This document shows, piece after piece, positions 1-64,000 of a DNA stretch of 64,000 nt (its first letter is position 1; each line of letters starts with the position of its first letter). The stretch comes from Pseudoduganella lutea. Its GTDB lineage: Bacteria; Pseudomonadota; Gammaproteobacteria; Burkholderiales; Burkholderiaceae_D. The position numbers and the translations under genes were made by a program. The stretch spans positions 5,766,001 through 5,830,000 of the forward strand of contig NZ_CP035913.1 of the NCBI RefSeq assembly GCF_004209755.1, in the 5' to 3' direction. The notes beneath the pieces were generated by a model, which was not told the origin of the DNA, did not search any database, and worked only from the letters and a program-made list of their open reading frames with translations.

Positions 1-435
1 ATCCTGCATGCGATGCAGGCGCAGATCACGGCCGAACGGGGCAAGCGGGCGTTGATCGCCGCCTCCGAAGGCCGCAAGCAGGAGCAGATCAATATCGCCA
101 CGGGTGAACGGGAAGCGTCCATCGCCCGCTCCGAAGGGGAAAAGCAGGCCGCCATCAACCGTGCGCAGGGCGAAGCCACGGCCATCGTCGCGATCGCGGA
201 AGCCACGGCGTCGGCGCTGCGCCAGGTCGGCTCGGCGATCGAGCAGCCGGGCGGCGAGGAGGCGGTCAACCTGAAGGTGGCCGAACAGTACGTGGAGGCC
301 TTCCGCGAACTGGCGAAGACCAATAATACGCTGATCGTGCCTGCCAACCTGGGCGATATGAGCAGCCTGATCGCCACGGCGATGCAGGTCGTCAAGACAC
401 AGAACACGGCGCGCGTGGTGCGCACGCCGTCATAA
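1..435 (+). CDS. SPFH/band-7 (stomatin/QmcA-like) protein, C-terminal part
   Basis: The reading frame is open from the first base of the window, so this is the 3' part of a gene that starts upstream. It shows the long Glu/Ala/Arg-rich coiled-coil typical of the region after an SPFH domain (GEREASIARSEGEKQAAIN), then the conserved tail with NNTLIVPANLGDMSSLIATA found in bacterial stomatin/QmcA (paraslipin) proteins. Members of this family form membrane-anchored oligomeric rings that organise membrane microdomains and often assist FtsH-type proteolysis. The N-terminal membrane anchor and SPFH domain are outside the window. A DUF4259 gene follows after 16 bases on the same strand. Confidence 0.85.
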   Translation: MLHAMQAQITAERGKRALIAASEGRKQEQINIATGEREASIARSEGEKQAAINRAQGEATAIVAIAEATASALRQVGSAIEQPGGEEAVNLKVAEQYVEAFRELAKTNNTLIVPANLGDMSSLIATAMQVVKTQNTARVVRTPS

Positions 436-451
436 CGGACTGGGAGCAAGC

Positions 452-874
452 ATGGGTACCTGGGCAGTGGGACCATTCGGCAACGACTTCGCGCTGGACT
501 GGGCGGAAGACCTGCACGAATCGAACGACCTCTATTTCATCGGCGATACGCTGGACAACGTGCTGTCGCCGGACAACGGCGATATCCTGGAAGCGCCCTT
601 TGGCGCGGAAGGCCTGGCCGCCGTGGAAACGCTGCTGCGCCTGGAAGGGCGCGGCGGCGTGGAGGATGACGACTCGGCCGCGATCGATGAGTGGGTCGGC
701 GTCGTCAAGGCCAAGTACAAGCCGCGTACCGACCTGCTGGAGAAGGCCGGCCGCGTGCTCGACCTGGTGCTATCCGAGCGCTCGGAGTTGCGCCAGTTGT
801 GGCAGGATAGCGAGCACTTCGATGCGTGGCTCGCCTCGGTGGAAGAACAGAAGGCGCGGCTGCAGGGCAAATAA
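452..874 (+). CDS. DUF4259 domain protein
   Basis: This is a 140-residue soluble protein whose N-terminus MGTWAVGPFGNDFALDW matches the signature of the DUF4259 family. The family is widespread in bacteria and has no assigned biochemical role. There is no signal peptide or membrane segment. The start at 452 is preceded by GGGAGCAAGC, a usable ribosome-binding site. It lies between an SPFH protein and a secreted helical-repeat protein, all on the plus strand with short gaps, so co-transcription is likely. The family call rests on the N-terminal motif; function is unknown. Confidence 0.8.
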   Translation: MGTWAVGPFGNDFALDWAEDLHESNDLYFIGDTLDNVLSPDNGDILEAPFGAEGLAAVETLLRLEGRGGVEDDDSAAIDEWVGVVKAKYKPRTDLLEKAGRVLDLVLSERSELRQLWQDSEHFDAWLASVEEQKARLQGK

Positions 875-882
875 GGAATTTC

Positions 883-2046
883 ATGACGGGTGTGAAGAAG
901 GCCCTGGCGGCAGCGATGCTGGCCATGGCGGCAGGTTCATCGGTGGCGGCGACGCCGGAACAGGAAACCCTCGATCGCCTGGCGCGCATGCGTGCCATGC
1001 CGGCACTGCCGGCAAGCGGGGCCGGCGAGCAGCAGACACAGGAGCAAGCCCGGCAGCGGCGCGAACTCGACGCGACGTGGCGCTGGTTCGGCAACAACAG
1101 CACGGCGGCGCTGCCCGTGCTGCGGCGCGAGCTGGCCGCGGAGCTGAAGAAGCCCAGGCCCAACCAGTTGCTGCTGCTCGACGTGGGCTATTTCCTGCGC
1201 GCGCGCGGCGAGCCGGCCGACCGCGCCCTGTCGATGGCGGCGCTGCTGGCCATCGATCCGCAAGGCGCCGCGGCCCAAGCGCAGAGCCAGCAGCTGTTCC
1301 GCTTCGTGCATGCCAGCGCGGCGGACCGCGATCCGCGCCTGCTCCCGCTGATCGACAAGGTCTTCCTGCGCGGCGACGTCACCGTGCTCGTTCCGCAGCA
1401 TGGCTATACGGTCGACGCGACCTCCGTCTGCATCTACGTGTACGGGCAATACGGCGCGCTGGCGGAGCGGCACCTGCGCGGCCTGCTGAACGATCCCGCC
1501 GTCGTCAACCGCGTGCTGGAAGTGCTGATGTGGGTCGGTTCGCCGGACAGCGTGCCGGCCGTGGCCGCGCTGCTCGACAGCCCCGATGACGCGACGTTCG
1601 CGCGCGCCGTCACCTTCATGCTGCGCGCCGGCGGGCCGCAGGGCAGGGATGCGCTGCTGGCATTCGACGCCCGCAAGCTCGAGGGCAAGGCGCGCGACTT
1701 CTACCTGCAGACGCGGCCGCAATTGGACGCCATGCGATTCGACGCGCTGGTGCAGCAACTGTCCGACGCGCCGCCGTCCGCCAAGGCGGCCCCACCGCGC
1801 CGGCTGGACGAAGGGGCCACGCGCCAGGTGCTGGCCGCGCTCAACGCCGCCTACGGCAGCTACGAAGGCATCCAGCCGATCGAGCTGGCGCTGTCGGCCA
1901 TGCCATCCGCGCAACTGGTCGACGAACTGCTGCGCCTGCGCGAGCGCAGCCTGCTGCGCATCTCCGGCGAAGCCCTGGCCGACATCGACACCACGAACAC
2001 GCTGATCAACACGCTGCGTTATCGGGACAATCAGCGGAACAACTGA
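883..2046 (+). CDS. Secreted helical-repeat protein of unknown function
   Basis: A 387-residue protein begins at 883, nine bases after the stop of the DUF4259 gene, behind AAGGAA. A longer in-frame start at 826 would overlap that gene and hide the signal peptide, so 883 is preferred. Residues 1-22 form a signal peptide (AAAMLAMAAGSSVAA). The mature part is leucine- and alanine-rich with repeated amphipathic helices, for example around LLDSPDDATFARAVTFMLRAGG, which suggests a HEAT-like solenoid in the periplasm. I do not recognise a named family and see no catalytic motif. Confidence 0.75.
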   Translation: MTGVKKALAAAMLAMAAGSSVAATPEQETLDRLARMRAMPALPASGAGEQQTQEQARQRRELDATWRWFGNNSTAALPVLRRELAAELKKPRPNQLLLLDVGYFLRARGEPADRALSMAALLAIDPQGAAAQAQSQQLFRFVHASAADRDPRLLPLIDKVFLRGDVTVLVPQHGYTVDATSVCIYVYGQYGALAERHLRGLLNDPAVVNRVLEVLMWVGSPDSVPAVAALLDSPDDATFARAVTFMLRAGGPQGRDALLAFDARKLEGKARDFYLQTRPQLDAMRFDALVQQLSDAPPSAKAAPPRRLDEGATRQVLAALNAAYGSYEGIQPIELALSAMPSAQLVDELLRLRERSLLRISGEALADIDTTNTLINTLRYRDNQRNN

Positions 2047-2062
2047 AAAGTTGCCAAAAATC

Positions 2063-2366
2063 GGGGACTGTCCCTAGTGCCGTTAAGTTAAGTCTGCCAG
2101 AAGTTGCAGATAGCAGCAGAGCAGCAGGGGTCTGTCCCCGCCAGTCGTTGGCACTATCCAAGTCGCTGGCGATGATCAAGGGGACTGACCCCGGTTTTCG
2201 CCGGCATTTCGACGGATTTTGCTGGAAAACCGGGGTCAGTCCCCTCGAAGCGCTGACAACTGGGGTAGCTGCAATGACTTACCGGGGACAGACCCCTGAA
2301 GCTCAGGCGTTCTTTCGACATCGAATTCCGTTAATCGAACGGGGCGGCAGGGACTGTCCCGGGTTT
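2063..2366. repeat. Cluster of GGGG(A/T)CTG(T/A)CCCC short repeats
   Basis: At least six short near-palindromic units occur at about 2063, 2127, 2180, 2231, 2282 and 2350, for example GGGGTCTGTCCCC at 2127-2139. Two of them form a perfect inverted repeat with 20-nt arms: 2180-2199 begins GGGGACTGACCCC and its reverse complement is 2225-2244, with a 25-nt loop. These fill the 418-base gap between the helical-repeat gene and the sirtuin. They resemble dispersed REP-like elements; no gene is evident here. Confidence 0.75.
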
Positions 2367-2464
2367 GTCCGGTGTTGTTTCCCGACCAGCCCAGCCGTGG
2401 CGATTCGTCACTTGGCATGGTGCGGGGCGCCCCCACATGCATGCTTTCAAAACCCGATGAAGCC

Positions 2465-3295
2465 ATGAACGAACAGATCGACCAGCTGGCGGAATTCCTC
2501 GACCGTCACCGCAACGTGCTCGTGCTGACCGGCGCGGGCATGTCCACCGCATCGGGTATCCCGGGGTATCGCGACGAGGAAGGCGTGCGCCGCGGCAAGC
2601 CGCCTGTGCAGGGGCCGGAGTTCCGCGGCAGCGACGCGCTGCGCCGCCGCTACTGGGCGCGCAGCATGGTGGGTTGGCCGACCCTGGCGCGGGCCGAACC
2701 CAATGCCGGGCACCGGGCGCTGGCGCGGCTGGAAAGCGCCGGCCACATCGGGCAACTGATCACCCAGAACGTCGACGGCCTGCACCAGCGCGCCGGCAGC
2801 GCGCGCATGATCGAACTGCACGGCAATATCCACACGGTGCGCTGCCTGGCCTGCGAGCGGCGCCAGCACCGGGCGGCGCTGCAGCAGCGCCTGCTGCGCG
2901 ACAATCCGGCGCTGGGCGGCGTGCTGGCCCAGCCGCTGCCGGACGGCGATGCGCAGCTGGAGCCGGAAGCGCTGCATGAATTCATCGTGCCCGACTGCGA
3001 GCATTGCAGCGGCGTGCTGCAGCCGGACGTGGTCTTTTTCGGCGATAACATCCCGGCGGAGCGCACGCGCCAGGCCCTGCAATGGATGGACGAGGCTGAC
3101 GCGCTGCTCGTCGTCGGCTCGTCGTTGATGGTGTTTTCGGGTTTTCGCTTCTGCAAGATCGCGGCGGCCGAGGGCAAGCCGATCGCCGCCGTCAACGCGG
3201 GCAAGACGCGCGCGGACGACCTGATCGGCCTGAAGGTGGCGTTGCCGGCGCAGGAGGTGCTGCCGGCGGTGGCGGGGCTGCTGGGCGCTACGTGA
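2465..3295 (+). CDS. SIR2-family NAD-dependent protein deacylase (sirtuin)
   Basis: This 276-residue protein has the sirtuin hallmarks: GAGMS at residues 23-27 (NAD-binding Rossmann start), TQNVDGLH at 100-107, the catalytic His119 in LHGNIH, and a four-cysteine zinc site at C127-x2-C130 and C178-x2-C181. It would remove acyl groups from lysines using NAD and release nicotinamide and O-acyl-ADP-ribose in the cytoplasm. The frame extends upstream to 2372, but that stretch runs into repeat sequence and the homologous part begins at MNEQIDQL (2465). It converges on a DUF1349 gene. Confidence 0.92.
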   Translation: MNEQIDQLAEFLDRHRNVLVLTGAGMSTASGIPGYRDEEGVRRGKPPVQGPEFRGSDALRRRYWARSMVGWPTLARAEPNAGHRALARLESAGHIGQLITQNVDGLHQRAGSARMIELHGNIHTVRCLACERRQHRAALQQRLLRDNPALGGVLAQPLPDGDAQLEPEALHEFIVPDCEHCSGVLQPDVVFFGDNIPAERTRQALQWMDEADALLVVGSSLMVFSGFRFCKIAAAEGKPIAAVNAGKTRADDLIGLKVALPAQEVLPAVAGLLGAT

Positions 3296-3308
3296 GGCCG
3301 TGCAGGCC

Positions 3309-3884
3309 CTACGTCAGGTCGTGCAAGCTCTTCTTCAACGCAGGGCCAACCGTAAAATCGCTGAACCGCACGTCCAGCCCGGCGCGCTGTGGCGTGCAGC
3401 ACATGGGGCCGACAAGATAATGCCCGGACACCGGAAATGGCGCCAGCCGCAACAGCGGCCACGTGGTCCCGTCGGTCGAGTACTGCACGCGGATCGCGCC
3501 ATCGTCGACGGTGATGCGCAGCCAGAACCCATCCGGCAGCGGCGGCGCCGGCATCGTTGCCCAGTCGGATTTTTCATCCGTCAGCACGGTGCTCAGCATC
3601 GGCTGGCCGTCCGAGAATTCGACGCCTGCCTTCAGCCAGCGATGCGCATCGATGCGCACCATCAGGCCCGCCTGGTCGTACAGCTCGGTGAAATCGGCCC
3701 GGATCCTTGCCTGGGCGGTAAAACCGCCGGAGACGGGCTGGCCGAAGAAATGGCCGTTGTCGCGAATGAAGCCGTAGCTCGTGATGCGCCAGAAGTCGGT
3801 CTGGTCACTGGTCACGGCATGCAGCGTGCCGCCTTCGATGCGGTGGAAGGGCGGCTCGTTCAGCCAGGTGCAGCGGTCGAACAT
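3309..3884 (-). CDS. DUF1349 (concanavalin A-like) protein
   Basis: The 191-residue protein reads as a single beta-sandwich of the DUF1349 family, with the motifs YDQAGLMVR near residue 71 and LPDGFWLRITVDDG near 116, then a segment close to VQYSTDGTTWPLLR. The family is related to the lectin-like fold seen at the C-terminus of some beta-xylosidases and in proteins once described as regulators of enolase; its role here is unknown. There is no signal peptide, so it should be cytoplasmic. It ends 13 bases from the sirtuin stop, convergent. Confidence 0.85.
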   Translation of the reverse strand: MFDRCTWLNEPPFHRIEGGTLHAVTSDQTDFWRITSYGFIRDNGHFFGQPVSGGFTAQARIRADFTELYDQAGLMVRIDAHRWLKAGVEFSDGQPMLSTVLTDEKSDWATMPAPPLPDGFWLRITVDDGAIRVQYSTDGTTWPLLRLAPFPVSGHYLVGPMCCTPQRAGLDVRFSDFTVGPALKKSLHDLT

Positions 3885-3936
3885 GGCGTGCTTTCGTGGT
3901 CGAAAGCGCCACTATAGCCGGGCCGGCAAGGCCTTG

Positions 3937-4512
3937 TCAGCGTTGCAGCAGCATCGAGCGCACGATGCCTTCCTTGGCCAGCACATAGTCGTGACCGGCC
4001 AGCACGAAGTTGGTCTGCGGTTGCACGACCTTCACGTTGATGAACACCATATCGCTCGTTTCCGCATAGGACCCCACCACCACGGCCTGCGCATTGTGGG
4101 TCTGCGCCACGTCGCCGATCTCGCGCGTGAGCATCAGTTCACCCTGGTTGCGCTTCAGGTAGACGGAGGTGCGCAGTTTCATTTCCAGCATCTTGAGGCT
4201 GCCCTGCGCCATGCGCGTGGACACCTGCTCGGAGATGAGACGGCCCAGCGTGGACGTCTGGTCCAGCGCATCGATGTTGACGATGGTGGCCATGATCAGC
4301 GGCTTGTCCGCCGCCAGCTTGCCGTTGAGCTGGGCCAGCAGCGCATCCGCTGCCTTGTAGTTGGCGTTGACGAACTGGTTCGACGACAGCGTGGCGTAGT
4401 TCGCCTCTTCCTTCGCAGGCGCGCCCGCGCAGCCGGCCAGCAACATGGTGGCAAAAGCGGTGGCAATGGCGGTGGCTAGGGTTGCCGACCGGGCCAGGGC
4501 GGCGGCGCGCAT
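3937..4512 (-). CDS. FlgO-family lipoprotein
   Basis: This 191-residue protein starts with a lipoprotein-type signal peptide ending in LLAGCAG (Cys near residue 28), so it is probably anchored in a membrane and faces the periplasm. The body carries the FlgO-like arrangement: LSSNQFVNANYKAADALL, then ATIVNIDALDQTSTLGRLISEQVSTRM and DVAQTHNAQAVVVGSYAETSDMV. FlgO is linked to the outer-membrane part of flagella in Vibrio, but the family is broader and no flagellar gene is nearby. Its start overlaps the stop of the upstream lipoprotein gene by one base (TGATG), which indicates a two-gene operon. Confidence 0.82.
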   Translation of the reverse strand: MRAAALARSATLATAIATAFATMLLAGCAGAPAKEEANYATLSSNQFVNANYKAADALLAQLNGKLAADKPLIMATIVNIDALDQTSTLGRLISEQVSTRMAQGSLKMLEMKLRTSVYLKRNQGELMLTREIGDVAQTHNAQAVVVGSYAETSDMVFINVKVVQPQTNFVLAGHDYVLAKEGIVRSMLLQR

Positions 4513-5186
4513 CAGCGGCCTCCCTGCACTTGGAATACCTTGGTCAATTGCGTGTCCTCCTTGATGCCATACAGCGCCCGGTCGGTATCGGCCACGTAAT
4601 AGGCCGACGTGCTACGGGCATGGTAGCGGAACTGGTCGCCGACGGACAGCGTGACGATGAGTTCCGTCTTCGGCGTTGGGCCATTGGCGAACTGGCTGTG
4701 GAACCAGTGCGAGGCATCGCCTGCGCCGGCCAGCGCGACCGCGCCGACCGTCGGATTGATGTCGGACAGCACCCACGCGCCGTTGGTCAGCGCCGTGAGC
4801 GCGCCGGTATAGCGGTACTGCGGGCGGTTCGGCGTGAACGTGACGGCCTGGATGTCCAGCTCCACCTTCCACGCGCCGGCCGGCGTGCGCGACACCACGA
4901 AGCCATCCTTGACCAGCGACGTGATGAGCTGGTTCGTCACCGCGCGCTTGAAGGGCGATGCTTCCTTGTCCTCGACGACATGGAACGGGCGCTGCGGATG
5001 CTTTTTCATTTCCGCGACGACGCGCTGCTCGAGGTGGTCGGCGATCGCGTTCCAGTGCGACGCGGCCTGCAGCTTTTCCTGGCGCGCGGTCGGGAAATTC
5101 GTCGCCAGCGGGGCAGGGGAGTAGGGAACGGCGCAGCCTGCCAGGGCGGCAGCGAGGGCGAAGGGAATGGCGACTTTGGCAATCAT
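4512..5186 (-). CDS. Lipoprotein, operon partner of the FlgO-like gene
   Basis: A start at 5186 gives 224 residues with a clear lipoprotein signal peptide (IAKVAIPFALAAALAGCAV). A longer frame begins at 5228 but adds a segment before the signal peptide. The mature protein contains WNAIADHLEQRVV, VEDKEASPFKRAVTNQL and VELDIQAVTFTPNRPQ, a pattern I associate with uncharacterised proteobacterial lipoproteins paired with FlgO-like genes. It is translationally coupled to that gene. No enzymatic motif is visible; a structural envelope role is an inference. Confidence 0.75.
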   Translation of the reverse strand: MIAKVAIPFALAAALAGCAVPYSPAPLATNFPTARQEKLQAASHWNAIADHLEQRVVAEMKKHPQRPFHVVEDKEASPFKRAVTNQLITSLVKDGFVVSRTPAGAWKVELDIQAVTFTPNRPQYRYTGALTALTNGAWVLSDINPTVGAVALAGAGDASHWFHSQFANGPTPKTELIVTLSVGDQFRYHARSTSAYYVADTDRALYGIKEDTQLTKVFQVQGGR

Positions 5187-5294
5187 GGGGCAACCCGGAG
5201 TAATTAGCCGGAAAAGTGTAGCACGCACCCATTGCTCAGTGGAAACGTCGCGCGTGGTGCCGTGGCTCCAGCGCGACGTCGTTTTGACAACGTG

Positions 5295-5744
5295 TCAGCG
5301 CCGGTTCTGCTTCATCGCCGCCTGCACTTCGCGCTTGGCGTCGTGATCCTTCTCGGAGGCGCGCTTGTCGTGCTGCTTCTTGCCCTTGGCCAGGCCGATC
5401 TCGCACTTGATGCGGCCGCCCTTGAAATGCAGGTTCAGCGGCACGAGCGTGTAGCCCGAGCGCTCCACTTTACCGATCAGCTTGTCGATTTCCTGGCGGT
5501 GCAGCAAGAGCTTGCGGGTACGCACCGCTTGCGGGTGGATGTGGGTGGACGCGGTGGGCAGTGCGCTGATGTGCGCGCCAAACAGGTACAGTTCGTTGTC
5601 GCGGATCGTCACGTACGCTTCCTTGATCTGTACGCGGGCATCGCGGATTGCCTTCACTTCCCAGCCCTCGAGCGCGATGCCCGCTTCATAGCGGTCTTCG
5701 ATAAAATAGTCGTGGAAGGCTTTGCGGTTATCAGCGATGGTCAT
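5295..5744 (-). CDS. smpB: SsrA-binding protein SmpB
   Basis: The 149-residue protein matches SmpB over its whole length: an N-terminal [23 protein letters not shown], the OB-fold signature [14 protein letters not shown], then [10 protein letters not shown] and a basic C-terminal tail ([16 protein letters not shown]). SmpB binds tmRNA and carries it into stalled ribosomes for trans-translation. The gene is divergent from ratA across a 104-base region that probably holds both promoters; this arrangement is common in beta- and gammaproteobacteria. The tmRNA gene itself was not seen in the window. Confidence 0.97.
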
Positions 5745-5848
5745 GTGAATTTCTTATGGAACGTGCCACTTGCGCGGGTCGGTTAAACTACGGTCTTCAT
5801 TCGCGCCGGGGCGCGATTTGTCCAACATGATATCAAACGGTTAAATAA

Positions 5849-6280
5849 ATGGCGGTAGTGCACAAATCGGTATTCCTTGGATACAGCGCGCAGCAGATGT
5901 TCGACCTGGTGGACCGGGTAGAGGATTATCCCAAATTCCTGCCATGGTGTGGCGGCGTGGAAGTGCGGGAACGGGGCGAGAACTCGGTGGTGGCGTCGGT
6001 GGGCATCAATTTCCATGGCGTCAAGCAAAGCTTCACCACGTCGAACACGAACACGCCGCCCACGGCCATCAAGATGAACCTGGTGGACGGCCCGTTCAAG
6101 ACGCTGCACGGCACGTGGACGTTCAAGCCGCTGCGCGAGGATGCCTGCAAGGTGGAACTGGACCTGCAGTACGAATTTTCCAGCCGCCTGCTGGAGCAGG
6201 TGATCGGCCCCGTGTTCGGCATGATCGCCAACAGCATGGTCGATTCGTTCTGCAAACGCGCCGAAACCGTTTATGGGTGA
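5849..6280 (+). CDS. ratA: RatA/Coq10-like START-domain protein
   Basis: The 143-residue protein has the START/SRPBCC pattern of RatA: VFLGYSAQQMFDLVDRVEDYPKFLPWC at the N-terminus, LVDGPFKTLHGTWTF in the middle and MVDSFCKRAE at the end. Relatives include mitochondrial Coq10, which binds ubiquinone, and E. coli RatA, reported to interfere with 70S ribosome assembly. Which role applies here cannot be told from sequence. It is divergent from smpB and is followed by rnfH, whose likely start overlaps its last codons. Confidence 0.9.
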   Translation: MAVVHKSVFLGYSAQQMFDLVDRVEDYPKFLPWCGGVEVRERGENSVVASVGINFHGVKQSFTTSNTNTPPTAIKMNLVDGPFKTLHGTWTFKPLREDACKVELDLQYEFSSRLLEQVIGPVFGMIANSMVDSFCKRAETVYG

Positions 6281-6605
6281 AACGATGGCCGAGCGCATCA
6301 AGGTGTCGCTGAGTTATGCGCCGGTGCCGCGGTTCGATGCGAATGCCCCGTCGGACGCGATCGCGCAGCCGATCCTGCGCGCACTCGATGTCGAGGCCGG
6401 CACGACGATCGGCCAGGCCATCGAACAATCCGGCATCCTGCAGGAGGCGCCGGAAATCAATCTCGTTACGATGCCAGTGGGAATCTACGGCAAGAAGAAA
6501 ACGCTCGATACCGTGCTGCAGCCGCGCGATCGCATCGAGATCTACCGGCCGCTGATCGCCGATCCAAAGGATGCACGGCGGCGCCGCGCGAAAAAAGCGT
6601 CATAG
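6273..6605 (+). CDS. rnfH: RnfH/RatB-family ubiquitin-fold protein
   Basis: A 110-residue protein (106 if the ATG at 6285 is used) with the beta-grasp pattern of the RnfH family: an early strand IKVSLSYAPVP, ALDVEAGTTIGQAIEQSG, VGIYGKKKTLDTVLQPRDRIEIYRPL and a basic tail DARRRRAKK. The family has an unknown role and is regularly found next to ratA, as here. The first start overlaps the ratA stop by eight bases, which supports coupling. The 3' end overlaps the convergent XRE regulator gene by six bases. Confidence 0.9.
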   Translation: MGETMAERIKVSLSYAPVPRFDANAPSDAIAQPILRALDVEAGTTIGQAIEQSGILQEAPEINLVTMPVGIYGKKKTLDTVLQPRDRIEIYRPLIADPKDARRRRAKKAS

Positions 6606-6932
6606 GTCCAGCATGTGCGGCGCGATGCCCAGCGCCCCGGCGATGCGTTCGCGGGTGGTGCGGCGTGGCCGCAAACCCGCTTCCTGCTGCGCGTAGGCCG
6701 GCTGGCTGATGCCGATACGCGTGGCCACTTCCAGCTGCGTCAGGCCCAGGTATTCGCGCCACGCGCGCGCCGCCGTCCAGGCGTTTTCAGCGATCATGCC
6801 CACCACCTGGTGCGGCACGTCGGTGTCCTTATGGCGCGACTGCGTTTGCATGTAGGTAGCGTAGGGGATGACGACATACACGGGCTCCCCATTGGGCCCG
6901 TTGATGATCTGCACATTCGAGAAAGCATTCAT
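6600..6932 (-). CDS. XRE-family HTH regulator with Phd-like N-terminus
   Basis: The C-terminal half (from about residue 58) is a helix-turn-helix of the Cro/CI type: LGLTQLEVATRIGISQPAYAQQEAGLR. The N-terminus VQIINGPNGEPVYVVIPYATYM resembles the start of Phd/YefM-type antitoxins, where a similar strand is followed by VVIPYDEY. The mixture suggests an antitoxin-like regulator. No toxin gene of RelE/ParE type is visible in the 175 bases upstream or in rnfH downstream, so it may be an orphan. The DNA target is not known. Confidence 0.75.
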   Translation of the reverse strand: MNAFSNVQIINGPNGEPVYVVIPYATYMQTQSRHKDTDVPHQVVGMIAENAWTAARAWREYLGLTQLEVATRIGISQPAYAQQEAGLRPRRTTRERIAGALGIAPHMLDL

Positions 6933-7107
6933 GGTTCGCTCGCTGGTCGGTTCAGCGCTGGTCGGTCAGCGCTGGTTCAAGGATAAGGCTTGCGTAGTTT
7001 GGCTTATATTCTTGAGGCGACCGCAGCTATGGGGGCGAGGCTTGCGCGTGGTCAAACATCATTGCACAAGGTGTTACTTGCCATCCGCGGGTACTTGTCA
7101 TGCGCGG

Positions 7108-7605
7108 CTACTTGCACTGCGCGGCAAGCGTGTCACGGTTGCGCTGTATCTGTTCGGCTTTTTGCGCATCGTCCAGGAATGCCGGTTCGCCATCCTTGCC
7201 GGTGGTGGCGATGCGGATGCCCGATTCCAGCACGCGCAGGTTCGTTCGCGCGTTGTCGCACGTGACCGCCGCAGCAGCCTTGGCCTGCGTTTTCACGCCG
7301 GCTTCCTGCGCCTGCCGGGCCGCCTCGGCACGCCGTTCCTCGAACCGGGCATTGCGTTCCGCCGTGGAGGGCACGGCTTTCGCCGGCGGCGCAGGCGCGG
7401 CGGGTGCCGGCTCAGCCAGTTCCCGGCGCAAGTCGGGCAGTTGGCCGCGCGGCGCCTTCAGGATGCGCGAGGGCGGCACCGATGCCGGCGGCGGCTGGTC
7501 CGAGAAATGCCGCCCGCCTTTGGCATCCTTCCATTCCCACTGCGCATGGGCCGCCGCGCAGCAGGTGAGCAGCAGTGCAGCAGAAATCCTATGGCATTGT
7601 TTCAT
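7108..7605 (-). CDS. DUF4124 domain-containing secreted protein
   Basis: The 165-residue protein has a signal peptide (ISAALLLTCCAAAHA) followed directly by the DUF4124 signature QWEWKDAKGGRHFSDQPPP, then a Pro/Ala-rich linker and a Glu/Arg-rich helix (AERNARFEERRAEAARQAQ). The C-terminal part has CDNARTNLRVLESG and ends in Cys-Lys. DUF4124 proteins are common in Betaproteobacteria, face the periplasm and have no assigned role. It is divergent from guaB. Confidence 0.85.
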   Translation of the reverse strand: MKQCHRISAALLLTCCAAAHAQWEWKDAKGGRHFSDQPPPASVPPSRILKAPRGQLPDLRRELAEPAPAAPAPPAKAVPSTAERNARFEERRAEAARQAQEAGVKTQAKAAAAVTCDNARTNLRVLESGIRIATTGKDGEPAFLDDAQKAEQIQRNRDTLAAQCK

Positions 7606-7715
7606 GAGCGTTATCCCAGAGTTTATTTCCTTGCGGAATCACCGAGATTTGACCGCGATTACCGTCCGGCTGTCAATCGCAAACCCACTATCTTTTCCAT
7701 AATGCAAGGACTTAG

Positions 7716-9224
<1,509 letters not shown>

Positions 9225-9236
9225 GCGTTCCTTCGA

Positions 9237-9273
9237 CGCCGGCCGGTTGAACGACCTGCCGGCGTTTCTCTTT
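9237..9273 (+). terminator. Hairpin with T-rich tail between guaB and guaA
   Basis: GCCGGCCGGT and ACCTGCCGGC form a stem around a TGAACG loop, with the outer GCCGGC arms at 9238-9243 and 9258-9263. It is followed by TTTCTCTTT. It could be a partial terminator that lowers read-through from guaB into guaA. Confidence 0.55.
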
Positions 9274-9307
9274 ATTGTCCCGGTTTCCAAGCACACAAGC
9301 CAACTAC

Positions 9308-10918
9308 ATGCACTCCAAGATCCTCATCATCGATTTCGGCTCCCAGGTGACCCAGCTGATCGCACGCCGCGTGCGCGACGCGGGCGTGTTTTCCGAAGTC
9401 TACCCGTACGACGTGTCGGAAGAATTCGTCCGCAACTACGGCGCCTCCGGCGTGATCCTCTCCGGCAGCCACAACTCCACGCTGGAAGGCGATTCGCCAC
9501 GCGCGCCGCAAGCCGTGTTCGAACTGGGCGTGCCGGTGCTGGGCATCTGCTACGGCATGCAGACGATGGCCGCGCAACTGGGCGGTAAGGTCGAAAACGG
9601 CCTGGTGCGCGAATTCGGCTACGCCGAAGTGCGCGCCCGCGGCCATACGAGCCTGCTGAACGGCATCAACGACTTCGTCACGCACGAAGGCCACGGCATG
9701 CTGAAGGTGTGGATGAGCCACGGCGACAAGGTGCTCGACATGCCGGCCGGCTTCAAGCTGATGGCATCGACGGAAAGCTGCCCGATCGCCGGCATGGCCG
9801 ACGAGGAGCGCAAGTTCTACGCCGTGCAATGGCACCCGGAAGTGACGCACACCGTGCAGGGCAAGGCCATGCTGGGCCGCTTCGTGCACGAGATCTGCGG
9901 CTGCAAGTCCGACTGGAACATGCCCGACTACATCACCGAAGCGGTGGAAAAGATCCGCGCGCAGGTGGGCACCGATGAAGTGATCCTGGGCCTGTCCGGC
10001 GGTGTCGATTCCTCGGTGGCCGCCGCGCTGATCCACCGCGCCATCGGCGACCAGCTGACCTGCGTGTTCGTCGACCATGGCCTGCTGCGCCTGAACGAAG
10101 GCGAAATGGTGATGGACATGTTCGCCAAGAACCTGGGTGTGAAAGTCATCCGCATCGACGCCGTCGACCAGTTCATGGGTCACCTTGCAGGCGTGACCGA
10201 CCCGGAGCAGAAGCGCAAAATCATCGGCCGCGAATTCGTCGAAGTGTTCAACGCCGAATCCGCGAAACTGACGAACGCGAAATGGCTGGCGCAGGGCACG
10301 ATCTACCCGGACGTCATCGAATCGGCCGGCAAAGGCAAGAAAGGCCAGACGATCAAGAGCCACCACAACGTGGGCGGCCTGCCGGAACACATGAAGCTGC
10401 AGCTGCTGGAACCGCTGCGCGAACTGTTCAAGGACGAAGTGCGCAAGCTGGGCGTGGCGCTCGGCCTGCCGTACGAAATGGTCTACCGCCACCCGTTCCC
10501 GGGCCCGGGCCTGGGCGTGCGCATCCTCGGCGAAGTGAAGAAGGAATACGCCGACCTGCTGCGCCGCGCCGATGCGATCTTCATCGAGGAATTGCGCAAC
10601 ACGCCGTATGAAGCGGTCGTGGTGCCCGGCTTCGACCAGGATGGCGCACCGCGCAACTGGTACGAAGCCACGTCGCAGGCGTTTGCCGTGTTCCTGCCGG
10701 TGAAGTCGGTGGGCGTGATGGGCGATGGCCGCACGTATGATTACGTGGTGGCGCTGCGTGCCGTGCAGACGCAGGACTTCATGACGGCGCATTGGGCGCA
10801 CCTGCCGCATGAGTTGCTGGGGCGGGTGTCGAATCGCATCATCAATGAGGTGCGGGGTCTCAATCGTGTCGTGTATGACATTTCCGGGAAGCCGCCGGCG
10901 ACCATTGAGTGGGAATGA
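9308..10918 (+). CDS. guaA: GMP synthase (glutamine-hydrolysing)
   Basis: The 536-residue protein has an N-terminal class I glutamine amidotransferase domain (catalytic Cys81 in [13 protein letters not shown] further on), an ATP-pyrophosphatase domain with the PP-loop SGGVDSS beginning at residue 230, and a C-terminal dimerisation domain ending TIEWE. It converts XMP to GMP using ATP and ammonia from glutamine. A start at 9275 is possible, but homology begins at [11 protein letters not shown]. The last codons and the following terminator are the integration target that recurs through the window. Confidence 0.98.
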
Positions 10919-10997
10919 TCAGGCTGCTTGAAAGCTCAAGCATTATCAAGCAGTGCAGTTAAATTAAGCCCCTGATTTCAGGGGCTTTTTTATGCCC
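10907..10997 (+). repeat. guaA 3'-end attachment repeat, copy A (chromosomal)
   Basis: This copy covers the final guaA codons (GAG TGG GAA TGA), the sequence GAAAGCTCAAGCATTA and the guaA terminator stem, ending in ATGCCC. The same order is found at 15398, 20604, 29705, 54576 and, weaker, 63232. After the core, about 80 bases (with GCAATCACGCTGGTATCGGAT) match the sequence after copy C. I interpret it as the left attachment site of the element array. Confidence 0.85.
10966..10991 (+). terminator. guaA intrinsic terminator
   Basis: AAGCCCCT and AGGGGCTT pair around GATTTC and are followed by a T run, a standard rho-independent terminator 48 bases after the guaA stop. It is duplicated with the attachment repeat at each later copy. 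Confidence 0.85.
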
Positions 10998-11187
10998 AAG
11001 TTTGCCAGGACTGGCAAAAACTCGCAGCCCCGAGCAGATCCGTTTGATGGCAATCACGCTGGTATCGGATTTCCGCGGGGCGTGCAGTGCGATCACGCCG
11101 TTGCGGTAGCCGGAAATGCTGCGTCGGCAGTGTCGCCGACGCAGCAAAACGCCGGCGACCTGCTAGACGATCATGCAATCAGGGGAC

Positions 11188-12072
11188 TTATTTTCCCGAC
11201 AAGCGATCCAGGCTAGCAGCGTTCAGCTTATTGACGTCAAATCTCCTGGCGAATCCGTCCAGCATTCCGCTGTCGGTAAATTGCCAGACAAGGTGCTCAT
11301 GCTGCCTGACGGACTGCGGCGCTTTGTTTTTTATGCTGAGGGCGCGATAGTCTGCAATCCAGTGGGGATGCGCTTTCAACGCCAGGTTTTCCTTGACTCG
11401 TGCGTTCCACCACGAGGCCGCAGTATAAATGATGGGTGTCCGGCCGGTTGCGGCCTTCACCTCCGCGGTAAAGTCGGAAACCACTTTAACGATCTGGTCG
11501 GGCGTCAGCGTTTCCCATCGGTCGACCTGTTTACCGCCCTGTTTCACGAAATCCCATTCAAGATCGACGACTGGCGCAAGATCCTCGGGCATGAGCCCTC
11601 CCGCGGCTTCCAGAACAGCCAGGTATGCTTTTGCCTGATCCTTTCCGGGTTTGTCCGCCGTCAGGAAATGATACGCCCCACGCCGGATATTGGAGCCCGT
11701 ACTCTTCCAGTTGGCAGCGAATCTGGGGTCTCGAAATCGATCTCCTTGGCTTGCTTTCATATAGGCGAACTTGACTCCGCTTTTTTCCATCGCCTGCCAG
11801 TCCACGACACCATTGTGATGGGAAACGTCAATCCCATATATTCCATCATCCGCATCCTTCGGAAAAATGAACATGCGACGGACATTCTTGTCAGCAGATG
11901 GTCCGAATTTGAGTACCTCGAAACTTGCGAGATCGGAGCGGGACATATCGTTGCTCAGGTCGATCCACTCAATTTGCGTAGATTCCGGGTTAGATGCAGG
12001 TGGTTTCGCACTGATTGGCGCGGCAAACAATGCAAGTACGGTGCAAACGGCTGATAATAAAGCGGATCGCAT
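11188..12072 (-). CDS. Secreted GH25-family lysozyme
   Basis: This 294-residue protein begins with a signal peptide (RSALLSAVCTVLALFAAPISA). The start at 12072 has GGAA a few bases upstream; an alternative at 12084 adds four residues but lacks a ribosome-binding site. After a roughly 55-residue N-terminal extension comes a GH25 domain: YGIDVSHHNG (Asp82), FAYMKASQG, GAYHFL and the catalytic-type PVVDLEWD (Asp170, Glu172), ending in HLVWQFTDSG. The family cleaves the MurNAc-GlcNAc bond of peptidoglycan. It is the first gene of element 1 and is divergent from the caspase-like gene, which suggests cargo acting on cell walls. Confidence 0.9.
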   Translation of the reverse strand: MRSALLSAVCTVLALFAAPISAKPPASNPESTQIEWIDLSNDMSRSDLASFEVLKFGPSADKNVRRMFIFPKDADDGIYGIDVSHHNGVVDWQAMEKSGVKFAYMKASQGDRFRDPRFAANWKSTGSNIRRGAYHFLTADKPGKDQAKAYLAVLEAAGGLMPEDLAPVVDLEWDFVKQGGKQVDRWETLTPDQIVKVVSDFTAEVKAATGRTPIIYTAASWWNARVKENLALKAHPHWIADYRALSIKNKAPQSVRQHEHLVWQFTDSGMLDGFARRFDVNKLNAASLDRLSGK

Positions 12073-12249
12073 TTTTATTTCCATTGTGTAATAAAAGTTA
12101 AGAATCGGCAGTGTCAGTTGGCGACAACATCAGGCCTCGTAGCTTGGGGTATTTACGCCTAAAGCCTATTCCTGACTTCGAAAGAAGGATAGCATCGGTT
12201 GTGGTGAAGCTGATACTTCTTGTGGCATTTTTACCTCCGGGAGTCGTTC

Positions 12250-14088
12250 ATGTTCTTCAGGTCGCTGGGAGTTGCAGTTATCAGGACGGCATTGTTAATT
12301 GGGTCAGCACAATGTGGCATGGCAGTGGCACAGCAAAAGGCGGTCGAGATCGCCGAACCGAAGCGTTTTGCACTTGTGATCGGAAATGCCAAGTACGGTC
12401 ACCGGGCGGGCAACCTAACCCGCTTGGGTTCACCGTGCGCCGACGACGAGAACTCCGAGAGCGATGCCAAGGCGGTAGCAGAGGCATTCGCGGATGCAAA
12501 ATGGGAAGTCGAGAAACTCTGCAATCTCGAGACGGCTGAGTTGCGAACGAAAATAAACGATTTCAATGATCGTGTCCTCGAAGTGCCCCGCGCCCTTGGT
12601 GTCATCTATTTCTCCGGACACGGTGCCCACGTTGCCGGCATGAATTATATTTTTGGCGTGGATGCGGAGTTTAAGCCAGAGGTAGAGTATTCGAAGTACA
12701 AGCAGCACCCGCACGCGAGATTGTTCGGCAAAGCTGCTGTCGCGCTGGATGATGCAATGAGCCAGCTAAGGCATTTGTGGGGCAAGGCGGTCGTCGTCGT
12801 CGTTGATGCGTGTCGCGACAATCCGATCGTCGATGAATTTCGCACGAAAAAAGTAGTGACTGCGCAGTATCCCGTTGCGGCGACGCAACTCCCAAATGTC
12901 GTGTTTGCGTTTGCTACGGCCGCTGGCGAAGTAGCGCCTGACGGGGGACCTGGCAACGTGTCACGCTACGCACGGTTTTTTGCCGAAGAGATCCGGCGCA
13001 GCGGTTCTGTGAGCACCAACGTAGAAATCGAGCACCTGTTGAGCGCAACGCGCACAAAAGTAATCAAGGACAGTGCCCACCGACAGATCCCTTCAAAGAT
13101 CGGGGATCTACAAAGGCCGCCCGTATTCTGCATGAAGGGCTGCCCAAGCCTGATGGAAGAGTGGGAGACCCTTGGCGGGCTGTTCGGACTAACTTCCGTG
13201 GCCGATGAATTTATAAAGCCTGCAATGCTGGCGCAAACGGGAGGCGTGGCGCTGCGTCCCGCCCGGAATGGCTATGTCGCGCCGCGAATGCAAACCACCG
13301 GGCACAGGAGCGGTAGTCGCACTGGAAATGCGCGCCTGTTCTTCACGTCCCAAGCTACAAATAGAGTCGAACCTCAAGCACCTGATGACGAGTCGGCCGA
13401 TCCCGGCTTACGGCAATTGAAAGTTGATATTCTCTATTGCAGCGGCGATGCGCTCATTGAAGAACGCAGAGCTAGGGCTTCTCAACTCCAGCAATATCTG
13501 GAAGGCTTGACGGGGGAACGCTCGCCTGTGCGTGGGTTCGAGATCGGTGCAACCAGGATACTCCCGCTCCCGCCAAACATAAATCAGCGCGTATATAAAA
13601 CAAGCGATTCCGCTGTTGTGTACAGCAAGAACAATCCTGCCGCCTTTGCCTGGGCCGATCACATTCGGGTTAAGACAAGGCCTGTTCTCCGGATGGCGCC
13701 GCAAGCCGGCTCGTCGTCGGAATTCCTGACAGTGTTGATTTGCGACGGTGTGGACCTGACATCGAAGCAGACGGTCGTCTATTTGCACGTCGGCAATGAT
13801 GATCATAGAAGGAACGCGCAAGCCTTGCTGGGTGATCTGCAAACGGCCGTACCGGAGGCAAACGTTATTCGTGGTATCGAGATTGTCAAATCGCTTCCGA
13901 AAAAATCTGACCTGCGCTATTTTTTCCCGGAACAGAAAGAGTTTGCAGTTCACCTGGCGGGCGCCGCATCAGAGGTTTTCGGCACGGCTGTCACGCCAAG
14001 ATTAATCCGCGGCTATGAAAACAGGCTGAAGGGCACGGCTGTGATGGAAATCTGGCTGGCGGAAACGCCGAAACGAGCTAGCGAGTGA
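12250..14088 (+). CDS. Secreted caspase-family (C14) peptidase
   Basis: A 612-residue protein with a signal-like N-terminus (RSLGVAVIRTALLIGSAQCGMAVA). The start at 12250 follows CGGGAG; an upstream in-frame start at 12220 is less likely. Residues 40-280 form a caspase-like domain with the strand RFALVIGNAKYG, the catalytic His124 in YFSGHGAHV and Cys188 in VVVVDACRDNP. The C-terminal 300 residues show no recognised domain, though DILYCSGDA and IRGIEIVKSLP read as compact alpha/beta sequence. Bacterial caspase-like proteins serve in regulated proteolysis, immunity and cell death; the substrate here is unknown. Confidence 0.82.
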   Translation: MFFRSLGVAVIRTALLIGSAQCGMAVAQQKAVEIAEPKRFALVIGNAKYGHRAGNLTRLGSPCADDENSESDAKAVAEAFADAKWEVEKLCNLETAELRTKINDFNDRVLEVPRALGVIYFSGHGAHVAGMNYIFGVDAEFKPEVEYSKYKQHPHARLFGKAAVALDDAMSQLRHLWGKAVVVVVDACRDNPIVDEFRTKKVVTAQYPVAATQLPNVVFAFATAAGEVAPDGGPGNVSRYARFFAEEIRRSGSVSTNVEIEHLLSATRTKVIKDSAHRQIPSKIGDLQRPPVFCMKGCPSLMEEWETLGGLFGLTSVADEFIKPAMLAQTGGVALRPARNGYVAPRMQTTGHRSGSRTGNARLFFTSQATNRVEPQAPDDESADPGLRQLKVDILYCSGDALIEERRARASQLQQYLEGLTGERSPVRGFEIGATRILPLPPNINQRVYKTSDSAVVYSKNNPAAFAWADHIRVKTRPVLRMAPQAGSSSEFLTVLICDGVDLTSKQTVVYLHVGNDDHRRNAQALLGDLQTAVPEANVIRGIEIVKSLPKKSDLRYFFPEQKEFAVHLAGAASEVFGTAVTPRLIRGYENRLKGTAVMEIWLAETPKRASE

Positions 14089-14224
14089 CGAATTTTCACT
14101 GCTTGCTGGCGCCATTTGCAGTATTGACGGATAGCGCAGGTTTTGCAGAGTTCGCTTTTGAAGCTGTCGTTACCGAATGGCGCGATTCCGTCAGGCGCCC
14201 ACATCAGTGCGCCTCGGAGGAATC

Positions 14225-15073
14225 ATGCGTATCCCGTCAGTCCTGCTTGCCGTCATGTTAGGGGCGGGCCCGCCCTTGTCGCTTGCGCAAATCTGTGGGA
14301 ACGCGAAACAAGGCGAGCGAACCTGGCTCCACAAGGACGCCATTTTATTCAAAAACGCAGTGCTACATGTCGATGCGGACGGAGCACCGAATTCCTACCT
14401 GCTCGATGGTAATGGGCTTTCCTACACGTGCGACGGCGTGGTAGCCATTGAAAATGGAAAGAAGGTCACTCCGAAGTCCGACCCGAAGCGCTGGCAGGAA
14501 AAATGTCGGGCGGCCTGGAAAAACGCGAAGGCGACGGGCGACTATCGTGGAGTTTCAATATTTGGTTTTGAGACGAACGAGAAAAACGTGCCGTTGGTGC
14601 AATCCAAAGATGACCCATTGCCGGGAAAGGCCTACATCAGCACCACCTCATACCCCGTTCCGGGCCAGCCCAAGGGTACCCAGCGCCGTTATGTAGACGC
14701 GACAAAGATTCCGTACATCGTGCTTCCACCAAGCTTCAGGGAAACCCATAAGATCAAGCGCGGCACCTTGGCAGTCGTCTATCGCCCGAAGACCGGCCGT
14801 CATGCATTCGCCGTGTACGGCGACAGCGGTTCCTTGGGCGAAGCTTCGGTCAAGTTGCATCAGGATCTCGGCAGTGATCCAATGATTGTGCGTGACGGGG
14901 TAGCGCGGGCGAAAGCGGGCATCGGCGACGCGAGCCTGATTGCAGTTTTCCCGAACGCGGTTGCTAGCCCTGAAACGAACACTGAGGCTTGGTATGCAAG
15001 CATCCAGCAAGAAGGAGCCACTGCGCTTGAATCATTCGGTGGACTGGAAGTGTTGAAAAGCTGTGCCAGATAA
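14225..15073 (+). CDS. Secreted protein resembling GH75 chitosanase
   Basis: A 282-residue protein starts at 14225 behind CGGAGGAATC. It has a signal peptide ending LSLAQ. The sequence contains DGAPNSYLLDGNGLSYTCDG, KIPYIVLPPSF, then VYGDSGSLGEASVKLHQDLG. The strand order IPYIVLP followed by a GD-G-GEAS segment resembles the GH75 chitosanase fold, known mainly from fungi and some bacteria. I cannot confirm the catalytic Asp/Glu pair, so activity is an inference. It follows the caspase-like gene by 136 bases and may be co-transcribed with it. Confidence 0.6.
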   Translation: MRIPSVLLAVMLGAGPPLSLAQICGNAKQGERTWLHKDAILFKNAVLHVDADGAPNSYLLDGNGLSYTCDGVVAIENGKKVTPKSDPKRWQEKCRAAWKNAKATGDYRGVSIFGFETNEKNVPLVQSKDDPLPGKAYISTTSYPVPGQPKGTQRRYVDATKIPYIVLPPSFRETHKIKRGTLAVVYRPKTGRHAFAVYGDSGSLGEASVKLHQDLGSDPMIVRDGVARAKAGIGDASLIAVFPNAVASPETNTEAWYASIQQEGATALESFGGLEVLKSCAR

Positions 15074-15397
15074 GGTCGTCTGCCGGCACGCGTTTATCTG
15101 GCGAGCGCTTCTATTTGGGGGCGATAGCATCCGTCTCTGGCGTAATAAAACTGAACCGTACCGGCTGTTGTAGAGGCCGGTTTGCTTGGGTCTGGCCGGC
15201 AGCAGATCGTTCGCGATACCATGAACGTAGGGCTCAACGGCGGGGATCACGGTTGCGGTGGGGTTAAATCAAGGTAATGCCCGTTGTTGCCAAGTTAAGG
15301 ATCGATGACTTGGGCATGGTATCGTGAATGGTACTGGGCCAAAGGAGCCATTAAAATGCAAAGCCAATGCAACGGCTTAGCTCATACACTGATCATC

Positions 15398-15482
15398 GAG
15401 TGGGAATGATGGGATAGCCTGAAAGCTCAGGCATTACTGAATAGTGCAATCCAACTAGCCCCTGTTTCCAGGGGCTTTTTAT
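15398..15482 (+). repeat. guaA 3'-end attachment repeat, copy B
   Basis: GAGTGGGAATGAT is followed by GGGATAGCCTGAAAGCTCAGG, a central segment with ATTACTGA, and a terminator-like stem GCCCCTG/CAGGGGC with a T run. It keeps the guaA-derived IEWE-stop codons in frame with a short upstream ATG (15356). It marks the boundary between elements 1 and 2. The rest of the 15074-15617 gap shows no gene. Confidence 0.8.
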
Positions 15483-15617
15483 TACTGGGCGCGAGACGGA
15501 ACTGGCGGCTTCAAGCTAGCTTGCGTGTGCTGCAGTTTGTGCTAGAGAGATAAGTTTTTCAGGGAATAAGTCCTGAACGTACAATCCAGTTATTCGACTA
15601 GCATTTTGGCTTGTACT

Positions 15618-15974
15618 ATGTGGACGCGCGCATCAGCAATCTTCTGCCTTTTTCTCTGCACATCCCTGGTCTTTGCGAAGGATACCGCCTCGGCGGGTTC
15701 TGACGCTGCCATACGCAAACGCCTGATCAAGGAATCCATCGCCTCCTATCCCGGTAGCTGCGCTTGTCCCTACAACATGGCCCGAAATGGCAGTTCATGT
15801 GGTCGTCGGAGCGCGTGGAGCCGGCAGGGCGGCTATGGGCCATTGTGCTTTGAGCAGGATGTCAGCAAAGAGATGATCGAGGAATGGCGCAAGGCTCATG
15901 CGGCGTCGCTGGACTCTGCAAACGAAGGACGGGCCACCCGTGCCGAATTGGGTGACGAGCGGTCGCAGCATTGA
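15618..15974 (+). CDS. Small secreted Cys-rich hypothetical protein
   Basis: The ATG at 15618 gives 118 residues with a signal peptide (TRASAIFCLFLCTSLVFA). The mature part has SIASYPGSCACPYNMARNGSSCGRRSA and GGYGPLCFEQDVSKEMI. This pattern of paired cysteines around a CPYN motif is one I recognise from many proteobacterial hypothetical proteins on genomic islands. The function is unknown; it may be a periplasmic disulfide-stabilised protein. It is the first gene after attachment copy B. Confidence 0.7.
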   Translation: MWTRASAIFCLFLCTSLVFAKDTASAGSDAAIRKRLIKESIASYPGSCACPYNMARNGSSCGRRSAWSRQGGYGPLCFEQDVSKEMIEEWRKAHAASLDSANEGRATRAELGDERSQH

Positions 15975-16089
15975 TTTGACATAGCGTGAACGACCTTCCC
16001 GCAGGCTTACAAAGCCCGACACAATCTTTTACTACTCTAGCCGTCGCCAGCTGTCGCCGGCGTTTTCGCTACTGCGAAAGCCCGGCGCA

Positions 16090-16330
16090 ATGACGATGGG
16101 CGACCTGGTGCTGCACATGCTTCCACATAAAGGTTTGGTTCGCAACCGGTCGGCAATGATGCGCCACTGTGCGCTGGCCGCTGCCGCTGTTTCTTGCACG
16201 AAGATCGTGTCGATCATGGCGAGTACGGCTTGTCGCTGGCCCTTTCCAGCATGGGCCAGGGCATTGCGGATGAAGTGAACGCGGCAGCGCTGCGTCACTC
16301 GGCCGACGTATCGTTTGTATCGATAGCTTC
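16090..16330 (-). pseudogene. IS256-family transposase fragment
   Basis: On the minus strand the frame reads TQRCRVHFIRNALAHAGK, then AVLAMIDTIFVQETAAAASAQWR, which matches the conserved region of IS256/mutator-type transposases (QRCRVHFMRN). Only about 60 residues are recognisable and the frame breaks soon after RLRTK. There is no start, no DDE catalytic set and no terminal repeats, so it is a remnant. It lies in a 718-base stretch (15975-16692) that otherwise shows no gene apart from the leader of the downstream transporter. Confidence 0.7.
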
Positions 16331-16692
16331 CATTTAACCTTTCGATTTTACAAAGGCAGCAGTCCGTAGCGATACTGCAGCGAGATCGGCTGGCAACTGG
16401 CCGCTCTCATGACAACGATACGGAGACTCGATTGACATTCACCGGAAAGGCGGCACCCCGTGCCGCAATGAGGGCACGCGCCCTCGTCATCGCTTGGCAA
16501 CGTGGCATAAGGATTACGGATCGCGGCATTGCCGTTTCAAACGATTACAGGCGCAGCAACCCGCGGGTGACATATTCTGCCGACATTTGCATCGGTGGCC
16601 GCAGTGCGCCGGCACTTCGATCCATCGCGCAGCACAACGATAACGCCGATATGCTGCAGCGGCAGGTCGCTCCTGTCGCAAGTGGGGCATAG

Positions 16693-18045
16693 ATGGACAT
16701 ACAACACGGTAGCGGCGGCACCTATCGAACGCTGGTGGACGAGAGCCCTCTGTCCGGCCTGCAGTGGGCGGTCTTCGTGCTCTGTTTCCTGATCATGTTC
16801 CTGGACGGACTGGACACGGTGCTGATCGGATTTCTCGCACCCTACATCGGCGCGGAATGGAAGCTGGCCAAAGGCGCGTTGACCCCTGTATTCACGGCAG
16901 GTGTCGTGGGGCTGATGATCGCTGGATGCATGGCGGGAATCCTGGCCGACCGGGTGGGCCGGCGCCCATTGTTGCTGGCGGCTGTGGCGGTATTCGGTGT
17001 GGCCAACCTGGCAACGGCCTACTGTGCGTCGCTGGAAGCGCTGGTGGTCCTGCGCTTCGTAACGGGTCTGGGGCTCGGCGCGGCGATGCCCTGCGCAGTG
17101 ACGCTGGTCTCCGAATACGCGCCGGCCCGGCGGCGCGCGTTCGTCATCACTTCGATGTACTGCGGCTACACGCTTGGCGGCGCTGCCGTCGGCTGGCTCA
17201 CGCCCATCGTCGCTCAGCAGCATGGCTGGCGGGCGATGTTCGTCGTCGGGGCGGTACTGCCACTGGCTTTGCTTCCATGGCTGTTCTGGCGGCTTCCTGA
17301 ATCGATCGGCTTTCTTGCTGAACGTCGGCGTGACCGCGGCGCGGTCGCGGCCCTGCTGTCGCGCATCGTCGGGCGGCAGGTGGAATTGCCGGCGTTGCCG
17401 GAGCAGCAGAAAGTGGAAGGGAATCCTCTGGCAATTATCCTGTCACCTGCCTTCCGAATGAGGACCGGCCTGCTTTGGCTCGCCAATGGCGCAGGGTTGC
17501 TGATGACGTTCACGCTGATTAACTGGCTGCCGAGTTTTCTCACCTTCAAGCACGTGCCTGCCCAGACCGCGTCGCTCAGCGGCGCGAGCCTGCAGGCGGG
17601 CGGAGCGATCGGCGCACTGCTCATCGGCTGGCTCATGGATCGGTTCGGCAGCAGGAAAGTGGTCGTCGGCACCTACCTCGGCGCGGCAGTGGCGTCGTTG
17701 CTGTGGATCGCCGTACTGGATCGTAGCAGTGCTGCGTTATTGCTGATGGGGTTTGTGGCGGGGGTACTGGTCATGGGCGGGCAGACCGGTTTCCAGGTGC
17801 TCGCGACATCGGTCTATCCGGTTGCGGCACGTGCCACGGGACTGAGCTGGATGCAGAGCGTCGGCCGCCTCGGGGGCATCCTCGGCATCCAGTTGGCTGG
17901 CATGGGCATCGCCAGTGACGTCGACCCCATTTCGCTGCTGCAGGCACTGGCCATTCCAGCGCTGGTTGCCGCCGTTGCCGCCGCTTTTCTGCATGTGACT
18001 CCTCGCCATGTACCCGGGAATGCCGCGGTGCTGAAAGGCGGCTGA
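16693..18045 (+). CDS. MFS transporter, aromatic acid:H+ symporter (AAHS) type
   Basis: The 450-residue protein has twelve predicted membrane segments. It carries the AAHS-subfamily motif FLDGLDTVLIGFLAP in helix 1, with acidic residues typical of aromatic-acid importers, and the MFS motif GILADRVGRRPLL between helices 2 and 3, repeated as GWLMDRFGSRKVV in the second half. Relatives such as PcaK and VanK import 4-hydroxybenzoate, vanillate or protocatechuate. The following porin and formaldehyde dehydrogenase fit uptake and breakdown of a methoxylated aromatic compound; the substrate is inferred. Confidence 0.85.
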   Translation: MDIQHGSGGTYRTLVDESPLSGLQWAVFVLCFLIMFLDGLDTVLIGFLAPYIGAEWKLAKGALTPVFTAGVVGLMIAGCMAGILADRVGRRPLLLAAVAVFGVANLATAYCASLEALVVLRFVTGLGLGAAMPCAVTLVSEYAPARRRAFVITSMYCGYTLGGAAVGWLTPIVAQQHGWRAMFVVGAVLPLALLPWLFWRLPESIGFLAERRRDRGAVAALLSRIVGRQVELPALPEQQKVEGNPLAIILSPAFRMRTGLLWLANGAGLLMTFTLINWLPSFLTFKHVPAQTASLSGASLQAGGAIGALLIGWLMDRFGSRKVVVGTYLGAAVASLLWIAVLDRSSAALLLMGFVAGVLVMGGQTGFQVLATSVYPVAARATGLSWMQSVGRLGGILGIQLAGMGIASDVDPISLLQALAIPALVAAVAAAFLHVTPRHVPGNAAVLKGG

Positions 18046-18091
18046 CGCCGCACGCTAACAAAAAACAAAACAACGAGACAGGCAGGAACAA

Positions 18092-19189
18092 ATGAAGTCG
18101 AAGTTCTGGATCATGGCTGCGGCCATGGGAATGGGTGTGCCGCTGAGCGTGATGGCACAGTCCGTAACGCTGTATGGCGTGCTCGATACTGGTGTCGAAT
18201 ACGTGAATCACGTGGGCCCGTCCGGCAAGAGCCTGACGCGCGTGCCGACGATCACCGGCACCTTTCCGTCGCGGTGGGGAATCCGCGGAAGCGAAGATCT
18301 TGGCAATGGCTTGAAGACGCTGTTTGTACTGGAGTCGGGCATCGGCATGGATACCGGGGCGCTGAACCAGGGCGGGCGGCTGTTCGGTCTGCAGGCATGG
18401 GTAGGGCTGGGCGGTACTTGGGGCCAGGTCAGCCTGGGGCGCCAACTGACGATGCTGCTCTGGGCCTTGCAGGATACCGATGTCATGGGGCCGAATATCT
18501 ACGGTATCGGCGCGTTCGATAATTACCTGCCGAATGCACGTGTCGACAATGCATTGGCATACAAGGGCAGTTTCAGCGGCGTCACCGTGGGAGCGACGTA
18601 CAGCTTGGGGCGCGATACCGTCAATGCCGGCCCAAGTCCATCCGGCATGAACTGTGGTGGCGAAACGCCATCAAGCAGCCGGACTTGCCGTGCATGGTCG
18701 GCGCTGCTGGCATACCAGGCGACGCAATGGGGTGTCAACGCCGCGGTCGATACAACTCGCGGCGGCCCTGGCGCCTTTGGCGGGCTTGTGCGGGCCGACC
18801 AGGTGGACCAGCGGATCACGGCCGGCGGCTACGTGCGTCTGCCGAACGCCAAGCTTGCGGTGAATTGGATTCGTCGGAATAACGATGCCATTCCAACGCC
18901 CAGGAGCGACGTGCTGGCAGCCGGGCTCTCGTACGACGTGGTACCAGGCTTTAACGTTGCCGGGCAGCTTTCATGGCTGCGCTACCGAGGAAGTGCGAAC
19001 AAGGCCGCGCTATTGGCGCTGCGCGGTACATACGCATTGAGCAAGCGCACCATGGTGTATGCCACGAGCGGATTCATCGATAACGACGGCCAACTGGCTT
19101 TGTCTGTAAGCGGCGGTGCGCCTGGTTCGAATACTGTCGCTGGTGGTACCCAGTTCGGCACGATGGCAGGCATCAGGCACGCGTTCTAA
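18092..19189 (+). CDS. Gram-negative porin (Burkholderiales OmpC-like)
   Basis: A 365-residue outer-membrane porin. The signal peptide ends SVMAQ and the mature protein starts SVTLYGVLDTGVEYVNH, typical of Burkholderiales trimeric porins. Further family marks are SRWGIRGSEDLGNGLKTLFVLESG, QAWVGLGGTWGQVSLGRQ and the terminal TQFGTMAGIRHAF, whose final Phe is the outer-membrane insertion signal. It starts 46 bases after the transporter, behind GACAGGCAGG, suggesting one operon that brings a solute through both membranes. Substrate preference cannot be read from sequence. Confidence 0.92.
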   Translation: MKSKFWIMAAAMGMGVPLSVMAQSVTLYGVLDTGVEYVNHVGPSGKSLTRVPTITGTFPSRWGIRGSEDLGNGLKTLFVLESGIGMDTGALNQGGRLFGLQAWVGLGGTWGQVSLGRQLTMLLWALQDTDVMGPNIYGIGAFDNYLPNARVDNALAYKGSFSGVTVGATYSLGRDTVNAGPSPSGMNCGGETPSSSRTCRAWSALLAYQATQWGVNAAVDTTRGGPGAFGGLVRADQVDQRITAGGYVRLPNAKLAVNWIRRNNDAIPTPRSDVLAAGLSYDVVPGFNVAGQLSWLRYRGSANKAALLALRGTYALSKRTMVYATSGFIDNDGQLALSVSGGAPGSNTVAGGTQFGTMAGIRHAF

Positions 19190-19323
19190 CGCTGCACCGT
19201 GGAACGTCCGCGCTGTCATCTGGATTCAAACTTCGAATAAACATTATTCGAAAGACAGGAAAATTTGTAGTCCACTTTACGGCTAAAGTTCCCTCATAAC
19301 CGATTCTTTCAAAAGGAGACACC

Positions 19324-20523
19324 GTGGCAGAAAATCGTGGCGTTGTATACATGGGACCTGGCAAGGTCGAGATCCAGAGTATCCCGTTCCCAAAGCTGGA
19401 AGATCCACGCGGACGCAAGATCGAGCACGCCGTGATCCTTCGAGTGGTATCGACCAATATTTGCGGCTCTGACCAGCACATGGTGCGCGGCCGCACCACC
19501 GCTGCAGTGGGGCTGGTTCTTGGCCACGAGATCACCGGCGAAGTGATCGAAGTAGGCCGCGACGTCGAGACGTTGAGCAAGGGCGATCTGGTATCGGTGC
19601 CCTTCAATGTCGCGTGTGGCCGCTGCAGGACCTGCAAGGAGCAGCACACGGGCGTCTGCCTGAGTGTCAATCCTTCGCGCGCCGGCGGCGCTTACGGTTA
19701 CGTGGACATGAGTGGCTGGATTGGCGGTCAGGCGGAATTCGTCATGGTCCCCTATGCGGATTTCAACCTCCTGAAATTCCCCGACCGTGATCGTGCAATG
19801 GCCAAGATCCGGGATCTGACCTGCTTGTCCGATATTCTGCCAACTGGCTACCACGGTGCGGTCACCGCAGGCGTGCGGCCGGGGGCAACCGTCTACATCG
19901 CAGGTGCGGGTCCGGTCGGTATGGCTGCCGCCGCGTCTGCCCGACTTCTAGGTGGGGCCGTGACCATCGTCGGCGACGTGAATCCCGTGCGCCTGGCGCA
20001 TGCCAGGGCAGTGGGTTTCGAAACAATTGATTTGTCTCAGGACGCCTCGCTTTCGGACCAGATAGCCCAGATCCTGGGCACGCCGGAGGTCGATTGTGCG
20101 GTCGATTGCGTGGGGTTCGAAGCGCGCGGACATGGGCATGCCGGGGCGAGTCATGAGGCGCCGGCCACCGTTTTGAACTCGCTGATGGAAATCACCCGTG
20201 CCGCCGGCAAGATCGGCATCCCCGGGCTGTACGTAACGGACGATCCTGGTGCTGTCGATCCTGCGGCCAAGCGCGGCAGCCTGTCAATTCGCTTTGGCCT
20301 TGGCTGGGCCAAGTCGCACAGTTTCCATACAGGGCAAACGCCGGTGATGAAATACAACCGCGATCTGATGCAGGCTATTCTGTGGGACCGTATCAACGTT
20401 GCAGAGGTGGTCAATGTGCAGGTGATCAGCCTGGATGGCGCGCCAAGTGGTTACGGCGAATTCGACGCTGGGGTGCCAAAAAAGTTCGTCATTGATCCAC
20501 ACAACATGCTCGCGGCAGCCTGA
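19324..20523 (+). CDS. fdhA: Glutathione-independent formaldehyde dehydrogenase
   Basis: A 399-residue zinc-dependent medium-chain dehydrogenase closely resembling Pseudomonas FdhA. It has catalytic zinc ligands near Cys47 and His68/Glu69, structural zinc cysteines 98, 101, 104 and 112, the insertion YGYVDMSGWIGGQAEFVMVPYAD, and the NAD fold GAGPVGMAAAASARLLG. It oxidises formaldehyde to formate with tightly bound NAD. Formaldehyde arises when methoxy groups are removed from vanillate-like compounds, which fits the preceding transporter and a VanA-like oxygenase located in element 5. It ends 81 bases before attachment copy C. Confidence 0.93.
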   Translation: MAENRGVVYMGPGKVEIQSIPFPKLEDPRGRKIEHAVILRVVSTNICGSDQHMVRGRTTAAVGLVLGHEITGEVIEVGRDVETLSKGDLVSVPFNVACGRCRTCKEQHTGVCLSVNPSRAGGAYGYVDMSGWIGGQAEFVMVPYADFNLLKFPDRDRAMAKIRDLTCLSDILPTGYHGAVTAGVRPGATVYIAGAGPVGMAAAASARLLGGAVTIVGDVNPVRLAHARAVGFETIDLSQDASLSDQIAQILGTPEVDCAVDCVGFEARGHGHAGASHEAPATVLNSLMEITRAAGKIGIPGLYVTDDPGAVDPAAKRGSLSIRFGLGWAKSHSFHTGQTPVMKYNRDLMQAILWDRINVAEVVNVQVISLDGAPSGYGEFDAGVPKKFVIDPHNMLAAA

Positions 20524-20603
20524 GTATTTCCGATGGTGTCCGGACGGTAGGACCGCCTGTTCCACTATGGATTTAACGACTTGGCAACACCCCATTGATA
20601 GTC

Positions 20604-20695
20604 GAGTGGGAATGATGGGATAGCCTGGATGCTCAGGCATTGACAGGCAGTTCATCAAGACCAAGCCCCTGATTTCAGGGGCTTTTTTTATGCCC
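20604..20695 (+). repeat. guaA 3'-end attachment repeat, copy C
   Basis: The copy runs from GAGTGGGAATGATGGGATAG through GCTCAGGCATTGACAGGCAG to the stem AAGCCCCTGATTTCAGGGGC and its T run. About 80 bases before it (20525-20603, with CGGACGGTAGG and CCCATTGATAGTC) resemble the sequence before copies D and E. The following 75-130 bases resemble those after copies A and E. The integrase gene begins 326 bases downstream, the usual layout of an element end. No other gene is seen in 20524-21021. Confidence 0.85.
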
Positions 20696-21021
20696 GTGCT
20701 CGGTAGATTTGGCAGTAACCTGCAGCCCCCAGCAGCAACGATTGATGGGCATCACGCTGGTATCGGATCTTTGAAACATTGCCAGCGAGCACGCAGTACC
20801 ATCAGCGAGTACCGAACTGAACAAGGGACAATGGTATTTATTCATCGGTAAGTCGCTGATTTTATTGATCAAATTAGTCCACGTGATGGTACCGGAACTT
20901 TGATGATATCGGAACGCACAAATACAAGTGTTTCGAGCATTTTCGATATCGGTGCAATGTCTGTAACCCTCTGATCTCATTGGCCTTTGTCGTGTTCTGA
21001 TGGTACTGGAAAGAGGGCGTA

Positions 21022-22218
21022 ATGCTGACTGATGCAAAGCTGCGCAACCTGACGCCTGCGGATCGGGCTTACAAAGTGGCGGACCGTGATGGCATGTATG
21101 TCGTGGTGAGTCCGAGCGGGGGTGTTTCGTTCCGCTACAACTACCGGATCAACGGGCGCCAGGAAACGCTCGTCCTGGGTAGCTACGGTCCGGATGGACT
21201 TACATTGGCAGGTGCGAGAGAGCAACTGATGAAGGCGCGGAAGCAAGTAGCGGAAGGCATTTCGCCCGCGCGGATAAAAGCTGAAACGATCGGCTTTCGA
21301 AAAGACCGGTTGCGATTCGGCGAGTGGGCGGAGGAATGGCTTGAGAAGTACAAGATGGCGGAGTCTACGCAAGACGCTCGCCGTTTCGTCTTCGAGCACG
21401 ACCTGCGCAAGCCGTTCGGCGCGCTTCTGCTGCACGAGATCACGGAACAGGGGTTACGGCAGCTGTGCGATCGCATCGTTGCCCGTGGCGCGCCGGCTGT
21501 TGCGGTGCATGCTCGGGAGATCGTCATGCTGGTGTTCCGCTATGCGGCCCAGCGCGGCGAGAAGCACCCGAATCCGACTGATGGCGTGCCGCCAGCATCG
21601 ATCGCCAAGTTCGAGCCGCGCGACCGAACGCTGACGACGCACGAGATCAAGCAGTTATATCGCTACCTGGACCGGATGCAGTGCGCGCCAACGATCCGCA
21701 TTGCTGCGCGCATGCTCCTGCTGACGATGGTGCGCAAGTCGGAGCTGACGGATGCGACGTGGTCCGAGATCGATTTCGCCAATCGTGTCTGGACTATCCC
21801 CGGGGTGCGGATGAAGCGGCGCAATCCACATAATGTCTACTTGTCGAACCAGGTACTCGACATGATGATTGCTCTGAAGACGTGTGCGGCCGGGTCGCGT
21901 TACTTGCTGCCATCGCGCTATGACCCGGACAAGCCGATGGCCGGCGCGACCTTGAATCTGGTGCTGCGGTCAGTCGTCGAGGCAGCGAAAGCGGATGGGG
22001 TGACGATGACCGATTTTTCGCCGCACGATTTGCGGCGCACCGGGTCGACGCTGCTGCACGAAGCGGGCTTCAACAGCGACTGGATCGAGAAGTGCCTGGC
22101 GCACGAGCAGAAGGGCGTGCGGGCGGTCTATAACAAGGCCGAGTATGCGGAGCAGCGGCGGAACATGATGCAGCAGTGGGCCGATATGATCGACCAGTGG
22201 GTTGCCGCGACGGAGTAG
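21022..22218 (+). CDS. Tyrosine integrase (P4-type, DUF4102 arm-binding domain)
   Basis: A 398-residue integrase. Residues 1-95 are the arm-binding domain (VADRDGMYVVVSPSGGVSFRYNY, then LVLGSYGPDGLTLAGAR). The core-binding domain follows from about 98, and the catalytic domain carries Arg238, His335-x2-Arg338, His361 and Tyr370. All catalytic positions are present, so it may be active. It lies just inside attachment copy C and is followed by a convergent AlpA-like gene. The nearby guaA repeats suggest that it recognises the 3' end of guaA. A partly deleted copy lies at 29844-30430. Confidence 0.95.
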   Translation: MLTDAKLRNLTPADRAYKVADRDGMYVVVSPSGGVSFRYNYRINGRQETLVLGSYGPDGLTLAGAREQLMKARKQVAEGISPARIKAETIGFRKDRLRFGEWAEEWLEKYKMAESTQDARRFVFEHDLRKPFGALLLHEITEQGLRQLCDRIVARGAPAVAVHAREIVMLVFRYAAQRGEKHPNPTDGVPPASIAKFEPRDRTLTTHEIKQLYRYLDRMQCAPTIRIAARMLLLTMVRKSELTDATWSEIDFANRVWTIPGVRMKRRNPHNVYLSNQVLDMMIALKTCAAGSRYLLPSRYDPDKPMAGATLNLVLRSVVEAAKADGVTMTDFSPHDLRRTGSTLLHEAGFNSDWIEKCLAHEQKGVRAVYNKAEYAEQRRNMMQQWADMIDQWVAATE

Positions 22219-22227
22219 GTTGCTCGG

Positions 22228-22494
22228 TCAGAGCGCTGGTTCCCGCGATCGTTGACCCGGCGCGGGTTGGGGCAGGGCTGCCTGGCGCTGGCGGGCGATC
22301 CAGTCATCGACTTCCTGCAAGTCCCAGCCGACCATGCGCGTTGTGATGGAAAAGCGCTGCGGAAATTCGCCGCGCTTTTCCATTTCAGAAATGGTGCGGT
22401 CGCTCATCGGGACTTTGCGCAGCAGCTGCCTGCGATTGATGATGACGCGGCCAGGAACCTTCAGATCCTGCTCGGTGAGGGGGCGGGTTTTCAT
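22228..22494 (-). CDS. AlpA-family DNA-binding protein
   Basis: The 88-residue protein fits the AlpA/MerR-like excisionase group: VIINRRQLLRKVPMSDRTISEMEKRGEFPQRF is the winged helix-turn-helix, with VGWDLQEVDDWIARQ closing the domain. AlpA of prophage CP4-57 activates the adjacent integrase gene and so promotes excision. Here it lies tail to tail with the integrase, nine bases apart, which is common for this family on P4-type islands. Start 22494 is the only good ATG. Confidence 0.85.
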   Translation of the reverse strand: MKTRPLTEQDLKVPGRVIINRRQLLRKVPMSDRTISEMEKRGEFPQRFSITTRMVGWDLQEVDDWIARQRQAALPQPAPGQRSREPAL

Positions 22495-22761
22495 GGTGTG
22501 CTAGCTCCGGTGACTGTCCTTCGATCGTAGAGCACGTGCCCGACGTAGCGAAGGCAATCGGCATCGGTCCAGATGTAAATCAAGCACAGCCAGGAAACTT
22601 CTCGATTGATTCTGATCTGGATTGAATCCAGCCCGGTTCGGTAACGTCCAGCAGTGTGCGGCACTGTTCAAAGCCGTGGGTGGCGCTCATCCAGCGGAAC
22701 TCACACGCCGCCGCATGGTCAACCCGCATGGTCAACCCGCATGGACAGCCCGGGAGGTGAC

Positions 22762-22908
22762 ATGATTGAGCGTAGACGGATATCCGTGCAGGCCGCGGAA
22801 GCGGTGGCCGAGGTGCTGCTGGCAGACGCGATGCGGGAACGAAGAGAGAGGCTTGCCACGATCGCTGAAATCAGGCGCTGGTTGACGCCACGATGGTATT
22901 GGCCTTAG
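22762..22908 (+). CDS. Small hypothetical protein
   Basis: A 48-codon frame starts at 22762 right after GGGAGGTGAC, a strong ribosome-binding site. The product is highly charged and helical (SVQAAEAVAEVLLADAMRERRERL). A longer frame from 22654 lacks such a site. Nothing recognised; it could be a small accessory protein of the element. Confidence 0.4.
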   Translation: MIERRRISVQAAEAVAEVLLADAMRERRERLATIAEIRRWLTPRWYWP

Positions 22909-24078
22909 TGGTACGGTTCGCCAGTCTTAAGGCCGGGAGAGGCCATGTTTCATGCGAGGGCCACGTTGAGCGGAGACGCCATGCATGTGGCGTCCGCGTT
23001 GCCGTCAATATGATCTGCGAGCTTGCATGGTGATCCCATGCATTGCACTTCCTGGCCGCAGGGACCTGGCGAAGGCTGCTTCGGGAACGATTGACATCAA
23101 TGGGATCGGTGGCATGATGCGTCGCCGAATGCCCACGGCTCAGGTGATGGGCATTTTCCTGGGATTTATTCCGGTGTCGATACCTCGTTATGTTCGTCGA
23201 CTTTGATATCAGGTGATCAGGATTGCTCGACGCACTGGTAGCCGGTAGGCGTGTGCAGGGCTTCTGCGTATTCAGATGCTTTCCTGGCGCCGGATTCAGC
23301 TTATTCGCGTTGTCGCCCCGCGCTGCGCATGCTGCTGCACTTGCGGAAAGGTGGAACGAACGCTCTTCGCCGGTGAGCTGAAATAGCTATTCTGAGGGAA
23401 TCGTCTTGATCAGGTTCGCTCCGAATTCTCCGACGATTACAAGCGAACGATTTTTCAATGGAAGAGACCTTTTCCTCTATTGCGAGCGATATTCCCTCTG
23501 CGGGATTTCCGAGCATTGCTACGCGTTAACCCGGCTAGGACGCAGGCTGATTGTTGTCGTTCTGTGGTCGTGCTGTCGCCACGCTGTGACCTTTCGTAGT
23601 CGGGGTGTGGCCGCATTTGTGGTCGTCCCGTGGACGGTTTGTGGTCATCAGCGGTCACTTCCGTGGCCGTCATTGCATCGAGGCACTGAAAACTATGCCC
23701 GTACGCATCAATTTCCCAAGCCAGATTGCTCAACGGTATTCGCGGGGAGGCCCCGCGACCCCGAGGGCGGTCTCACACACCACGCAACCTACGGTTGCGC
23801 ACTGGCGCCATGTGGCGCCGCATGAATCCGTCTTACGCTGGGGGGAGGCCTTGATTTGCCATGCTGTTTTGATTGAGCTGAAAGCAGACTGATCTACTGC
23901 GATTGCGCTTCACTGGTACCTGAACTGGCTTGATAACTGCTAATTGAGTCCTGTCTATGTCTGGCTGAACATGCTAGCTTACTGGCTACTAAAGACATCA
24001 AGAACCACTTACCTTGTTTTATCTACTAAATTGTGAAGGGGCTGGTGAGACACTAATCGCACTGCCAAAAATACGAGG
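22909..24078. other. Gene-poor stretch of element 3 with three short hairpins
   Basis: No convincing gene is seen. Open frames around 23406-23892 have no supporting composition or ribosome-binding site. Three compact inverted repeats lie together: CGCGGGG/CCCCGCG at 23741-23757, CGCAACC/GGTTGCG at 23783-23799 and GGCGCC/GGCGCC at 23804-23819. The last part, from about 23900, is AT-richer and is probably the promoter region of the NACHT gene. Confidence 0.5.
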
Positions 24079-26190
24079 ATGAGCGCTTCCTTATCCTCTT
24101 TCGCCCCGTTTGCCATACTTTGCCCACCGGACTCTGTACCCTTGACGCCACCCGTAAGTACTCGCGTCCAAGTGTTACCGTTCGACGCGCTCAGCTAGGA
24201 GAATTTTGAGCGTCTCTGCCACCGGTTAACCCTACTGGAGGGTGATGTCGAACTTGCGTACGCTACGGGCGTCAGGGCGACGCTCAAGAAGGTATCGATA
24301 TTTTCGCGCGTAGGGCCGATGGCCGTTATCATTGCCTTCAGGCCAAGCGTCATCGCAACTTCAGTGCGACGAAGTTGCGTGATGCAATCGATCTTTTCCT
24401 TACCGGGAGCTGGGCTTCACGGGCTGCCCACTTTACAATTGCTGTCCAGGCATCGCTTCGTTCTGTTGAGGTACAGGAAGAAATCGAACTTCAGGTAGCA
24501 AGACTTTCTTGTCGTGACATAGCATTTGATGCACTCGACGGAGAGGACTTGACTGAACGCTTGCGCGCTCAGCCGATCCTAGTGGACGATTTTTTGGTCG
24601 CGCTTGGGTTACTGCGCTACTCGGACAAGAAGTCGCTGACGGCCTAGGTACTCGTCTAGACGGTAGCGCATTTGCGCGCGTTCGCTCGCAACTCGCTCGC
24701 GTCTATGAGGCCCAGTTCCAGTTCGTCGATCCCGGCAGCTTCATATCGATCGGCGACGAGGACAACAAGCCTGCATTAACTTTACTAGAGCGATTTCATA
24801 AGCCCGAGATATTGGTGCGTGAAAGCTCTCGGTCCCTTGATCGTGTCGACATCGTAGGGGGCGATCGCACTGAAATCGGTGGCACTGCTATTAGGACACC
24901 TATCGCGGCTCCGGACAGCACTAGGGCGAGCGAAACGGTCGTTAACAGTCGAATGCGGCGTCTTTCGCTTGTCGAATGGCTCGGCGACGGCGAGCGTCTG
25001 GCGCTGCTCGGCGATGCCGGCTGCGGTAAGAGCACGCTGTTGCGCGTCATTGCCCTTGACTTGCTCTATAGGCACGCGCACTTTCCTGAGGTCGGTAGCC
25101 GCTGGGGACAGCACTTCCCAGTGTATATTCCCTTCGCCCGGTGGTCCTCTCACGTGGCTCGCGACGGCAACCCAATCTGCATCAAGGAGATCGTCCGGCG
25201 GTCGCTCGAACAGCTTTTAACCAGTTCTATTGTAGATCTCCTTGATCGCGCGATCGACGATCAGCGTGTCTTACTACTCATTGACGGACTCGACGAGTGG
25301 AGCAGTGAGCAAGCCGCCCGAGTAACACTTAGCGCGCTCGTCGTTACCGTGGAGGCACATGACGTTCCTGTGATCGTCCCCGGTCGGCCTCGGGGCCTGA
25401 GCCGAATCGGTGCACTTCCTGCAGGCTGGAAGCGCGGGACAATAGCTCCTCTGGCTGCTGTCCAGCAGGCGTCAATCACAGGAGGGTGGTTCGGGCGCTA
25501 TGCTTCATCTGCGGTTGACGATGCTGATGTGTCCGAAACCAAACTGCGGACGAGCCGATTCATGGCCGAATTGGCGCGCGACGCCAACCTTGGAACACTC
25601 GCCACAGTCCCATTGTTATTGATTGGCCTCGTGACCCTTGCTCTTCGGGGCCAGATCCTCCCGCGGGTGGACTCCAGCGTCTCTCAACTGGCGGGGAATG
25701 GCATCTATTTCCTGAGCTTGAAAGGAACGTCGATGGTTCGCTATGTGGAATTGTCGACGGATCATCAATTTTTCATGCGATGTGCGAACGAGCGGTATCG
25801 CGAGATCGTCGTGGATCAGGTTGCTACAAGCGGGGCACTCCTGCAAGTTCACGGTAAGGTCTGCTTGGCGTTTGAGCTTAAACGTTTTTAGTTGTAATTT
25901 TTGTCTGCTAGTAAGCGGCAGTGCTGGAAAATGCGAAACCGAATTGGTTACTCAATGGTTGAAGTTGCATAGCATTGATCATGAATTGCTGGCGTGCAGT
26001 TAGATTTAGACCAGCGTGCCATGCCAAGAGGAAGGTCACGCTGGCGCTGTTCAGATTAATTCGATTTCAGTTAAAAATACTTGGCTATGTCTGGCTAAGC
26101 TTTTTCGAGATTGATTTAGCCATATACAACACCGCTAAGCTAAGTAGGTTGCGCAATACTAGGTGTGATCAAAGAATTATTTTGGTCAGC

Positions 26191-26511
26191 CTAACTGCAC
26201 ATCATCTGGCCATTGGAACTTGCTCTTAACGATTTTCCTTCAGGGCATGAGTAACATGCGTTTAAATCGTCACTCCATTTTTTTCCTTCCCCACAGCTGT
26301 AGCATTGGCCACCTCGTTCGACGCACTCTCCTCCCCAGCGACATGCTAACGCTCCGTCTCGCTTAACGCATCCATAAGAGGGTTTTTCAACGACGCTTGG
26401 GGTTTCAGTCATAGGGGAAAACTCTACAAAAGCGATCGCCGATAGAGAAGTTAATAAAGAATACAAAAACAAGAGCTTTGTTTTTATTGACCAAATTTTG
26501 AGTTTTGTCAT
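26191..26511 (-). CDS. Small secreted Cys-rich protein
   Basis: A 106-residue protein with an N-terminal hydrophobic segment (KTKLLFLYSLLTSLSAIAFV), either signal peptide or anchor. The mature part holds eight cysteines in a spaced pattern: YGCVKRDGALACRWGGECVERGGQCYSCGEGKK, then NACYSCPEGK and a final CS. It reads like a small disulfide-rich extracellular domain. The codons are AT-rich, unlike the host. It is downstream of the metzincin-like gene on the same strand with a 42-base gap, so the two are probably one operon. No function can be assigned. Confidence 0.65.
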   Translation of the reverse strand: MTKLKIWSIKTKLLFLYSLLTSLSAIAFVEFSPMTETPSVVEKPSYGCVKRDGALACRWGGECVERGGQCYSCGEGKKWSDDLNACYSCPEGKSLRASSNGQMMCS

Positions 26512-26553
26512 TTTAGTTTCCTCTAGGTTGCTAAGTCGTCATTATTTAATGTT

Positions 26554-27588
26554 TTACCACCAAGTTGCGCCTGGCAACTTCCTTGCCGCAAGGCGGGCAA
26601 TCTTTGAGTCATCTTCCGAGATCGATGTTGAATTTGATATGTCGCCGGGTTCCATTAGGCCGCTGGTCCATTTGACCGAAACTTTCTCAATTATTTCTGG
26701 GATAGTACAAGGCCTTGCCGGTGCTTTGCCGTTAGGATGCCCTTCTCCTAATAGTAAATGACCGATTTCATGGGCCAGTGTGCGGCCAATATCTTTGGAG
26801 CCTAAAGTCTTGGACATGTATACTTGATTGAATTCCTTTTCTGCCTGTGATTGAGTTAAGTTCTTCGCAAAAAAGATGCCTATCGTTTCAGGAGTTTTCT
26901 TCAACGTCATAAGTTTTTTTCTCTGCGCATATCCAGGCTCGTCGAATCTTTGCACGCATCCCAGATGGGTTTCTATAGTTTTCTTTTTTCCTAGAATATT
27001 TTCAGTTTCAAGAGAGTTAAATTTTCGAATATTCATTACTAACTTTATACCTGCAGAGAGCCAAATCTTCTCAGCTGCTTGGATGTGTTCAATCGCATTG
27101 AAAGCAAGTGGAGCCTCATCGAATATCATCACATTAACTGGAAGATGAACCAAACGCGGAATGATATTTTCCGAAGTAGGGGTCCATTCTTTTCCGGAAG
27201 TGAAATATTTTATGTTAAATGACGATCCCGGAGGGGAAATTAGAGTTATAAATATTGGCTTAGAATTATATGGAAATTCAAAAATAGCAGATTGACCATC
27301 TGTTAAGCCACCTATGTCGTTGCAAAGATACGGAAACTTCCCAGTATAACTCGATAATACTGTAAATATAGAGGTCTTATGTTTTGCCTCAACAATGACA
27401 GCTATATTTTTTGCATCTATTTTGATTTCTTTTTTTGCGCTTCCAATGGCGGTTTTAGGGACGATAAAGTCATCTGCTTTAAATAGCTCAAGATCTTTAG
27501 GTATTTTATCTATTTTGGGGCAAGTGTTGAACCCTAAAGCACAAAGAGGCGCAAATAGTGTGCTGATAAAAAAAAGAAACTTTTTCAT
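26554..27588 (-). CDS. Secreted metzincin-like zinc metalloprotease
   Basis: The start at 27588 gives 344 residues beginning with a signal peptide (KKFLFFISTLFAPLCALGF). A frame to 27624 adds 12 residues in front of it. The C-terminal third carries the zinc motif AHEIGHLLLGEGH (HExxHxxGxxH) followed about 30 residues later by SGLMEP, which has the shape of the metzincin Met-turn. The N-terminal 200 residues show no recognised domain. The protein is probably exported and could process proteins outside the cytoplasm. Codon use is AT-rich, in contrast to surrounding genes, indicating recent transfer. Confidence 0.75.
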   Translation of the reverse strand: MKKFLFFISTLFAPLCALGFNTCPKIDKIPKDLELFKADDFIVPKTAIGSAKKEIKIDAKNIAVIVEAKHKTSIFTVLSSYTGKFPYLCNDIGGLTDGQSAIFEFPYNSKPIFITLISPPGSSFNIKYFTSGKEWTPTSENIIPRLVHLPVNVMIFDEAPLAFNAIEHIQAAEKIWLSAGIKLVMNIRKFNSLETENILGKKKTIETHLGCVQRFDEPGYAQRKKLMTLKKTPETIGIFFAKNLTQSQAEKEFNQVYMSKTLGSKDIGRTLAHEIGHLLLGEGHPNGKAPARPCTIPEIIEKVSVKWTSGLMEPGDISNSTSISEDDSKIARLAARKLPGATWW

Positions 27589-29554
27589 ATCTTTTGTCAA
27601 CTTGGAAAAGTAGAGGTTGTGCACTTATCATAGGCATATCGAAGTAAAAAGGAATGATCGGAGAGAAATAGCGTTAAATTGTTGGAATTATGCTACACAG
27701 CAGTTAAAGGCTGGCTTTATCTTAGGATATATACTGTAGAGATTGCAACTCTAGCAACACTGACATTAGTTTGGATTTGGTTAACAAAAATTTCCAAATT
27801 GATTTAATTTTGAAGTTAATTTTTAGTTCATCTATGATATTTTTGCGCGACTGCGATTTTAGGCATTGAGCAAATATGATACGAGTAGTGATTTTAAGAA
27901 ATCTTTTTCTCTGAAAATAGGTTGCTTGATAGGTTTCGCGTAGGCACAATGCCGCGTTAAACCTTCTCCGCATTGCGCAAAAAGCCCACTTTCGGGTTTC
28001 AAGGAAATTGAGAATCGCCGCTGCACCTTTTAGATCAGATTCTGGCGTACAGGCGCGGGATTGCCCAGCGCACGAATACTGTGGCGCATCGCTAAGGGAA
28101 TGATAGTTGGTCGATTCCCAAGATTTTATAGATAGATATCGATCGCGCACCTCCCGCGGACTAGAAGCGAAATTTACGACCAGCTAGTGCGAGTTTAGCT
28201 TGAGGTGCATCCCGTCAGCCGCGGGACAGCCTCAGGCGATACTCAACCGCGGTTTTGTCATGCAACCGATCCTGATCAAAGACGCGCGGCAATCGCCCGG
28301 CTGGCATTCGCTGTTCGTGAGCAGACCGGAGGCGCTGGCATGCCATTAGTAGGGGCGCGTAATATCTTACGAATCTATCTTGCTTCTCCCCAGGGGTTCG
28401 AGCTTGCGGACACAGACGCGGCAGCCATAGCAAGTGAGATCCTTTCAATCAATGCCGAGACTCAAGGGCTTATCGTTGAGAAGGCGCCAGGTGGGGTTGG
28501 TTTCGTCCACGCGAGCTTCGAAGAGTTTCTGAGCGCGGAGCATATTGGTAGCTGGCCGTTTAGTGAGATCGAATTATTTGTACTCAAAAATGCAGGCGAC
28601 GGGAAGTGGCGAAATGTCATTACTAACCTTCTCAGCTGCATTCAACGGCGCGACGAGTTCGCTCGTCTCGTCTCGATCATGGAAATTCCTGATACGGACG
28701 AACTTGCACGCTTCAACCGCCAAGTTTTGCTAGGCGATATTGCGTTTGGCACAGCAGCACGTGCACCTACGACCGTTAGACGATTGGCGCTCGCGACAAT
28801 GGATCGGGTCGAAACTGAGGACTGGCTTCCCGCCCGCCGTGAGGCGTTGGCCTCAGTTCTCAAAAGGGGTAGCAGATCCCATACTCAAGGCCGAGGTGGA
28901 ACAGCGACTCCCTCGCTGGCTACCTGCGAGGCTTTCTTATGGGCGCGCATCGCTGATATCGGCATTGGGAGCATGGCAGCCGACTGAACAGCTTCAGGGC
29001 GTTTTGATACAGGCTATGCACGATGAGGATCGCGGCGTTCAACGCGCCGCCGCTGCCTCCTATGCAAAAGCCTTTTCTCCTTCAGAAAAAGCCTGTCAGC
29101 TGCTTGTTGACAGGTTATCAGGTACAACCAATCTAACAGGGGCGGCTGCACTTCTCGAATGTTTAGCGCTCGGCTGGCCAAACGTGTCAAACGCAGCTCC
29201 GTTGTTCAAAGAGGCTTTGGAATCGCATGAGGGCGAGCTTTGTCTAGTCGGAGGCCTCGGACTGGCAGCAATTGGGACTGCTAATGACAAAGCGCGTGAA
29301 GTCGCGCTACAGGGCCAAGATTTCCGGTCAGACCTTTCCTTTTCTTACAGGGACCTCGCTGGAGCAATCCTCATGAAGTACTGGCCGGGCGACGAAGTAC
29401 TTATTAAGGGTGCGCTCAGCCGCGCGTCAGGCAACAGTAACTCGCCGTGGGAGTACGATACTGCGTGCGCGTACCTTATGGAGTCTCCAGTCGACCTAAG
29501 CGCGACGGCGAAATCGTCCCCCGGTTGCCCGTTCATTGATGTCGTGACCTGACG

Positions 29555-29704
29555 AATTGCTGAGCGATAATTTGTCGTAATGAGAGATTCAAAGCTCATA
29601 GTCGGAGCGACTCAGCAGTCATGGTATTTTCGATGGTATCCCGACGGCAGGGCCCGCCTGTTTCGCTAACGAATCCAACGGCTTGCCGAACCCCATTGAT
29701 AGTC
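29555..29704 (+). repeat. Element right-arm repeat before copy D
   Basis: About 150 bases, with TTTGTCGTAATGAGAGATTC and AGTCGGAGCGACTCAGCAGT, closely match 54427-54575 in front of copy E. The shorter part next to the core also matches the sequence before copy C. It follows the truncated end of the NACHT gene, so it is likely the right arm shared by elements 3 and 4. Confidence 0.8.
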
Positions 29705-29795
29705 GAGTGGGAATGATGCGCTAACCTGAAAGCTCAGGCATTAACAGGCAATTTGGTAAGACCGAGCCCCTGATTTCAGGGGTTTTTTTTTGCCC
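29705..29795 (+). repeat. guaA 3'-end attachment repeat, copy D
   Basis: GAGTGGGAATGATGCG is followed by CCTGAAAGCTCAGGCATTAAC and the terminator-like stem AGCCCCTGATTTCAGGGG with a long T run, then GCCCGTGCTCGGT as after copy C. It marks the junction of elements 3 and 4. Confidence 0.85.
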
Positions 29796-29843
29796 GTGCT
29801 CGGTGAACCGAGCAATGTCCCGCAGTCCCGTGTAGCAACGATT

Positions 29844-30430
29844 GATACGAAGTTGCGCAGCCCCAGGCCTGCTGAGCGGCTTACAGGGTGGCGAACCGCG
29901 ATGGGATGTATGTCGTGGCCAGTCCGCGCGGAGATATTTCGTTCCGCTACAACTACCGAATCAATGGGCGCCAGGAAACGCTCGTCCTCGGTAGCTACAG
30001 TACGGATGGACTCATATTGGCAGGCGCGAGAGAACAACCGATCAAGGCGGGGAAGCAGGTTGCGGAAGGAATTTCGCCCGCGCGGCTAAAGGCGCAAACG
30101 ATCGGCTTTCGAAAGGACCAGTTGCGATTCGGCGAATGGGCCGAGGAGTGGTTCGAAAAGATGGCTGAATCGACGCAGGACGCGCGCCGTTTCGTCTTCG
30201 AGCATGACCTGCGCAAGCCGTTCGGCGCGCTACTGCTGCACGAGATCACGGAGCAGGGGTTGCGGCAGCTGTGTGATCGCATCGTCGCTCAAGGCGCACC
30301 GCCTGTTGCGGTGCACGAGCAGAAGGGTGTGCGGGCGGTCTATAACAAGGCCGAGTATGCGGAGCCGCGCCGGAACATGATGCAGCAGTGGGCCGATATG
30401 ATCGACCAGTGGGTTGCCGCAACAGAGTAA
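29844..30430 (+). pseudogene. Integrase with internal deletion
   Basis: This is a second copy of the integrase at 21022. The first codons align (TKLRS for AKLRN), but the start is lost and a one-base deletion near 29878 shifts the frame. From 29888 the frame matches again (VANRDGMYVVASPRGDISFRYN). After LCDRIVAQGAPPVAVH it jumps directly to EQKGVRAVYNKAEYAE, so about 200 residues with Arg238 and His335/Arg338 are missing while the tyrosine region remains. The junction falls at GTGCA/GCGCAC, matching a short-homology deletion. It cannot be an active recombinase. Confidence 0.9.
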
Positions 30431-30440
30431 GTTGTTCGGT

Positions 30441-30662
30441 CATCGACGCAGCCTCGTTGAGACCAAAATGCGTTGCTTTAAGTTGCTCGGTAAACGGGTG
30501 ATGGCGCGTGACTTCGACCGCCAGGTCGCTGAGTTGCAGGTACGTGCAGCCATCCTTAATCGCTTCACATGGCTGGGCACGCCCACGACCGTCGCCATGC
30601 CGTTATTCCGTCTGGGGTTTGGGGTATTACGCACCCAGCTAATTTATGCAACAAAGCCGTAA
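30441..30662 (+). pseudogene. IS5-type transposase C-terminal fragment
   Basis: The frame HRRSLVETKMRCFKLLGKRV followed by MARDFDRQVAELQVRAAILNRF matches the C-terminal end of IS5-group transposases, in which this segment carries the final catalytic region and DNA-contacting helix. Only about 60 residues are left and no upstream transposase sequence is present. It begins right after the truncated integrase, so the insertion or later deletion probably removed neighbouring element genes. Confidence 0.7.
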
Positions 30663-30993
30663 TCAACTGTCGTCCAACGCGCCGCTGCGCGCCGCCAGTA
30701 ATGTTGTATTTATCTGACAATTGTCATTGTTAAAATAATCTTAGAGAATTGGCGCCGTAAATAGCGGTAGGATCAGTCAACCGCGTCGTTGTACGTTGAC
30801 CGTTGATCGGAGATCAGCAATGCCCTTGCAACCGGTTTCCACTTGCTTCTTCCTCTCACCAGCTGACGAAACCGGCCCGCCTGCGCTTTCTACCTAGCGC
30901 CGGCTTTCGCGCCTTCCACCTGTTCACCTGCGTCGCCCGATGGCCATGCCATGGCCGGTGCACGCGCATGCCCGTCATTCTTGAGGAGTAGCC
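30663..30993. other. Leader region of the giant-gene operon
   Basis: No gene is seen. AT-rich sequence around 30700-30760 (TTATCTGACAATTGTCATTG with a short CAATTG palindrome) could hold the promoter. The end carries TTGAGGAGTAGCC, the ribosome-binding site of the first giant gene. Confidence 0.4.
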
Positions 30994-33900
30994 GTGCACA
31001 TTACCCTAGTGACAGGAAATCCGGCCACCCATTTTGGACTGGACCTAGACCATGCTGCCAACGGCAACGCCATGCTGCGCTTGCGCGCGCCGGGCGGCGC
31101 TAAGGTCGAGGTCATGCTGGCGTGGCCGGTAACCGTGCCGGAACGGCTGCTGGTGACGCAAAGCGGCGCCAAGCGCCTGGCGACCCTGGCCGAAGTGCGC
31201 GCCATCGCCGCGCGCGAAGTGAGCCAGCAAACCCAGGAGCTCGAAGCGCAGTGGCAGGCGCTGGTCAACCGGCTCTCGAGTGCGTCTCTGCATGCCAATA
31301 TGGCGCAGCGCTTCCTGGGATTGGTGCCATTTCCCGCCGGCTCGCTCGATTACGTCGGTACGGTTAAGCTGAATCTGAACGTGTGCATGCTCGACAGCCA
31401 GGCCGGGCTGGAAGCGATCATCGAAGTCGCCGCCACCTCCGGCATCATGCAAGCCGGGATCGCCGTGCAGGCGCGTACCGCCTGGCGCCTGACGGTCCTA
31501 GCCACCAGCCCGATCCCGCGCCTGAACCTGCAGGTGCCGGTCCCCGCGCTGCGTTTTCCCGAGTTCGAGTTCCCCAATTTCGACTTGAGCGCGCTGAGCA
31601 TGCCCGCGCCGAAAGACTACCCCTTCGACCTGCCCACACTGCCCGGCATTCCGTTGACAGTCGCGCACACCGGCGTCACCCTGTCCAACTTGGTATATAC
31701 GCCCGCCGCTGGCGCGCTCACATTTTCGGTAACAATCAATAACGCCACGGTGTCGGTATTCGGCGGCAATTGCGTGCTGGGCAGTCCCACGCTCAGTTTC
31801 GATTCGGGGGTGGTGACGATCGCCGGCTTCAGTGCCCGCCCTGATGTGATCGAGTGGGCCGCGCGCCCGGCAGCTGCGCTGCCATCCCCCCTTGGCGGCG
31901 TGTCGCTCGCCCTTGGCGCGGGCAGCCTGCAGCTCGCTTTCGAAGTTGACGCCAACGTGGGAGCGCTCAAAGGAGTGCTGATCCAGAATCTGACGGTGTT
32001 TCCTACCCTGCAGCCAACCAAGAAACTGGAACTGCGACTGCAGCTGCCTTTCGACGATTCCGGCTTCGTGCCCACGGTGACCATCAACAACGCCCCCCCC
32101 ATCCCGCGCGAAATCGAGCTGGGCATTCAGGGCGGCACCGTGTCACTGACGGGGTTGTTGCAAAGCCTGTCGCTGCCGGGCAGCATCAGCCTCAATCTCG
32201 ACCTCGACTTGCCGTCGCTGCCGGCCCCGCAACTCGATACCCTGGTCGACATCCTGTCGGCCATCCTGGGGGCGCTCGTCAAAGGCCTGGCCGGACTGGC
32301 GCGCATCGTCGAGTCCGGCCTGCGCGCGCTGTTCTCGCTGCTGCGCAAGGCAGCCGAGGCGCTGAGCAGGCTCGACGTCACGCTGGTCCTCGATCAGCGC
32401 AGCGGTCATCTGCAGCAAGTGCTGGTAGGGATGCGCCGTGCGGGCACAGGCGTCAAGCCGCTGTTCGATACGTCCACCTTGGCCGTCAGCGCGCCGGCCG
32501 ACATCGAACTGGCGCTGCTGATCGATCTGCGCGATGGCGAGCGCAATGCCTATCTGGTAGCGACTGTCGATGCGGCCCAGCAGGAACTGCTGACCATGAG
32601 CAGCGACTTGTGGTTTGGCGGTGGCGACAAGGAAAGCGAGGCGGCCGCTGTCGAGGCTCCCGGCGCCGCGAGCGCCGGCAAGCCGGCGCCCAAACTGATC
32701 AGGATCGAGGTCAAGACGCGGCCGGAAGCGGCCGGGCGCTTCAGCTTTGTCCCCTTCGGCATCCGCCAGGGGCAGGCCGTCTTTTTCTATGCGCTGGAAA
32801 CGCCTTTGCCAGATTTCGAGACGGCGCCGACCGTCGCTTTCGGCGGCTACCGGCTGACCGACAAGCTCGATGGCATGCTGGACGTCGATGCCCGCTTCGA
32901 CCTGGACCTGGCCAAGCAGCGCTTCCTGCCATTCCTGGCCGCGCCTGCCGAGGAGCCGGCAGCTGACGGTGGCGGCTTGGGCGACATGCTCAAACAGTAC
33001 ATTCAGATCGACGACATGAAGCCCGCGAAGCTGCAAGATGGTTTCATCACGAGTGAGGCCACCGTCACTCTCAAGGCCATGGGCAGCAAGGTCAAATCGA
33101 ATCTGACGATCGAACTGGACGCGCGCCGCCTGACGGCCAATGTGCGCGGCGGCGCAATCAAGATTTCCGTCCCCGACAACGAACCGCTCGAATTGCTCGG
33201 CATGAAGGCGAGCTTCATCAACAAGAGCGACCCGAACGTTCCCGTGACGGGCGACCAGTTCGTACTCGACATGACCGGCGCCGACACCCGCATGTACCTG
33301 AACGACGCCTTGACGATGGTGCTCGATCTCACTAGCCTGGGCAAGGATGCAGAAGGCAAGCCGCTGCGCTTCCATGTCAGCAAACTGGTCGTGCACGGCG
33401 GGGGGCTCGACCTGGAGGCAAGCCTGGCTGCTCCCTACACCTTGCGCCTGAATGGATTGGAGACCGATTTCAAGTTCAACAAGGCGGCGATCCGGGTGCA
33501 GGGCGGCCGAATCGAGGCGTTCTCGCTGTCCGCCCAGGGCAAGCTGCCGCCGGCCCTGGTGGGCGACGTGGACGTCAAGCTGACGCTCGATTTCGGCACT
33601 CGCAAGAATGGCAGTGTCGGGCTGCTCAACGGCGCGATCGACCTGCTGGGCCGCGGCAAGCCGATTCGCAACGAACAAACCAGCTTCGTGTTTACGCTCG
33701 AAGCCCTGTCGATCCGCGTGTTCGACGATGGCGGCGGATTGCACTTCTGCGCCTTCATCAGCGGCAGCGCCTTGTTCCAGCCTGAAGCGTCGGAGCTGGC
33801 CAACGGCATGCTCAAGAAACTAGCAGGGGTAGAGCTCAAGTTCACCGATTGTCCCGTTTGCGGAGCGTCCGATGTGATCGCGCGCGAACTGGAAAAGCTC

Positions 33901-36900
33901 AACCTGTCGTTCGTGGTGGCGCTCGACGAGCCGGCCAAAGCCACCCTGTTCGGCATGTTTACCTTCGAGGTACGCTGCATCGGCCTGGAACCGCGCTGCC
34001 GGGCCTTCAGCGACCGCCCGGCGGCGATCGTCATCGGCGGCCAGATCAGCTTTGCCGCGACCGGCGACGTGGTGCGCGCGGAGTGCGATTTCCACAAGCT
34101 GTTCATCGCCACGCCGGAGAAGGGCGGTTTCCTGCCGCGAGTGGCGTGCGAAGGCCTGGGACTGGCCCTGCGCCTGGGCAGCGCGCTCGAGGTCGAAGGC
34201 AAAGTGGTGGCGGTCGACGGCGACATGCCCAACCTGCTGGTATCGAAAGCGCCGGCCACGAGGATACCCGGCAAGGGCTTCATCGGCCAGGGCCGGGTGG
34301 CGATCCAGGGCCTGCCGCCGATCGCCGCCTCGTTCGGGTTCGTGGAACTGGAGTTCCCGAATGGCGAACGCAAGCGCGCTTGGTTTGTGTACCTCGAGGC
34401 CCAGCGCCTGAGCTACTATTTCCAGCTCGGACCGGTGCCAATCTACCTGCGCGAAGCGGGGCTGGGACTTGGATTTCACTTCACCTATGTTGGGATCGAA
34501 GAGATCGACAGCGCCACCAGCCTGACCGAAATGATCAAGGGCGTCGATAGGATCGCTGCCACGGCGCTCGAACCGGCGCGCTACGAAAGCTGGATCACTT
34601 CGCGGCGCGGCGACCTGACCTTGGTGGCGCGCCTGTTCATCTCCATGAGCAGCGCCTCGGCGCCGGCCGAACCGCTGGTGTGGAAGAAGGATGAGGAGAA
34701 GGACCTGCCCAATGTGATGCTGCTCAACGTGGTCGCGGCCATGCGCAAGAGCACATTCCTCATGACCGCCAACATCTGGCTCGGCTACAACTACCACGAC
34801 TGGGATGCGGGCCGTCACCTTACCAGCAATGACCTGGCCGGCAAGCAGGCGCTGACCGGCTATGTGCTGCTGGCCGGTGCGCGCAGCGAGTTTCTGGCGC
34901 GCGTCAAGAGCAACCCGGGCGCCAAGATTGGCGACCGGCTGGCCCTGCCCGAGCAGTTCAAGAATGCGCTATCGGAAGTGCAGTATGAAGCGACCCTGTA
35001 TATCCGTCCCGGCCTGCTGCATTTTGAACTAGGCTGGCCGAACCGCATTACCTGGTCCAAGAATTTCGCGGGCGTGAACGTCAGTGTCGCCGGCGGGGCC
35101 ATCTTCCGCATCCACGAAGGCGCGGTGCTGGCCGGGCTGAACCTGGAAGGCAATCTCGATTTCAGCATGTCAGCCCGGCTTGACGCCGGCGTGGTCGGCG
35201 TGGCGGTGAGCGCTTCGGTCAGCGCGGCCCTGATTGCGCGCATCATCGGTTTCCTCGATTCGCGCAACGTTGGCAATTCGCTGTACTACTCGCTGTTCTC
35301 GCTGCAAGTGCAGGTAAAGTTCGAAGTGTCGGCCTGGCTGGAAATCGATGCCTGGCTGTGCAAGATCACGATCCGGGTTTCGTTTGCGCTGCAGCTGCAG
35401 ATCGACGTGGTGGCGGAACTAGCGTTGCAGGGCGACCTGCAAATGGGGACGCGGGTACGCGCCACCATCGCCGTGTCGATCTTCGGCCGTTCGCTCGGCC
35501 TGTCGGTTGGTTTGTCCATCAATCCCGGCCTGGTGGACAATGCATCGGCACGCGTGGGCCGTTTCATGAACCTGGGCCTGATGCAGGAAGTCCCTTCGGT
35601 GACGCCCGACATCGGGCAGCAGGATGCCGCCAACGATGCGGCCAGCAGCATCGGCGCGGAGCGGCGCGAGGCGCGCGCCGTGGCTGGTGCTGTCAACCTC
35701 CCAGGGGACCATACGCTGGCGCCGGTCCCGCATCAGGATCCCTTGTCCGGCCAGCCGGCGCGACCCATCGTCGAAGGGCTCGCGATCGGCCCCACCGATT
35801 TCCAGATCGTGCTGACCTATCCGAAGGTCCAGCCCGCCGCCATCGGCAATCCTTTGCCAAAGCTCGAACAGTGGGTTTACCTGACCTTCTTGCCTCTCGA
35901 TGCGAGGCCGGCCGTGAAGGGTGGCAAGCAGCGCTCGTCGTTCTACGCGGCGCCGCATGCCGATGAGGCAAACAAGGCGCCCGACCACGTGGCCGCGTTC
36001 CCGGACAGCGCGGTGGGGCATACCTGCTATGTGTTCAGCGGCGGCAGCTGGCGACCCCACACCTTCGCGGCGGGCCATCTCGAGGTGGCCAGCAACATCG
36101 AGTGGAGCCGGGAACTTGGCTATTCGCAAAGCACAGAGGATAGCGCCGGCGTGCCGGCCGACAAAGCGGGCCGGGCCAACCTGAAACAGCTGTTTTTTGC
36201 AGCGTTTCGCACCATGGCCGGCAACGTGGGCGAGGCCAGCCTGGCCAAGCCTTACCTGGAGCCGAGCGCGCGCCCGCCCATCATGGAGGGGGCCCGGATC
36301 GTGCGCTCCGCTCGCACCACGCAAGAGCAGCATGACCGCCAGGAGCACGGCTACAACCGCAACATCGCAGCCAACCCCGCCGACCGCCGTTGCCACGAGG
36401 CGCGCGACTTCCTGATGCAGAAATTTGTCTCCGACCTGTTCCAGCTCGCCGCCGACGGCAGCGTGACCGACGAGGCTCACGTGGCACATGTCGGCCTGAC
36501 GATGCTGGTGCCGCTTGAGCTAGCGCGCCTGCTCAGCGTCCCGCAGGGAGCCAGGCCGACGGTGCGCAAGCGTATCGAAGATCCTGCAGTGGACGGGACT
36601 TCGGCGGCATGCGAGATGTTCAACGCGCCGCACCTGCGCTTCTCGGTCAAGCCGCCAAGCTTCGTCAATCCAGACTGCCGCCTGGAGGACAACAAGGCGC
36701 GTCTTGACTGGGACTTGCAATGGGATCACGAAATCGAGCCCGAATACTTTGTAAAGCATTACAAGCTGCGGCGCTGGATCGAGGTCGACGGAGAGCAGCG
36801 CGGCGAGGCCAAGAACATCACGTTCAAGCGGGCCGACCGGGTGGTCCAAGAGGCCGACGCTTCGCGCCGCACCGTCGAACGCTGCAGTTGGCAGTACACC

Positions 36901-39900
36901 GATGAATTCGGCGACATGAGCGAGGGGGACAAGAAGTTCCTGTTCGACCGCAGCCGCAATGCCGTGCTGCGCTACTCGGTAACGGCAGTGTGCGTCAGCG
37001 ACACGCTTTCGCGCCCATGCAGCGACTTCATGGCACAGCGTATCGGGATGCCGCAACTGACCCCGATCACGCGCGCCTCGGCCATCATGCAGGTCGATCC
37101 GCTTCCCGATCCGAAGACCGGCAAACTGAAGGCTCCCGAGCTGCTGCTGCGCCTCGAGACCGGGGCCGACGTCGTTGCCCCGGGTGACGTGCGGTTCTGG
37201 CGCCTGCTGTTACGCAGCGAGGCCATCGTTCCCGTGGGCGAGTACGGCACCGACGGCCACACCGACCGCGCGCTGGGCGGCGCGATCGGCGGCGCCCGCA
37301 CGGCGCGCCGGGGCGACCTCATATTCGAATGGCCCGCCAACAATGACCTGCAATTTCCCGCTCCCACCGGCGCGGGGCAGGAGGACCGGCATGCACCTGT
37401 CAACGATCCCGCGCTGATCGCGCACCTGGCCGACACAGCCGACCCGCGCGCCTGGACGCTGCTGGCGCAGCGTTTTGTCAAGCGTAATCGCGTGGAAATC
37501 GCGGCGTCGCCGCTGGTGCCGGTGGAGCTGGGCCTGGTCGTCATGGCTGCCAACGGCGCGCAGCAAAACCTGATGACTCGCGTCGATGCGCTCGAAATGG
37601 TCCGCATGCCGCTGGCCGAGGAGGAGCACCTGCTCGACCCGGTGGCGCGCCGCGACCTGCATGTCCTCCCGGGACGGGCCGCATTCCGCGAGCCGCGTTG
37701 CGGACTCGACTACAGCAGCGTCGTCCATCCCGATTTCGGCGGCGTCACCAAGCTGTCATGGAACCTGCGTCCGAGCGGCATCGGCGCCGCCGCGCTGGCG
37801 CGCCACCGGCTGCTGGCCGGGTTCGAGGTGGTCAGCCTGAACCTCGACAGCGGCGCGCGCGCGGACGATCCGGCCCAATGGAAATCGGGACGGGTGCAGC
37901 GCCATACGCTGGCCCGCTTGCTGGAGACCGAAGGTGCGCCGCTCACGCCGTCGCAAGTGGGCGAACCGAGCAACTGGAAGGTACGCTATCCGAGCCAGGC
38001 TGGGCGCCGGCTGGCCGGTGGCGTGTGGTATTCGCCTGCGGAGTCGCGCATTGTTTGGCCATGGCCCGATATCCGGCGTGAGCCGCTGCCCGAGCCGTCT
38101 TCCGAATTGATCAAGGCTCTGCTGCGCGAAGGCGCCCCCGACCATATCGAGCTGGCAATGACAGGCGGCACCGGCATCGTGTGGAAGTTTTCGCTCGATC
38201 CGCACCAGGAATCGCCATGGCGCCTCAATGCCGAGGGAACCCGGCTGCTCTGCCGCGCACCGGGCCGCGCCGATGTCGCCTCCGGCTTGCGTGCCGCCCT
38301 GCGGCGGCTGCGCGCGGAGCCGTCCGGCGCAGAGTCGGCGAACGGCTACGGACTGGCCCTCAAGCGCGGCTGGTCGCTGCAAATGACGCCGCGCTGGCTG
38401 GAAGTGCCGGACAGCGCTTCGCTGCATGAAACGGTGGCCATGAATTTCGAGCGCGAGCTGCATCCTCTGCTCGAAGCGCTGCTGGCGCGCATGCGCCGGC
38501 TCGAGGAGACGGGAAGCAACCGCGAGCGCCTGCTCGACCTTGACCGTAGGCCGGCGCCGGTGGTCCAGGCAGACAACGTGCACCAGTTCCTCGCGGTGAC
38601 CGAGGAAGCCTTCGACCCCTACGGGTGGGCCATGCTGGATCGCCTGGGACTGGGAGTGACGGTTCGTTTGTATGATCCGGTCGATGACGTTTTCCTAAGC
38701 GCGCGCCGGCTGCACGACCAGCTCGCACTGGCGCTTAAGGATGATGCGCTGGCCAAGCTGTATACGGCCTCGCTGCCGCAGCTGATGGTGGAGGTGCTGC
38801 TGCAGCCGGGCGGCATGATGGAGCGCGAAGAGTTTTCGACGGTGCCGGACGCACTGGGGGAGATGTCGCGGCATACGGGCCAATTCCTGCTGCAGGACGA
38901 GGGGCTGGCGATGGTGCGCTTGTCGTTGCGGCCATCGATCAAACCGGAATTGCAATATGTGGTCTGGGATAGACCGTCCAACGAGGCATCCGACCAGGCG
39001 CTGACCGGCGTGGACGTCTACATACCGCAACTGGTGCGCTCGGACAGGATTGACGGAATCAGCCTGAGGACCTTTATCGCGCGGCTGGAAAGCGGCAGTG
39101 CTGGCCGGCGGGCGCCCACGGTGATCCTGCGAACGCGCGCCGATGCCAGCTTCCACGGTGAACTCGATCGCCGTCCTGGCGTCGGGGCCCTGCGCGGCGG
39201 TTCGGTCGACGCCTTCGGCCGCTTTGAGGACTGGACGGGCTGGGACGACCAGACCGATCCTGGCCGGCACCGCTTCCTTACCTATTTGCTCAGTGCCCTT
39301 GGTCCCGATTACAAGCCGCAGGACGGCGAAGACAAGGCGGTCACCGACAAATGGCGTGAACTGAATCGGCGCTTCTTCGTGTATGCCGCTGATCCAGCCG
39401 CGCCCGCCGGCAGGGGGGCCGCGCTCGCCTTCGCGGCGGTCGAGCCATCTGAGCCGATGCAGGTGTCGGGCGACAGCGCCGGACGGCTGTCGATCATGCT
39501 GCCCGAAGCGGACGGCTATGCGCGCACCAGGGCATTTGCCGTACTGCCGCAGTGGCGCTACGCCCGCATGCTGCGCGACGCCGGCCACGGCGCGCCGCTC
39601 GACGCCTTGCTCAAACACAAGCGCGAAGAAGGCATCGTCGACCCGTCGCCGAAAAAGCAGCACCGCTATGTGATTTCAACCATCGAGCGCACCGCGCCCA
39701 TGCAGCCGCCGGAAGTGCTCACGGTCGGGCGTCTTGGCGACAGCGTTTGGTGGACCGATGGCAAAGCGTGGGAGCGCGAGGGCGCGCCGCGCAGCGCCGA
39801 GCAACTGCGCGAGGCTGCCTTCTCGCGCGCCGGCACCGACCCCGGGGAATACCTGCCCGTGGTGGTGCGCCACCATTCGGAATTGCGCCTGTCGAAGAGC

Positions 39901-41346
39901 AACGCGATGCCCGCGCGCGCGCTGTCGGTGGCCGGTTCGCTCACGTCATTCGTGCTCACGCCGTCCGACCAGGCATGGTGCGAACAATTCGTGAAACTGG
40001 GCGTACTCGAACCCGTGCAGCGCGACAGCAGGGAGTTCACCAGCAGGGTTGACGCAGAGGTGCTCGGCGAAATCACACGCCTGCTGGGCGATCCGCCCGC
40101 CGACAGCAAGGTTCGTGTCTTGCGCCACCTGCCGCACTGGTACCGCCACGGTGTGTCGCTGTCGGCAGCGGCCGGCAGCGCAGTGGCCGAAACGGTCACT
40201 ACCTGGCTGCCGGACGCTCCCGCACGGCTGGTGCAAGTGAGCGGCACGCTGGCCGAGCCCAAGGACGGGCACCCCTGGAAAGGCCTGGTTGTCCCGCCGC
40301 TGCCCATCATCGCTACCGGGGAAGTGAAGTATCCGCACCTGGCGCTCGAGCTGCCCGCCTTGCGCTACTGCGACACCACTGATGAAGTGACGGCACAGTT
40401 GTGGGACGGCGATATCGCCAGGGTGCCCGACCCGGGCGTCATGTACGAGCTGGTACTGGAGGCCGAGGGCAACGTGCTGTGTCCGCGCGCCGCGCACACG
40501 GCGCTGGCACGCATCGGCCGGGCGCCTGCGCCTGCGGGCCATCCTTTTGTCACCACCTTCCTGCTCTCGCCCGAGTGGACGGTCGATGCCGCGCTGGTGC
40601 CCGACCAGGCGGCTCCAATATTGCGGGTGAGCGTCAGCCCCCTCGGTTCACCGGTTGCCCTCGATCAGGCCCTGGCGCTGTCGCTCGCCCCCGATCCGTG
40701 GTTGCGCGGCGCTACCCTGCGCCTGCCCGGCGGGTGGAGCGCGCGCTGGGTCGAACACTATGCTGCCCGCCTAGACGACCTGACCCCGCTGGCGCTCCTG
40801 TTCAAGGCCCTGGCCGAGGCCGAAATGGGTGCGGCCGATGGCCCGGCCGAAGTGGCAAAGCTGTTCCCAAGCTATGCCCTGGCCACTGTCCGGCTGGTGC
40901 AACCGGGCGACGACGCCGGCTGGGAGGCCCTGGCCAAAGTGGTGGGCGACTGGGTAGCGGCGCTGGCAGTGGCCGACGGTACGCTGGCCAAGCTCCTGCA
41001 CGCACGCTTCGCACCGGTTGCCGCTGCGCTCGCGCTCAAGACCTGGCCGGCCGACGATCCCTCCGGCGAGGCGCTAGCATGGCTCGATACGCTGCCGGAG
41101 CCGGGCCAGGGCTGTGGCTGGACGCTGCAAGGCGCGCCGCGCATGCTAATCCCGGACCTGATGACAGATGATGAATACACCGCCGTGGCAGGCGCGATCG
41201 CGGGTGCTCCACCGGAGCTGGCGCAACGGTTTGCCTTGCTGCGCGCAGCCCAGCGCGAACGGGCGCTGGCCGGGGCCAAACTGCGCATCCGCGCTACCCG
41301 CGGCGATGCCATTGCCTTGGCGCTGGCGTTGATTTCCCTTACCTGA
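30994..41346 (+). CDS. Giant protein 1 (3,450 residues), unknown function
   Basis: The GTG at 30994 follows GAGGAG with good spacing. I do not recognise the product. There is no signal peptide. Residues 1-1400 are dominated by short alternating hydrophobic strands with Asp/Gly turns (such as VDVKLTLDFG), interrupted by acidic Ala/Pro-rich linkers near 545-570 and 650-665. Cysteines C953, C956, C995 and C1002 could bind a metal. Residues 1400-1520 are strongly hydrophobic beta-like sequence (SVSAALIARIIGFL, GRSLGLSVGLSINPG). The second half is more mixed with no enzyme motif. It resembles giant beta-rich DUF proteins, perhaps DUF6603-like, but this is a guess. The next gene begins 13 bases after its stop. 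Confidence 0.9.
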   Translation: MHITLVTGNPATHFGLDLDHAANGNAMLRLRAPGGAKVEVMLAWPVTVPERLLVTQSGAKRLATLAEVRAIAAREVSQQTQELEAQWQALVNRLSSASLHANMAQRFLGLVPFPAGSLDYVGTVKLNLNVCMLDSQAGLEAIIEVAATSGIMQAGIAVQARTAWRLTVLATSPIPRLNLQVPVPALRFPEFEFPNFDLSALSMPAPKDYPFDLPTLPGIPLTVAHTGVTLSNLVYTPAAGALTFSVTINNATVSVFGGNCVLGSPTLSFDSGVVTIAGFSARPDVIEWAARPAAALPSPLGGVSLALGAGSLQLAFEVDANVGALKGVLIQNLTVFPTLQPTKKLELRLQLPFDDSGFVPTVTINNAPPIPREIELGIQGGTVSLTGLLQSLSLPGSISLNLDLDLPSLPAPQLDTLVDILSAILGALVKGLAGLARIVESGLRALFSLLRKAAEALSRLDVTLVLDQRSGHLQQVLVGMRRAGTGVKPLFDTSTLAVSAPADIELALLIDLRDGERNAYLVATVDAAQQELLTMSSDLWFGGGDKESEAAAVEAPGAASAGKPAPKLIRIEVKTRPEAAGRFSFVPFGIRQGQAVFFYALETPLPDFETAPTVAFGGYRLTDKLDGMLDVDARFDLDLAKQRFLPFLAAPAEEPAADGGGLGDMLKQYIQIDDMKPAKLQDGFITSEATVTLKAMGSKVKSNLTIELDARRLTANVRGGAIKISVPDNEPLELLGMKASFINKSDPNVPVTGDQFVLDMTGADTRMYLNDALTMVLDLTSLGKDAEGKPLRFHVSKLVVHGGGLDLEASLAAPYTLRLNGLETDFKFNKAAIRVQGGRIEAFSLSAQGKLPPALVGDVDVKLTLDFGTRKNGSVGLLNGAIDLLGRGKPIRNEQTSFVFTLEALSIRVFDDGGGLHFCAFISGSALFQPEASELANGMLKKLAGVELKFTDCPVCGASDVIARELEKLNLSFVVALDEPAKATLFGMFTFEVRCIGLEPRCRAFSDRPAAIVIGGQISFAATGDVVRAECDFHKLFIATPEKGGFLPRVACEGLGLALRLGSALEVEGKVVAVDGDMPNLLVSKAPATRIPGKGFIGQGRVAIQGLPPIAASFGFVELEFPNGERKRAWFVYLEAQRLSYYFQLGPVPIYLREAGLGLGFHFTYVGIEEIDSATSLTEMIKGVDRIAATALEPARYESWITSRRGDLTLVARLFISMSSASAPAEPLVWKKDEEKDLPNVMLLNVVAAMRKSTFLMTANIWLGYNYHDWDAGRHLTSNDLAGKQALTGYVLLAGARSEFLARVKSNPGAKIGDRLALPEQFKNALSEVQYEATLYIRPGLLHFELGWPNRITWSKNFAGVNVSVAGGAIFRIHEGAVLAGLNLEGNLDFSMSARLDAGVVGVAVSASVSAALIARIIGFLDSRNVGNSLYYSLFSLQVQVKFEVSAWLEIDAWLCKITIRVSFALQLQIDVVAELALQGDLQMGTRVRATIAVSIFGRSLGLSVGLSINPGLVDNASARVGRFMNLGLMQEVPSVTPDIGQQDAANDAASSIGAERREARAVAGAVNLPGDHTLAPVPHQDPLSGQPARPIVEGLAIGPTDFQIVLTYPKVQPAAIGNPLPKLEQWVYLTFLPLDARPAVKGGKQRSSFYAAPHADEANKAPDHVAAFPDSAVGHTCYVFSGGSWRPHTFAAGHLEVASNIEWSRELGYSQSTEDSAGVPADKAGRANLKQLFFAAFRTMAGNVGEASLAKPYLEPSARPPIMEGARIVRSARTTQEQHDRQEHGYNRNIAANPADRRCHEARDFLMQKFVSDLFQLAADGSVTDEAHVAHVGLTMLVPLELARLLSVPQGARPTVRKRIEDPAVDGTSAACEMFNAPHLRFSVKPPSFVNPDCRLEDNKARLDWDLQWDHEIEPEYFVKHYKLRRWIEVDGEQRGEAKNITFKRADRVVQEADASRRTVERCSWQYTDEFGDMSEGDKKFLFDRSRNAVLRYSVTAVCVSDTLSRPCSDFMAQRIGMPQLTPITRASAIMQVDPLPDPKTGKLKAPELLLRLETGADVVAPGDVRFWRLLLRSEAIVPVGEYGTDGHTDRALGGAIGGARTARRGDLIFEWPANNDLQFPAPTGAGQEDRHAPVNDPALIAHLADTADPRAWTLLAQRFVKRNRVEIAASPLVPVELGLVVMAANGAQQNLMTRVDALEMVRMPLAEEEHLLDPVARRDLHVLPGRAAFREPRCGLDYSSVVHPDFGGVTKLSWNLRPSGIGAAALARHRLLAGFEVVSLNLDSGARADDPAQWKSGRVQRHTLARLLETEGAPLTPSQVGEPSNWKVRYPSQAGRRLAGGVWYSPAESRIVWPWPDIRREPLPEPSSELIKALLREGAPDHIELAMTGGTGIVWKFSLDPHQESPWRLNAEGTRLLCRAPGRADVASGLRAALRRLRAEPSGAESANGYGLALKRGWSLQMTPRWLEVPDSASLHETVAMNFERELHPLLEALLARMRRLEETGSNRERLLDLDRRPAPVVQADNVHQFLAVTEEAFDPYGWAMLDRLGLGVTVRLYDPVDDVFLSARRLHDQLALALKDDALAKLYTASLPQLMVEVLLQPGGMMEREEFSTVPDALGEMSRHTGQFLLQDEGLAMVRLSLRPSIKPELQYVVWDRPSNEASDQALTGVDVYIPQLVRSDRIDGISLRTFIARLESGSAGRRAPTVILRTRADASFHGELDRRPGVGALRGGSVDAFGRFEDWTGWDDQTDPGRHRFLTYLLSALGPDYKPQDGEDKAVTDKWRELNRRFFVYAADPAAPAGRGAALAFAAVEPSEPMQVSGDSAGRLSIMLPEADGYARTRAFAVLPQWRYARMLRDAGHGAPLDALLKHKREEGIVDPSPKKQHRYVISTIERTAPMQPPEVLTVGRLGDSVWWTDGKAWEREGAPRSAEQLREAAFSRAGTDPGEYLPVVVRHHSELRLSKSNAMPARALSVAGSLTSFVLTPSDQAWCEQFVKLGVLEPVQRDSREFTSRVDAEVLGEITRLLGDPPADSKVRVLRHLPHWYRHGVSLSAAAGSAVAETVTTWLPDAPARLVQVSGTLAEPKDGHPWKGLVVPPLPIIATGEVKYPHLALELPALRYCDTTDEVTAQLWDGDIARVPDPGVMYELVLEAEGNVLCPRAAHTALARIGRAPAPAGHPFVTTFLLSPEWTVDAALVPDQAAPILRVSVSPLGSPVALDQALALSLAPDPWLRGATLRLPGGWSARWVEHYAARLDDLTPLALLFKALAEAEMGAADGPAEVAKLFPSYALATVRLVQPGDDAGWEALAKVVGDWVAALAVADGTLAKLLHARFAPVAAALALKTWPADDPSGEALAWLDTLPEPGQGCGWTLQGAPRMLIPDLMTDDEYTAVAGAIAGAPPELAQRFALLRAAQRERALAGAKLRIRATRGDAIALALALISLT

Positions 41347-41359
41347 GCGAGGGACGAAC

Positions 41360-44300
41360 ATGTCCATGAACACCGATACCAGGCTGGGCCGTATTCTCGT
41401 CGTCGGCCCGCACCACGATAATCAGGCGCTGTGGGAAATCAATGCGCGCGCGGCGCGGGTGCCCAAAGCGGTGGGGGCCGAGGACGACCTGACGCCCGGC
41501 GTGCATGCCATGCGCACGCTGCACATGCGCAGCATCCATCGACTGATGGACACAGCGGAAGGCACTGTCAGGTTTTACGATCCCACCTTGCTCGACCTGT
41601 TCGTCGCCCGAGGGGATGAAAATGGAACGTTCGAATTGTCGGTATTCGGCAGGTCTGCCAAGGTTGCGCTGGTGGAGGCAAGCCGGATCGAGATAACGCC
41701 TTTACGCGCGCAGCCGGAGAATGGCGGCCTCAAAGCGTCCGCAATGTTCGTGGCACCGTTCGAGAGCACGGTCGGCAAGCTGACTGTGCCAAAACCGGAT
41801 GCATTGGCCGGATTGCTGCCCTTCCTCGATTCGGCACATCCAGTGGACTTCGACCGCCATGGCATCGAATACACCGCCAGCGTGCAGCCCCCGGACGGCG
41901 GGGCAGCGATTGCGACCCGGACCAGGCTGGCATGGGATACCAGGAATGACGAGGTTACGCTGACACTCTTGCCCGACCGCCAGACGCCCGACAGTACGGC
42001 GGCCTGGCGGCAAACGTGGCAGGCGATGCGTGCGATGGCCGATAGGCTCAAGGTGACGGCCTGGTCCCGCCTCGAATTTGATTTTGGCAACCTGGCGCCG
42101 GCATTGAGCTGGCCGGTAAGGCGCAGGACCAACGGCAAGCTCGAACTCAGTTGGGCCCAGGCCCAGCTTCCGCCAGGTTTGCTGCGCATCACATTGGCGG
42201 ACCAGCCGCCCGAAAGCCAGTTGCTACCGCCCGAAATGCTCATGACACTCACCCCGGCCAATGTGTCGATCACGCGGAACGGCAACCAGATCGCGTTCGA
42301 TACGCCTGCCATCAACGGTTCGGACTTGGAGTACAGCTATACGACCGGCGCCGCCGGCCGCGAGATACTGACATTTACCGATCCGCTGGCGATGGTGCAC
42401 GTGCCGGCGCAGGCCCGGTCGGCGCTGCGCCGCGCCTACGGCTTGCAGCCGCCGTTCGACCAGGCGCCATTGACCGGGTTTTTACAGGAAGCCGGGGGCT
42501 GGGTCGAGTTGCCGCTGGCAGCCGATCCGGCTCTACCGGCGCGCCTTGCAGCGCACGCGGACCCGGTACGGGCGCACGGAAGCATGCAGGTCGGATTGCG
42601 GCGGCCCGAGCTGCATGCGCCTGATCGCGACAGCCTACAGGTTCCCTGGAGCGTACGGATCGACAGTCCCGGCGACTATGAAATTCACATCTTGTTCGCC
42701 GCGGGTGATCCGCACAGCGCCAGGATCGCGATGCGCCAATCGACTGCGCAGGCCACCGGCATAGTGTGGCTTGCCAATCGCGCACCGGATGGCCACGATG
42801 CGCTGCCGGTGGTGGAGGCGGATCCGACCGCATTCTTCGACATCGTGCTTGACCGGGCCGACGCCAGCAGGCCGGCCCCGTTCAAGCTGAACGGCCTAGT
42901 CTTGATTGCGCCGGTGCGACCGGCGACCGGCTGGGACGACCCTGCGCAGCCGCGCATTACACGTGCGCCCACCCTCGATCCGGATTTTGGCTTCACGGTC
43001 GACTTCGCCGTACTGTCGGCAGCACCGGTGCCGGTGCTGCGGGCGTGGCTGCGCCACCCCAGTTTGCCGGCGATTCAGTGCATGCCGGCCACGCGCTCCG
43101 ATACCACGTCCGCGCTCCCCCATGCGAGCCGCTCGCTGACATTGTTCGAACAGGCGGCTGGCCAGCTGACGTTTAAGCATGCAGCGGCGATGGCGCCGTC
43201 GATCGACACGCTCCAGCGCAGCCGGTTCAGGGCCGCGCAGGATCAGGCGCTGGTCGTACTCTCACTGCCGGGAATCGAACTGCGGGCCGAATCCCCAGCG
43301 CGCTACCAGGCCACGGGACACTATGGATTGCCGTTGCTCGATGAAGTCTACGCGCGCGCGACGCTCCCATTGCCTCCTGGCGTCGATTCCCCGCCTCCGC
43401 CTCCGGCGGTGACGGCGCTGCAGCCGCTGGAATTGAAGGCCTTGTGGATGGAACAGGTGCGTTTGCGCCAGGTCGCCGCGACCGCCTCCGACTTGATGTT
43501 CGGACCGGGGGCGGTCGCCGGCGCCATCCCAATGGAACCAACCGCGCTGTCCGCGCCGCGCGTGCTCAGTGCCAACGCCACGGTCAGCGAAACGGTGACC
43601 GTCACAGGCAAGAAACTGCAGATGGGGCTGGTGACTTTCGAACACCGGACGACGTCCTGGGTCTGGTCGGCCAGCGGGGACAAATTATTGGCCGGCCCGG
43701 ATGCCAAGCTCGGTTTCGCCACCGCCGGCTCGGTGGAGATAGGGCAGGGCAACGCACGCCTGCTCGGCTGGACCTTCGCCGAGCGGGTGGTGGCCAAGAC
43801 GGTAGTCGATGCACGTGGGGTGGGCTGGGCCAGTGCCATGCAGGCGAGCGCCGGCATCAACCGGCGCGAGCTGCAGGTCGAGAACGGCGCGGGGCTCTCG
43901 CTCGCCAGTACCGTTGTCCCGCTGGCCATCGGCGGCACAGGCGGCGTGCAGTGGCGCTTGGCATTGACGGACCTGCCGATGCCCGGCAGCGGCGCCGGTA
44001 CCTGGACGCCGCCTGCGCGGGACGCGCGCCTGGACACGTTCGCGCAGGGCTGGACCTGGTCTTTGTATCCGCTGGGCGAGACGGCCCTCGGACCGTTGCC
44101 GATGCACAATATTTTCAGGTTTGCGCCAGCCGCCCTGAGCAGTGTGGAAATCGACGCCAGCGGCAAGGTCAGCAAAGTGACCGTGCAGGGCGCGCTGACG
44201 ATCGGCGCCGACAATCCAAGCCACTCGTCCAATTCTTCCTGCCGGGTGGCGCTCGCATTCAAGCATGAAACGACGCCCAACATGCTGATGCTCGCATCGA

Positions 44301-47300
44301 TCGAGGCGCTCGACGATCCGTCCGGCCGAATCAGTTGGGACCTGGATGCGACCTACGAGGAAAGCGTCATCGCCAGCGGGGTATCGCAGTTGTCGGCGCA
44401 ACCCGTGCTCAGGCCGGACGGCATCCATCTACTGGCCGCGCAGTTCGACGTTACCTTGTTCGGCGCGCGGACCACGGTGGACTTGAAGGACATTGCCCCG
44501 GGGCCGACGGTGACGTGGACCTCGCCTGCGGCCGAACTCGGCGTGCTGGAGCTGCGCCTGGCCGCGCTCGAAATCGACCTGAAAAAGGCGCGCTTGCGCT
44601 CGCTGGGCTTGAGCGCCGCCATGCGCAAGGGCGTACGTGCGGATATTACGGAAACGCTGAGCTTGCCGCGGAAACTCCGGGTTGCCGCCAGCCTGGACTG
44701 GTTCGGCAACCACAGCACCTGGAACGCCGACATCGACGACCTGCGCCGCACGGTGTGCCTGGATGAGCCTTCGGGAAAAGGCATCGCGATCTTCCCAGGA
44801 GTGAAGGATGCGCATATCGAGCAGGGAGTCGTGTGCCTGACGCTCGGAACGCCGGCGGCCGACGGCAAATGCCAGATCGTCTCCCATTTTGCCGAACTGG
44901 TGCTGGCCGCAGGAGACTTGCGCGTGTCGCACCTGATGCACTCGGACCGCACGATCCGTCACGACCAGCTGCGTTTCGACGGCACGCTGCGGCGCGCAAG
45001 CCTGGTCACCTGGCCCGACCTTGACCCAGTGCCGATCGGGGCCGCCAACAGCGTGCAGGTACAGTTCGCAGTGCCGCGCAAGGTGACCCACACGGCGACC
45101 TTCCTGCTGTCGGATCACCGCCTGTCCGGCGCCCTGGTCCAGGCGGCGCACGGTGGGGGCCTGGCGCTGCTGCCGCCGAAGGCAGGCAGCGCACCCGCGT
45201 CATGGCTGGCTGAGGCGACCCACGAGCTGACCTGGGAGCGGAACGACAGCGGGCCGCGGCGCGTGGTGCGCTGCCTTCAGGTATTGCAGTTGTGGGGCGC
45301 CGCCAGCCTGGCGGCGACCATCAAGGAACAGTCCGCGCACTTCGGCTTTACCCCGTCTTACACCGGTGGCAATTCCTCGTCGGAGTTCCCCAATCACGGC
45401 GTACGCCAGGTGGCGCACGCGTTCAGCGGCCTGTTCGAGCCGGGCCTGGGCAAGCAGATTGGGGCGCTGGGCGAGGACTGGCTCATGCTCGGCAATATGA
45501 GCGCGCTGTGCCCGCTAGCCAAGGCCGATTTGTTCCAGCCGCTGCACCTGCCCTTTATCGGCGCCCTGCGCGAGGGCGAGCACCTGAAAAAATTGCGCGA
45601 CGACCTCGGGCAGCGGCAGTCCGTCAATGGCACATTGAGAATGTCGCGCCACGACGTGCTGGCAACGCCGGTGCGGCTCGACCTTTCCGGCGCCACGCCG
45701 GCCGGCCTACTGGCGGCCCCGGCGCCGGCGATGGACATTGCGTTCGGGCGCGCCGCGGTAGCCTCCGGATCCTTGTCGGGCGCGGCGCTCGGCGCGGGCT
45801 GGTTCCGGACCGACGGCAGGCTCTCGGAGGCGGGCATGCATGTCGAGCAGATCCAGTTTCCGGGCGCGGCCGGCGCGCGCCCGAGGATTCCCCATCCTTT
45901 TCCGCGCGCAGCGGTGATGTTGGGCTCGTACATACTTGAGGACCCGGCGCCAGGCCTGGCGGCGTTGGGCGTCCTTGTTCAGTCGAACGGCGAGGGCGCG
46001 CAGTTTTCGGTGAAAGTGGAAACGGTGCAAATTCAGCCAGCCGTCGATGCGGGTGGCGCTCGCGACGCGATACCTGACGTGGCCGAACTGATCATTGGCG
46101 ACGCAAGCGGGGTCGGGACGCGCCAAGTCGAAATCGATGCGGGGCAGAGCATGAATGCGCGTGCGCTGCTTTCCCTGGCCATGGAGTTCACCGGCGAACC
46201 CACGTTCCTGGTCCTGCGTCATGGCGAGTTTGTCCGGATCGAGCTGCCGCAAAGGCGACGCGATCAGCTGGCCTTCGCTTCGCGCCCGCTTCGCTCGTCC
46301 AGCACGTTTGCGATCGACGGGAGGCAGACCTGGCCGGAGCCGGAGCAGCGCACGGAACGGCCGGACAAGGCCGCATTGCACGCGGGGTACGCGCCGCGAT
46401 CGCCGTTCCAGCACGCCAAGGCGGGGTTGGCCGGACTGCTGGGGCGACTGACACCGGCGCGCGTGGCCGGGCAGGTATTTACGCTGGGCGATGCCGAAGT
46501 GGCGGCCGACAGCGTGTGGCTGCAGGAGTGGGAGCAAGTCGCATTCGCGGTGGCGAAAGGCGGCACCGAGGATGCCAGTCCGCGCGCCCACGACAGTGCG
46601 GTGGCGGTACGGCCGCTGGCTCCTTCCGGCGCGGCCGTGGCCGCCGCCATCGGGCGCATGGACCCGGTGCTGGCAAAGCAGGGCAGTGCGCGCATGCAAA
46701 CGTACCTGCCTCCTGTAATCGAAGATATCGATCTGCCGACCCGCATGGGGTGCATGACCGAATCCGGCCTGCGCCTGCTCAGCACCTGGGGCGAGGGGCC
46801 CGGAAGGCAGGACGTGCAGGCGCTGGCGGGCAGCGCCATGACACGCGCGATGCGAACGCCGCGCCCGGCCGCCACGCCACCCAATACCGGCGACGGCCCC
46901 GGCTGGCGGCGCACGGTGGCGTGGTATGCGCTCCCCGGCGCATCGTGCCTGGCGCTGAAGGGCGCCTGGGACATGCTGGCGGCGGAGCCGGCGGCAAGCG
47001 GCATGCCGCCATGGATCATCTTGTTCGGGAAGGCAACGCGCGCCGGCGTGAAGCATGTCGCGGCCAATCAGGAGGGACAGTGGCGCGGCGCGGTGCGCGT
47101 GGCGTGTGAAGTGTTCGTGGCCGGCGCCAAAGGAAAGCCACCGCGCCTCGATCGGCCCGCGCACTTCGTGCTCGATGCGCTGGAAAAGAACAGGGCCAGC
47201 GTGCGTTCAGGCCTGCGCTGGGGTGAAGCATGGATCGCCTTCGCGTGCGTGCGTGCGGTCGACGACAGCCATCTCGAGTTTGTGCCGGCCGGCCCGGTTG

Positions 47301-48229
47301 CGCCGTTGAACTGGGCCACCGGCGGGCGCTTCGAGTGCGGCTGGCTCATCGACAGTGGTGCCTATGCCGACGGCAAGCATCCTAACGTCGAATTGCCTGC
47401 TTACGTTGCACCCAGCTCGCTGGACCCGGCCGCGCTGCGTAAGCTGGCGCTAGCACTTCCCGGGCTGACGCCCGGCGACTATCCCCTGCCGCTGATCGAA
47501 CGCAGCGTATTCTTCAGCGATCCGGCCTTTGACCGGCGCTTGTCGCGTGTTAAGGCCATGAGCGGTACTGCCGACGACAGCGAGAGCAAGCCGTTCAGCC
47601 TGTGGATCGACAGGCCCTCGGCAACACCCGCGGAATCGCTCGTGTTGCGCGCCTTCGCCGCCGACAATCGCCATCCAAAATTCGTCCTGACGGCTACGGT
47701 AAGGCGCAAGTCAGGCCGCGCTGAAGGCGTCACGCCGCTCAAGTTCGGTCTCGCGACGTCGCCGGACCTGGACGGGGCGATCCTGGTCAACAACGGCGTG
47801 TACCTGTCCTTGCCGCTGACGATCCTGTCCGACGCGAGCGGTGCCCGATTGGCGGACGGCGACGTTCTTTTGCTGGCACTGTCGACGCTTTCGCCAGGGG
47901 GCGGTTCGGTGCGTGTGGCGATCCCGGTGCGCGCCCAGTCAGCCCTGCCGGCGCCGGACGCCCTGTACTCGCTCCTTGGCGTCAACCCCGAAGCGCAGAC
48001 CGCCTGGTGCGCGGCGCACTCGGCCGCGCCGCAACCGGAGGGCTTGAGCACCCATGTGACGGCCGGCGCCGATGGGGATAAGGTGGTGCGGCGCGGCCTG
48101 TTCAAGTGGACAACCACGCAGCCGGCAGACAAGGTGGTATATGCCTACTCGATTTGCAAGACGGAGCTGGCGACCGAGTCGATGCACGTACCGGATGAGC
48201 TGGAGCCGGAGTTGCCGCCAAAGGCGTGA
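41360..48229 (+). CDS. Giant protein 2 (2,289 residues), unknown function
   Basis: The start at 41360 follows GCGAGGGACG and lies 13 bases from the stop of giant 1, so the two are one operon. The protein has no signal peptide and no recognised domain. It is rich in beta-like segments such as LTLTPANVSITRNGN, SLQVPWSVRIDSPGDYEIHI and LSANATVSETVTVTG, with a proline linker (SPPPPPAVTAL) near residue 680. Style and composition match giant 1, and the two probably form one assembly, perhaps as structural subunits. No phage tail, RHS/YD-repeat, transpeptidase or nuclease motif was found. GC-rich codons agree with the host, suggesting long residence or a related donor. Confidence 0.9.
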   Translation: MSMNTDTRLGRILVVGPHHDNQALWEINARAARVPKAVGAEDDLTPGVHAMRTLHMRSIHRLMDTAEGTVRFYDPTLLDLFVARGDENGTFELSVFGRSAKVALVEASRIEITPLRAQPENGGLKASAMFVAPFESTVGKLTVPKPDALAGLLPFLDSAHPVDFDRHGIEYTASVQPPDGGAAIATRTRLAWDTRNDEVTLTLLPDRQTPDSTAAWRQTWQAMRAMADRLKVTAWSRLEFDFGNLAPALSWPVRRRTNGKLELSWAQAQLPPGLLRITLADQPPESQLLPPEMLMTLTPANVSITRNGNQIAFDTPAINGSDLEYSYTTGAAGREILTFTDPLAMVHVPAQARSALRRAYGLQPPFDQAPLTGFLQEAGGWVELPLAADPALPARLAAHADPVRAHGSMQVGLRRPELHAPDRDSLQVPWSVRIDSPGDYEIHILFAAGDPHSARIAMRQSTAQATGIVWLANRAPDGHDALPVVEADPTAFFDIVLDRADASRPAPFKLNGLVLIAPVRPATGWDDPAQPRITRAPTLDPDFGFTVDFAVLSAAPVPVLRAWLRHPSLPAIQCMPATRSDTTSALPHASRSLTLFEQAAGQLTFKHAAAMAPSIDTLQRSRFRAAQDQALVVLSLPGIELRAESPARYQATGHYGLPLLDEVYARATLPLPPGVDSPPPPPAVTALQPLELKALWMEQVRLRQVAATASDLMFGPGAVAGAIPMEPTALSAPRVLSANATVSETVTVTGKKLQMGLVTFEHRTTSWVWSASGDKLLAGPDAKLGFATAGSVEIGQGNARLLGWTFAERVVAKTVVDARGVGWASAMQASAGINRRELQVENGAGLSLASTVVPLAIGGTGGVQWRLALTDLPMPGSGAGTWTPPARDARLDTFAQGWTWSLYPLGETALGPLPMHNIFRFAPAALSSVEIDASGKVSKVTVQGALTIGADNPSHSSNSSCRVALAFKHETTPNMLMLASIEALDDPSGRISWDLDATYEESVIASGVSQLSAQPVLRPDGIHLLAAQFDVTLFGARTTVDLKDIAPGPTVTWTSPAAELGVLELRLAALEIDLKKARLRSLGLSAAMRKGVRADITETLSLPRKLRVAASLDWFGNHSTWNADIDDLRRTVCLDEPSGKGIAIFPGVKDAHIEQGVVCLTLGTPAADGKCQIVSHFAELVLAAGDLRVSHLMHSDRTIRHDQLRFDGTLRRASLVTWPDLDPVPIGAANSVQVQFAVPRKVTHTATFLLSDHRLSGALVQAAHGGGLALLPPKAGSAPASWLAEATHELTWERNDSGPRRVVRCLQVLQLWGAASLAATIKEQSAHFGFTPSYTGGNSSSEFPNHGVRQVAHAFSGLFEPGLGKQIGALGEDWLMLGNMSALCPLAKADLFQPLHLPFIGALREGEHLKKLRDDLGQRQSVNGTLRMSRHDVLATPVRLDLSGATPAGLLAAPAPAMDIAFGRAAVASGSLSGAALGAGWFRTDGRLSEAGMHVEQIQFPGAAGARPRIPHPFPRAAVMLGSYILEDPAPGLAALGVLVQSNGEGAQFSVKVETVQIQPAVDAGGARDAIPDVAELIIGDASGVGTRQVEIDAGQSMNARALLSLAMEFTGEPTFLVLRHGEFVRIELPQRRRDQLAFASRPLRSSSTFAIDGRQTWPEPEQRTERPDKAALHAGYAPRSPFQHAKAGLAGLLGRLTPARVAGQVFTLGDAEVAADSVWLQEWEQVAFAVAKGGTEDASPRAHDSAVAVRPLAPSGAAVAAAIGRMDPVLAKQGSARMQTYLPPVIEDIDLPTRMGCMTESGLRLLSTWGEGPGRQDVQALAGSAMTRAMRTPRPAATPPNTGDGPGWRRTVAWYALPGASCLALKGAWDMLAAEPAASGMPPWIILFGKATRAGVKHVAANQEGQWRGAVRVACEVFVAGAKGKPPRLDRPAHFVLDALEKNRASVRSGLRWGEAWIAFACVRAVDDSHLEFVPAGPVAPLNWATGGRFECGWLIDSGAYADGKHPNVELPAYVAPSSLDPAALRKLALALPGLTPGDYPLPLIERSVFFSDPAFDRRLSRVKAMSGTADDSESKPFSLWIDRPSATPAESLVLRAFAADNRHPKFVLTATVRRKSGRAEGVTPLKFGLATSPDLDGAILVNNGVYLSLPLTILSDASGARLADGDVLLLALSTLSPGGGSVRVAIPVRAQSALPAPDALYSLLGVNPEAQTAWCAAHSAAPQPEGLSTHVTAGADGDKVVRRGLFKWTTTQPADKVVYAYSICKTELATESMHVPDELEPELPPKA

Positions 48230-48331
48230 CGTGGTGCCGGATTGTGGACTGAATCGGCACGGCGCGGTCCGCTCCCGGAACAGCGCGGCCAAGGCCGTGG
48301 TAATGCCTATTTACTTTCTAGGAGCAAAAGC

Positions 48332-48588
48332 ATGGTAGAACTGATCCCCCCTCTCCAACCGCCGCACGTCTCAAGCAAAAAGTTCCGGTCCTGGCACCGG
48401 TGACCATGTCAAAAGACCTGGACTTGGGGCTCTTCATCGTCGTGCTGGCTGTCCTGATATTCATTCAGGTACTGCCGACCCTCAATTTAGTTTTTCAGCA
48501 CAAGAATTATGCGTTAGGCGTCCAAAGCACGAAGGCCGGCAAAGTTGGCCTGGACCATGCCGCAATCCTGGCCCACTCCCGAGCTTGA
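48332..48588 (+). CDS. Small single-pass membrane protein, frameshifted start
   Basis: The downstream frame (ATG 48406) encodes 60 residues with one membrane helix, GLFIVVLAVLIFIQVLPTLNLVF. A better start at 48332, behind CTAGGAGCAAAAGC, opens another frame (MVELIPP) that stops at 48403. Adding one C to the six-C run near 48345-48350 joins the two into a protein of about 84 residues (MVELIPPSPTAARLKQK ... MSKDLD). This may be a sequencing error, a mutation or a slippage site. It lies between giant 2 and the 169-residue gene on the same strand and is probably in the same operon. Confidence 0.5.
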
Positions 48589-48696
48589 TCTCCGCGCGCA
48601 CAGCTAATAGTATGGCCCTCCCCCAGGCGGGCCTCACGCGACTGCATTTTTGATTCTCATTCAAGCAATTTTCGTTACTCACTCAAGGAGACAGTC

Positions 48697-49206
48697 ATGA
48701 TTTGTACCGCAACGGATGGATGGTCGGCATGTTCAGTGAAAGTGAAACAGGCGATCGCCGCGGCGACGACACCGCAACAGGCCTTCGGCGCCGCGCAGGA
48801 ATGGGGCGAACGCTACGACAAATTGTATGCCGCCAATTCCCAGGCGGGCTGGACAGCGTCTGATCAGGAACGCATGCGCGACTTGGGCGAATCGATGTTC
48901 GACGAGACGATCGGAAAATATCTCGACCCGGCTACGCTGGCTTTCGCTTTGGCGATGAAGAAATTTTTCCCTACGCTGTCTTCGCTATTCGGCATTCTGT
49001 CCAATCCGTGGGTTGTGGGCTTCTACATGGTGCTCGCACCTAGCCCGATCGCCAACGATTTCACCGCAGCCAAACCGGTCAACGACGACATCAACAAGCT
49101 GCTGCTGGAGAAATTTAACTCATTCATGCCCCTCAATTGGCGCGACGACTATTCGGACATGATGCAGCGAGCTTACCTACAGATTAAGGACGGCGGCTTG
49201 CCGTAG
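48697..49206 (+). CDS. Hypothetical 169-residue protein of the giant-gene operon
   Basis: The start at 48697 follows a strong site (CAAGGAGACAGTC). The product is mostly helical: VKVKQAIAAATTPQQAFGAAQEWGERYDKLY, then a more hydrophobic part FALAMKKFFPTLSSLFGILSNPWVVGFYMVL that may sit in or on a membrane, and a polar C-terminus ending DGGLP. No signal peptide and no recognised family. Position and strand tie it to the two giant genes; it could be an accessory or membrane-active subunit, but nothing proves this. Confidence 0.7.
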   Translation: MICTATDGWSACSVKVKQAIAAATTPQQAFGAAQEWGERYDKLYAANSQAGWTASDQERMRDLGESMFDETIGKYLDPATLAFALAMKKFFPTLSSLFGILSNPWVVGFYMVLAPSPIANDFTAAKPVNDDINKLLLEKFNSFMPLNWRDDYSDMMQRAYLQIKDGGLP

Positions 49207-49591
49207 CAGCGCGGCAGACCGCACGCCGCCAAGGGGAGCGGCTCCGCCGCCCTACGGCGCCGAGAACCTGGTAGAGGATTCAGCACACCTGTTGCGCTAT
49301 TGGAAGGAGCTTTGGGCGAACCAGAGAGCAACGGGTTGGTGCGAAGTGCGGACTCGAAACGCCAAGTCTTTAGTGTAACGCGCGACGGCTACGACATCGC
49401 AGATCAGCTCAGCCCTTAGAGCACTTCGGGAAACGTATGGTTCTTAAGGGTCTTTACTTCATCGTGTTCGACCATTCTAGCTAGGAACGGCTCGCAGGCT
49501 CTGGCAGCACAGAGTATGCTAGGTCGATTAGAAAGCATCTACTTCAATCGCTAGTCGGCAGCGGTCTTGCTATCGCGTTCACCTTTGCTGT
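49207..49591. other. Intergenic stretch before the IS66 remnant
   Basis: I see no gene, repeat or RNA here. It begins with a GC-rich block (GCGGCTCCGCCGCCCTACGGC) that can fold into a hairpin and might end the giant-gene operon. Confidence 0.35.
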
Positions 49592-49668
49592 GTAAGCGGC
49601 CAGCCCACCCACCAATGAATTAAACCGCAATATGGCGAAACTCGGGTATCACAACTTCGAGGATAGTC

Positions 49669-49881
49669 ATGGCCGGTCGACGAGTACCAGAATCGAAATG
49701 GCGCGAACGTATCGCGCAGTGGCGCAACAGCGCAATGTTTGCCCGGGAGTATGCCGAACAGCAGGGATTTTCATTGGAGCGGCTCACGTACTGGGCGCGC
49801 CGCGCCGATCGCGAAGCGCAGGGCCAGCGACTGCTGCCACTGCAGGTGCAGGCAGCGGCGTCAGTGCCGGGACTGCGGTGA
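49669..49881 (+). CDS. IS66 TnpA-like protein
   Basis: A 70-residue frame starting AGRRVPESKWRERIAQWRNS, then REYAEQQGFSLERLTYWARRA, fits the short helix-turn-helix protein TnpA of IS66-type elements, which helps transposition. It seems intact at the N-terminal HTH but is shorter than usual, and the downstream genes are broken, so it is probably not functional. Confidence 0.7.
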   Translation: MAGRRVPESKWRERIAQWRNSAMFAREYAEQQGFSLERLTYWARRADREAQGQRLLPLQVQAAASVPGLR

Positions 49882-50181
49882 AGCTGCAGGCCGATGCGAT
49901 CTGGTTGGCAGTGGCGCCTGTCGACATGCGCACCAGTATCGATGGCTTGTTGCTGCACTTACAGCAGGCGCTGGGGGCGTGCGCCGTGCGATGGCACGGC
50001 GTATGTCTTCAGCAACCGCCGCCGCACCCGCGTCAAGCTCGCATGCTGGGATGGCACTGGCGTGTGTGTGTGCTTGCGCCAGCTGCATCGTGGCCAGTTT
50101 GTCTGGCCGGAGGCCGGCGACACCAGTTGGCAGATTAGTGCCGAGCAATGGCAGTGGCTGGTGATGCGTGTGGATTGGTAG
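49878..50181 (+). pseudogene. IS66 TnpB (Orf2) with frameshift
   Basis: The first frame reads KLQADAIWLAVAPVDMRTSIDGL, the TnpB signature in which VDMR is conserved. It shifts near 49975 and the rest of the protein (TAYVFSNRRRTRVKLACWDG, then GQFVWPEAGD) continues in another frame to the stop at 50181. A single indel in the GGGGGCGTGCG stretch explains the break. Confidence 0.8.
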
Positions 50182-50267
50182 CGCCTGTCGGCGCCTGCCC
50201 CAGCAGCATGGCGACTGTAGGCGGTTTCGCTTGTAAACGTCAGTGCAGCCCGCTACACTTCTTCGCC

Positions 50268-51787
50268 ATGGACCTGCTTGATGACCTCGCCCGCGTCAAT
50301 ATCGATCCTGCCACCTAGCGCAGGTACGGGCATTGCTCGAGCAGCAGCAGGCGGCACTGGCGAGCAAGGATGCAGCCTTGGCAGCGAAAGATTTCAAGAT
50401 CGAGGCGTTGACGCGAGAGCTGGCCTACCTGAAGCAAATTCCTTACGGCAAAGCCAGCGGATTACTCACTGGCGAACAGCGGCTGCTGTTTGAAGAGATA
50501 GTCGACATGGACCTAGCCGCCATCGAGCAGGAGCTGGAAAACGAGACGCTGCCCAAGGCAAAGACCATCCGCAGGCCCCCGGGCCGCCAGACGCTGCCGC
50601 CAGAACTGCCGCGCATCGAACATCGGCACGAGCCCGAATCCTGCTAGTGCGGCCAATGTGGCGCCGGCCTGGTCAAGATCGGCGAGGACATCAGCGAGCA
50701 ACTGGATGTAGAGTCGGCACGTTTCTTCGTGCATCGCCACATCCGCGCACAGTACGCGTGCCGCGCTTGCGAGACCGTAACGGCAGCACCCATCCCTGCA
50801 GGTGATCAATGGCGGCCTCGCTTCCGTGGGCTTGCTGGCGTGGGTCGGGACAAGCAAGTACCTCGATCATCTGCCGCTGTATCGGATCGCACAGATCGGT
50901 GCGCGCCAAGGTGTGCAGTTACCCAGCTCGACGCTGCGCACTGGGTCGGGCGCATCGGCGTTACAGTGCAACTGCTGGCTGACCGGCTTGCCGAACTGCT
51001 CCGACAACGCAGTTGCCTGCATGCCGACGAAACACCGATCCGGCAACTCGATCCGGGCAGCGGCAAAACCAAACAGGCATACCTGTGGGCGTATCGCACC
51101 GGCAGTGGGAGGATGTCTCGTCCATCGTCATCTTCGATTACCAGGAAAGCCGCGCAGGCGCCCATGCTCGCGCTTTCCTGCAAAACTGGCGCGGCCATCT
51201 TGTCGATGGCTATATCGGCTACAAGGCCCTGTTTGGGCAGGGACCTGTCGAGCTGGCTTGCCTGGCCCAGATCCGCCGCAAATTTTCGAAGTGCATGCCG
51301 CCAATGCCAGACCCGTGGCCGAAGAAGCGCTGCGCCGTATCGCCCAGCTGTACGCCATCGAACAACTGGCGCACGACATGACACCCGAACAGCGCCTCGC
51401 CTTGCGCCAGCAGCAGGCCGTGCCAGCGCTGACCGCCTGCACGCCTGGCCCCTCGCGACCTAGCGCACCGTCGCCGCCGGCAGCGGCACGGCCAAGGCCA
51501 TCGACCATGCCCTGAAGCGCTGGCCGGCGCTACAATGCTACGTCACTGCGGGCCACCTCCCGATCGACAACAACCCGGTCGAGAACGCGATCCGCCCCAT
51601 CGCCATCGGCGAAAAGAACTGGCTCTTTATCGGCTCAGAGCGCGTCAGCCGCCGTGCCGCCGCCATCCGAAGCCTTTTTGCTACCGCAAAGCTCAGCGGC
51701 CTGGACCCAGCACGCTGGCTCGCTCAAACGCTCGAAAACTGGCCACCTGCCCAAACAGCAAAATCGACTCCTTACTACCGTTTTCTG
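50268..51787 (+). pseudogene. IS66 TnpC transposase, multiple frameshifts
   Basis: The frame opens with MDLLDDLARVNIDPAT and meets a stop at 50317. Recognisable TnpC segments then follow in changing frames: the coiled-coil KDFKIEALTRELAYLKQIPYG, the GGLASVGLLAW region, and the C-terminal signature DNNPVENAIRPIAIGEKNWLF and GSERVSRRAAAI near 51570-51660. At least four frame changes and one TAG (50645) show it is dead. Confidence 0.85.
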
Positions 51788-52019
51788 AATTTACCCAGAA
51801 TTAAACCTGCCTGGAAGGTGGCGTGCTTGGCCGCTTACGGATGACCGGGCGTATCCCGGCCGGTATTGATTGGAGCGCGAAAAACGCCGAAGCAATGCGG
51901 CATTGCGTGCCGGGTCGACTCATGTCGAAGGCATTGGACGGCATGCAGGCGTGAAACCACCGGGCGCATCAGCGGACGATTCGTACGGTGGGGTAGTCTG
52001 AGGCGCCTGGATATCCCAA

Positions 52020-53801
52020 TTAAGTTTCGTTTGTCCCTTTGCCTGTGCCGTAGATGGCGCCGCTGATGCCCAGGAAAATGAGCCAGCTACCATCAAATAC
52101 CGGATAGCTTAGTTGCTCGACGACGTGGATCACGCCGACCACCAAGAGTAGCAAATTGACGATGACTGCCTGATAGCGATACATCTGCTGGCGTTCATCG
52201 AAATCGGTCATTAGGTCATGTAGGAAGCTCTGGGAAGGTACGTAGGGGCGGTCTGGCCCGTTTCTATCAGCGATCCACGAGAAGCCCGCTGTGGCGCCGC
52301 TGATTCCCAGTAGCCCCAATAGAGATCCGTCGATGCGGCGCAGATCACCGTACAGCATCCAGAGGAACAATCCAGCGGCGACGGTAAAAGTAAACCATAA
52401 CGCTAGCTGCGTTCTGCTGAGGCTATATGTAGCTCGCGGTGGTTTCCAGCGCGCTTTGGGCCGCAACGCCAAGCCGATCGACGTTGTCTGAACGTCGGCC
52501 GGCGCCACCAGTTGGCCGGCGAGCGCATTCTCAGCTAGCGTTTGGTATGCTGTAAGATCCGCGGGGGTCCTTGGCACCAGCGGGAACAGTCCGGCGATAT
52601 ATTGTTCGCGGTCAGCGAGTGGCTTTCGTGCAGTTTCTCTTCTTAGTTTTAATGCGTCGTGCCACCACGCGGGTAACTTGGCATCGCGCAGTGCGTCGTT
52701 GTTAGTGGCAGTGTAGAACACTGCCCCTACGGTCAGTGCCACAAGCAAGACGGCCAACCACAACTGAAGCACAGTCGTAGCCTGCACATTAGCAGTTATC
52801 TCCGGTCGAGTCGGGATGATTGAAGACCTGGCTGCACTTGCTGCCTTCCAGCCGAGTGCTGCACGCAGCGGACGGGCTTCGTACAATGCGCCGTCGGCAT
52901 ACAGCATTGACCACAGCAATTGGCTCTCCTTACCCTGGCTGATCCGGAACCGAAGTGCAGTCATGGTAGCGTTCTGTTCTGACCCGATTAGCCGTCCATC
53001 GGTGAGCAGCTCGACACCGTTTAAGAATAGCACGAGTTGGCCCGGCTCGTTCTTCTTTGCATCCACGAAGGCTTGGAGGCTGACGCGGTTCACTGCGATT
53101 GTTAAGTCGCCAGTACCGTTCAGCGTTCCCTGTCGCCCCTCTAGGATGGAGCATTTATCTGACGCGCCGGTACCTGTTATAACACTGGCGTCGTTTTTGG
53201 GGCTGTCGCGAATCAGGGTGCCTAGCAAGCCGGAGTCGCTAACCAAGACACATTCGGTCTTAACCGTCAGATCGGGCTCGTTGGTATCAGTCGAACCGCC
53301 CGCATCCGAGCTTTGCCTTGCAGCCAATGCTGCATCGGCCGCGACCCTTGCGTTTGCCGCGGCAATGGCGGCGATATTGGCTTCGGCTCTTGCAGTAGTT
53401 GCATCAGCGGCGATAGCATCGGCATTGGTTTTTGCTATCGCGGCGGTAGTGGTAGCGGCCTCGGCATCGGCTTTTGCTTTTGCGGCGCCCGCGGTATCGG
53501 ATTCGGTCTTTGTTGTCGCCGCGACAGTGGCAGCTGCATCAGCGGCGGTCTTCGCCTTTGCAGCAGCAGTGGCAGCAGCGTCGGCATCGGCTTTTGCTTT
53601 CGCAGCGGCAGCATCTGCTAAATCGGCCTTTGCTTTAGCAGCGGCTGCAGCCTGAGCCTTGGGGTCACCCCCAGGCTGATTTTGGTTCGCTGCAGGCTGC
53701 GCGGTGCCTTGTGCCCTGACTGCGGCGGCACCGGCAAGTAGTAGGGCCGTGCAGACTGCTAGGCCCATACCTATAGACACCCTCGCGCTAAACTTAACCA
53801 T
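52020..53801 (-). CDS. Ala/Lys-rich coiled-coil membrane protein
   Basis: The start at 53801 (behind AAGGAATCGTCA) gives 593 residues. A signal peptide (ARVSIGMGLAVCTALLLAGAAA) is followed by some 130 residues of AKAKADADAA-type repeats, probably a long periplasmic coiled-coil. A beta-rich section follows (ECVLVSDSGLLGTLIRDS, LNGTGDLTIAVNRVSL). The second half has about five membrane helices, among them VLQLWLAVLLVALTVGAVFY, QLALWFTFTVAAGLFLWMLYG and SWLIFLGISGAIYG. I do not recognise the family. It might anchor or sense something at the envelope, and it shares element 4 with the giant operon on the opposite strand. Confidence 0.8.
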   Translation of the reverse strand: MVKFSARVSIGMGLAVCTALLLAGAAAVRAQGTAQPAANQNQPGGDPKAQAAAAAKAKADLADAAAAKAKADADAAATAAAKAKTAADAAATVAATTKTESDTAGAAKAKADAEAATTTAAIAKTNADAIAADATTARAEANIAAIAAANARVAADAALAARQSSDAGGSTDTNEPDLTVKTECVLVSDSGLLGTLIRDSPKNDASVITGTGASDKCSILEGRQGTLNGTGDLTIAVNRVSLQAFVDAKKNEPGQLVLFLNGVELLTDGRLIGSEQNATMTALRFRISQGKESQLLWSMLYADGALYEARPLRAALGWKAASAARSSIIPTRPEITANVQATTVLQLWLAVLLVALTVGAVFYTATNNDALRDAKLPAWWHDALKLRRETARKPLADREQYIAGLFPLVPRTPADLTAYQTLAENALAGQLVAPADVQTTSIGLALRPKARWKPPRATYSLSRTQLALWFTFTVAAGLFLWMLYGDLRRIDGSLLGLLGISGATAGFSWIADRNGPDRPYVPSQSFLHDLMTDFDERQQMYRYQAVIVNLLLLVVGVIHVVEQLSYPVFDGSWLIFLGISGAIYGTGKGTNET

Positions 53802-54426
53802 TGACGATTCCTTAGTAAGCGGCATGGTTGGCCAGGATATTGTCGCGATGGCGACGGTACCTGATAACTAGAGATCGATCCTTCGACCCCTTGCCCTCAG
53901 ATCGAGCAAGGTCCATGCCTATCCGGTACTTCGGTTTCGAATCAACAGGTTGACCATTCGACCGGAAACGCAGATGTAAAGATTTCCGACATCTTGAGAC
54001 GCTCGCAAGCTACGTCGCCACTGCTTTCCAATCAGATGTCGGCCGTGCTCAATGCCTTCAAAACGCTACGGCGATACTGCTACTCTCGTTGCGAACTGCG
54101 CTGCCAAACTGGCCAGCTAAACTCCGCTTCCCAGGGCAGGGAAAGCAGCATCCCGCTTCCTGGTTAAAGGTTTAAGACGGCGGACAGCAGACCTTCAAAA
54201 TTTCAACGACACGCAAAATTCCTGTTGGAGCTATGTGATAGTTGATGCTCGGCTGTCCGCCTTCCGCCGATCGATATAATTGCTAGACTACTTGTTGGCT
54301 GTCCTAGTTGAACAGATACCGTCGAGTTCGAACCGAAACTTCGGAAGCAGCCTATCGGTACGATATGTCACTTTTGCTGAAGCCCGACCGCTTTCACAGG
54401 CCTCCCGTTGATCATGCAACTCCACA
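53802..54426. other. Intergenic stretch before the right arm of element 4
   Basis: No gene with a start codon is seen. A frame without a start stays open at about 53866-54170 and reads DVKISDILRRSQATSPLLSN and AVLNAFKTLRRY, which could be a remnant; I cannot place it. Confidence 0.3.
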
Positions 54427-54575
54427 AATTGCTGAGCAATATTTGTCGTAATGAGAGATTCAGAGCTCGTAGTCGGAGCGACTCAGCAGTCAAAGTATTT
54501 CCAATGCTATCCGGACGGTAGGGGCTGCCAGATTCGCTAACGGATTCAGCGACTTGTCGAAACCAATTGATAGTT
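54427..54575 (+). repeat. Element right-arm repeat before copy E
   Basis: This stretch is the counterpart of 29555-29704: ATTTGTCGTAATGAGAGATTC and AGTCGGAGCGACTCAGCAGTC, then TATCCGGACGGTAGG. The close match to the arm before copy D shows that elements 3 and 4 are of the same family. Confidence 0.8.
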
Positions 54576-54665
54576 GAGGGGGAATGATGAGCTAGCCTGA
54601 ATGCTCAGGCATTGACAGGCAGTTCAACAATACTAAGCCCTGGATTTCAGGGCTTTTTTATGCCC
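54576..54665 (+). repeat. guaA 3'-end attachment repeat, copy E
   Basis: GAGGGGGAATGATGAGCTAG (one change in the GAGTGG codons, which turns the Trp codon into Gly) is followed by CCTGAATGCTCAGGCATTGAC and a slightly eroded stem AAGCCCTGGATTTCAGGGCTT. The next 110 bases resemble those after copy C, including TCGGTAGATCCGGCAATTACC. This is the right end of element 4. Confidence 0.8.
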
Positions 54666-54893
54666 TTGGTCGGTAGATCCGGCAATTACCGCAGCCTCGA
54701 GCAGCCACGATGGTATTGAATTCTCGAAATACTGCCAGTGTGCACGTAGCACTATCGGGGCGGATCGTGTTTTAAAAGGGCGCCTGCAGCGAACGGCGGA
54801 AGTGCCCTACCTGTGCAACTACCAGTTCCAGCACGCAGATCCACGTGCAGCTTCAATCTGCTGGCCACCGAACCTTCGATAGTCCGACCCGCA

Positions 54894-55943
54894 TCATCCG
54901 CGTTCTCCCGCGCTGCGTTCCTCGGCGATCAGCTTGTCGAGTACGCGCCGCGCGCGGATCGCACCGGCGTCCGTTGCCAGGAGAACCGGCTTCATCGACC
55001 AGAAATCGCGGTCGCCGATCGCCACCTGCTGGGCCTCGAGCATCGGCAGGTCCTCCTGCTCGAATGGCTGCTTTGCGCCCGCCACGATACTCTCCACCAC
55101 TGCTTCGCCGTGCGGGCCGGCGCAGCGCGCCATCGTCGTCGCATACCAGTAATGCGTCGAGCTTTCGGTTTCAGGACTGAACAGGTGAGGGAACATTGGC
55201 GCTCCCGGATCGTGTTCGCGTGGCTTCCCGGTCGGTGTCGCCCCGGCGTCGAGCAGCATGCAGGCGGGTGCATTCCAGCGCACGTCGAACCACCGGTCGA
55301 CCGCGATTCCCTGTGGCAGTCCCATTGCGTCGTACAGGAAGGGCGACATGTGGTCATTGATGGTGCTGCGGTAGATCGTGACCTGGTTGCCTGCTTGCTC
55401 GACCCGCGTGACCGCGTCCTTGACGCCGGGGCTGCCCAGCGTGCCCGGGTGCAGGAATTCGATGTGGGACAGGTCGAGGATGTTGTCGGTCTCCAGCACG
55501 TAATTGGCACGCGCATGCAGATAACGCTTGCCCACGTAGTTCAGTGCCGGGTCCATGCATGAGAAGTCGGGAATCAGTTCGGGATCAGCCTTGTCGGCGT
55601 CGCCCATCCAGACCCAGATCATGCTGTACTTTTCCACCGTCGGGTAGGCGCGCACCACGGCGGCTTTCGGAATGACGCCGTTGCCGTGCGGGTTGTGGAC
55701 GCAGGCGCCGGTGGCATCGAACTCGAGCCCGTGATATGGGCATTTGACGCAGTTGCCCTTGTGGGTGCCTTTCGACAGGGGCGCGAAGCGGTGCGGGCAG
55801 CGGTCGAGCAGGGCGTGTGGCACGCCGGCCGTGTCACGGAAAAACATCAACGGCTCGCTCAGCAATGTGCGGTGGAACAGGTCATCCTTGCCCACTTCGT
55901 GATCCCACGCTGCCACATACCAGCAATTTCTCAAAAAAGCCAT
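54894..55943 (-). CDS. VanA-like Rieske aromatic O-demethylase oxygenase subunit
   Basis: A 349-residue protein starting MAFLRNCWYVAAWDHEV behind GGAGAG. An upstream extension to 56096 is not homologous. The Rieske cluster ligands are C49-P-H51 and C68-P-Y-H71; the mononuclear iron site falls in DNILDLSHIEFLH. The sequence closely follows vanillate O-demethylase subunit A (CPHRFAPLS, CPYHGLEFD, GNGVIPKAAVVRAYP). Such enzymes oxidise an aryl methoxy group, releasing formaldehyde. No VanB reductase gene is present in the window. The formaldehyde dehydrogenase in element 2 would suit it. Confidence 0.88.
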   Translation of the reverse strand: MAFLRNCWYVAAWDHEVGKDDLFHRTLLSEPLMFFRDTAGVPHALLDRCPHRFAPLSKGTHKGNCVKCPYHGLEFDATGACVHNPHGNGVIPKAAVVRAYPTVEKYSMIWVWMGDADKADPELIPDFSCMDPALNYVGKRYLHARANYVLETDNILDLSHIEFLHPGTLGSPGVKDAVTRVEQAGNQVTIYRSTINDHMSPFLYDAMGLPQGIAVDRWFDVRWNAPACMLLDAGATPTGKPREHDPGAPMFPHLFSPETESSTHYWYATTMARCAGPHGEAVVESIVAGAKQPFEQEDLPMLEAQQVAIGDRDFWSMKPVLLATDAGAIRARRVLDKLIAEERSAGERG

Positions 55944-56251
55944 ACGAACTCTCCATGCTGAAGTCAAGACGAGAGCCGAGCGTATTGCACGAGCGTCTTG
56001 CAAACCAGGCGCTTTTGTGCATACGACGCATCCATGATTTCCATTGGCGATTCGTGATTTTTCATGACTTAATTCAGCCTGGGAGATTTTAGACATTGGC
56101 CCAGCATTGCCGGTGTTATCTGCCTCATCTGTTCGGGACCTAGGAACGATACTGATGTCAATAAGGAAATAATACTTACTTTTCGTTATTTAACACCTAT
56201 ACTGCCGGGTTTGCGGTCCGCGACGCACCGCCCTCACCAGCAAGGTTTACC

Positions 56252-56692
56252 GTGATTTCTTCTTCCCGCAGGACGCCGTCGAACGGCCTCCTGTTCTGCA
56301 TCGCCCTGGCGGCGGGTGGTTCGGCAAGCGCCGCGCCGCGCCTCGTGTGCCAGCTGGCGCAAGGGGACACCGCAACGCGTATCGAAGTGGCGCCGACGTC
56401 CGATCCCTACACGGTCGCGACCCGGCAAATCAACCATTTCCGCTTCAAGGCGGTCGTGGTGGGCGATGCCAGCGGGGTCGAGTATGTGAAGCTCTACACC
56501 TATTACGAAACCGTGCGCGGTGGGGCGGAGCAGGGCGGGGAAAAGCTGCGCCTGGTCCACCAGGCCAGGTATGTCGCGCCGGCGCTCCAGCACGACGACG
56601 GCCCCGGCCTGACGGGCACCGTGTACGTGTACGAGCCCCGCCTGGGCCGCGAGTTCAGCTACGACTGCGCCCTGCGCGAGGTGGCGGCGTGA
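56252..56692 (+). CDS. Secreted hypothetical protein upstream of capA-like gene
   Basis: The 146-residue protein has a signal peptide (NGLLFCIALAAGGSASA) and a compact beta-rich body: RLVCQLAQGDTATRIEVAPTSDPYTV, KAVVVGDASGVEYVKLYTYYE and VYVYEPRLGREFSYDCAL. It has two cysteines that may pair. I do not recognise the family. The stop overlaps the GTG start of the next gene by four bases (GTGA), so they form an operon and may act together in the envelope. It is divergent from the Rieske gene across 308 bases that should hold promoters for both. Confidence 0.7.
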   Translation: MISSSRRTPSNGLLFCIALAAGGSASAAPRLVCQLAQGDTATRIEVAPTSDPYTVATRQINHFRFKAVVVGDASGVEYVKLYTYYETVRGGAEQGGEKLRLVHQARYVAPALQHDDGPGLTGTVYVYEPRLGREFSYDCALREVAA

Positions 56693-57723
56693 AGCGCCGC
56701 GCCTTCGCCGCGCAGGCGCTCGGCCTTGCCGCCCATGCGCGCAAGCTCGCCGCCTGTGCCGCATTCTTGCTGCCGGCAGCGTTTGCCGCCGCCCAGGACG
56801 ACGCCGGCGAGCCGGTCATCCTGGCGATCGTCGGCGACGTGATGCTGGCCGATGGCCCCGGCAAATCGATCGCGCGTGGCCGCGATCCGCTGGCGCCGTT
56901 TGGCAAGATCCTCGCCGAGGCCGATATCCGCGTCGCGAACCTGGAGTGCGTCATTGCCGCCCGTGGCATCGCGGAAGACAAGCCGTTTACGTTCCTGGCC
57001 CACCCGCGCACGATGGCCGTGGTGAAGCGCCATTTCGATGCGGTCAGCGTGGCCAACAACCACAGCGGCGACTTCGGCGCGGCGGCGTTTGCCGAAATGC
57101 TCGATCGCCTGCGCAAGGCCAGGGTCGGCGCGTTCGGTGGCGGTCGCGACCTGTCGGAGGCGCACGCGCCGCTGATCGTGGAACGGAAGGGCTTGCGGAT
57201 CGCGCTGGTGGGCTATAACGAATTCTTCCCGCGCAGTTTCGAGGCCGATACCGACAAGCCGGGCATCGCCTGGAGCGAGGATGAACAGGTGCGCCGCGAC
57301 ATCATCCAGGCGCGCGAAGTGCATGGTGCCGACCTGGTGATTCCCTTCATGCACTGGGGGATCGAGCACGAACCGCAGGCCAGCGCGCGCCAGAGAGCGC
57401 TGGCCCGGCTGATGATCGATGCCGGCGCCGATGCGGTGATCGGCGGCCATCCGCACGTCACGCAGGACGTGGAAAGCTATCGCGGCAAGCCGATCGTCTA
57501 CAGCCTCGGTAATTTTGTTTTCGACAGCTTCACGGACGTGGACAACAACACTGGCTGGCTGCTGCGCCTCGAGCTGGACCGGCATGGCGTGCGCAGCTGG
57601 AATACCGTCATCGCGCGCATGGATGGCCAGGGCACGCCGCATCCGCGGCCCGACCTGCCGGTGCAATGCTGGGATCGCGAGACGGCCGAAGCGCGGGCGT
57701 GCATGGCTCAGGTGCCAAAGTAG
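56689..57723 (+). CDS. CapA-family metallophosphatase-like protein
   Basis: The GTG at 56689 gives 344 residues. A hydrophobic N-terminal segment (LAACAAFLLPAAFAAAQ) is a signal or anchor. The rest matches the CapA/PgsA family: ILAIVGDVMLADGPG, VANLECVIA, FDAVSVANNHSGDFG, VIPFMHWGIEHE, VIGGHPHVTQDVE and PIVYSLGNFVFDS, all with the His/Asp/Asn metal-site residues. CapA proteins take part in poly-gamma-glutamate capsule export in Bacillus, but Gram-negative members are mostly uncharacterised. No capB/capC genes are nearby. It is coupled to the upstream secreted protein. Confidence 0.88.
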   Translation: MKRRAFAAQALGLAAHARKLAACAAFLLPAAFAAAQDDAGEPVILAIVGDVMLADGPGKSIARGRDPLAPFGKILAEADIRVANLECVIAARGIAEDKPFTFLAHPRTMAVVKRHFDAVSVANNHSGDFGAAAFAEMLDRLRKARVGAFGGGRDLSEAHAPLIVERKGLRIALVGYNEFFPRSFEADTDKPGIAWSEDEQVRRDIIQAREVHGADLVIPFMHWGIEHEPQASARQRALARLMIDAGADAVIGGHPHVTQDVESYRGKPIVYSLGNFVFDSFTDVDNNTGWLLRLELDRHGVRSWNTVIARMDGQGTPHPRPDLPVQCWDRETAEARACMAQVPK

Positions 57724-57821
57724 AATCGGGATGGAAGCGCACGATCCGCGCTGACCTGATGCTAGCCACCAAGGTGGTCGTGGTAACCTGATCCGTGTTC
57801 GATTCCTGCACCGGAGCACCG

Positions 57822-59318
57822 ATGGCACCCGATCAAGCGTCCGTTATTAAAGATAGCTTTTATCTTGCGATGGAGAAAATCTCGGATTACGCGGTGTTCC
57901 TGACCGACGCGGCCGGATACATCACGTACTGGAACCCGGCAGCGGAACAGATGAAAGGCTATAGCGCGGCAGAAGCCATCGGCATGCATTACAGCATGCT
58001 GTATTCGCCCGATGCGCGCGAGCGTGGGGAGCCCGAACGGAACCTGCAGCGCGCGGCTGCGCAAGGAACCTACCAGGAACAGGCGTTAAGACAGACAAAG
58101 GACGGGCGCATGTTCTGGGCAATGACAGAACTCATCGCCATCCACGACGATCACGGGCAGTTAACAAGGTTCTGCAAGGTCACCAGGGACATCACCGCAT
58201 TTCGTCGATTGCAGGCGCGACTGCAGGAACAGAAACAGAAAGTGGAAGTCACCCTGGAATCGATCGGCGACGGCGTGATTTCCGTCGATCCGGTGGGGCA
58301 TATCGGTTTTGTCAATCGTAAGGCCGAAGAGATCACTGGCTGGAGTTCCGCCTCCGCGCAGGGCAGGGAGGTCGGCGAAGTTCTTCATGTGGTGGACCCG
58401 GCACTGCAGCGCCCCAATGAAAGCGACCTGCTGCGTGCCGCCAGTGCATCCGATGGCGCCGCCGTCGTCATCGTCGAACATCCTTTGGGCGGGCGGAAGA
58501 TCATCGAAAATGTCACGACGCCCGTCTGCCTCCCGGATGGCGAGAAGCTCGGCGAAGTCATGGTCATCCGCGACGTTACACAGCGCGAGGCGGACGCGCA
58601 ATTGATGCGTGACGCCGAGCGCAACAAGGACCATTTCCTTGCCACCCTGGCGCACGAGCTGCGCAATCCGCTCGCCCCGATCCTGTCCGCAGCCCAGCTG
58701 CTGGAAGCAGGCCCCGGTGGCGAGCAGGCACGCCAGATGGGAAGAATCATCACCCGGCAAGCCCGCCATATACTGAGCCTGGTTGAAGACCTGCTCGATG
58801 TTTCGCGCGTTGCACAGGGAAAGGTCCACCTGGACATTGGTGCGCACCCGATCCAGCCGATCGTGACGAGTGCGATCGAACAGATCCAGCCAATGCTCGA
58901 ACAAAAAGGGCACCACCTGACCGTCAATATGGATGACGAACCATTGCTGGCGATCTGTGACCGGGAGCGCATGGTCCAGGTGATTGCCAATCTTCTTAAC
59001 AATGCGGTCCGCTACACCAACGCTGGCGGGCACATCTGCATCGATCTTCGGGCGGACAAGGAGCAGCTGGAATTATCGGTCACTGATGACGGCATCGGTA
59101 TCGCAAGCGACATGCTGCCCCGTGTGTTCGACCTGTTTGCGCAGGAAAAGCGCGCCTCCGACAAAAGCCGGTCGGGCCTTGGCATCGGGCTGGCGCTGGT
59201 CAAGAACATGGTCGAGCTGCAGGCCGGGGAAGTGCATTGCTATAGTCGCGGCAAAGGCCACGGGAGCCGGTTCGCGATCAAACTGCAACGCCACGCCGAG
59301 GCCGAACCCACCCTGTGA
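57822..59318 (+). CDS. PAS-PAS sensor histidine kinase
   Basis: The ATG at 57822 (after CCGGAGCACCG) gives 498 residues. Two PAS domains lie at about 15-135 (SDYAVFLTDAAGYITYWNPAAEQMKGY) and 145-265 (GDGVISVDPVGHIGFVNRKAEEITG). The kinase core follows with the H-box FLATLAHELRNPLAPI, the N-box VIANLLNNAVRYT, DDGIGI and the G2 loop SGLGIGLALVKNMVE. No membrane helix is present, so it senses a cytoplasmic cue. No receiver domain and no response-regulator gene are adjacent, so it may be an orphan kinase. It converges on the L,D-transpeptidase gene. Confidence 0.92.
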   Translation: MAPDQASVIKDSFYLAMEKISDYAVFLTDAAGYITYWNPAAEQMKGYSAAEAIGMHYSMLYSPDARERGEPERNLQRAAAQGTYQEQALRQTKDGRMFWAMTELIAIHDDHGQLTRFCKVTRDITAFRRLQARLQEQKQKVEVTLESIGDGVISVDPVGHIGFVNRKAEEITGWSSASAQGREVGEVLHVVDPALQRPNESDLLRAASASDGAAVVIVEHPLGGRKIIENVTTPVCLPDGEKLGEVMVIRDVTQREADAQLMRDAERNKDHFLATLAHELRNPLAPILSAAQLLEAGPGGEQARQMGRIITRQARHILSLVEDLLDVSRVAQGKVHLDIGAHPIQPIVTSAIEQIQPMLEQKGHHLTVNMDDEPLLAICDRERMVQVIANLLNNAVRYTNAGGHICIDLRADKEQLELSVTDDGIGIASDMLPRVFDLFAQEKRASDKSRSGLGIGLALVKNMVELQAGEVHCYSRGKGHGSRFAIKLQRHAEAEPTL

Positions 59319-59339
59319 CGGGTGCAACGTTGCCAGTTG

Positions 59340-60311
59340 CTATTGCCCGCTCAGCACCGCGAGTTGCTTGCCTGTGCCGCCTTCGCCCAGCGGGGCGCTG
59401 GTCACCAGCAACGTGCTGCCAGGCGTCAGCAGCGCAGTCACGCGTTCGTAGAAATCCGGCGGGATGTTTACTCTGTTGCGGGCCACCTCGTCCACCGGCC
59501 GGCCTTCCTCGCCTTCGTGGCCGGCCACGCCCGCGTAGATCCATTGTTGCCCGTCGCCGCTGCCCCCGGCCAGAGTTAGTACGTGCGTGGCGTCGTCGTC
59601 GCGTGGCAGCGTGACGGCGGAACGGCCGATCGGCACGCCGTTGCGCAGCACGACCGCCGCCTGGTCGGCGCGGGACAGCACGATCGTCACAGGCCCGGCA
59701 GGCGATTTTTCCGGCGTCCAGAAATCGGCTGTGCGGTCGATGTCCGACGTGGACGGTGCCAGCACTTCGCCGCCGCCCGTCGCTACCGGGTGTGCCGAAT
59801 CGCCCGCGACAATGACCGTGGTGCCGAGCCGCGTGGCGGAAAACAGCTGCCTGGCGAAAGCCATGGGCAGGTGCACGCAGCCGTGGCTTTCCGGGTATCC
59901 GGGAAGCCCACCGGCATGCAGCGCCACGCCATCCCAGGTCAGGCGCTGCTGATAGGGCATGGGCGCGTTGTTGTATGTGCTCGAACGATGCCTGGCATCT
60001 TTCTGCAGGATCGTGAAGACGCCGGTCGGCGTCTGGTATCCCGGCTTGCCGCTCGAGACAGTCGCCACGCCGATGCGTACGCCGTTCCGGTACACAGTGG
60101 CCAGCTGTTTCGACAGGTCGACATACACCAGCACCGGGCCTTGCGGCGCGATTTGCGGCGCCCACACCCACTCGCCCGGTTTCAGGCTGGCCGACTGGCG
60201 CGCGAGTTCGACCGCGGACGATACGGTGCGCCCCTGTGCCGACGCCGTTCCTGCGAACAGCAGCGACGCCATCGCCAGGCATACCGCACTGGCTGGAATC
60301 GTGAATTTCAT
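59340..60311 (-). CDS. Secreted L,D-transpeptidase (YkuD domain)
   Basis: The start at 60311 follows AAGGAAAAGCGC and gives 323 residues with a signal peptide (PASAVCLAMASLLFAGTASA). The YkuD domain begins VLVYVDLSKQLATVYRNGVRIG and contains the active-site motif SHGCVHLPM, where Cys is the nucleophile. Such enzymes make 3-3 crosslinks in peptidoglycan or attach lipoproteins to it. The C-terminal 120 residues have no recognised domain but include TIVLSRADQAAVVLRNG, which repeats the early YkuD strand pattern. The upstream gene ends 11 bases before, so they form an operon. Confidence 0.9.
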   Translation of the reverse strand: MKFTIPASAVCLAMASLLFAGTASAQGRTVSSAVELARQSASLKPGEWVWAPQIAPQGPVLVYVDLSKQLATVYRNGVRIGVATVSSGKPGYQTPTGVFTILQKDARHRSSTYNNAPMPYQQRLTWDGVALHAGGLPGYPESHGCVHLPMAFARQLFSATRLGTTVIVAGDSAHPVATGGGEVLAPSTSDIDRTADFWTPEKSPAGPVTIVLSRADQAAVVLRNGVPIGRSAVTLPRDDDATHVLTLAGGSGDGQQWIYAGVAGHEGEEGRPVDEVARNRVNIPPDFYERVTALLTPGSTLLVTSAPLGEGGTGKQLAVLSGQ

Positions 60312-60322
60312 GCGCTTTTCCT

Positions 60323-60739
60323 TCACTGCTGCGTACCCACCGTGAGCGTATAGCTCGCGCGTTCATTACGGCGCGCGGCGTTGCGCATCAGGTAGACGTT
60401 CACCGTGTATTCGCCATCCTGCTCGATCTTGCCCCGATACTCGAGCCCCTTGATCGAGCCATTGAACAAGGCTTCCTGCGCGCCCGGCGCCGTGATGTTG
60501 AAGTAGTTCGACCGCGAGTTCGTCTTCAGGTTGACGGTAATGGTCTGCCCCTGCCTCAGCTGAACTTTGTACTCCGCAGTGTCGTAGCCGCGTATCTTGC
60601 CGCGCAAGGTCCTCGAGCCCGGCGTGCTGGCATCGACCGTGTGCTTCTCGACCTTGTCGGCTGCCTGGGCGCCATGCGGCAGCCATGCCAGCGCACCGCA
60701 CACTGCCGCACTGGCGATCAATACAGCGAAACGTGTCAT
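60323..60739 (-). CDS. Secreted beta-sandwich (PPC-like) protein
   Basis: The start at 60739 (behind GAAGGGATC) gives 138 residues; a longer frame to 60790 precedes the signal peptide (AVLIASAAVCGALAWLPHGAQA). The mature part has RGKIRGYDTAEYKVQLRQGQTITVNLKTNSRSNYFNI and DGEYTVNVYLMRNAARRNE, the strand order of bacterial pre-peptidase C-like domains. It probably binds or stabilises something in the periplasm, and its place just upstream of the L,D-transpeptidase suggests a cell-wall context. Confidence 0.75.
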   Translation of the reverse strand: MTRFAVLIASAAVCGALAWLPHGAQAADKVEKHTVDASTPGSRTLRGKIRGYDTAEYKVQLRQGQTITVNLKTNSRSNYFNITAPGAQEALFNGSIKGLEYRGKIEQDGEYTVNVYLMRNAARRNERASYTLTVGTQQ

Positions 60740-60761
60740 CGTGATCCCTTCGTGATTTTCC

Positions 60762-60884
60762 TCATGCGGGGCCGGTGATTCCACACCCACTCGTAGAACC
60801 GGGTAATGGCGTCAGCATGTGCGCGATGCGCGTCGGCCAGTGGCGCTTTCCCTCGAGGATCGGATGGACCGTTTCAGTGCTCAT
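60762..60884 (-). CDS. Short ORF coupled to ackA, possibly truncated
   Basis: A 40-codon frame (STETVHPILEGKRHWPTRIAHMLT) starts inside the ackA stop with an ATGA overlap and a strong GGAGGAAGC site, so it is likely translated. A one-base slip after HMLT would open a second coherent frame (AITRFYEWVWNHRPRMRK). It may be a small native protein or the start of a lost gene. Family unknown. Confidence 0.4.
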   Translation of the reverse strand: MSTETVHPILEGKRHWPTRIAHMLTPLPGSTSGCGITGPA

Positions 60885-62089
60885 GCTTCCTCCACCAGCG
60901 CAGCGGCATGCCGCGCAATCATCAGTTCTTCGTTGGCCGGCACCACCCACGCTTCGACCTTGCTGGCGGGGGCGCTGATGCGGGAGATGCCGCTGGCACC
61001 GGCGACGGCATTGGCTTCCTCGTCCAGCGCGAGGCCAAGCCACGCGGCATCGCGGCACACCGCGGCGCGCAGCGCCACGCTGTTTTCGCCGATGCCGCCG
61101 GAGAACACCAGCGCATCAAGACCGCCCAGCGCGGCCGTCAGCGAACCGAGTTCGCGGCCGATGCGGTAGACCAGCAGGTCGATCGCCAGCCGTGCACGCG
61201 GATCGTCGCTCGCCTCGAGCGTGCGCATGTCCGCCGACAGGCCGGAAACCCCCAGCAGTCCCGATTCCTGGTACAGCAGCCGCTGCACTGCCGCCACATC
61301 CATGCCCAGCTCGTCGATCAGGTACAGCACCACGCCGGGATCGAGGGCGCCACAGCGCGTGCCCATCGGCAGGCCGTCGACGGCGGTGAAACCCATCGTG
61401 CTGGCGACGCTGCGGCCGGAGCGCATGGCGCACATGCTGGCGCCATTGCCCAGGTGGGCAGCCACGACGCGCCCTCCAGCCAGGTGCGGCGCGAAGTCGG
61501 TCACGCGACTGGCGATGTATTCGTAGGACAGCCCGTGGAAGCCGTAGCGCCGGATGCCGCGCTCCGTGATCGCTGGCGGCAGCGCGAACGCCTGTGCCAA
61601 CGGCGGCTGCGCCGTGTGGAATGCCGTGTCGAAGCACCCCACTTGCGGCACCTGCGGCGCGAGCGCCAGCACGGCACGTACGGGCGCCAGGTTATGCGGC
61701 AGGTGCAAGGGCGCAAGCGGCGTCAGTGCTGCAAGCTCCTCGAGCACGGCGCCATCCAGCCGCTGCGGGCCGCTGTAGCGCGCGCCGCCATGCACGATGC
61801 GATGGCCGACCGCACGCACGTGCAACCCTTGCAGGTGTTCCCCGGCATGGTCGATCAGGAATGCCATCGCCTGTTCATGATCGAGCGGCGTGCCGTCCCA
61901 GAGACGCTCTCCCGCCGGCCGGCCGGCGGCGTCGAAGGCCGTGAAGCGTGTCCTGCCGGCATACAGGTTTTCCACCTTGCCCTTCAGCGCCGGCACCAGC
62001 GCAGCGCCGTGGAACAGGGAAAACTTGATGCTCGACGATCCGGCATTGATGACCACCACGGCATCGTTCGGCGCCAGCACATCAGCCAC
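60881..62089 (-). CDS. ackA: Acetate kinase
   Basis: The protein (402 residues from a GTG at 62089, or 399 from a GTG at 62080) shows the acetate/propionate kinase marks: VINAGSSSIKFSLF at the N-terminus, GHRIVHGGARYSGP, CFDTAFHTAQPP, RRYGFHGLSYEYIA, VAAHLGNGASMCAM and FSGGIGENS. It interconverts acetyl phosphate and ADP with acetate and ATP. The start overlaps the stop of the phosphotransacetylase gene upstream, which makes translational coupling likely. The pair lies between repeat copies E and F, so it may be element cargo rather than core, although both genes have host-like composition. Confidence 0.93.
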   Translation of the reverse strand: MADVLAPNDAVVVINAGSSSIKFSLFHGAALVPALKGKVENLYAGRTRFTAFDAAGRPAGERLWDGTPLDHEQAMAFLIDHAGEHLQGLHVRAVGHRIVHGGARYSGPQRLDGAVLEELAALTPLAPLHLPHNLAPVRAVLALAPQVPQVGCFDTAFHTAQPPLAQAFALPPAITERGIRRYGFHGLSYEYIASRVTDFAPHLAGGRVVAAHLGNGASMCAMRSGRSVASTMGFTAVDGLPMGTRCGALDPGVVLYLIDELGMDVAAVQRLLYQESGLLGVSGLSADMRTLEASDDPRARLAIDLLVYRIGRELGSLTAALGGLDALVFSGGIGENSVALRAAVCRDAAWLGLALDEEANAVAGASGISRISAPASKVEAWVVPANEELMIARHAAALVEEA

Positions 62090-63032
62090 CCAGGATCTTT
62101 GGCTCGACCAGGCGGCGCCGGGCGACGAGCACGGCCACCGCACACGAAGCCAGCCGCGCTGCGACGGAATCGGCCCGGCTCGTGAGGATCAGGGGAACGC
62201 GCGCCCCGAGCACGATGCCGGCCGCCCCGGCGCCGGCCATGAACGACAGGCTCTTGGCCAGCATGTTGCCCGCTTCCAGGTCCGGTGCGACCAGCACGTT
62301 GGCACGGCCGGCGACCGGCGACACCAGGTGCTTGATCGCGGCGGCTCCGGGATCGATGGCGTTGTCCATTGCCAGCGGCCCGTCGAGAATACCGCCAGTG
62401 ATCTGGCCGCGGTCGGCCATCTTGCACAGGGCCGCCGCATCGAGCGTCGCGGGCATCTTCGGGTTGACCGTTTCCACCGCTGCCAGGATGGCGACCCGCG
62501 CTTCGCCGAAACCCAGGATGTGCGCAAGGTCGATCGCGTTCTGCACGATATCGACCTTGTCGGCCAGCGCGGGCACGATGTTGATGGCGGCATCCGTGAT
62601 GATCAGCGGTTCGCCATGGCCAGGAATGTCCATCACGAAGCAATGGCTGAGCCGGCGCGCGGTGCGCAGCCCCGCGGTCGCCGAAACGACCGCGCCCATG
62701 AGCTCATCGGTATGCAGGCTGCCTTTCATCAGCGCCTGCGCGCCACCCTCGCGCACGATCTCCACGGCGCGTGCCGCGGACGCATGGCTGTGTGGCGTAT
62801 CGACGAGGGGGAGCGCCGAGATATCCAGCGCCGCATCGGCGGCGGCCTGCTCGATCCTCGCGCGCGGGCCGATCAGGATCGGCTGGATCAGGCCGAGCCG
62901 GCTGGCGTCGAGCGCCGATTCCAGCGCATGGGCGTCGCAGGGATGGGCCAGTGCCACGGTGACCGGGCCACTCTCCCTGGCCAGGGCGATCAGCTTATCG
63001 AAGTAGGGATGACCGGTGTCCGGGATACTCAT
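62082..63032 (-). CDS. Phosphate acetyl/butyryltransferase
   Basis: The start at 63032 (MSIPDTGHPYFDKLIALARESG) gives 316 residues; an upstream in-frame ATG at 63059 is weaker. It belongs to the short phosphotransacetylase group (Ptb/Pta C-terminal type): VALAHPCDAHALESAL, LMKGSLHTDELMGAVV, HCFVMDIPGHGEPLIITDAAINI and PVAGRANVLVAPDLEAGNMLAKSLSFM. It transfers acyl from CoA to phosphate, forming the substrate of the following kinase. Many betaproteobacterial relatives have an added enoyl-CoA hydratase domain; none is present here. Acyl-chain preference cannot be read. Confidence 0.88.
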   Translation of the reverse strand: MSIPDTGHPYFDKLIALARESGPVTVALAHPCDAHALESALDASRLGLIQPILIGPRARIEQAAADAALDISALPLVDTPHSHASAARAVEIVREGGAQALMKGSLHTDELMGAVVSATAGLRTARRLSHCFVMDIPGHGEPLIITDAAINIVPALADKVDIVQNAIDLAHILGFGEARVAILAAVETVNPKMPATLDAAALCKMADRGQITGGILDGPLAMDNAIDPGAAAIKHLVSPVAGRANVLVAPDLEAGNMLAKSLSFMAGAGAAGIVLGARVPLILTSRADSVAARLASCAVAVLVARRRLVEPKILGG

Positions 63033-63231
63033 ACGGACACGCCTGCCGCGATGCAGCAAAGCTCAACCCGGCATGCGGAGACAGGTTCCAACGACAGGCA
63101 CATGGACGCTCCAATGATGTGTTGGTACGATCTTAGCCATAAATCAACACTGTAGCCAATATTTCTTGTGCAGCGCGCAAGCACTCACGCAAATTGCGGT
63201 GCCCGCGACCGGCGCCTGTGAATCGGCCACT

Positions 63232-63309
63232 GAATGATGGGATAGCCTGGACGCTCGGGCATTACTGAGAATGGACCTACGAGCAGGCCCTGAGTACAGG
63301 GCCTTTTTC
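63232..63309 (+). repeat. Degenerate guaA-type attachment repeat, copy F
   Basis: TGAATGATGGGATAGCCTGG, GCTCGGGCATTACTGAG and a hairpin GGCCCTG/CAGGGCC with a T run follow the same order as copies B to E, most like B. The guaA coding bases GAGTGGGAA are not conserved. It could be the far end of the element array, or an old decayed copy. No other gene is seen in 63060-63361. Confidence 0.55.
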
Positions 63310-63361
63310 AAACCGGGGATCGATAATGCATCGAACCAACCGCCGTTGTTTGTACAGCCGC

Positions 63362-64000
63362 TCACGGCCGGTACACCTGCCACGGTTCTCCACCCACCTT
63401 CAACAAGTAGTTCTGGTCCAGCTGCTGCACCAGCGAGCCTTCGTTCTCGGCCACGAACCGGGTCACGGGGAGGTTGGCGGTATAGTCGCCCGGCGCGAAC
63501 CGGCCGTCGTCGAAGGGCGGCCGCGCGACCATGGCGGCGACCAGTTGCGACAGCGCCGTGTAGCTGGTTGCGTCGTTGACGTGCACCGTGCCGCCCGAAG
63601 CCTGCGACCCCACCACCTTCACGATCACCGGCACGGTGGTGACCGACGGCGTGGCGAATTCGCGCAGGCCCGCGATCTGCATCCGGTCGCCGCGCAGCGC
63701 AGCGCCGTGTTCCGGTACCACCACCACTACCGCCGTGCGGCCGGCCTTGTCGAGGGCGCCGATGAAGCCGTCCAGGTCGTCCAGCAGCTTGGCCGCACGG
63801 CGCGCATAGGTTGCCGTGCTGCCCTTGCCGGCATCCGGTCCCGCCACCAGCCGGTTGCCATCGTGCAGGCTGATCGTGTTGTAGTACAGCGCCGTCCGCG
63901 GTGCCAGATCGCGCTGGCGCTGCGCCAGCCAGCGCGCCAGGGCGGCGCCGTCATCATGGATCGGCGAATCGTCGAAGCCGCGCTGCGGCACCGGCAAGCC
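63362..64000 (-). CDS. bcsG: Cellulose biosynthesis protein BcsG, C-terminal part
   Basis: The frame is open through the right edge of the window; about 213 C-terminal residues are visible. They carry BcsG-type motifs: ALYYNTISLHDGNRLV, the alkaline-phosphatase-fold segment VVVVVPEHGAALRGDRMQ, and the tail ENEGSLVQQLDQNYLLKVG before PWQVYRP. BcsG transfers phosphoethanolamine from phospholipid to cellulose outside the inner membrane. The N-terminal membrane part and the catalytic nucleophile lie beyond the window. A bcs operon is expected to the right. Confidence 0.88.
   Translation of the reverse strand, partial: GLPVPQRGFDDSPIHDDGAALARWLAQRQRDLAPRTALYYNTISLHDGNRLVAGPDAGKGSTATYARRAAKLLDDLDGFIGALDKAGRTAVVVVVPEHGAALRGDRMQIAGLREFATPSVTTVPVIVKVVGSQASGGTVHVNDATSYTALSQLVAAMVARPPFDDGRFAPGDYTANLPVTRFVAENEGSLVQQLDQNYLLKVGGEPWQVYRP

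Follow-up and report, generated by a model that had tools for sequence, protein, structure and literature searches.

Probable tandem accretion of guaA-specific integrative elements behind the guaA gene of Pseudoduganella lutea

The DNA analysed here, a window of 64,000 nucleotides from Pseudoduganella lutea, contains the GMP synthase gene guaA followed by a series of copies of that gene's 3' end, six in all, at 10907 (A), 15398 (B), 20604 (C), 29705 (D), 54576 (E) and 63232 (F, partial). All six positions had been named in an original prediction made from the window's letters and were confirmed by sequence match, as was the placement of an intact integrase 326 bases past copy C. The same source had divided about 52 kb into five blocks with different cargo; the repeats do bound these blocks, here named after the copies on either side, but to speak of five intact elements would overstate the case. 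The features of the locus, in window numbering, are as follows.

9275..10918, plus strand: guaA (GMP synthase), the target gene; longest reading frame; Pfam GMP_synt_C 4.8e-42, GATase 5.6e-38
10907..10997, plus strand: att copy A, core GAGTGGGAATGAT and terminator, the left end of block AB; repeat pair (by eye) continues to about 11071
10919..15397: block AB, 4.5 kb, GC 0.546; both ends present, no integrase found
12220-14088: caspase-family protein of block AB
14177-15073: chitosanase-like protein of block AB, below the Pfam cut-off
15282..15482, plus strand: att copy B with core (15398-15410) and terminator, preceded by the right end of AB with its arm-like repeats; right-end profile 2e-19, relatives-only profile 9.7e-14
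15410..20603: block BC, 5.2 kb, GC 0.603; MFS transporter, porin, alcohol dehydrogenase-like protein; no integrase found
20484..20694, plus strand: right end of BC and att copy C; core 20604-20616; relatives-only profile 2.1e-8; left end of CD next, repeat pair near 20740
20616..29704: block CD, 9.1 kb, GC 0.525; sole element with an intact integrase
21022..22218, plus strand: intact tyrosine integrase, 398 aa; Arm-DNA-bind_3, Phage_int_M, Phage_integrase
22228..22494, minus strand: AlpA-family protein, PF05930 5.9e-9; convergent with the integrase
24258-24647, plus strand: Mrr-type nuclease stretch, CD cargo; Pfam Mrr_cat_2 1.3e-4
24812-25891, plus strand: NACHT ATPase stretch, CD cargo; Pfam NACHT 7.8e-10
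29576..29795, plus strand: right end of CD and att copy D; core 29705-29717; right-end profile 1.5e-25, relatives-only profile 5.6e-15; damaged left end of DE next
29717..54575: block DE, 24.9 kb, GC 0.639; two giant ORFs, IS66 fragments, a 601-aa ORF, decayed integrase
29888..30442, plus strand: decayed integrase of block DE; N-terminal part and C-terminal fragment, middle missing
30994-41346: giant ORF 1 of block DE, 3450 aa
41360-48229: giant ORF 2 of block DE, 2289 aa
52020-53825, minus strand: 601-aa ORF of block DE
54447..54664, plus strand: att copy E with core GAGGGGGAATGAT at 54576-54588, preceded by the right end of DE with degenerate repeats; right-end profile 1.1e-20, relatives-only profile 5.8e-5; damaged left end of EF next
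54588..63231: block EF, 8.6 kb, GC 0.642; Rieske/VanA-type oxygenase, PAS histidine kinase and others; no integrase found
56347-57723: PGA_cap protein of block EF
63232..63308, plus strand: att copy F, partial core (GAATGAT) and terminator

The positions of the copies thus stand, but the uniform sequence first ascribed to them does not. The 13-base core GAGTGGGAATGAT is matched exactly at A, B, C and D, carries one change at E, and is broken at F, which begins only from GAATGAT at 63232. Copies B, C, D and E have the segment GCTCAGGCATT unchanged, A reads GCTCAAGCATT and F reads GCTCGGGCATT; the stem AGCCCCTGATTTCAGGGGC is exact at A and C only, with variants at the remaining copies. When copy C (311 bp) was compared by BLAST with the whole 7.50-Mb genome, the significant matches among 26 were the six array copies alone (A 1.8e-21, B 1.5e-14, D 3.0e-48, E 2.3e-50, F 6.0e-7), the best match beyond them having E=0.58. 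Over 144 kb from the window start, the core with at most one mismatch occurs at A to E only and nowhere on the opposite strand, and allowing two mismatches adds two places, 52808 and 64230. About 100 kb downstream lie a guaA fragment and a 660-bp direct repeat.

Two explanations that dispense with an integrase bear directly on these copies. The first takes them for an ordinary terminator-linked repeat family, in keeping with the CCCCTGATTTCAGGGG terminator type that follows guaA in many relatives with no CD-type integrase adjoining, and with short terminator-only matches elsewhere in those relatives. It is already contradicted, and we regard it as almost certainly wrong: a wide spread of the repeats outside guaA was not found, the genome holding no significant further copy outside the array, and among 392 family genomes the att pattern at up to two mismatches occurs in just 3, the two besides this genome having a single copy each (a draw that left out the relatives G003 and G069). 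The second has the guaA tail multiplied through homologous recombination or segmental duplication. Repeats of this kind, direct and about 90 bp long, are in principle able to recombine, and the downstream guaA fragment and 660-bp repeat speak for such events; however, pairwise identity among the copies is just 75-84% over aligned parts, the copies are flanked by end sequences common to other islands, and a duplication would be expected to bring guaA coding sequence rather than to begin at the core, all of which makes this account very improbable.

The end sequences are of two kinds. A right end with paired ATGGTAT-like repeats lies upstream of B, C, D and E, and a left end, made up of core, terminator and a second repeat pair, lies downstream of A and C and is damaged at D and E; no left-end repeat pair was found after copy B, and no right end was detected by the right-end profile upstream of copy F. 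The repeats of this genome were aligned or read by eye, strict repeat patterns matching none of its sites. A right-end profile drawn from 11 relatives only was run over the 144 kb. At E<=0.05 it matched B, C, D and E and nothing else but a relic right end, which has no recognisable core and lies 20 kb beyond the window, at about 84.1-84.2 kb in its numbering. In 20 crude 2-mer block shuffles of the 144 kb, neither the att profile nor the full right-end profile gave a match at E<=0.01. Over 154 bp, the left end at copy A shares 87% identity with the left end next to guaA in relative G063. The junction of right end, core and left end is complete at C, degenerate at D and E, and represented by right end and core at B, with neither end at F; seen by block, AB and CD possess both ends, DE possesses degenerate versions of both, the left-end pair is missing from BC, and the right end from EF. 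This anatomy supports the reading of the six repeats as attachment-site junctions of guaA-specific integrative elements. AB, with both ends and cores and without an integrase or AlpA of the CD family, has the make-up of a CIME, its mobilisation being putative.

The genome has no other intact close copy of the CD integrase; one distant tyrosine recombinase elsewhere shares 26% identity over about 176 residues, and the remnant in DE is 86% identical to the CD protein over residues 15-164 and 95% over residues 360-398. The neighbouring AlpA-family protein is a candidate excisionase. Of the 80 best among 243 related loci, 76 have the integrase 220-420 bp behind guaA, and by this placement the CD integrase evidently belongs to a guaA-specific family, that of the GIsul2 integrase. 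In L058, one of the other four loci, which has no guaA, a core and a paired-repeat stretch (by eye) precede the integrase, an apparent stack.

The guaA loci of relatives place the array among shorter counterparts. In the sister species G003, guaA is followed by an integrase element (protein 97% identical), a right end and core at +10,530, a PGA_cap element (94%) and a degenerate core at +15,256; the stretch 56153-57723 of EF matches the second of these stacked elements at 94% identity, and G069 holds a decayed integrase and a 77-bp leftover of the same PGA_cap gene. Judged from these comparisons, G003 carries a shorter version of the stack, and its shared blocks are bounded by repeats; relatives with the same blocks but no repeats between them, an outcome that would have counted against the array, were not found. 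Other relatives bear single elements at guaA with flanks that point to empty sites, and none of the 70 examined has a deeper stack. The displaced flanks tell of the same process: at 10 of the 14 sites of right-end or second-core type, spread over 13 relatives, the DNA to the right resembles DNA at most 100 bp behind guaA in another relative, the match in G007 (a 29.4-kb element) running 2.6 kb from 72 bp behind guaA in G053. For the remaining four (the third site of G003, G016, G038 and G050) no guaA-adjacent match was found. Against a simple picture, the right end is present in only 4 of 16 relatives with a CD-type integrase behind guaA (G003, G007, G038, G040), and in 9 of 13 right-end relatives, the weak case G050 included, a CD-family integrase is absent between right end and guaA, so that the right end may serve several integrases.

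The claim of a tandem array of integrated elements is therefore upheld by the att junctions, by the integrase family at guaA, and by the shorter stack and single elements of close species, and the region very probably consists of guaA-specific integrative elements stacked by repeated site-specific integration. A single composite island that arrived with internal att-like sites and later lost integrases, its sites marking modules and not separate arrivals, would be the nearest alternative; GIsul2 has a comparable third site at guaA (attL, attLR, attR) in the excerpted account of PMC9376610, CD-type and EF-type modules adjoin in G003 in the order seen here, and some blocks may therefore have moved as a unit. 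Yet left-end subtypes differ (A resembles G063, and the second G003 site runs into a G069-like left end), GC varies strongly among blocks, from 0.525 to 0.642, and a second, decayed integrase (86%) stands behind D, so that we hold a composite arrival to be decidedly unlikely.

Site anatomy, the location of the integrase family at guaA and the order common to G003 are direct observations; arm-site function, growth direction, mobility in trans, the cell-to-cell transfer route and excision are what we infer in the following scheme of stacking by integration. The tyrosine integrase would recombine the core at the guaA stop codon with an identical core on a circular element, and DNA to the right of the crossover would be the newcomer's. 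The newcomer's left end would bring arm sites for the integrase, a terminator of its own and a duplicate of the guaA tail, and because of this guaA would stay whole and terminated. The earlier occupant's left end would be displaced to the newcomer's right end, which is why the array would read guaA and left end, cargo, right end with core and left end, cargo, and again right end with core and left end. CD would have retained its integrase and AlpA-type factor and DE a decayed integrase. AB, BC and EF would be passengers, either decayed or non-autonomous; the CD integrase could still act on them wherever core and arm sites have survived, as they have best at A, B, C and D. BC itself may have been captured from the chromosome, because in G003 a homologous MFS-porin pair sits 53 kb downstream of guaA, and in G069 the distance between the pair and guaA is about 160 kb.

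Harmer et al. reportedly described GIsul2 and its guaA-specific integrase in 2017. In the excerpts of PMC9376610, GIsul2 targets the guaA 3' end with the core GAGTGGGA, carries its integrase followed by alpA, and has three att sites together with an integrase-less unit, CR2-sul2, that the GIsul2 integrase excises. The present array shares the target, the GAGTGGGA core, an integrase with neighbouring AlpA and integrase-less units; as far as that source describes GIsul2, it differs in having six sites rather than three, in an AlpA convergent with the integrase rather than in the same direction, and in that rep, stb and trb genes were not recognised. The core GAGTGGGA(ATGAT) stands at both element ends, exact at A, B, C and D, with one change at E and truncated at F, and it equals the core of the experimentally mapped guaA sites in the portions cited of PMC9376610 and PMC9782041. 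A plasmid island, GIsul2-like by gene content, encodes an integrase 62.4% identical to that of CD and an AlpA 46% identical over 69 residues, and its left end has a core remnant, terminator and repeat pair in the order of our array, although it lies away from guaA and without the full GAGTGGGA core in the stretch fetched.

Stacking of several elements in one site had been thought much less often documented than use of the guaA 3' end as such, and proves better documented than that. Dehalococcoides ssrA islands, in the excerpts of PMC3146451, are multiple tandem islands within 100 kb marked by direct repeats of the target 3' end, with an integration module at the left edge of some and 15 without one, proposed as possible cis-mobilizable elements; they match our array in their tandem repeats and in having the module in some islands only, and differ, as there described, in their serine recombinase (DsiB, CcrB-like), tmRNA target and reductive dehalogenase cargo. 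Accretion of ICEs, IMEs and CIMEs proceeds by stepwise integration beside a decayed element that retains att sites, and SGI1 forms arrays of up to six copies (excerpts of PMC5704250 and PMC2297512). SGI1 arrays so described repeat one element, whereas cargo here differs between blocks; and unlike the ICEs and IMEs of those sources, our array has no conjugation or mobilisation module recognised by Pfam in the chosen ORFs, relaxase genes included. Temperate phages of the epsilon15 type, such as vB_EcoP_ZX5, use the core attgagtgggaatgatt at the guaA 3' end (part of PMC9782041), and their integrases are about 52% identical to that of CD; the array differs in lacking phage structural genes among the Pfam-scanned ORFs. 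A search of phage records with the guaA region returned guaA-like and guaB-like genes and was not used. The array is thus of a known kind, tandem accretion of elements and integrase-less passengers, and an unusually deep and legible case of it: intact, half-decayed and integrase-less elements adjoin as a record of island build-up at one gene, with a shorter form in a sister species, and the end signatures allow guaA elements without an integrase to be detected.

A bolder reading, which we think rather doubtful, would make the guaA site an open, integron-like cassette platform, where small integrase-less modules are collected, excised and reshuffled in trans by the resident integrase/AlpA pair and insertions renew the guaA terminator. 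Equally tentative as part of it is the notion that a module need consist of a left end (core, terminator, arm sites), cargo and right end only. Were it true, AB and the 2.0-3.7 kb stretches from guaA to the right end in G052, G064 and G042, where no CD-family integrase was found, would be cassettes.

Returning to tandem accretion, the far end of the array points beyond the window: the 84-kb relic suggests that the array may once have extended further. Also at odds with a simple picture, neither an empty site nor a native right flank turned up for this genome, the flanks of copy F and of the relic matching none of the guaA neighbourhoods of 70 relatives. Copy F was considered as native right border and rejected, because the cellulose cluster that flanks it is guaA-adjacent in none of those 70; among the other 73 genomes, G030 alone matches 63240-64000, on a contig other than its guaA contig. 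This genome's 136-139 kb stretch, whose counterpart follows the guaA region in G003 and G069, was rejected as ancestral guaA neighbour and is not native flank in general, because four one-contig relatives (G008, G011, G024, G031) have it at a distance of 1.0-1.1 Mb from guaA. A 144-bp match of 16150-16293 to DNA behind the G073 integrase, considered as a remnant of a BC left module, is a dispersed repeat, with four places in G073 and one in G050.

As to cargo, PDB sequence searches with both giant DE proteins gave no matches at E<=0.1, and PHROGs usefully named only the integrase among 10 window ORFs. The Mrr-type and NACHT stretches of CD (24258..25891) lie in different frames and are candidate anti-phage cargo, possibly broken. 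PADLOC found no strong matches among 17 window ORFs (best 2.7e-4, an ATPase; candidate family 0.0026). Some cargo, in this genome as in relatives, resembles anti-phage defence: of 10 proteins from the relatives' guaA-linked stretches, four matched PADLOC models, namely PDC-M60A in G003, PDC-M54A and a Ppl-type protein in G022, and DarG in G040.

The array is a real tandem accretion at guaA, of a known kind and deeper than any seen in the sampled genus (74 genomes in our collection, Pseudoduganella lutea included). The genome is one contig of 7.50 Mb, with the window at bases 5766001-5830000, and the original prediction of six copies of the guaA 3' end with its terminator, here A to F, was confirmed at 10907, 15398, 20604, 29705, 54576 and 63232. 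In a BLAST comparison of the 311 bp around copy C with the whole genome, the other five copies were recovered at E values of 6.0e-7 to 2.3e-50, and the 20 remaining matches all had E values of at least 0.58. Within the 144 kb that begin at the window start, copies A to E are the only matches to the 13-base core when one mismatch is tolerated, and the opposite strand has none; tolerating two adds two places, 52808 and 64230. Core and stem vary from copy to copy, and identity among the copies is 75-84% over the 32-292 bp alignable by local BLAST, at whose threshold A and F have no mutual alignment.

Integration of IMEs, ICEs and phages at guaA is documented (PMC5704250, PMC8627217, PMC9376610, PMC9782041); the gene is reported to flank a defence island in Stenotrophomonas maltophilia (PMC11680222), and it has also been named as a typing gene (PMC13310844). 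Accretion of ICEs, IMEs and CIMEs is documented (PMC5704250), as are tandem arrays in which SGI1 is present up to six times (PMC2297512) and multi-island stacks at ssrA of Dehalococcoides, some of whose members have no integrase (PMC3146451). Among the literature matches listed, in which subscription journals are little covered, no title concerns a guaA stack of several elements in this group of bacteria.

The integrase at 21022-22215 has all three domains of its type and is the sole intact close copy in its genome; downstream of copy D there is a remnant that lacks the middle part, and the genome encodes one distant recombinase (26%) at another place. When the collection was scanned for its relatives and the best 80 of 243 loci were kept, 76 of these 80 had the integrase 220-420 bp downstream of guaA, in alpha-, beta- and gammaproteobacteria. 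The exceptions are L058 (Mesorhizobium), where the core and a paired-repeat stretch precede the integrase with no guaA within the locus, and which looks like the interior of another stack; L078, with a possible degenerate core; and L044 and L050, in neither of which a core was found. Within the genus (genomes numbered with G), tblastn finds a match of 247 residues or more, in some cases decayed, no further than 4.5 kb downstream of guaA in 16 of 70 examined relatives; G068, outside these 70, likewise has an integrase match. The best plasmid matches reach 62.4% and include an island carrying alpA, repA, repC, a stabilisation gene, trbJ, trbK, trbL and ars genes, which we take to be like GIsul2, the guaA-specific island with three attachment (att) sites; no sul2 or CR2 gene was found in the stretch of it retrieved. 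An AlpA-family gene follows the integrase:

22228-22494, minus strand: AlpA-family gene, convergent with the integrase (PF05930, 5.9e-9)

It recurs on the minus strand downstream of the integrase in 12 relatives, directly after it in 11 and about 1.5 kb after it in G040.

Alignment of the flanks of the copies revealed two more conserved pieces at the element borders. The right end lies upstream of B, C, D and E; it spans about 130 bp, includes a pair of ATGGTAT-like repeats and is weaker at C and E. The left end, downstream of A and C, comprises the core, a terminator and another pair of repeats, TTGATGGC or TTGATGGG and then CACGCTGGTAT, which is damaged at D and E and unrecognisable at B and F. 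These left-end pairs were identified by eye, and a strict pattern for them matches none of the P. lutea copies, its matches being in G015, G040, G070, G073 and the GIsul2-like island. The repeat pairs are predicted integrase arm-binding sites.

A right-end profile built from sites of P. lutea and its relatives recovers the four P. lutea sites and one site in each of 12 relatives (E<1e-9), 11 of which had gone into building it, that of G022 being new; five weak matches (E 0.0028-0.037) fall in G042, G050, G066, G070 and G073. A profile rebuilt from those 11 relatives only finds, in 144 kb of P. lutea sequence at E<=0.05, exactly B, C, D, E and a relic (5.6e-15 to 0.0018), and 20 crude shuffles gave no match to the full right-end profile or the att profile at E<=0.01. 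The full profile places the relic beyond the window at 84104-84198, which suggests that the array formerly reached 20 kb further. At this locus (L105, near 84048-84198) the core is unrecognisable. Eleven relatives have a second core, and in 6 of them a strict pattern for the repeat pair begins 81-82 bp upstream of that core; the other 5 and all P. lutea sites are unmatched.

Each left end brings its own terminator, so that the guaA terminator would switch with each insertion. By eye, at least two dissimilar terminator types stand behind guaA across the genus, and in G007 and G038 the bases that immediately follow the displaced core on its right resemble the type of, for example, G009, G020 and G021. 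The GIsul2-like island has the same order as the P. lutea left ends: core remnant, terminator, repeat pair.

Within the stretches examined, only 4 of the 16 relatives with this integrase behind guaA have a right end (G003, G007, G038, G040). For the 12 without, coverage reached at least 38 kb in 10 (G005, G019, G043, G045, G048, G063, G069, G070, G072, G073), 26.9 kb in G015 and 9.8 kb in G026. Conversely, of the 13 relatives that have a right end, counting the weak one of G050, 9 have no integrase of the same family between it and guaA. Because right end and integrase so often occur apart, the right end may serve several guaA integrases or may diverge fast. Only 2.0, 2.5 and 3.7 kb separate guaA from a right end with core in G052 (L192), G064 (L139) and G042 (L201); a search for that integrase family found none in these stretches, which are candidate minimal passengers.

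The history of the stack can be read against G003, whose integrase protein is 97% identical to that of P. lutea. Behind its guaA stand an integrase element, a right end with core at +10,530, a PGA_cap element and a degenerate core at +15,256. The first 3 kb of the integrase element are 91-94% identical to block CD (blocks being named by their bordering copies), with the rest of the cargo different, and the PGA_cap gene is 94% identical to that of EF. EF and F thus keep the order of G003, whose PGA_cap element likewise follows a CD-type element, with DE intervening and AB and BC in front. In G069 the integrase is decayed, and 77 bp of that PGA_cap gene remain. On the simplest reading, the stack of integrase and PGA_cap elements is old or moved as a unit, DE was inserted into it or lost from G003, and AB and BC joined at the guaA side; AB looks foreign in its GC content (0.546 vs 0.644 for bases 1-10906). 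The evidence for the end anatomy and for the order common to G003 is good; mobility today, service in trans and the transfer route we infer.

For 14 sites in 13 relatives, we also compared the 3 kb on the right with what lies downstream of guaA in every other relative. Ten of these flanks begin with sequence resembling DNA that another relative carries no more than 100 bp past guaA. Most of the matches are short (about 70-250 bp) and possibly in part terminator; that of G007 spans 2.6 kb and lies 72 bp past guaA in G053, and that of G064 spans 245 bp and lies 11 bp past guaA in G001. Four flanks (the third site of G003, G016, G038, G050) had no guaA-adjacent match, and comparison with relatives found neither an empty site nor a native flank for P. 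lutea.

As to depth, 11 of the 70 relatives have one additional pattern-matching core downstream of guaA, G003 among them also having its degenerate third copy, and none has more in the stretches examined. These measured under 13 kb in 9 relatives, 13-20 kb in 44, 20-38 kb in 1 and at least 38 kb in 16, so that longer stacks could be overlooked. None of the 76 guaA-linked loci (1.5-11.6 kb downstream) has a second exact core; L007 has one further copy with one mismatch.

The blocks differ in cargo. AB encodes a caspase-family protein (439 proteins at E<=0.001, itself counted; the nearest other 85% identical) and a chitosanase-like protein under the Pfam cut-off; BC carries MFS, porin and ADH genes; CD has an Mrr-type nuclease stretch and a NACHT stretch in differing frames; EF has Rieske oxygenase, PGA_cap and PAS kinase genes. 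DE holds two giant ORFs:

30994-41346: giant ORF 1, 3450 aa, no Pfam or PDB sequence match
41360-48229: giant ORF 2, 2289 aa, adjoining ORF 1, no Pfam or PDB sequence match

ORF 1 has 52 proteins at E<=0.001 (51 besides itself), and the homologues listed that have a source name are all hypothetical or uncharacterized; of 120 genomes sampled across the order, that of P. lutea itself was the only one in which ORF 2 was found. PADLOC gave no strong match among 17 window ORFs, and 4 of 10 proteins from guaA-linked stretches of relatives match its defence or candidate-defence models.

DE also contains IS66-type transposase fragments (49632-51463), one stretch of which has a 74% match within the second element of the G003 stack. 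A dispersed 144-bp repeat at 16150-16293, probably an insertion-sequence fragment, matches four places in G073 and one in G050 at 82-83% identity. From about 1.8 kb past copy F there follows, beyond the window:

about 65150-76320 (window numbering; L104): cellulose synthesis cluster (BcsE, cellulose synthase with PilZ, BcsC)

Further along, some 102 kb past guaA, lies a 525-bp guaA fragment of 70% identity (genome 5878946-5879470; window numbering 112946-113470), beside a 660-bp direct repeat whose copies, 112291-112950 and 114701-115360, are 95% identical.
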